13,446 nucleotides of DNA. Origin: Desulfonatronospira sp. (GTDB lineage: Bacteria > Desulfobacterota > Desulfovibrionia > Desulfovibrionales > Desulfonatronovibrionaceae). How positions within the stretch are numbered: the stretch's first letter is position 1; each line of letters starts with the position of its first letter. The notes below the pieces were generated by a model that saw only the letters and a program-made list of their open reading frames with translations, made no database searches and was not told the origin of the DNA. Positions 1 through 13,446 of this stretch are shown here, piece by piece. A program made the position numbers and the translations under genes. Location of the stretch: positions 1 to 13,446 of the forward strand of contig PWSL01000341.1 in the NCBI GenBank assembly GCA_003563255.1. Direction: 5' to 3'.

Positions 1-144
1 AACAGATTAGAAAAATAAGTGCCGGGAGAGCCAGTCCCCGTGCTCAACGCGTCCTGCAAGGGTTGACCGGATGATGCCCCGAAGGGGCCACTTTTTCCGC
101 GCAGGGTCGCGGGAAATGCCTAGTGACTTACTCCTGAGACCCTG
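1..144 (-). repeat. Truncated palindromic element A plus flank, inverted copy of 10406-10549
   Basis: The first 144 bases match the reverse complement of 10406-10549 with about 12 mismatches by hand count. Positions 1-40 are one arm of the GGGGACTGGCTCT palindrome family, reading AGAGCCAGTCCCC here, so the other arm lies before the window. Positions about 41-144 are a flank shared only with the copy near 10.4 kb. The flank holds a small hairpin, GCCCC-GAA-GGGGC, at about 76-88, followed shortly by five T residues; in the plus direction this could act as a weak terminator. No gene is evident here: reading frames through it simply translate the repeat. Confidence 0.8.
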
Positions 145-180
145 TCACAAAATACAAGAAAAATTTGAGCCATGGCGGGG

Positions 181-275
181 GTTCAGCGCTTGGCAGTGGG
201 ACTGTCCCGCACTTATTTTTGAAAATCTCATGGCTGTAACTTATTCATCAGAAAAATAAGTGCGGGACTGTCCCA
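181..275 (+). repeat. Palindromic element B, upstream of glmU
   Basis: Two 24-base arms (197-220 and 252-275) are inverted repeats with one mismatch. They read TGGGACTGTCCCGCACTTAT... and the complement. The loop is about 31 bases. A remnant of the outer end, GTTCAGCGCTT, stands at 181-191, and no matching right end is visible. The central stem (CCCGCACTTATTTTT) is the same as in element E. A GTG within the right arm at 260 opens a reading frame continuous with glmU, but it belongs to the repeat and is not a credible start. Confidence 0.8.
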
Positions 276-355
276 ATAGAGATAAGAACACTGCATTATC
301 TTGGATTACGGACACAACCCGCGTTAGAGTTTATTATTTTAGAAAGCTAAGCTTC

Positions 356-1786
356 ATGATTTCAGACATTCAAACATCAAGGCTGCCTGCTGACGCCGGA
401 GTGCTCGTCCTGGCGGCAGGCAAGGGAACGCGAATGCATTCGCCTCTGCCCAAGGTACTTCAGAAGCTTTTGGATAAACCCATGCTTTGGTATCTCCTGT
501 ATATGCTCTCCAGTACCTTCAACTCCCGGCCCATGGTGGTAACCGGGCATGGCAGAAGTCTAGTAGAGCAAAGCTGCGTCGGGTTTGATGCCGACTTTAT
601 ATTTCAGGAGCAGCAGCTTGGCACCGGACATGCCCTTCAGGTGGCCTGGAACAAAGTATTACAGCATGGCTTCAGCTGGCTGGTGGTTATAAACGGTGAT
701 ACACCACTGGCACAGTCGCAGCAGATCCGCACTCTGCTGGAATATACCCGGGAAAACAATGCTGACATAGGGCTTGTCAGCCTGACCCTTGAAGATCCTG
801 CAAGCTATGGTAGGGTTTTGCGGTTTGCCGACAACAGCGTAAAGGCTGTGATTGAGGCCAAAGATTATAACAGTGAGTTGGACGGCGGTGATACCAGGGA
901 AATAAATTCCGGCCTGTATGTCTTCAAGGTCAGCACGCTGGGCAAAATACTTTTTGAACTGGATTCCGATAATAAGCAGCAGGAACTTTACATCACGCAG
1001 CTTATTTCACTGGCCCAAAAGTCCGGAATGCGCGTTGATGCTTTGAATGCAGGCACATGCCCCGAACTTATGGGTATTAATACCCCTCGGGAACTGCTTG
1101 GTCAGGAAGAATACATCCGCGGCTTTATTGTGGATGAATTTATCGAACAGGGGGTAATCATCAGGTCTCCAGGAATGGTTCGGATAGGGCCGGAGGTGAT
1201 TATTGAACCTGGGGCTGAAATCTGCGGGCCAGTAGAGATTTATGGCCAAAGCAGGATTACTTCCCGGAGCAGTATCGCATCGAACTGCTATATAGAAGAC
1301 AGTTTTATTGATGGAGGGCAAGTTTTTTGCTTTTCTCATATTGAAAAATCTGTTATAGGTCCAGATACAAAAGTTGGTCCTTACGCCCGCTTGAGACCCG
1401 GAACTGAAATGCAAGGAGGATCCAGGGCCGGCAATTTCGTGGAGATCAAGAATTCACAGGTGGGCGCCGGAAGCAAGATCAACCATCTCTCTTATATTGG
1501 TGATACCACCATGGGTGAGGGGGTAAACGTCGGCGCCGGCACAATAACATGCAATTATGACGGTCGTTTGAAACATAGAACAACAGTCGAAGACGGGGTT
1601 TTCATCGGCAGTAATACCGCCCTGGTCGCTCCTGTCCTCCTTCAGCGCGGGAGCATGATAGCGGCCGGGTCCACCATTACCAGAGACGTGCTTCAAAACA
1701 GCCTGGGCATAGGCAGATCCAGGCAGAAAAACCTTGAGGGCAGAAGCCCTTTGAAAAAATTTAAAAACCAGGAAAAAAGCGACTGA
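356..1786 (+). CDS. glmU: Bifunctional GlmU: N-acetylglucosamine-1-phosphate uridyltransferase / glucosamine-1-phosphate acetyltransferase
   Basis: GlmU makes UDP-N-acetylglucosamine in the cytoplasm. It acetylates glucosamine-1-phosphate with acetyl-CoA and then transfers UMP from UTP, feeding peptidoglycan and lipid A synthesis. The 476-residue product has the nucleotidyltransferase signature LAAGKGTRM at 19-27, with the Rossmann-like domain to about 245. A left-handed beta-helix of hexapeptide repeats follows. K365 (in VEIKN) and H377 (in KINHLSYIGD) line up with E. coli K351 and the catalytic H363, both with an offset of 14. The start is ATG 356, because the frame extends upstream only into repeat B and the protein then begins near the family's usual point; there is no strong Shine-Dalgarno sequence. 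TTGGAT-N18-TAGAGT at 301-330 is a weak promoter candidate. The next small gene starts 2 nt after the stop. Confidence 0.96.
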   Translation: MISDIQTSRLPADAGVLVLAAGKGTRMHSPLPKVLQKLLDKPMLWYLLYMLSSTFNSRPMVVTGHGRSLVEQSCVGFDADFIFQEQQLGTGHALQVAWNKVLQHGFSWLVVINGDTPLAQSQQIRTLLEYTRENNADIGLVSLTLEDPASYGRVLRFADNSVKAVIEAKDYNSELDGGDTREINSGLYVFKVSTLGKILFELDSDNKQQELYITQLISLAQKSGMRVDALNAGTCPELMGINTPRELLGQEEYIRGFIVDEFIEQGVIIRSPGMVRIGPEVIIEPGAEICGPVEIYGQSRITSRSSIASNCYIEDSFIDGGQVFCFSHIEKSVIGPDTKVGPYARLRPGTEMQGGSRAGNFVEIKNSQVGAGSKINHLSYIGDTTMGEGVNVGAGTITCNYDGRLKHRTTVEDGVFIGSNTALVAPVLLQRGSMIAAGSTITRDVLQNSLGIGRSRQKNLEGRSPLKKFKNQEKSD

Positions 1787-1788
1787 AG

Positions 1789-1968
1789 ATGGAAGCCATA
1801 GAAAAGCTGGTGGAAAAGGTTGACAGACTTCTGGAATTAAAAAAAAGGCTGGAACAGGAAAATCAGAGTCTGAAGCAGGAACTCGAGGTCGAACGACAGA
1901 AAAACAGTATGGTCGCCGGCAAAGTCGATGAACTGCTGCAAAAAATTGAAGATGAAGCTTCTTTTTAA
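1789..1968 (+). CDS. Small coiled-coil protein, ZapB-like, between glmU and zapA
   Basis: This is a 59-residue gene of clear operon quality. Its ATG is 2 nt after the glmU stop and its TAA overlaps the zapA ATG (TAATG at 1966-1970). The product begins MEAIEKLVEKVDRLLELKKR and is almost all Leu, Glu, Lys and Gln in heptad-like spacing up to about residue 55, so a continuous coiled coil is predicted. There is no signal peptide or membrane segment. In many proteobacteria a short coiled-coil protein of the ZapB/DUF904 or TIGR02449 kind is encoded next to zapA. A role in tethering or bundling FtsZ at midcell together with ZapA is therefore likely, but it rests on context and composition rather than a recognised signature. 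Confidence 0.85.
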   Translation: MEAIEKLVEKVDRLLELKKRLEQENQSLKQELEVERQKNSMVAGKVDELLQKIEDEASF

Positions 1969-2240
1969 TGTTTGAGTACAATCTAAATATATTGGGTTTG
2001 GACTTAAATTTTAAAACTGATGCAGATCCGGAGCGCATTGATCAGGCAAGGGAATACCTGGAAAAGAGGTATTCAGAACTAAAAAACAGGGGCAAAAAGT
2101 TAAGCAAGGAAAGATTACTGGTATATCTTGCCCTGGGCCTGGCTGATGATTACTTACAAAGTGACATCAGACTGTCGCTTTTACAGGACAGGATAGACGA
2201 ACTGGTGAATAAAATAGATAGCCCCGAGGCTGATAAATAA
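1968..2240 (+). CDS. zapA: Cell division protein ZapA
   Basis: ZapA binds FtsZ and promotes bundling of its protofilaments, stabilising the cytokinetic ring. The 90-residue product has the family layout. A short N-terminal beta domain (MFEYNLNILGLDLNFKTDAD) is followed by a region resembling the family's pattern of placing the conserved D/E-rich turn before helix 1. A long C-terminal helix (about 45-85, including LVYLALGLADDYLQ) should form the dimer and tetramer coiled coil. The length is typical. The start overlaps the stop of the upstream coiled-coil gene, so the two are translationally coupled. The 6S RNA gene follows downstream, as it does beside zapA in many proteobacteria, although here a repeat cluster intervenes. 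Confidence 0.9.
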   Translation: MFEYNLNILGLDLNFKTDADPERIDQAREYLEKRYSELKNRGKKLSKERLLVYLALGLADDYLQSDIRLSLLQDRIDELVNKIDSPEADK

Positions 2241-2263
2241 GCTGTTCAAATGTTCAGCACAAT

Positions 2264-2537
2264 GTATCTGTTCAGCGCATTTAATCAAGGCATGGAACAG
2301 TCCGGCACTCACTTTTATCAAACAAGGTGGCTGGCAACATATAGTATTCCTTGTGAGTGCCGGACGGGACCCAGAAGAGCATTATTTTGTGCTTGCAATG
2401 ACTCTTTTTTTGGGTCAAGTGGCTTTCTGCCCCGCCTGAGGCTGGCACGACCCGTGCTTAAGGGCCGGAGGGGAAAGTCGGCCCGGAGGGGTTCAGAAGA
2501 GCCGTTCCCAGTGCGACATGCACTGCGCTGATATGGC
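2264..2537 (-). repeat. Composite palindromic element C between zapA and ssrS
   Basis: The left end GTATCTGTTCAGCGC (2264-2278) and a degenerate right end GCGCTGATATGGC (2525-2537) frame the element. Inside are three parts. (1) A 13-bp perfect stem GTCCGGCACTCAC / GTGAGTGCCGGAC (2300-2312 / 2353-2365). (2) A reversed copy of the GGGACCCA...TGGGTC central module (about 2366-2420), alignable base for base with elements H and K. (3) A GC-rich insert at about 2421-2493 that other copies lack. After the insert, CAGAAGAGCCGTTCCC (2494-2509) resumes the normal reversed end. A frame spanning 2250-2531 is not a gene: it is low-quality translation of the repeat. Confidence 0.75.
2421..2503 (+). other. 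GC-rich three-way-junction structure inside element C
   Basis: The closing stem is GGCTTTCTG-CCCC (2421-2433) with GGGG-TT-CAGAAGAGCC (2488-2503). It encloses hairpin GCACG-ACC-CGTGC (2445-2457) and hairpin GGGCCG / CGGCCC (2462-2467 / 2479-2484, 11-nt loop). It could be a small structured RNA, or simply an extra palindrome module. It does not match 4.5S RNA, tmRNA or RNase P RNA. The same fold would be available on either strand. Confidence 0.4.
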
Positions 2538-2650
2538 TGACACGTCAACTATTTGTGACTATTTGATATTTTTAAATCGGCGCAAATATTGTCCCAGCCC
2601 TCAGACTTAATGGATTGATGTGCCAGTCCATGGGATCTTAACAGATACAG

Positions 2651-2656
2651 TACAAT
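2651..2656 (+). promoter_or_regulatory. Putative -10 box of ssrS
   Basis: TACAAT lies 6 nt before the predicted 5' end of 6S RNA at 2663. No good -35 hexamer is found 16-18 nt upstream, so the call rests mainly on its position. Confidence 0.4.
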
Positions 2657-2662
2657 ATAATT

Positions 2663-2835
2663 CCTGGCAGGTACGTGATGGAGATGATTTATTTTGAGCC
2701 AACATTAACCTCGAGGGAGCCGTTGCGCAGTTCTGGTGAGCATGCCCCGCAAAGGCCGGGGAAGCCTGAAGGAATTGCTTTGGTGCCCACGTATATAAAC
2801 GAGGTTCAAGATAATCCCCCACACGGCCTGCCGGG
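2663..2835 (+). ncRNA. ssrS: 6S RNA
   Basis: 6S RNA mimics an open promoter and sequesters sigma70-RNA polymerase in stationary phase; it also templates short product RNAs. The 173-nt candidate has the expected long-hairpin plan. The 5' end CCTGGCAGG (2663-2671) pairs with the 3' end CCTGCCGGG (2827-2835) over 9 bp with one G-U. The apical arm carries the most conserved stretch of the family, TGGTGAGCATGCCCCG (2734-2749), closed by CGGGGAAGCC (2757-2766); E. coli 6S has TGGTGAGCATGCTCGG and GAGAAGCC at the same point. The middle is rich in unpaired bases, as expected for the central bubble. Its place downstream of zapA agrees with the usual zapA-ssrS order. The exact ends were set from the closing stem. 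Confidence 0.88.
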
Positions 2836-2962
2836 ATAAATATACTCAGCCAGACTACCTGCCTGGACCTGCCTAGATAAACCTTCAGGTATTTGCCTGC
2901 TCCCTGCTCAGAAGGGCATTGCCCGCAACCCAGGAGAAAGAAGCGCTCTTATCCCAATGCCA
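2836..2962. other. Unassigned spacer after ssrS
   Basis: I see no gene, convincing terminator or repeat copy here. In many proteobacteria a 5-formyltetrahydrofolate cyclo-ligase gene follows 6S RNA, but no part of one is recognisable. Confidence 0.5.
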
Positions 2963-3105
2963 ATGGGGACAGTCCCGCACCTTTTTTTCTAATGAAGTAT
3001 CTGTTTAGCACTACAGCGAAACTTATGGCTGCCCTCCGGGGACTGGCTCTTTTGCCGACCTCAAACCGTAAAAGGGCCGGACTATCCGGCGGAGTGACTG
3101 TCCCC
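2963..3105 (+). repeat. Palindromic element D with hybrid outer end
   Basis: The element starts with half of a B-type palindrome, GGGGACAGTCCCGCAC (2965-2980). Next comes GTATCTGTTTAGC (2997-3009), whose TAGC is shared with a following TAGCACTACAGCGAAACTT (3006-3024), so both outer-end types are fused at one border. Then GGGGACTGGCTCTTTTGCCG (3038-3057) pairs imperfectly with GGCGGAGTGACTGTCCCC (3088-3105). No right-hand outer end follows. Confidence 0.75.
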
Positions 3106-3185
3106 AAGTAAAAAAAGTTCACCATTTTCTAAGTGTCCTTGTAGGATTAATTGCATTTTTCTAAACTTAAAATTCCGGTTGTGCT

Positions 3186-3346
3186 TAGCACAACAGCGAA
3201 ACTTATGATCGACCTCCGGGGACTGGCTCTCCCCGCACTTATTTTTTCCAATAAAACCAAGATCTTTTTTAATAAAAATAAGTGCGGAGGTGCCTGTCCT
3301 CAATTGAGGTACAATATTATATTTTATAAGTTTCGCTGCAGTGCTA
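3186..3346 (+). repeat. Palindromic element E, complete type 1 copy
   Basis: Terminal inverted repeats at 3186-3206 (TAGCACAACAGCGAAACTT...) and 3326-3346 match at 19 of 21 positions. Inside, TCCGGGGACTGGCTCT (3215-3230) opens the second level and AGGTGCCTGTCC (3288-3299) closes it. The centre is CCCCGCACTTATTTTTT (3231-3247) against AAAAATAAGTGCGG (3274-3287). The 161-bp unit has no coding capacity. Confidence 0.85.
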
Positions 3347-3521
3347 GGCTATAACCATTTAAAATCATAAAGCTTTTTTCGAAAAACTTTCAACTGTTTC
3401 AGGGTGTCGGAAGAGCCGGCCCCCTGAGGCACAAATCAGTGTAGTTGCAGAGGGTTTATTGATACCGGGCCCCGGGATTTTTTGTGACAGGCTCGCGACA
3501 GAAACAGAGCTTTACATATAT
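3347..3521. other. Upstream region of rny
   Basis: This must hold the rny 5' leader. GTCGGAAGAGCCGGCCCCCTGAG (about 3406-3428) looks like a decayed repeat arm (compare AAGAGCCAGTCCCC). CCGGGCCCCGGGATTTTTT (3468-3485) is GC-rich followed by a T-run, but its self-complementary halves leave no room for a loop, so I do not call a terminator. No convincing sigma70 promoter was seen. Confidence 0.4.
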
Positions 3522-3533
3522 AAGGAGCAAACC

Positions 3534-5090
3534 ATGTGGAGTATAATCATTACCGCCCTTATTTTCCTTGCAGCCGGGGCTGCTGTGGGCTTCTGGGCTC
3601 AGAAGATATTATTCAACAAAAAGTACCAGGAAAACCAGGAGCTTGCTCAGAGAATTCTGGATGAAGCCAGAAAGGAAGCCACGGCTCAAAAAAAGGAAAT
3701 ACTGCTGCAGGCCAAGGACGAAGCCTTCAAGCAAAAAAAAGAGCTTGAAGAAGATGCCCGGGAGCGGGAAAAGGAGTTGAAAAAGCAGGAACAGAGACTG
3801 CAGGAAAAGGAAGAAAGGCTGGAAAATAAACTGGAAAAAGTGACCCAAAAGGAAAGCGAAGTGGTGGCCTGGGAGAACCAGTTGTCCAGGCAGGAACGTA
3901 GTTTTGCAGAAAAAGAGGGGCATCTCCAGGATCTGATCGATAGTCAGAGCAAAAAGCTGGAGGAAATATCAGGCCTTACCGTGGAAGATGCTAGAGCTCG
4001 TCTCATGCAGGAGATTGAGAGCAAGACCAGGCATGATGCCGCTAAAATGATACGCCAGATAGAGATGGAAGCTCAGGAATCGGCATCTAAAAGGGCAAAG
4101 GAGATACTGGCCCTTTCCATACAGCGCTATGCCGGAGACTATGTATCAGAACACACTGTATCTGCGGTAGAATTGCCCAGCGAAGACATGAAAGGCCGCA
4201 TTATCGGCCGCGAAGGGAGAAACATCCGCGCTATTGAGGCGGCTACCGGAGTTGATCTGATTATCGATGACACCCCTGAGACAGTAGTCCTGTCAGCTTA
4301 CAGCCCCCTGCGGCGTGAAGTAGCCAAGCAGTCTCTGGAAAGGCTCATAAGCGATGGCAGGATTCATCCGGCCCGTATTGAAGATATAGTTGATAAGGTC
4401 AGGAAAGAACTGGATATCAAACTGAGGGAAATCGGAGAGCAGGCAACCTTTGATGTAGGAGTGCACGGCATTCACCCGGATTTGATCCGTCTTCTAGGTC
4501 ACCTGCATTACCGTACCAGTTTTTCCCAGAATGTGATGCAGCATTCAATTGAGGTGGCATTTTTGTGTGGAATAATGGCTGCGGAACTTGGTCTGGATCA
4601 GAAAAAAGCGAAAAGGGCCGGTCTGCTGCATGATCTGGGCAAGGCCGTGGATCACGAAGTTGAAGGGCCCCATGCCTCCATTGGTGCGGATCTGGCCAAG
4701 AAACACAATGAATCCAAAGAGATTGTGCACGCAATAGCAGCACACCATGAGGACGTGCAACCCACCAGTATACTCGCTGTGCTGGTGCAGGCAGCGGACA
4801 GCCTTTCCGGGGCCCGGCCGGGGGCCAGGAAAGAGCTTTTGGAGAATTATGTCAACCGCCTGGAAGAGCTGGAAAAAATTGCCTCCGGCTTTGAAGGGGT
4901 GAATCGTTCTTTTGCCATCCAGGCCGGGCGGGAACTCCGGGTGATGGTGGATTGCGATCAGGTGGACGACGATGCCACCCACCTGATGTGCAAGGATATT
5001 GCCCAGAAAATCGAGGAAAACATTACCTACCCCGGGCAGATCAAGGTTACCGTAATCCGGGAAAAACGTTCTGTAGGATATGCAAAATAG
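3534..5090 (+). CDS. rny: Ribonuclease Y
   Basis: RNase Y is a membrane-anchored endoribonuclease that starts mRNA decay. The 518-residue product has the whole family layout: one N-terminal membrane helix (about 3-23), a long charged coiled coil (about 28-170, repeated KEK/KKE and EE runs), a KH RNA-binding domain with GRIIGREGRN at 221-230, and an HD metal-phosphohydrolase domain with LLHDLGK (H366-D367) and HHED (H404-H405). The length fits the usual ~520. The start is ATG 3534, preceded by AAGGAG (3522-3527) at good spacing, which puts the membrane helix at the very N-terminus; an in-frame extension back to 3459 would place 25 residues before it and has no ribosome site. Element F begins 10 nt after the stop. 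Confidence 0.96.
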   Translation: MWSIIITALIFLAAGAAVGFWAQKILFNKKYQENQELAQRILDEARKEATAQKKEILLQAKDEAFKQKKELEEDAREREKELKKQEQRLQEKEERLENKLEKVTQKESEVVAWENQLSRQERSFAEKEGHLQDLIDSQSKKLEEISGLTVEDARARLMQEIESKTRHDAAKMIRQIEMEAQESASKRAKEILALSIQRYAGDYVSEHTVSAVELPSEDMKGRIIGREGRNIRAIEAATGVDLIIDDTPETVVLSAYSPLRREVAKQSLERLISDGRIHPARIEDIVDKVRKELDIKLREIGEQATFDVGVHGIHPDLIRLLGHLHYRTSFSQNVMQHSIEVAFLCGIMAAELGLDQKKAKRAGLLHDLGKAVDHEVEGPHASIGADLAKKHNESKEIVHAIAAHHEDVQPTSILAVLVQAADSLSGARPGARKELLENYVNRLEELEKIASGFEGVNRSFAIQAGRELRVMVDCDQVDDDATHLMCKDIAQKIEENITYPGQIKVTVIREKRSVGYAK

Positions 5091-5100
5091 TTTAACCCTA

Positions 5101-5249
5101 TAACACTACAGCGCAACTTATTTATTGACCTCCGGGGACTGGCTCTTTTGCCGCCGAATTTTGAAGCATTTGCAAATTAGCAACCGGCAAAAGTGCCTGT
5201 CCCCAATTTAGACAGGTTGAAAAGTATTATAAGTTTCGCTGTAGTGCTA
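5101..5249 (+). repeat. Palindromic element F, complete type 1 copy, rny-tyrS gap
   Basis: Outer arms TAACACTACAGCGCAACTT (5101-5119) and AAGTTTCGCTGTAGTGCTA (5231-5249) frame the element. The second level is GGGGACTGGCTCTT (5134-5147) with AAGTGCCTGTCCCC (5191-5204); the two arms disagree only at two T-T positions. The centre is TTGCCG / CCGGCAA. The element lies in the rny 3' untranslated region and could act as a transcript-end stabiliser or weak bidirectional terminator, though no T-run follows it. Confidence 0.88.
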
Positions 5250-5319
5250 ACGCAATTTATAAAATGTGTGGCTGGTTAAATAATAATTTGTTTCGTTGTA
5301 TGGTTAATGCGGAGATGAA

Positions 5320-6522
5320 ATGAGAAGGGAGCATCAGGAAGCCATGGCGCTGATTCGGCGCGGCAGCGTAGAGATTATAAATGAAGCTGAACTTTTGAAA
5401 AAACTGGACGCCAAAGCCTCGCTCAGGGTCAAGGCCGGGTTTGACCCCACGGCACCTGACCTGCATCTGGGGCACACTGTACTGATTCAGAAGTTGAAGC
5501 ATTTCCAGGAACTCGGGCATCATGTGCTTTTTCTAATCGGAGATTTCACAGGCATGATCGGGGATCCTTCAGGCAAATCTGAAACCCGGAAAAAACTTAC
5601 GCGGCAGGAAGTGATTCAAAACGCTGAAACCTACAAACGTCAGATATTTAAAATTCTGCACCCGGAAAAAACAGAGCTGGTTTTCAATTCGACATGGATG
5701 GATCGTTTTCATGCCTCGGACTTTGTGGAACTTTGCTCCAGGTATACCGTGGCCAGGATGATGGAAAGGGATGATTTTGACATGCGTTTTCGGAATAATC
5801 GTTCCATAGCCATTCATGAATTTTTATATCCTCTGATCCAGGGGTATGACTCTGTGGAGTTAAGGGCTGACGTAGAACTCGGCGGTACAGATCAGAAATT
5901 CAACCTCCTGGTGGGAAGGGATCTTCAGCGTGAATACGGCCAGGAACCGCAGGTCATACTCACGGTGCCCATCCTGGAAGGCCTGGACGGGGTACAGAAA
6001 ATGAGTAAGTCTCTGGGCAATTATGTGGGTATAGAAGAACCTCCCGGGGAGATGTACGGGAAGCTGATGTCCATTTCAGATGATCTTATGTGGAGATATT
6101 ATGAGCTTCTATCAGATAAGGATTTACAGGAGATCAAATCCATGCAGGAAAAAGTCTCCCAGGGAGAGTTGCATCCCAAATACTGCAAGGAAGAACTGGC
6201 CCAGGAGATAACAGCCAGGTTTCACGATAACGAGAGTGCTGAAAGGGAAAGGGAAAATTTCCACCGGGTCTTTGCAGCCCAAGATGTGCCCCGGATTATG
6301 CCTGAGATGGTCATACATGAGCACGAGAAAAAGAAACTGGCGGATATCCTGGTGTCAAGCGGGTTCTGTCCGTCTCGCAGTGAGGCTAAAAGGCTCTGCA
6401 GGCAGAATGCAGTGAGTCTGTACCCGGGAGAAAAGCTGAGCGATCCAGAGGCTGGTTTTGAAACCGGGGAGTATACACTGAAAGTGGGCAAAAAAAGGTT
6501 TCTTAAGCTGAGTGTAAAGTAG
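5320..6522 (+). CDS. tyrS: Tyrosine--tRNA ligase
   Basis: This class I aminoacyl-tRNA synthetase charges tRNA-Tyr with tyrosine in the cytoplasm. The 400-residue product shows the class I motifs HLGH (49-52, in [13 protein letters not shown]) and KMSKS (227-231, in [11 protein letters not shown]). Between them lies the tyrosine and adenylate pocket ([17 protein letters not shown], and [16 protein letters not shown]). A C-terminal S4-like RNA-binding domain covers about 337-400 ([21 protein letters not shown]). The spacing and the KMSKS form resemble the TyrRS group of about 400 residues, different from the E. coli 424-residue form. ATG 5320 has GGAG at 5311-5314. The gene stands alone, with repeat F upstream and element G downstream. 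Confidence 0.95.
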
Positions 6523-6638
6523 CCTCAAGGTGTTGTTTGCCGGCTTGTATCCTGCCGCTTTGGTAATTAAAAAGGACTGGTCAGCGATAATTATTTACTG
6601 ATGAGCAGATCTTGCTGCAAAAATAACACTGCAGCGAC

Positions 6639-6679
6639 GTATCTCTTTAGCGCTTTACTTAAAAGGGCTGAACAGATAC
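6639..6679. repeat. Element G: outer ends only, no inner palindrome
   Basis: GTATCTCTTTAGC (6639-6651) and GCTGAACAGATAC (6667-6679) are inverted repeats matching at 11 of 13 positions, separated by only 15 bases. They match the outer ends of elements K and L. Just upstream, AATAACACTGCAGCGACG (about 6621-6638) resembles a type 1 end, so the site may be a remnant of both types. It lies in the tyrS to prenyltransferase gap. Confidence 0.7.
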
Positions 6680-6721
6680 TATTGAACAAAAAGTGTCGTT
6701 ATAATGAAAAAAGGCCTCCAT

Positions 6722-7615
6722 ATGACCACAAGCATGGCTTCCAAGTCTCCCGGTCTAATACGTGCAGCACTGGCCTGGGCCAGGATGATACGTATCGAGC
6801 ACTCCATATTCGCTCTGCCTTTTGCCTATATGGGGCTTTTCTGGTCGGCCCAGGGCTGGCCCGGCTGGCGTATATTCGTCTTCCTGACCCTGGCAATGGT
6901 GATGGTTCGCTCTTTTGCCATGACCCACAACAGACTTGCCGACCTCCCCCTGGACGCACTAAATCCCAGGACACGGGACAGAGCTCTGGTGACAGGAGAG
7001 ATCCGGGTAAAGGAAGCGTATCTTTTTCTAGGAGTAAGTGCGGCTTTATTTTTGTTTGCCTGCGCTTTTATTAATTTGCCTGTCTTTCTACTGGCTTTTT
7101 TAGCCCTGGGCTGGTCCGCTGTTTATAGCTATACCAAAAGATGGACCAGCCTGTGCCACTTTTTTCTTGGTTCTGTTCTTGGTCTGGCCCCTCTGGCGGG
7201 CTGGATTGCTTTTGTTCCTGAATTGACACTGCCTGCAGTCTTTCTATTTCTGGGGGTTCTGTTCTGGGTCGGGGGGTTCGACATACTCTATGCCACCCAG
7301 GATGCAGGCTTTGACCGGGAAAACGGGCTTAAATCCATTCCTGCCAGACATGGTCTGGAAACTTCTTTCGCCCTTGCCGGGTTCGCCCATGTTAATGCAG
7401 CGCTCTTTTTTCTGCTGGCCGGAATAACTGTGGGTGCAACCTGGCCATATTACCTGGCCTGGGTGATTGTAGCGGCAGTACTGTATATTGAACATAAGCT
7501 GATTTCGCCGGACAATCTGGAAAAGCTTAATGTATCCTTTTTTACACTTAATGCCCTGGTATCCCTGATTCTGCTTGCCGGTGTCCTGGGAGATGTCTTT
7601 CTGGTGAGTGCCTGA
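6722..7615 (+). CDS. UbiA-family polyprenyltransferase, probably MqnP (menaquinone synthesis)
   Basis: This integral membrane enzyme attaches a polyprenyl chain to an aromatic acceptor in quinone synthesis. The 297-residue product is strongly hydrophobic, with about eight or nine membrane helices. It carries two Asp-rich, Mg-diphosphate motifs: NRLADLPLD at 70-78 (followed by ALNPRTRDRAL) and DILYATQDAGFD at 187-198 (followed by GLKSIPARHG). These patterns are typical of the UbiA branch annotated as 4-hydroxybenzoate octaprenyltransferase in sulfate reducers. That branch is assigned to MqnP of the futalosine menaquinone route when ubiquinone genes are absent; the choice here is inference. The start is ATG 6722, with AAAAAGG 7 nt before it. 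An in-frame ATG at 6704 has no ribosome site, and ATG 6734 is also possible. Confidence 0.85.
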   Translation: MTTSMASKSPGLIRAALAWARMIRIEHSIFALPFAYMGLFWSAQGWPGWRIFVFLTLAMVMVRSFAMTHNRLADLPLDALNPRTRDRALVTGEIRVKEAYLFLGVSAALFLFACAFINLPVFLLAFLALGWSAVYSYTKRWTSLCHFFLGSVLGLAPLAGWIAFVPELTLPAVFLFLGVLFWVGGFDILYATQDAGFDRENGLKSIPARHGLETSFALAGFAHVNAALFFLLAGITVGATWPYYLAWVIVAAVLYIEHKLISPDNLEKLNVSFFTLNALVSLILLAGVLGDVFLVSA

Positions 7616-7680
7616 GGCTTTGGGGCCGGTATCGCCCCTCCTGAATGGTTGCCATTGCCAGGCACTGAATAGACTATTTG

Positions 7681-7808
7681 TGTCGGTTCAGCGATTTTTA
7701 GGATAGCAGGGGACAGGCACTCCGGGACCCGCTTGAGAATTATTTTGTGCTCAAAACGCTTTATTTTCTGGGACAAGTGGGTCCCGGAAGAGCCAGTCCC
7801 CATGCCAC
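7681..7808 (-). repeat. Palindromic element H in the gap before thrC
   Basis: GGGGACAGGCACTCCGGGACC... (7709-7737) pairs with CAAGTGGGTCCCGG-AAGAGCCAGTCCCC (7774-7801). It is a reversed copy of K and L with the same central stem and the same TTTTGTGCTCAAAA loop region. A degenerate outer end (TCGGTTCAGCG, 7683-7693) is on the left; on the right ATGCCACAT (7802-7810) continues the homology, then stops. The rest of the 264-bp gap holds GGGGC-CGGTATC-GCCCC (about 7622-7638), which lacks a T-run, and AACCAGGAACGATGAACCAG (7818-7837), also seen near 10745. Confidence 0.85.
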
Positions 7809-7879
7809 ATTTTTTTCTTGCAACCAGGAACGATGAACCAGCAACCTTGCACGTCAAGTAAAGATTTTTAGAGGTAGTA

Positions 7880-9325
7880 ATGTTCAGCGACTTATTTCCC
7901 ACCTATCGGGGAGAGCTAAAATATCATTGTCTGGAGTGTGCCAGAAAGTATCCCGGGGATGAGCTGCACTATACCTGCCCTGAATGCAGCGGGGTTTTCA
8001 TGTTGTGGGATGAGAATTTCCACGAGCTTAAAAAGCTGTCCGGGAAGGAATGGAGAACTGTTTTTGACGAGCGAGCAGCCAGCAAGATGACCCAGCTGCA
8101 GGGAATATTCAGGTTTTACGAACTAACTGCCCCGGTGGTGGAGAAAGAAGATATTGTTTACCTTGGAGAGGGCAATACCCCGGTTATCCAGTCATCACCG
8201 AAGCTGCAGAAGCTGGTGGGACAGAACATGGCCTTTAAAAACGACGGCCAGAATCCCAGCGCTTCGTTCAAGGACAGGGGCATGGCCTGTGCATTCAGCT
8301 ATTTAAAGCAATTGGTAAGGAAAAAGAACTGGGATCAGGTCCTGACCATCTGCGCTTCCACCGGGGATACTTCAGCCTCTGCAGCACTTTATGCCGCGTA
8401 TGTCGGCGATCCCATCAAGTCCGTGGTGCTTCTTCCGCAGGGCAAGGTCACCTCTCAGCAGCTTTCCCAGCCCCTGGGAAGCGGTGCAGTGGTGATTGAG
8501 CTGCCGGGTGTCTTTGATGACTGCATGCGGGTGGTAGAGTATCTGGCAGACAATTTCCGGGTGGCCCTGTTGAATTCCAAAAACCCATGGCGTATCCTGG
8601 GTCAGGAAAGTTATGCCTTTGAACTTGCCCAGTGGTGTTGCTGGGACATGTCCGGCAGAGTGGTGTTTGTCCCCATAGGCAATGCAGGAAATATTACGGC
8701 GGTAATGAGCGGTTTTTTAAAACTCAGGGATCTGGAAATTATTGATGGACTGCCCCGGATTTTTGGTGTGCAGTCCACCCATGCTGATCCGGTGTACCGC
8801 TACTACCGCCAGACGCCGGGAAGCAGGAGCTATGCACCGGTGGATGTCAGCCCCAGTGTCGCCCAGGCCGCCATGATCGGCAATCCTGTTTCATTTCCCA
8901 GGGTGCGGGAACTGGCGGACAGGTATCAGCGGGAGCAGGGGACCGATGCCTTTAATGTGGTGCATGTAGAGGAACAGCAGATCATAGAAGCAATGCTGCT
9001 TGCCAACCAAAACGGGCATATTGCCTGCACCCAGGGGGGGGAATGCCTGGCAGGTCTTATGCAGGCCAGGGAGCAGGGCCTGCTGGATGCAAGTGAAACG
9101 GCCATCCTGGATGCCACTGCCCATGCCCTGAAGTTCAGCGGCTTCCAGGAGATGTATTTCAAGAATTCTTTTCCCAGGGGATACGAAATCATACCCAGAG
9201 AAGAATATATAAATCAGCCCCAAAGGGTGCTCAGCGAAGAGGATAAAGAACGGTTGAGCAAGGAAGAGTTTACCAGGGCGGCAGTTGAGGAAATGGTTCG
9301 AGTTCTTGGACTTCAGGGTAATTGA
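7880..9325 (+). CDS. thrC: Threonine synthase
   Basis: This PLP enzyme converts O-phosphohomoserine to threonine, the last step of threonine synthesis. The 481-residue product opens with a zinc-ribbon-like CxxC-x12-CxxC (C17, C20, C33, C36), common in the large threonine synthases of deltaproteobacteria and archaea. It then has the fold type II PLP site: K131 in NPSASFKDRGMA is the Schiff-base lysine, and GNAGN at 267-271 is the phosphate-binding loop. EGNTPV (near 96) and the CASTGDTSASAALYAAY stretch (about 158-174) are further family marks. Relatives in this fold (cysteate synthase, diaminopropionate enzymes) are less likely. ATG 7880 follows GAGG (7871-7874). The stop lies 13 nt inside the convergent radical SAM gene. 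Confidence 0.93.
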   Translation: MFSDLFPTYRGELKYHCLECARKYPGDELHYTCPECSGVFMLWDENFHELKKLSGKEWRTVFDERAASKMTQLQGIFRFYELTAPVVEKEDIVYLGEGNTPVIQSSPKLQKLVGQNMAFKNDGQNPSASFKDRGMACAFSYLKQLVRKKNWDQVLTICASTGDTSASAALYAAYVGDPIKSVVLLPQGKVTSQQLSQPLGSGAVVIELPGVFDDCMRVVEYLADNFRVALLNSKNPWRILGQESYAFELAQWCCWDMSGRVVFVPIGNAGNITAVMSGFLKLRDLEIIDGLPRIFGVQSTHADPVYRYYRQTPGSRSYAPVDVSPSVAQAAMIGNPVSFPRVRELADRYQREQGTDAFNVVHVEEQQIIEAMLLANQNGHIACTQGGECLAGLMQAREQGLLDASETAILDATAHALKFSGFQEMYFKNSFPRGYEIIPREEYINQPQRVLSEEDKERLSKEEFTRAAVEEMVRVLGLQGN

Positions 9326-10365
9326 TGTGCAGCTCCGGCCAGCAGGAACAGTTCTTTTTTCCAGGCCTGTGTATTTTTCCTGAAAATACCCAGCCGCCTG
9401 AAAAGACCGGCATTTTGCATTTTATGTCCCCAGAAATCGCCAATATACTTTTCTGGCACAAAAATCCGGGCAGGCGGATGTCCCAGGCGTGCAGTCATGG
9501 CAGCTACGTATGCTCCCAGTGCCAGTCCACGGCAGATCGAGCCCAGGGCCGGATGCCATGGTCCGGCTATTATTTCGGACAAAAGAGAGGTTTCCGGAGC
9601 CAGTCCCACTCGAATCACCGGGATCCCGGCAGCCCACATTCTAAGCAGGGCGTTAGAGATCAGAGCCTGGGTGGTCTGTAAAATCCAGGGCCTGTACTCT
9701 CCTCTGGACCAGAGGTTCGCCAGGGGGGTGTTCGCAAGTACAAGACAGGGGTAGAGGCGCAACGCAGAAGGCTTTAACTCTTCTGTTATTCTCATGTCAC
9801 CGGCAAATGTCCCTGGATTTGAACCCGGCAGGCCCGGCATCAACTGTATTCCAAGGTCCATGCGGCTTTTTTTGACCATCCAGGAGGCCTCCAGGGCCTT
9901 GTCCCCGGTATATCCTCTTCTGGAAAGTGACAGCACCCGGCTGTCAAAGCTCTGCACCCCCAGTTCCACCATGTCCACACCGTAGTCCTGCAGGAGTCTC
10001 AGCTGGTCCTGGTTTACGTAGTCCGGTCTGGTGGAGCACCTGACGTGGCTTAGGGCTCCCATGTCCTTTAATTCTCTGGCCAGGTTAAGAAAAAGGAGCT
10101 GTCTATGCCTGGGCATGGCTGTGAAAGTTCCTCCGAAAAAGCCCAGAGCAAATGTCTTGCCTGAGCTGCTGAACTCGGAATATATATCGTCATGCATCTT
10201 TCGGGCGATAGTCTTCAGGTGGATTATTGGTTGGCCTGTCTGGGTCTCCTGGGAACAGTAGATGCACCTGTCGGGGCAACCGGCAAAGGGAAGGAAAACA
10301 GGATATAAGCGGACCTTGTTCCGGTAAGGCTCTGGATGTCGAAAAAATAATCCTGGCAGATTCAT
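9313..10365 (-). CDS. Radical SAM protein, Elp3-like without acetyltransferase domain
   Basis: The 350-residue product carries the radical SAM cluster CxxxCxxC at C30, C34 and C37 (GCPDRCIYC), which ligates the 4Fe-4S cluster that cleaves S-adenosylmethionine. The SAM-contacting GFFGGTFT is at 75-82 and ELGVQSFD at 134-141. These motifs, with LRLYPCLVLANTPL further on, resemble the Elp3/COG1243 group. Full Elp3 proteins exceed 450 residues and end in a GNAT acetyltransferase domain, which is absent here; the last ~80 residues are not recognised. A role in tRNA modification is possible but unproven. The start is ATG at 10365 with only a weak ribosome site (TTGAG on the minus strand). TACTAT on the minus strand at about 10383-10388 could be a -10 box. 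Its stop overlaps thrC by 13 nt. Confidence 0.85.
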   Translation of the reverse strand: MNLPGLFFRHPEPYRNKVRLYPVFLPFAGCPDRCIYCSQETQTGQPIIHLKTIARKMHDDIYSEFSSSGKTFALGFFGGTFTAMPRHRQLLFLNLARELKDMGALSHVRCSTRPDYVNQDQLRLLQDYGVDMVELGVQSFDSRVLSLSRRGYTGDKALEASWMVKKSRMDLGIQLMPGLPGSNPGTFAGDMRITEELKPSALRLYPCLVLANTPLANLWSRGEYRPWILQTTQALISNALLRMWAAGIPVIRVGLAPETSLLSEIIAGPWHPALGSICRGLALGAYVAAMTARLGHPPARIFVPEKYIGDFWGHKMQNAGLFRRLGIFRKNTQAWKKELFLLAGAAHQLP

Positions 10366-10405
10366 TTTGTCTCAAAACTTAATAGTATTTTAGTGTCAGG
10401 GCAGG

Positions 10406-10589
10406 CAGGGTTTCAGGAGTAAGTCACCAGGCTTTTTCCGCGACCTTGCACGGAAAAAGTGGCCCCTTCGGGGCATCATCCGGTTAATCCCTGCAGGACG
10501 CGTTGAGCACGGGGACTGGCTATCCCGGGATTTATTTTTCTAATCTGTTTCATGTTCAATAAAAAATAAGTGCCGGGGTGCCTGTTTCC
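10406..10589 (+). repeat. Palindromic element I with flank shared with A
   Basis: GGGGACTGGCTATCCCGGG (10511-10529) plus ATTTATTTTT pairs with AAAAAATAAGTGCCGGGG (10561-10578) and TGCCTGTTTCC. The left flank, about 10406-10510, is the same unit as 41-144 in opposite orientation and includes GCCCC-TTC-GGGGC. The repeat lies upstream of the radical SAM gene and pointing away from it. Confidence 0.82.
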
Positions 10590-10626
10590 ACAAACATGAA
10601 AGCAAGGATTTTTTCTTTTCTTTCTT

Positions 10627-10746
10627 GTTCCCAGGCTCCAGCCTGGGGATATCGTTTTTTTGTGGCTCCAGCCACATTTTTTAAGAAGCGGTTGGTGCCG
10701 CAAGAACAAGGCATTTCCAGGCTGGAGCCTGGGAACGAGAGGTAAC
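10627..10746 (+). repeat. Serial hairpin repeat M1 (GGCTCCAGCC core)
   Basis: Four short hairpins follow each other: TTCCCAGGCTCCAGCCTGGGG (10628-10647, perfect 7-bp stem), TGTGGCTCCAGCCACA (10661-10676), GCGGTTGGTGCCGC (10688-10701), and TCCAGGCTGGAGCCTGGGA (10716-10733). All are built round GGC(T/A)CCAGCC or its complement. The portion 10654-10746 recurs inverted at 13355-13446. It is unrelated in sequence to the GGGGACTGGCTC family. Confidence 0.85.
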
Positions 10747-11039
10747 CAGGAACGAAGAACCAGGAACCAGGAACCGATTTTAACGACCAACATGTTGGTT
10801 TGAAATTTTCACTAAGCGCCTGAGTCGCTCAGACAGTTTGCGGCCATTTTGCCAAACCCCGGAACCTGCAAGGACATAACTCGAAAAAAAACTTCACGGC
10901 TTCAGGTTTACTGTTCAGGTATAATTAAATAAAACAAAAGGTTGCAAAAAAAAAATATTTGGATAGACTAGCTTGAACAGATCGTCAAATAATCAAGGGT
11001 GTTGAATACATGAAAGTGTGTGGATATTCATCCGGCCAT
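10747..11039. other. Gene-free stretch with short motifs
   Basis: No gene was found. ACCAGGA occurs three times at about 10745-10772. A perfect 14-bp palindrome ACCAACATGTTGGT is at 10786-10799. A small hairpin CTGAG-TCG-CTCAG is at 10820-10832. TATAAT at 10920-10925 lies in AT-rich sequence but lacks a matching -35 box. The purpose of these is unknown. Confidence 0.45.
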
Positions 11040-11189
11040 TAGCACTACAGCAAAACTTGTATAATACAGTATGGTATCTCAATTGGAGACAGACACTTTT
11101 GCCGATGGAAAACTGTCACCTGCTCAAAAATCCCGGCGGCAAAAGAGCCAGTCCCGGGATGGCAATAAAAAATTTTCGCTGTAGAGTCA
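11040..11189 (-). repeat. Palindromic element J, type 1 ends, reversed
   Basis: TAGCACTACAGCAAAACTT (11040-11058) and AATTTTCGCTGTAGAGTCA (11171-11189) are the outer arms. The inner level is GGAGACAGACAC (11086-11097) with AGAGCCAGTCCC (11144-11155), and the centre is TTTTGCCG / CGGCGGCAAAA. Read in reverse, its first ~55 bases align with the right end of element E, including CAATTGAG and the outer arm. Confidence 0.8.
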
Positions 11190-11344
11190 GGCTGTGCCCT
11201 CAAACCCGGCATGTTGTTGACCACAGTCTCTGACCGAATGTCAATGCACTGCTCAAATATCTGAAAATTAATAACCTGATACCTTTTATGTCCGAAACCC
11301 CGGCGGATGAGCATCGGCCTGGGCAGTGACAATGATTAAGGGTC
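11190..11344. other. Spacer between elements J and K
   Basis: No gene was found. TTGACC at 11217-11222 is a fair -35 box, but the hexamer 17 nt on (GTCAAT) is poor. A promoter for the HIT gene somewhere here is possible but was not identified. Confidence 0.35.
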
Positions 11345-11495
11345 GTATCTGTTTAGCGCTTTGCATGTAGCATGGGGACTGGCTCTTCCGGGACCCACTT
11401 GTCCCAAAAAATGAGATATTTTAAGCACAAAATGATGCTCAAGTGGGTCCCGGAGTGCCAGTCCCCTGCTTTCCTTAAAAGCGCTAAACTGTTAC
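11345..11495 (+). repeat. Palindromic element K, complete type 2 copy, next to the HIT gene ribosome site
   Basis: Outer arms GTATCTGTTTAGCGCTTT (11345-11362) and AAAAGCGCTAAACTGTTAC (11477-11495) frame GGGGACTGGCTCTTCCGGG... (11374-11400) and CAAGTGGGTCCCGG-AGTGCCAGTCCCC (11440-11465). The inner stem runs about 25 bp with one mismatch and one bulge. The right end stops 9 nt before AGAGGAGGT, the ribosome site of the next gene. Confidence 0.88.
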
Positions 11496-11515
11496 AAGGA
11501 GTCAGAGGAGGTAAT

Positions 11516-11935
11516 ATGCAGGACTGCATATTCTGCAAGATTGTCAGGGGAGAAATTCCCAGTGCAAAGGTGTATGAGATAGAATCAGTACTCTGTTTTC
11601 TGGATGTTGCGCCAGCTGTAAAGGGGCACTGCCTGGTTATCCCGAAGGTTCATGTGGAAAATATTCTGGAGATGCCCGAGGATATGGCCGCTGATGTGCA
11701 CAGGGTAATCCGCAAGGCCGGCCGGGGAATAATCCAGGGTTTGAAAGCCGACGGATTCAACGTGGGTATGAATAATTTTCAGGCGGCAGGCCAGGTGGTC
11801 ATGCATGCACACTGGCACTTGATTCCTCGTTTCAAGGGGGACGGATTGCAGCTCTGGCCGCAGTACAAATATGACAGTAATCAGGAAATGCAGTCAGTTG
11901 CACAAAACCTAAGTTCAGCTATCCAGCAGCCATGA
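11516..11935 (+). CDS. HIT-family nucleotide hydrolase (HinT-like)
   Basis: HIT proteins hydrolyse nucleotidyl phosphoramidates and related nucleotide conjugates in the cytoplasm. The 139-residue product begins MQDCIFCKIVRGEIPSAKVY, the usual HinT-type start with a CxxC pair (C4, C7) that binds zinc in many members. It ends its core with HAHWHLIPR, whose H97, H99 and H101 form the histidine triad; H99 or H101 would be the nucleophile region. The length fits the family. The physiological substrate is not known for most bacterial members. ATG 11516 has a strong Shine-Dalgarno (AGGAGGT, 11506-11512). The longer in-frame extension to 11372 only translates element K. The IHF/HU gene follows after 91 nt, probably in the same transcript. 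Confidence 0.93.
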   Translation: MQDCIFCKIVRGEIPSAKVYEIESVLCFLDVAPAVKGHCLVIPKVHVENILEMPEDMAADVHRVIRKAGRGIIQGLKADGFNVGMNNFQAAGQVVMHAHWHLIPRFKGDGLQLWPQYKYDSNQEMQSVAQNLSSAIQQP

Positions 11936-12026
11936 TAAATACTGAGAGGTAACCGTATACCCAGCGCATGTATTTCAGGACCATTACACAAGTCGGAATA
12001 CAGTTAATATCCACGGGAGGAGGCCT

Positions 12027-12320
12027 ATGGTAAATACCTTAACCAAGTCGGATCTGGTGGACAGGGTTTATGAGCAAAGTGAACGTAACCGTCCAGAGGT
12101 CAAAGACCAGGTAGAAGGACTGCTGGACATAATCAAGCGCGTTATCAAACAGGACCACTCACTGTTAATAAGCGGTTTCGGCAAATTTGAAACCTACGAC
12201 AAAAGACCCAGGAAGGGCCGCAATCCTCAGACCAGCGAAGAAATTATTCTTCCGGCGCGCAAGGTAGTGGTTTTCAGGTTGTCCAGGAAGTTTCGAGCAG
12301 AGATTAATCAGCAATTATAA
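12027..12320 (+). CDS. HU/IHF-family DNA-bending protein, IHF-alpha-like
   Basis: This small nucleoid protein dimerises and bends DNA through two beta arms. The 97-residue product has the two-helix dimer base (about 3-43), GFGKF at 50-54, and the arm RKGRNPQTSEEIILPARKVV (62-81). RNPQT carries P67, the proline that intercalates between base pairs in IHF and HU, and the arm ends in VVFRLSRKFR. The RKGRNPQT form and the extra N-terminal residues are closer to IHF alpha than to HU; whether it works as a homodimer or with a partner is not visible. ATG 12027 follows GGGAGGAGG (12015-12023). Its last 17 nt overlap the stop end of the convergent rlpA gene. Confidence 0.92.
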   Translation: MVNTLTKSDLVDRVYEQSERNRPEVKDQVEGLLDIIKRVIKQDHSLLISGFGKFETYDKRPRKGRNPQTSEEIILPARKVVVFRLSRKFRAEINQQL

Positions 12321-13074
12321 AGACTCTTGGGATGTTTAGGGCCAGGCTGTCCCTGGCTGCTTCCGCTTCCCCAACGGTGCTGAATTTTCCGGCTTGTACT
12401 CTCCATAAGTTTATGCCATCAATTTCTGTTTGCTGAATACGTGTTTCCCGGTAACCCAGACCCTGCATGCTGGTCTTTTTGTTTTCAGCGTTTTCCCTTT
12501 TAGAAAAAGACCCTACCTGCACATAAAAGGTGCCGGGCAGTTCTTTCCGGGAAGCGCTGCCAACCGCCTTGACCCGTACCGGTGCCGTTCCAGGACCGAT
12601 TATGTCCAGTTCTCTGGCTGCTGCCAGGGACAGGTCGATTATACGGTCATCCTTAAAAGGTCCGCGGTCGTTTATCCTTAACCTTATGGTTTTGTCGTTC
12701 TCCATGTTTGTCACCTGCACCTTGGTATGCATGGGCAGCAACCTGTGGGCGGCAGTCATTGCGTACATATTGTAGACTTCTCCACTGGCGGTTTTTTTCC
12801 CGTGGAATTTGGGTCCGTACCATGAAGCTATTCCCTCTTCTTCAAACCCTTCTGATGATGACAATGGGATGTATGTCTGTCCCAGGACGGTGTATTTCCG
12901 GTCCTTGTCCAGTTTAGTAATCGGCAGATCGGGTCGGGCTGTTTCCTCACGGGGCTTTTCAATCTTTGACGGTGGAGAAGGTGGATGAACCTTGCGCGGG
13001 GTACACGCGACAACAAGGCCTAGTACTGAAATGATCGAAATAACGACCAAATAATTGAAAAAAAGTCGCCTCAT
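12304..13074 (-). CDS. rlpA: RlpA-type septal lytic transglycosylase lipoprotein with SPOR domain
   Basis: RlpA is a lipoprotein that cleaves peptidoglycan lacking stem peptides at the septum. The 256-residue product has a lipoprotein signal peptide ending in LGLVVAC, so C24 is the lipidated residue. A Pro/Lys-rich linker follows (about 25-75). The double-psi beta-barrel catalytic domain spans about 80-171 (GIASWYGPKFHGKKTASGE; INDRGPF at 134-140 with the conserved Asp; DRIIDLS at 143-149). A C-terminal SPOR domain at about 181-256 (TFYVQVGSFSKRENAE) binds denuded septal glycan. The start is ATG 13074, with GGAAG 7 nt upstream and a proper signal peptide; a TTG 21 codons further up lies only about 16 nt from the predicted transcription start. 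It fits the division theme of glmU and zapA elsewhere in the window. Confidence 0.93.
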   Translation of the reverse strand: MRRLFFNYLVVISIISVLGLVVACTPRKVHPPSPPSKIEKPREETARPDLPITKLDKDRKYTVLGQTYIPLSSSEGFEEEGIASWYGPKFHGKKTASGEVYNMYAMTAAHRLLPMHTKVQVTNMENDKTIRLRINDRGPFKDDRIIDLSLAAARELDIIGPGTAPVRVKAVGSASRKELPGTFYVQVGSFSKRENAENKKTSMQGLGYRETRIQQTEIDGINLWRVQAGKFSTVGEAEAARDSLALNIPRVFIIAD

Positions 13075-13159
13075 GTTCTGCTTCCGTTTAGAATTTTGTT
13101 TGTTTTTCACTTTATTTTTGAGTTGCTCTGAGCGCAAGTGGTGTTTGCCAGGTCTGTTG

Positions 13160-13188
13160 ATTATACATGTCCGTTACTTACTTTTCAA
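13160..13188 (-). promoter_or_regulatory. Sigma70 promoter of rlpA
   Basis: On the minus strand TTGAAA (13188-13183) and TATAAT (13165-13160) are separated by exactly 17 nt. Transcription would begin near 13153 and leave a leader of about 79 nt before the rlpA ATG. This is the best promoter match in the window. Confidence 0.75.
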
Positions 13189-13220
13189 CCCCTGGAAATG
13201 ATGTTCACCATAAATAAATG

Positions 13221-13342
13221 GTATCTGTTCAGCGCTTTGCATGTGGCACGGGGACTGGCTCTTCCGGGACCCACTTGTCCCAGAAAATGAGTCGTTTTGA
13301 GCACAAAAGGATGCTCAAGTGGGTCCCGGAGTTGCCCGTCCC
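13221..13342 (+). repeat. Palindromic element L, type 2, right end missing
   Basis: The left end GTATCTGTTCAGCGCTTT (13221-13238), inner arm GGGGACTGGCTCTTCCGGG... (13250-13276) and CAAGTGGGTCCCGG (13316-13329) closely match element K. Position 13330 onward reads AGTTGCCCGTCCCC instead of AGTGCCAGTCCCC. The expected right end after CTGCTTTCC is absent; repeat M2 begins there instead. Confidence 0.85.
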
Positions 13343-13354
13343 CTGCTTTCCTCT

Positions 13355-13446
13355 GGTTACCTCTCGTTCCCAGGCTCCAGCCTGGGAACGCTTAGTTCTT
13401 GCGGCACCAGCCGCTTCTTAAAAAATGTGGCTGGAGCCACAAAAAA
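13355..13446 (-). repeat. Serial hairpin repeat M2, inverted copy of M1, cut by window end
   Basis: GGTTACCTCTCGTTCCCAGG (from 13355) through TGTGGCTGGAGCCACA is the reverse complement of 10654-10746 with only a few differences. It contains GTTCCCAGGCTCCAGCCTGGGAAC, GCGGCACCAGCCGC and TGTGGCTGGAGCCACA. M1's fourth hairpin would lie beyond the window. Confidence 0.85.

Follow-up and report, generated by a model that had tools for sequence, protein, structure and literature searches.

Intergenic palindromes of a Desulfonatronospira genome are probably composites of MITE ends and a common REPIN-like hairpin module

The window, a stretch of 13,446 nucleotides analysed at its full length, belongs to the draft genome of a Desulfonatronospira species (G000; 3.52 Mb in 532 contigs, which break at repeats). 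A repeat search of the window detected direct and inverted repeat families across positions 1-13446, for example the inverted arms 11345-11391/11449-11495, and five stretches of the window folded as single-stranded DNA, two of them on both strands (seven folds in all), gave z-scores of -6.1 to -12.8. According to the sequence and the list of open reading frames, the 91-nt HIT-IHF spacer (11936-12026) is the sole real gene gap without a visible copy, as a preliminary description of this DNA had stated. The copies consist of outer arms, either A (GTATCTGTTYAGCGC, GTATCTG...) or B/C (CACTACAGCG), and an inner hairpin module with one of three centres, K (TTTTGCCG), S (GCACTTATTTTT) or W (GGGACCCACTTG).

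Three elements on the plus strand are complete: a B element of 155 bp with an S centre at 3189-3343 (flanks TTAG/CTAG; fold z -8.0 for 3189-3338), a B element of 143 bp with a K centre in the rny-tyrS gap at 5104-5246 (flanks ATAA/CTAA), and an A element of 151 bp with a W centre at 11345-11495 (fold z -12.8 for 11346-11494). None carries an exact target duplication; the flanks match at 3/4 positions for the two B elements, and the A element shows no duplication. A degenerate B element of 144 bp with a K centre occupies 11043-11186 (plus strand). The remaining A-type copies are incomplete. At 2264-2512 (plus strand; repeat families D5, D6, D12 and I5), a degenerate copy has the A arm GTATCTGTTCAGCGC at 2264 and pieces of the S and W centres. 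An A-flanked W module at 7680-7801 (minus strand; repeats I2 and I4; half-sites 7709 plus and 7789 minus) has a degenerate R-side arm (7680-7697) and no L-side arm, and the copy at 13221-13343 (plus strand), 92% similar to 11345-11456 (D1 family), retains the left A arm and the complete W module (13250-13343; fold z -6.9) while the right arm is lost. The 41 bp at 6639-6679 (plus strand) form a 'solo' A palindrome with neither module nor target duplication. A chimera at 2997-3114 (plus strand; seen at window 2999) runs from the first 12 nt of the A arm (GTATCTGTTTAG) through a TTAG joint into a B arm with its flank and a K module with half-sites 3038 plus and 3093 minus; its right outer is lost. 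Two copies lie in another context, D. The first, an S module at 1-144 (minus strand) with its L end at 27-38 and the D left flank GCAGGACGCGTTGAGCAC, is cut by the window start and is 92% complementary to 10406-10549; the second, at 10406-10594 (plus strand), combines the D left flank, a module with an S-like centre and the right flank ACAAACATG. Finally, a variant hairpin module (TGGGACTGTCCC) with an S centre and without A or B outer lies at 197-275 (strand not assigned; inverted repeat I20; fold z -10.3 for 198-275).

The copies lie where the preliminary description had placed them, and their number is far above chance. In the window's own genome, GGGGACTGGCTCT with at most one mismatch gave 675 matches (331+344), compared to 8 (4+4) for the reversed control. 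Layered mosaic copies also occurred in a 498-kb sample of this genome, where the three centres and both named outer arms were found again. Contigs C1-C20 of the sample were taken regardless of matches and most later ones were picked for matches or Y1 genes, so that copies per kb in the sample are biased upward.

The copies had been described as one non-autonomous family with two outer types, mobilised in trans. Both types, A and B (TAGCACTACAGCGAAACTT), recur, but there is also a sister outer C (CACTACAGCGACACTT), which differs from B in its inner flanks, and the context D (CGTTGAGCAC / ACAAACATGCAAGC). D was considered as a candidate further MITE; among the 9 listed of its 12 places, several of them near contig ends, no terminal repeat or duplication was seen. 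For the other outers, we counted target duplications in facing arm pairs of 100-220 bp with their flanks in the 498-kb sample, excluding pairs too near contig ends. Exact 8-bp duplications flanked 10 of 28 type A pairs, with 3 more showing one mismatch (shuffles: mean 0.39, maximum 4 in 10,000), and exact 4-bp duplications flanked 20 of 32 type B/C pairs (19 NTAN, one TCAG), with 7 more showing one mismatch (shuffles: mean 3.7, maximum 12). Excesses at other offsets or lengths are to be expected, given the palindromic nature of the arms or the inner part of the repeat itself. The A elements with exact duplications contained the centres S (5), W (4) and S+W (1), and the B/C elements S (11) and K (8), with one unclassified. 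Thus A as well as B/C possess the terminal inverted repeats and fixed-length target duplications by which MITEs are defined, and the sequence is best explained if these outer layers represent the ends of two or more unrelated MITE families that share one inner module, rather than of a single family. The different duplication lengths suggest that different transposases act on A and B/C. Mobilisation in trans therefore holds for the outer layers, but not for one family, and the fixed-length duplications of both outers rule out that a RAYT moves the whole elements.

We searched this genome for candidate partner transposases with PF03050 and PF01609, and neither family yielded one that bears the A or B ends. 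An IS66 transposase (L110, contig C430) was first favoured as partner of A, having A flanks and GGGGAC ends on both sides. It was rejected when a 99.6% identical copy in another genome (G016) showed an IS66 element of 2622 bp ending at GTAACTTCTCAATAGTTC, with CAAAAACA on both sides; the single IS66 transposase of the genome thus has ends of its own and has landed within an A element. The A arm GTATCTGTTTAGCGCTTTGCA agrees by eye at 18/21 positions with the one visible end, GTAATAGTTTAGCGCTTTGCA, of L118 beside an IS66 transposase in G029. An IS66-derived candidate for A would fit the 8-bp duplication, and two IS66 entries with 8-bp duplications appear in the part of PMC3281130 consulted; the window's own genome has no IS66 transposase with such an end. 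As candidate partners of B, five DDE_Tnp_1 genes (PF01609) were rejected, as no A or B arm with up to 3 mismatches occurred in the flanks examined. Arm pairs 0.4-4.5 kb apart in part of the genome included no autonomous element with A or B ends; a 446-bp B pair (L093:5690) has TTAA on both sides and no open frame above 91 codons. Searches for the B arm in 21 genomes and for B arm plus GGGGAC in 348 genomes of the class gave short B pairs and no autonomous element, the former among the matches listed and the latter with low counts, since the spacer in the pattern was too long. The 21-genome search yielded at least 16 B pairs of 124-274 bp with exact 4-bp repeats. The CACTACAGCG shell with exact 4-bp duplications occurs in other families of the order too.

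Inside both MITE families lies the module, a hairpin of 60-100 bp with two inverted, slightly unlike 12-nt ends, GGGGACTGGCTC and GGGGACAGGCAC. The inverted repeat of the second layer is imperfect, as the two ends leave two conserved mismatches. Among 286 half-sites, 114 were exactly GGGGACTGGCTC and 103 exactly GGGGACAGGCAC, the crossed forms GGGGACAGGCTC and GGGGACTGGCAC accounted for 4 and 3, and 91 of 105 paired modules had one L and one R end. The 105 modules and the folds thus display two inverted REP-like ends that form a hairpin, as in REPs and REPINs. As the ends are GGGGAC and lack the GTAG-type 5' tag, we do not file the module as a canonical GTAG REP. Layers 2 and 3 are best read as putative REPIN-like hairpin cargo of both MITE families.

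The R ends of the module hold GGGGACAG, which fits GGGGWSAS, the motif published for the RAYT-like TIRYT transposases in the part of PMC3733652 considered. A motif of this type stands beside RAYT-like Y1 genes of the same genome: GGGACAG or GGGGACAG lies upstream of L034 and L033. GGGACAG also precedes L055 and L057. In two relatives, G006 (19 genes) and G010 (4), each of the 23 Y1 genes examined has GGGACAG 85-120 nt upstream, although not all of these genes are independent. The 14 strongest of 30 Y1 loci (one per genome, four families) were assessed as well: 11 have GGGACAG upstream, and the other three GGGACGG, GTGACAG and GGGACAT. The motif was absent from all of 312 tiles, each 200 nt long, cut from 12 small contigs of G000. 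Among the Y1 loci, L180 and L182 repeat L034 and L226, and the upstream count excludes L056, L058, L059 and L060 (partial match or cut contig), L060 having GGGACAG there. In L215-L223 homology starts on the left 91-97 nt ahead of the ATG, slightly beyond the motif, which lies at -85; right edges of homology vary widely among Y1 loci. Only 1 of the 23 genes has an inverted CTGTCCC in the 300 nt downstream of it, which does not confirm the two-sided arrangement that gives TIRYTs their name, and we do not claim TIRYT membership for the module. A Y1 transposase of this genome matches REP_Tyr (NF047646) at E 8e-17 and 61 bits, under the curated cut-off of 80; L031 has an HTH_23 domain, and in L034 Pfam gave no HTH domain at E 1e-3. 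Module and Y1 numbers differ between genomes: G015 has 48 module matches and one weak Y1 relative, while G012 has 18 Y1 matches with module counts at background. The preliminary description had proposed a RAYT or a DDE transposase; the evidence points to both, the outers behaving as DDE-type MITEs with their 8-bp and 4-bp duplications and layer 2 carrying a TIRYT-type motif.

Centres were indeed not tied to one outer, the outer-centre table of the sample being mosaic, and the combinations departed strongly from random (chi-square p=2e-9 for A, B and C). A single loop, GCCGTCAAACATCCTTCAG (up to 2 mismatches), occurred 15 times in 688 kb, within 6 A, 5 B and 3 C outers and one unassigned. One nested insertion was found at L100:6778, where a C element has entered an A arm at its TTAG and is bordered by TTAG at either end. 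The same TTAG joint marks a switch from A arm to B arm in L035, L091 and L253, which retain exact 8-bp duplications of their own (TTTATCAG, CATTTTTT and ATAATCCG, respectively); in L263 the match is 7/8. These chimeras provide a visible route to mosaics and, together with the common loop, support the exchange between copies that had been suspected.

These findings suggest, with a probability of about 0.7, that the copies are composite miniature elements with DDE-type MITE ends outside and a common REPIN-like module inside, whose parts are swapped by nesting and recombination. The outermost layer would be the terminal inverted repeat of a DDE-type MITE, which for A makes 8-bp duplications and has an IS66-like end and for B/C makes 4-bp, nearly always NTAN, duplications. 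The MITEs may have captured modules in the past. Much of the swapping would start when one MITE lands in the arm of another, so that two similar modules come to lie close to each other; these could then undergo deletion or template switching, and the resulting chimera, retaining its A ends, would transpose again.

It appears unlikely, by comparison, that a Y1 transposase of TIRYT type moves the GGGGAC module as single-stranded DNA into the loops of MITE palindromes, with the outers as targets and the swapping as independent insertions. In its favour, the listed copies of all four contexts switch from one outer to another at the GGGGAC edge, and the Y1 genes carry the same motif. An A palindrome without module at L054:5965 has a spacer of 21 nt, near the 11+11 nt beside the module in filled copies; to call it an exact empty site was too strong, given these lengths. 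Of 14 A pairs without module, about six were judged chance matches of degenerate arms, in the other A palindromes that lack a module the spacers are shorter or of unequal length, and the short palindromes showed no duplications. A B element without module in G006 (L269) has TTAT on both sides, but several flank nucleotides are missing as well, so that it is not an exact empty site either. None of the 105 modules was a clear stand-alone case in unique DNA: intact outers are absent in 11, all of which retain a partial A or C inner flank or sit in tandem arrays. Present-day movement of modules by Y1 enzymes thus stays unsupported.

Alternatively, the hairpins may be retained as BIME-like regulatory or terminator structures of intergenic regions, their mobility being ancient. 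A strong hairpin does occur in nearly every gap, and exact duplications are lacking at 18 of 28 A pairs and at 12 of 32 B/C pairs. Yet the exact duplications elsewhere fit recent spread, as does the lineage-specific abundance of the module (675 matches, against 0-195 in each of 17 relatives from the same family), and we regard this explanation as improbable. Empty orthologous sites, a check that the preliminary description had proposed, point in the same direction: the rny-tyrS gap measures 28-218 nt and is free of A/B arms and module in 8 of 10 readable relatives, while in G006 and G009 it is longer and has other sequence. The same architecture is present in the 5-contig assembly of G006, with an A element (L119) between copies of AAGCCCCA and B elements with TTAT (L131) and TTAG (L139) duplications. 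It is hardly credible that one MITE family diversified by mutation, in which case all three outers (A, B, C) and all three centres would have diverged from one palindrome. The arms of B and C do resemble each other closely (CACTACAGCGAAACTT / CACTACAGCGACACTT), and outers and centres do not pair at random, but this reading is contradicted by the two duplication lengths, by one loop inside A, B and C, and by B arms that occur around unrelated palindromes in other families of the order, where 9 of 15 distinct pairs (L230-L249) have exact 4-bp duplications.

The composite elements resemble several known systems. As far as the descriptions consulted go, bacterial MITEs such as NEMIS, Chunjie and MITEAba12 are likewise short, non-coding, intergenic and of high copy number, with terminal inverted repeats and target duplications; here, two families with unlike duplication lengths surround one REP-like module and form chimeras. 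REPINs and BIMEs with their RAYTs, in the parts of PMC3116915 and PMC2817692 considered, share inverted imperfect REP-like ends, a hairpin with a variable inside and a Y1 gene, whereas the ends here are not GTAG-tagged and modules occur only within MITE-derived flanks or arrays. TIRYTs or TIRtrons (sections of PMC3733652; PMC6006769, subclass 2.1) share GGGGWSAS ends beside RAYT-like genes and repeats as dimers, yet the published families are called 'moderately abundant' (PMC3733652), compared to hundreds of copies nested in MITEs here, and an inverted downstream copy accompanies just 1 of our 23 Y1 genes. Layered structures have a precedent in the double inverted repeats around the P. putida 607 and P. 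fluorescens 4255 genes, REPs joined to unrelated stem-loops in hundreds of copies; the section of PMC3733652 on them mentions neither target duplications nor two kinds of MITE ends. The likeness to IS66 concerns family A. The open-licence texts consulted on REP/MITE composites, Desulfonatronospira transposases and TIRYTs contained no description of such a composite, and arm and module strings, searched as text in open-licence literature, led to unrelated papers only.

Tentatively, MITE shells and REP-type hairpins could form a general cassette system, in which shells with fixed DDE ends would time and again pick up palindromes that abound in their host, and shells of unrelated transposases would trade them by nesting and recombination; if so, one hairpin family could ride several transposases. 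REPs and MITEs are usually handled as separate classes with separate enzymes. In this genome, the same hairpin module appears to ride MITEs of two transposition chemistries, and the steps are preserved as plain elements, an element in another's arm, and chimeras that have jumped again with a duplication of their own, so that an exchange of parts among non-autonomous elements can be tested directly. This may offer a route by which a REP-like family multiplies to hundreds of copies while its own transposase takes no part.

The layered elements that lie between the genes of the window are real, and they are a composite of known kinds: two MITE types combined with a TIRYT-like REP hairpin, a combination for which we found no description in the open-licence literature searched. 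Their outer layer is A, B, its sister C, or a context termed D; inside it, a left and a right end of the GGGGAC type (L and R) flank a centre (K, S or W), and ends and centre together form a hairpin, here called the module. The repeat families named in the preliminary description were indeed present in the window and form much more stable folds than shuffled sequence does. In the draft genome of which the window is contig C397 (G000; 3.52 Mb, 532 contigs, 99% complete), GGGGACTGGCTCT was matched 675 times with at most one mismatch, compared to 8 times for the reversed control. Among 17 other genomes of the same family, it was clearly above controls in only three (G010, 195; G006, 100; G015, 48) and slightly above them in G002 (10) and G005 (14). 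As few genomes of the family thus exceed the control well, the abundance of the module is lineage-specific.

The module was catalogued in a sample of 61 stretches, the window among them, with 497,941 bases in total, in which most of the 40 stretches beyond the first 20 contigs were picked for holding matches or genes for RAYT-like Y1 transposases. This sample contained 286 layer 2 half-sites that differ from GGGGACWGGCWC at no more than one position; among the exact forms, GGGGACTGGCTC occurred 114 and GGGGACAGGCAC 103 times, the crossed forms just 4 and 3 times. Pairing joined 210 of the 286 half-sites into 105 modules of 60-109 bp, almost all below 100 bp, and 91 of these carry one end of each kind. 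Within the hairpin the two ends are mismatched at two positions, which agrees with the bases left unpaired when window 13250-13343 is folded. Tandem arrays of three and four modules with a spacing of 103-124 bp, joined via truncated A arms, were seen in L038:1826-2160 and L076:8341-8730.

The earlier claim that centres do not stay with one outer type was borne out. With outers scored by arm matches and centres by motif, the S centre was present in all four contexts: A outers enclosed 18 S, 17 W and one other centre but no K, B outers 20 S, 7 K and one W, C outers 12 K, 5 S and one other but no W, and context D occurred with S only (five). Seven modules had mixed outers, and all 11 without an intact outer retain a portion of the inner flank of A or C or sit in tandem arrays. 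The pairing is non-random, as K is missing from pure A and W almost missing from B and C (p = 2e-9 over A, B and C). In an enlarged 688-kb sample, the S-module loop GCCGTCAAACATCCTTCAG occurred 15 times, within A (6), B (5) and C (3) outers and once unassigned; such a common loop inside unrelated outers argues for exchange and against convergence. In context D (window 1-144 and 10406-10594), the left flank is conserved over about 75 nt, includes GCGGAAAAAG...GGCCCCTTCGGGGC and has GCAGGACGCGTTGAGCAC as its last bases; terminal repeats were looked for there and none were seen, and several copies lie near contig ends.

Comparison with orthologous sites, which the preliminary description had proposed, agreed with insertion. 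The window's rny-tyrS gap (229 nt) holds a B element, while among 12 relatives' loci, ten of which have both genes, eight gaps were element-free (G002, G003, G004, G007, G010, G013, G015 and G016; 28-218 nt, rny stop included), with no A or B arm at up to four mismatches and no module end at up to three. The remaining two gaps contain a different palindrome (GTCCCGCACTTACTTTCT...; G006, 496 nt) or weak matches only (G009, 913 nt). The flanks of the window's B copy, ATAA and CTAA, match at three of four positions. Two elements have no module: a B element in G006 (L269) with TTAT on each side, and an A palindrome (L054) with a 21-nt spacer, compared to the 11 + 11 nt that flank the module elsewhere. 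Both fit loss of the module as well as a state preceding its insertion.

The outer layers themselves behave as the terminal inverted repeats of two unrelated MITE families. When the B/C element was set to start at CACTACAGCG, the same four flanking bases were found on both sides in 20 of 32 pairs, 19 of them of the form NTAN (TTAG, CTAA, ATAA, TTAT, ATAT and others), whereas random re-pairing of the flanks gave a mean of 3.7 and a maximum of 12 in 10,000 trials. With the A element starting at GTATCTG, 10 of 28 pairs had the same eight flanking bases (random re-pairing: mean 0.39, maximum 4). The signal disappeared when the assumed end or length was shifted, save for the excess expected from palindromic arms and the repeat's inner part. 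In A, the centres accompanied by duplications were S and W; in B/C they were S and K. The two fixed duplication lengths differ, which points to a separate DDE-type transposase as the mover of each of the A and B/C outers; Y1 enzymes are not known to leave such fixed-length duplications. The A outer family is likely IS66: in G029 (L118), an IS66 transposase gene is followed by GTAATAGTTTAGCGCTTTGCA, which is identical to the A arm at 18 of 21 positions, and the table of PMC3281130 gives 8-bp repeats for two IS66 entries. With regard to B, that table gives 4 bp for one IS5-group and one IS1182 entry.

A transposase gene flanked by the same outer ends, which the preliminary description had proposed to look for, was not found in G000 in searches with PF03050 and PF01609. 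The single PF03050 gene belongs to an IS66 element on contig C430, which we rejected as the partner of A: it has other ends and itself sits inside an A element, flanked on both sides by CAAAAACA as its own duplication. Besides the IS66 transposase, this element (L110/L116; 2622 bp) encodes a DruA-like protein (PF14236, E 2.5e-43). A copy in a genome of another genus (L117; G016:C227) is 99.6% identical, which suggests recent transfer or misbinned contigs. None of the five PF01609 genes has A or B arms in the flanks examined, and facing arms 0.4-4.5 kb apart in the sample yielded no autonomous candidate; the one arm pair read that has an exact duplication, 446 bp in L093, has no long open frame.

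How layers may be swapped is illustrated by nested copies. The A arm contains TTAG, a B/C target, and in L100 a complete C element occupies this site (...ATCTGTTTAG[C element]TTAGCGCTTTTATGG...); beyond it the A element continues and carries a module of its own. The same joint leads from an A arm into a B or C arm in L035, L091, L253, L263 (where it reads TTGG), L259 (cut) and at window 2999. These chimeras lack the far B end, and the four complete ones are closed by an A end; three have exact 8-bp duplications (TTTATCAG, CATTTTTT and ATAATCCG) and the fourth matches at 7 of 8 positions, so they moved after forming. The simplest path would be that one MITE inserts into another, that a deletion then presumably occurs between their two modules, and that the chimera transposes anew by its A ends. 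Elements of types A and B that carry the module and have duplications also occur in G006, an assembly of five contigs, so the layered elements did not arise as an artefact of a single draft assembly; this comparison covered plain A and B elements.

G000 has four Y1_Tnp matches. L034 (312 aa) shares its type with L033; its match to REP_Tyr_transpos (E 8e-17) falls below the curated cut-off. Matches to L034, fragments included, numbered 14 in G000, 25 in G010 and at least 22 in G006 (22 of 68 candidates scored). All 23 Y1 copies read (19 from G006, 4 from G010), many being near copies of each other, have GGGACAG 85-120 nt ahead of the start, and the motif is likewise upstream of L034, L033, L055 and L057. 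Among the best 14 of 30 loci, taken one per genome from four families, 11 have it; the other three have GGGACGG, GTGACAG and GGGACAT. Background sequence cut into 312 tiles of 200 nt did not contain GGGACAG at all, and 32 of 520 tiles of the Y1 stretches themselves did. In G006, stretches L210-L225 hold a multi-copy RAYT-like Y1 gene, with four copies clustered in L213; the left homology edge near GGGACAG is rather constant among the copies and the right edges differ strongly, which looks like one-ended mobility. In the best-resolved G006 group, the left homology edge falls immediately outside GGGACAG, and the right edges lie anywhere between a point ahead of the stop codon and one over 700 nt past it.

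GGGGWSAS was described by Di Nocera and colleagues (PMC3733652) as a motif common to the ends beside RAYT-like genes named TIRYT, 20 of 26 of which fall in TnpA_REP subclass 2.1 (PMC6006769). As the module's R end GGGGACAGGCAC fits this motif and GGGACAG precedes the Y1 genes, layers 2 and 3 are best read as a REPIN-like pair of TIRYT-type ends. An inverted CTGTCCC within 300 nt downstream was found for only one of the 23 Y1 genes, which counts against full TIRYT membership. Modules and Y1 genes do not correlate perfectly within the family: the modules of G015 are accompanied by only a single weak Y1 relative, and in G012 module counts are at background alongside 18 Y1 matches. The nearest named records with Y1 relatives include bins labelled Desulfonatronovibrio and Desulfohalobiaceae, as well as Bacteroidales and Thermoplasmata on short contigs that may be misbinned; several of the bin names we take to come from soda-lake sediment projects.

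Regarding the genes of the window, family searches scored ZapA, a ZapB-like protein, a UbiA-like prenyltransferase, a radical-SAM protein, HIT and RlpA, with the ZapB, HIT and radical-SAM matches below curated cut-offs; glmU, rny, tyrS, thrC and IHF are names we presume from reading the translations. A 6S RNA (RF00013) lies at 2658-2841 (+) between zapA and rny (94.6 bits, gathering score 46.4), with degenerate element copies on either side. A second palindromic repeat family, carrying CCCAGGCTCCAGCCTGGG and GTGGCTCCAGCCAC, forms 94-nt inverted copies (95%) at 10656-10749 and 13353-13446, and in a relative, a B-arm element encloses a similar palindrome as its cargo (L241). Several B elements adjoin or sit within a further repeat, CCAACATGTTGGTTTGAAATTTTCACTAAGCGCCTGA, found in the window at about 10785-10830 and in flanks in L041, L085, L092 and L100.

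Among the matches listed, B/C arms occurred in 14 of 21 further genomes, from families f1, f2 and f4, and in neither of two f3 genomes. There they enclose other palindromes, with exact 4-bp duplications in 9 of 15 distinct pairs at the loci examined; examples are a CGCGAAGGCGGG palindrome in G025 and CCCCGTG...CACGGGG in G045, G049 and G029. With one mismatch allowed, CCCCGTGTGCCCCGTGG was matched in six of the seven genomes of the other genus and nowhere in G000 and G006; in G049 it also lies at places without a listed B arm. It is conceivable, though rather doubtful, that B shells take up their cargo by a common capture mechanism; given the different palindromes inside B arms elsewhere, the cargo of the B shell differs between hosts.
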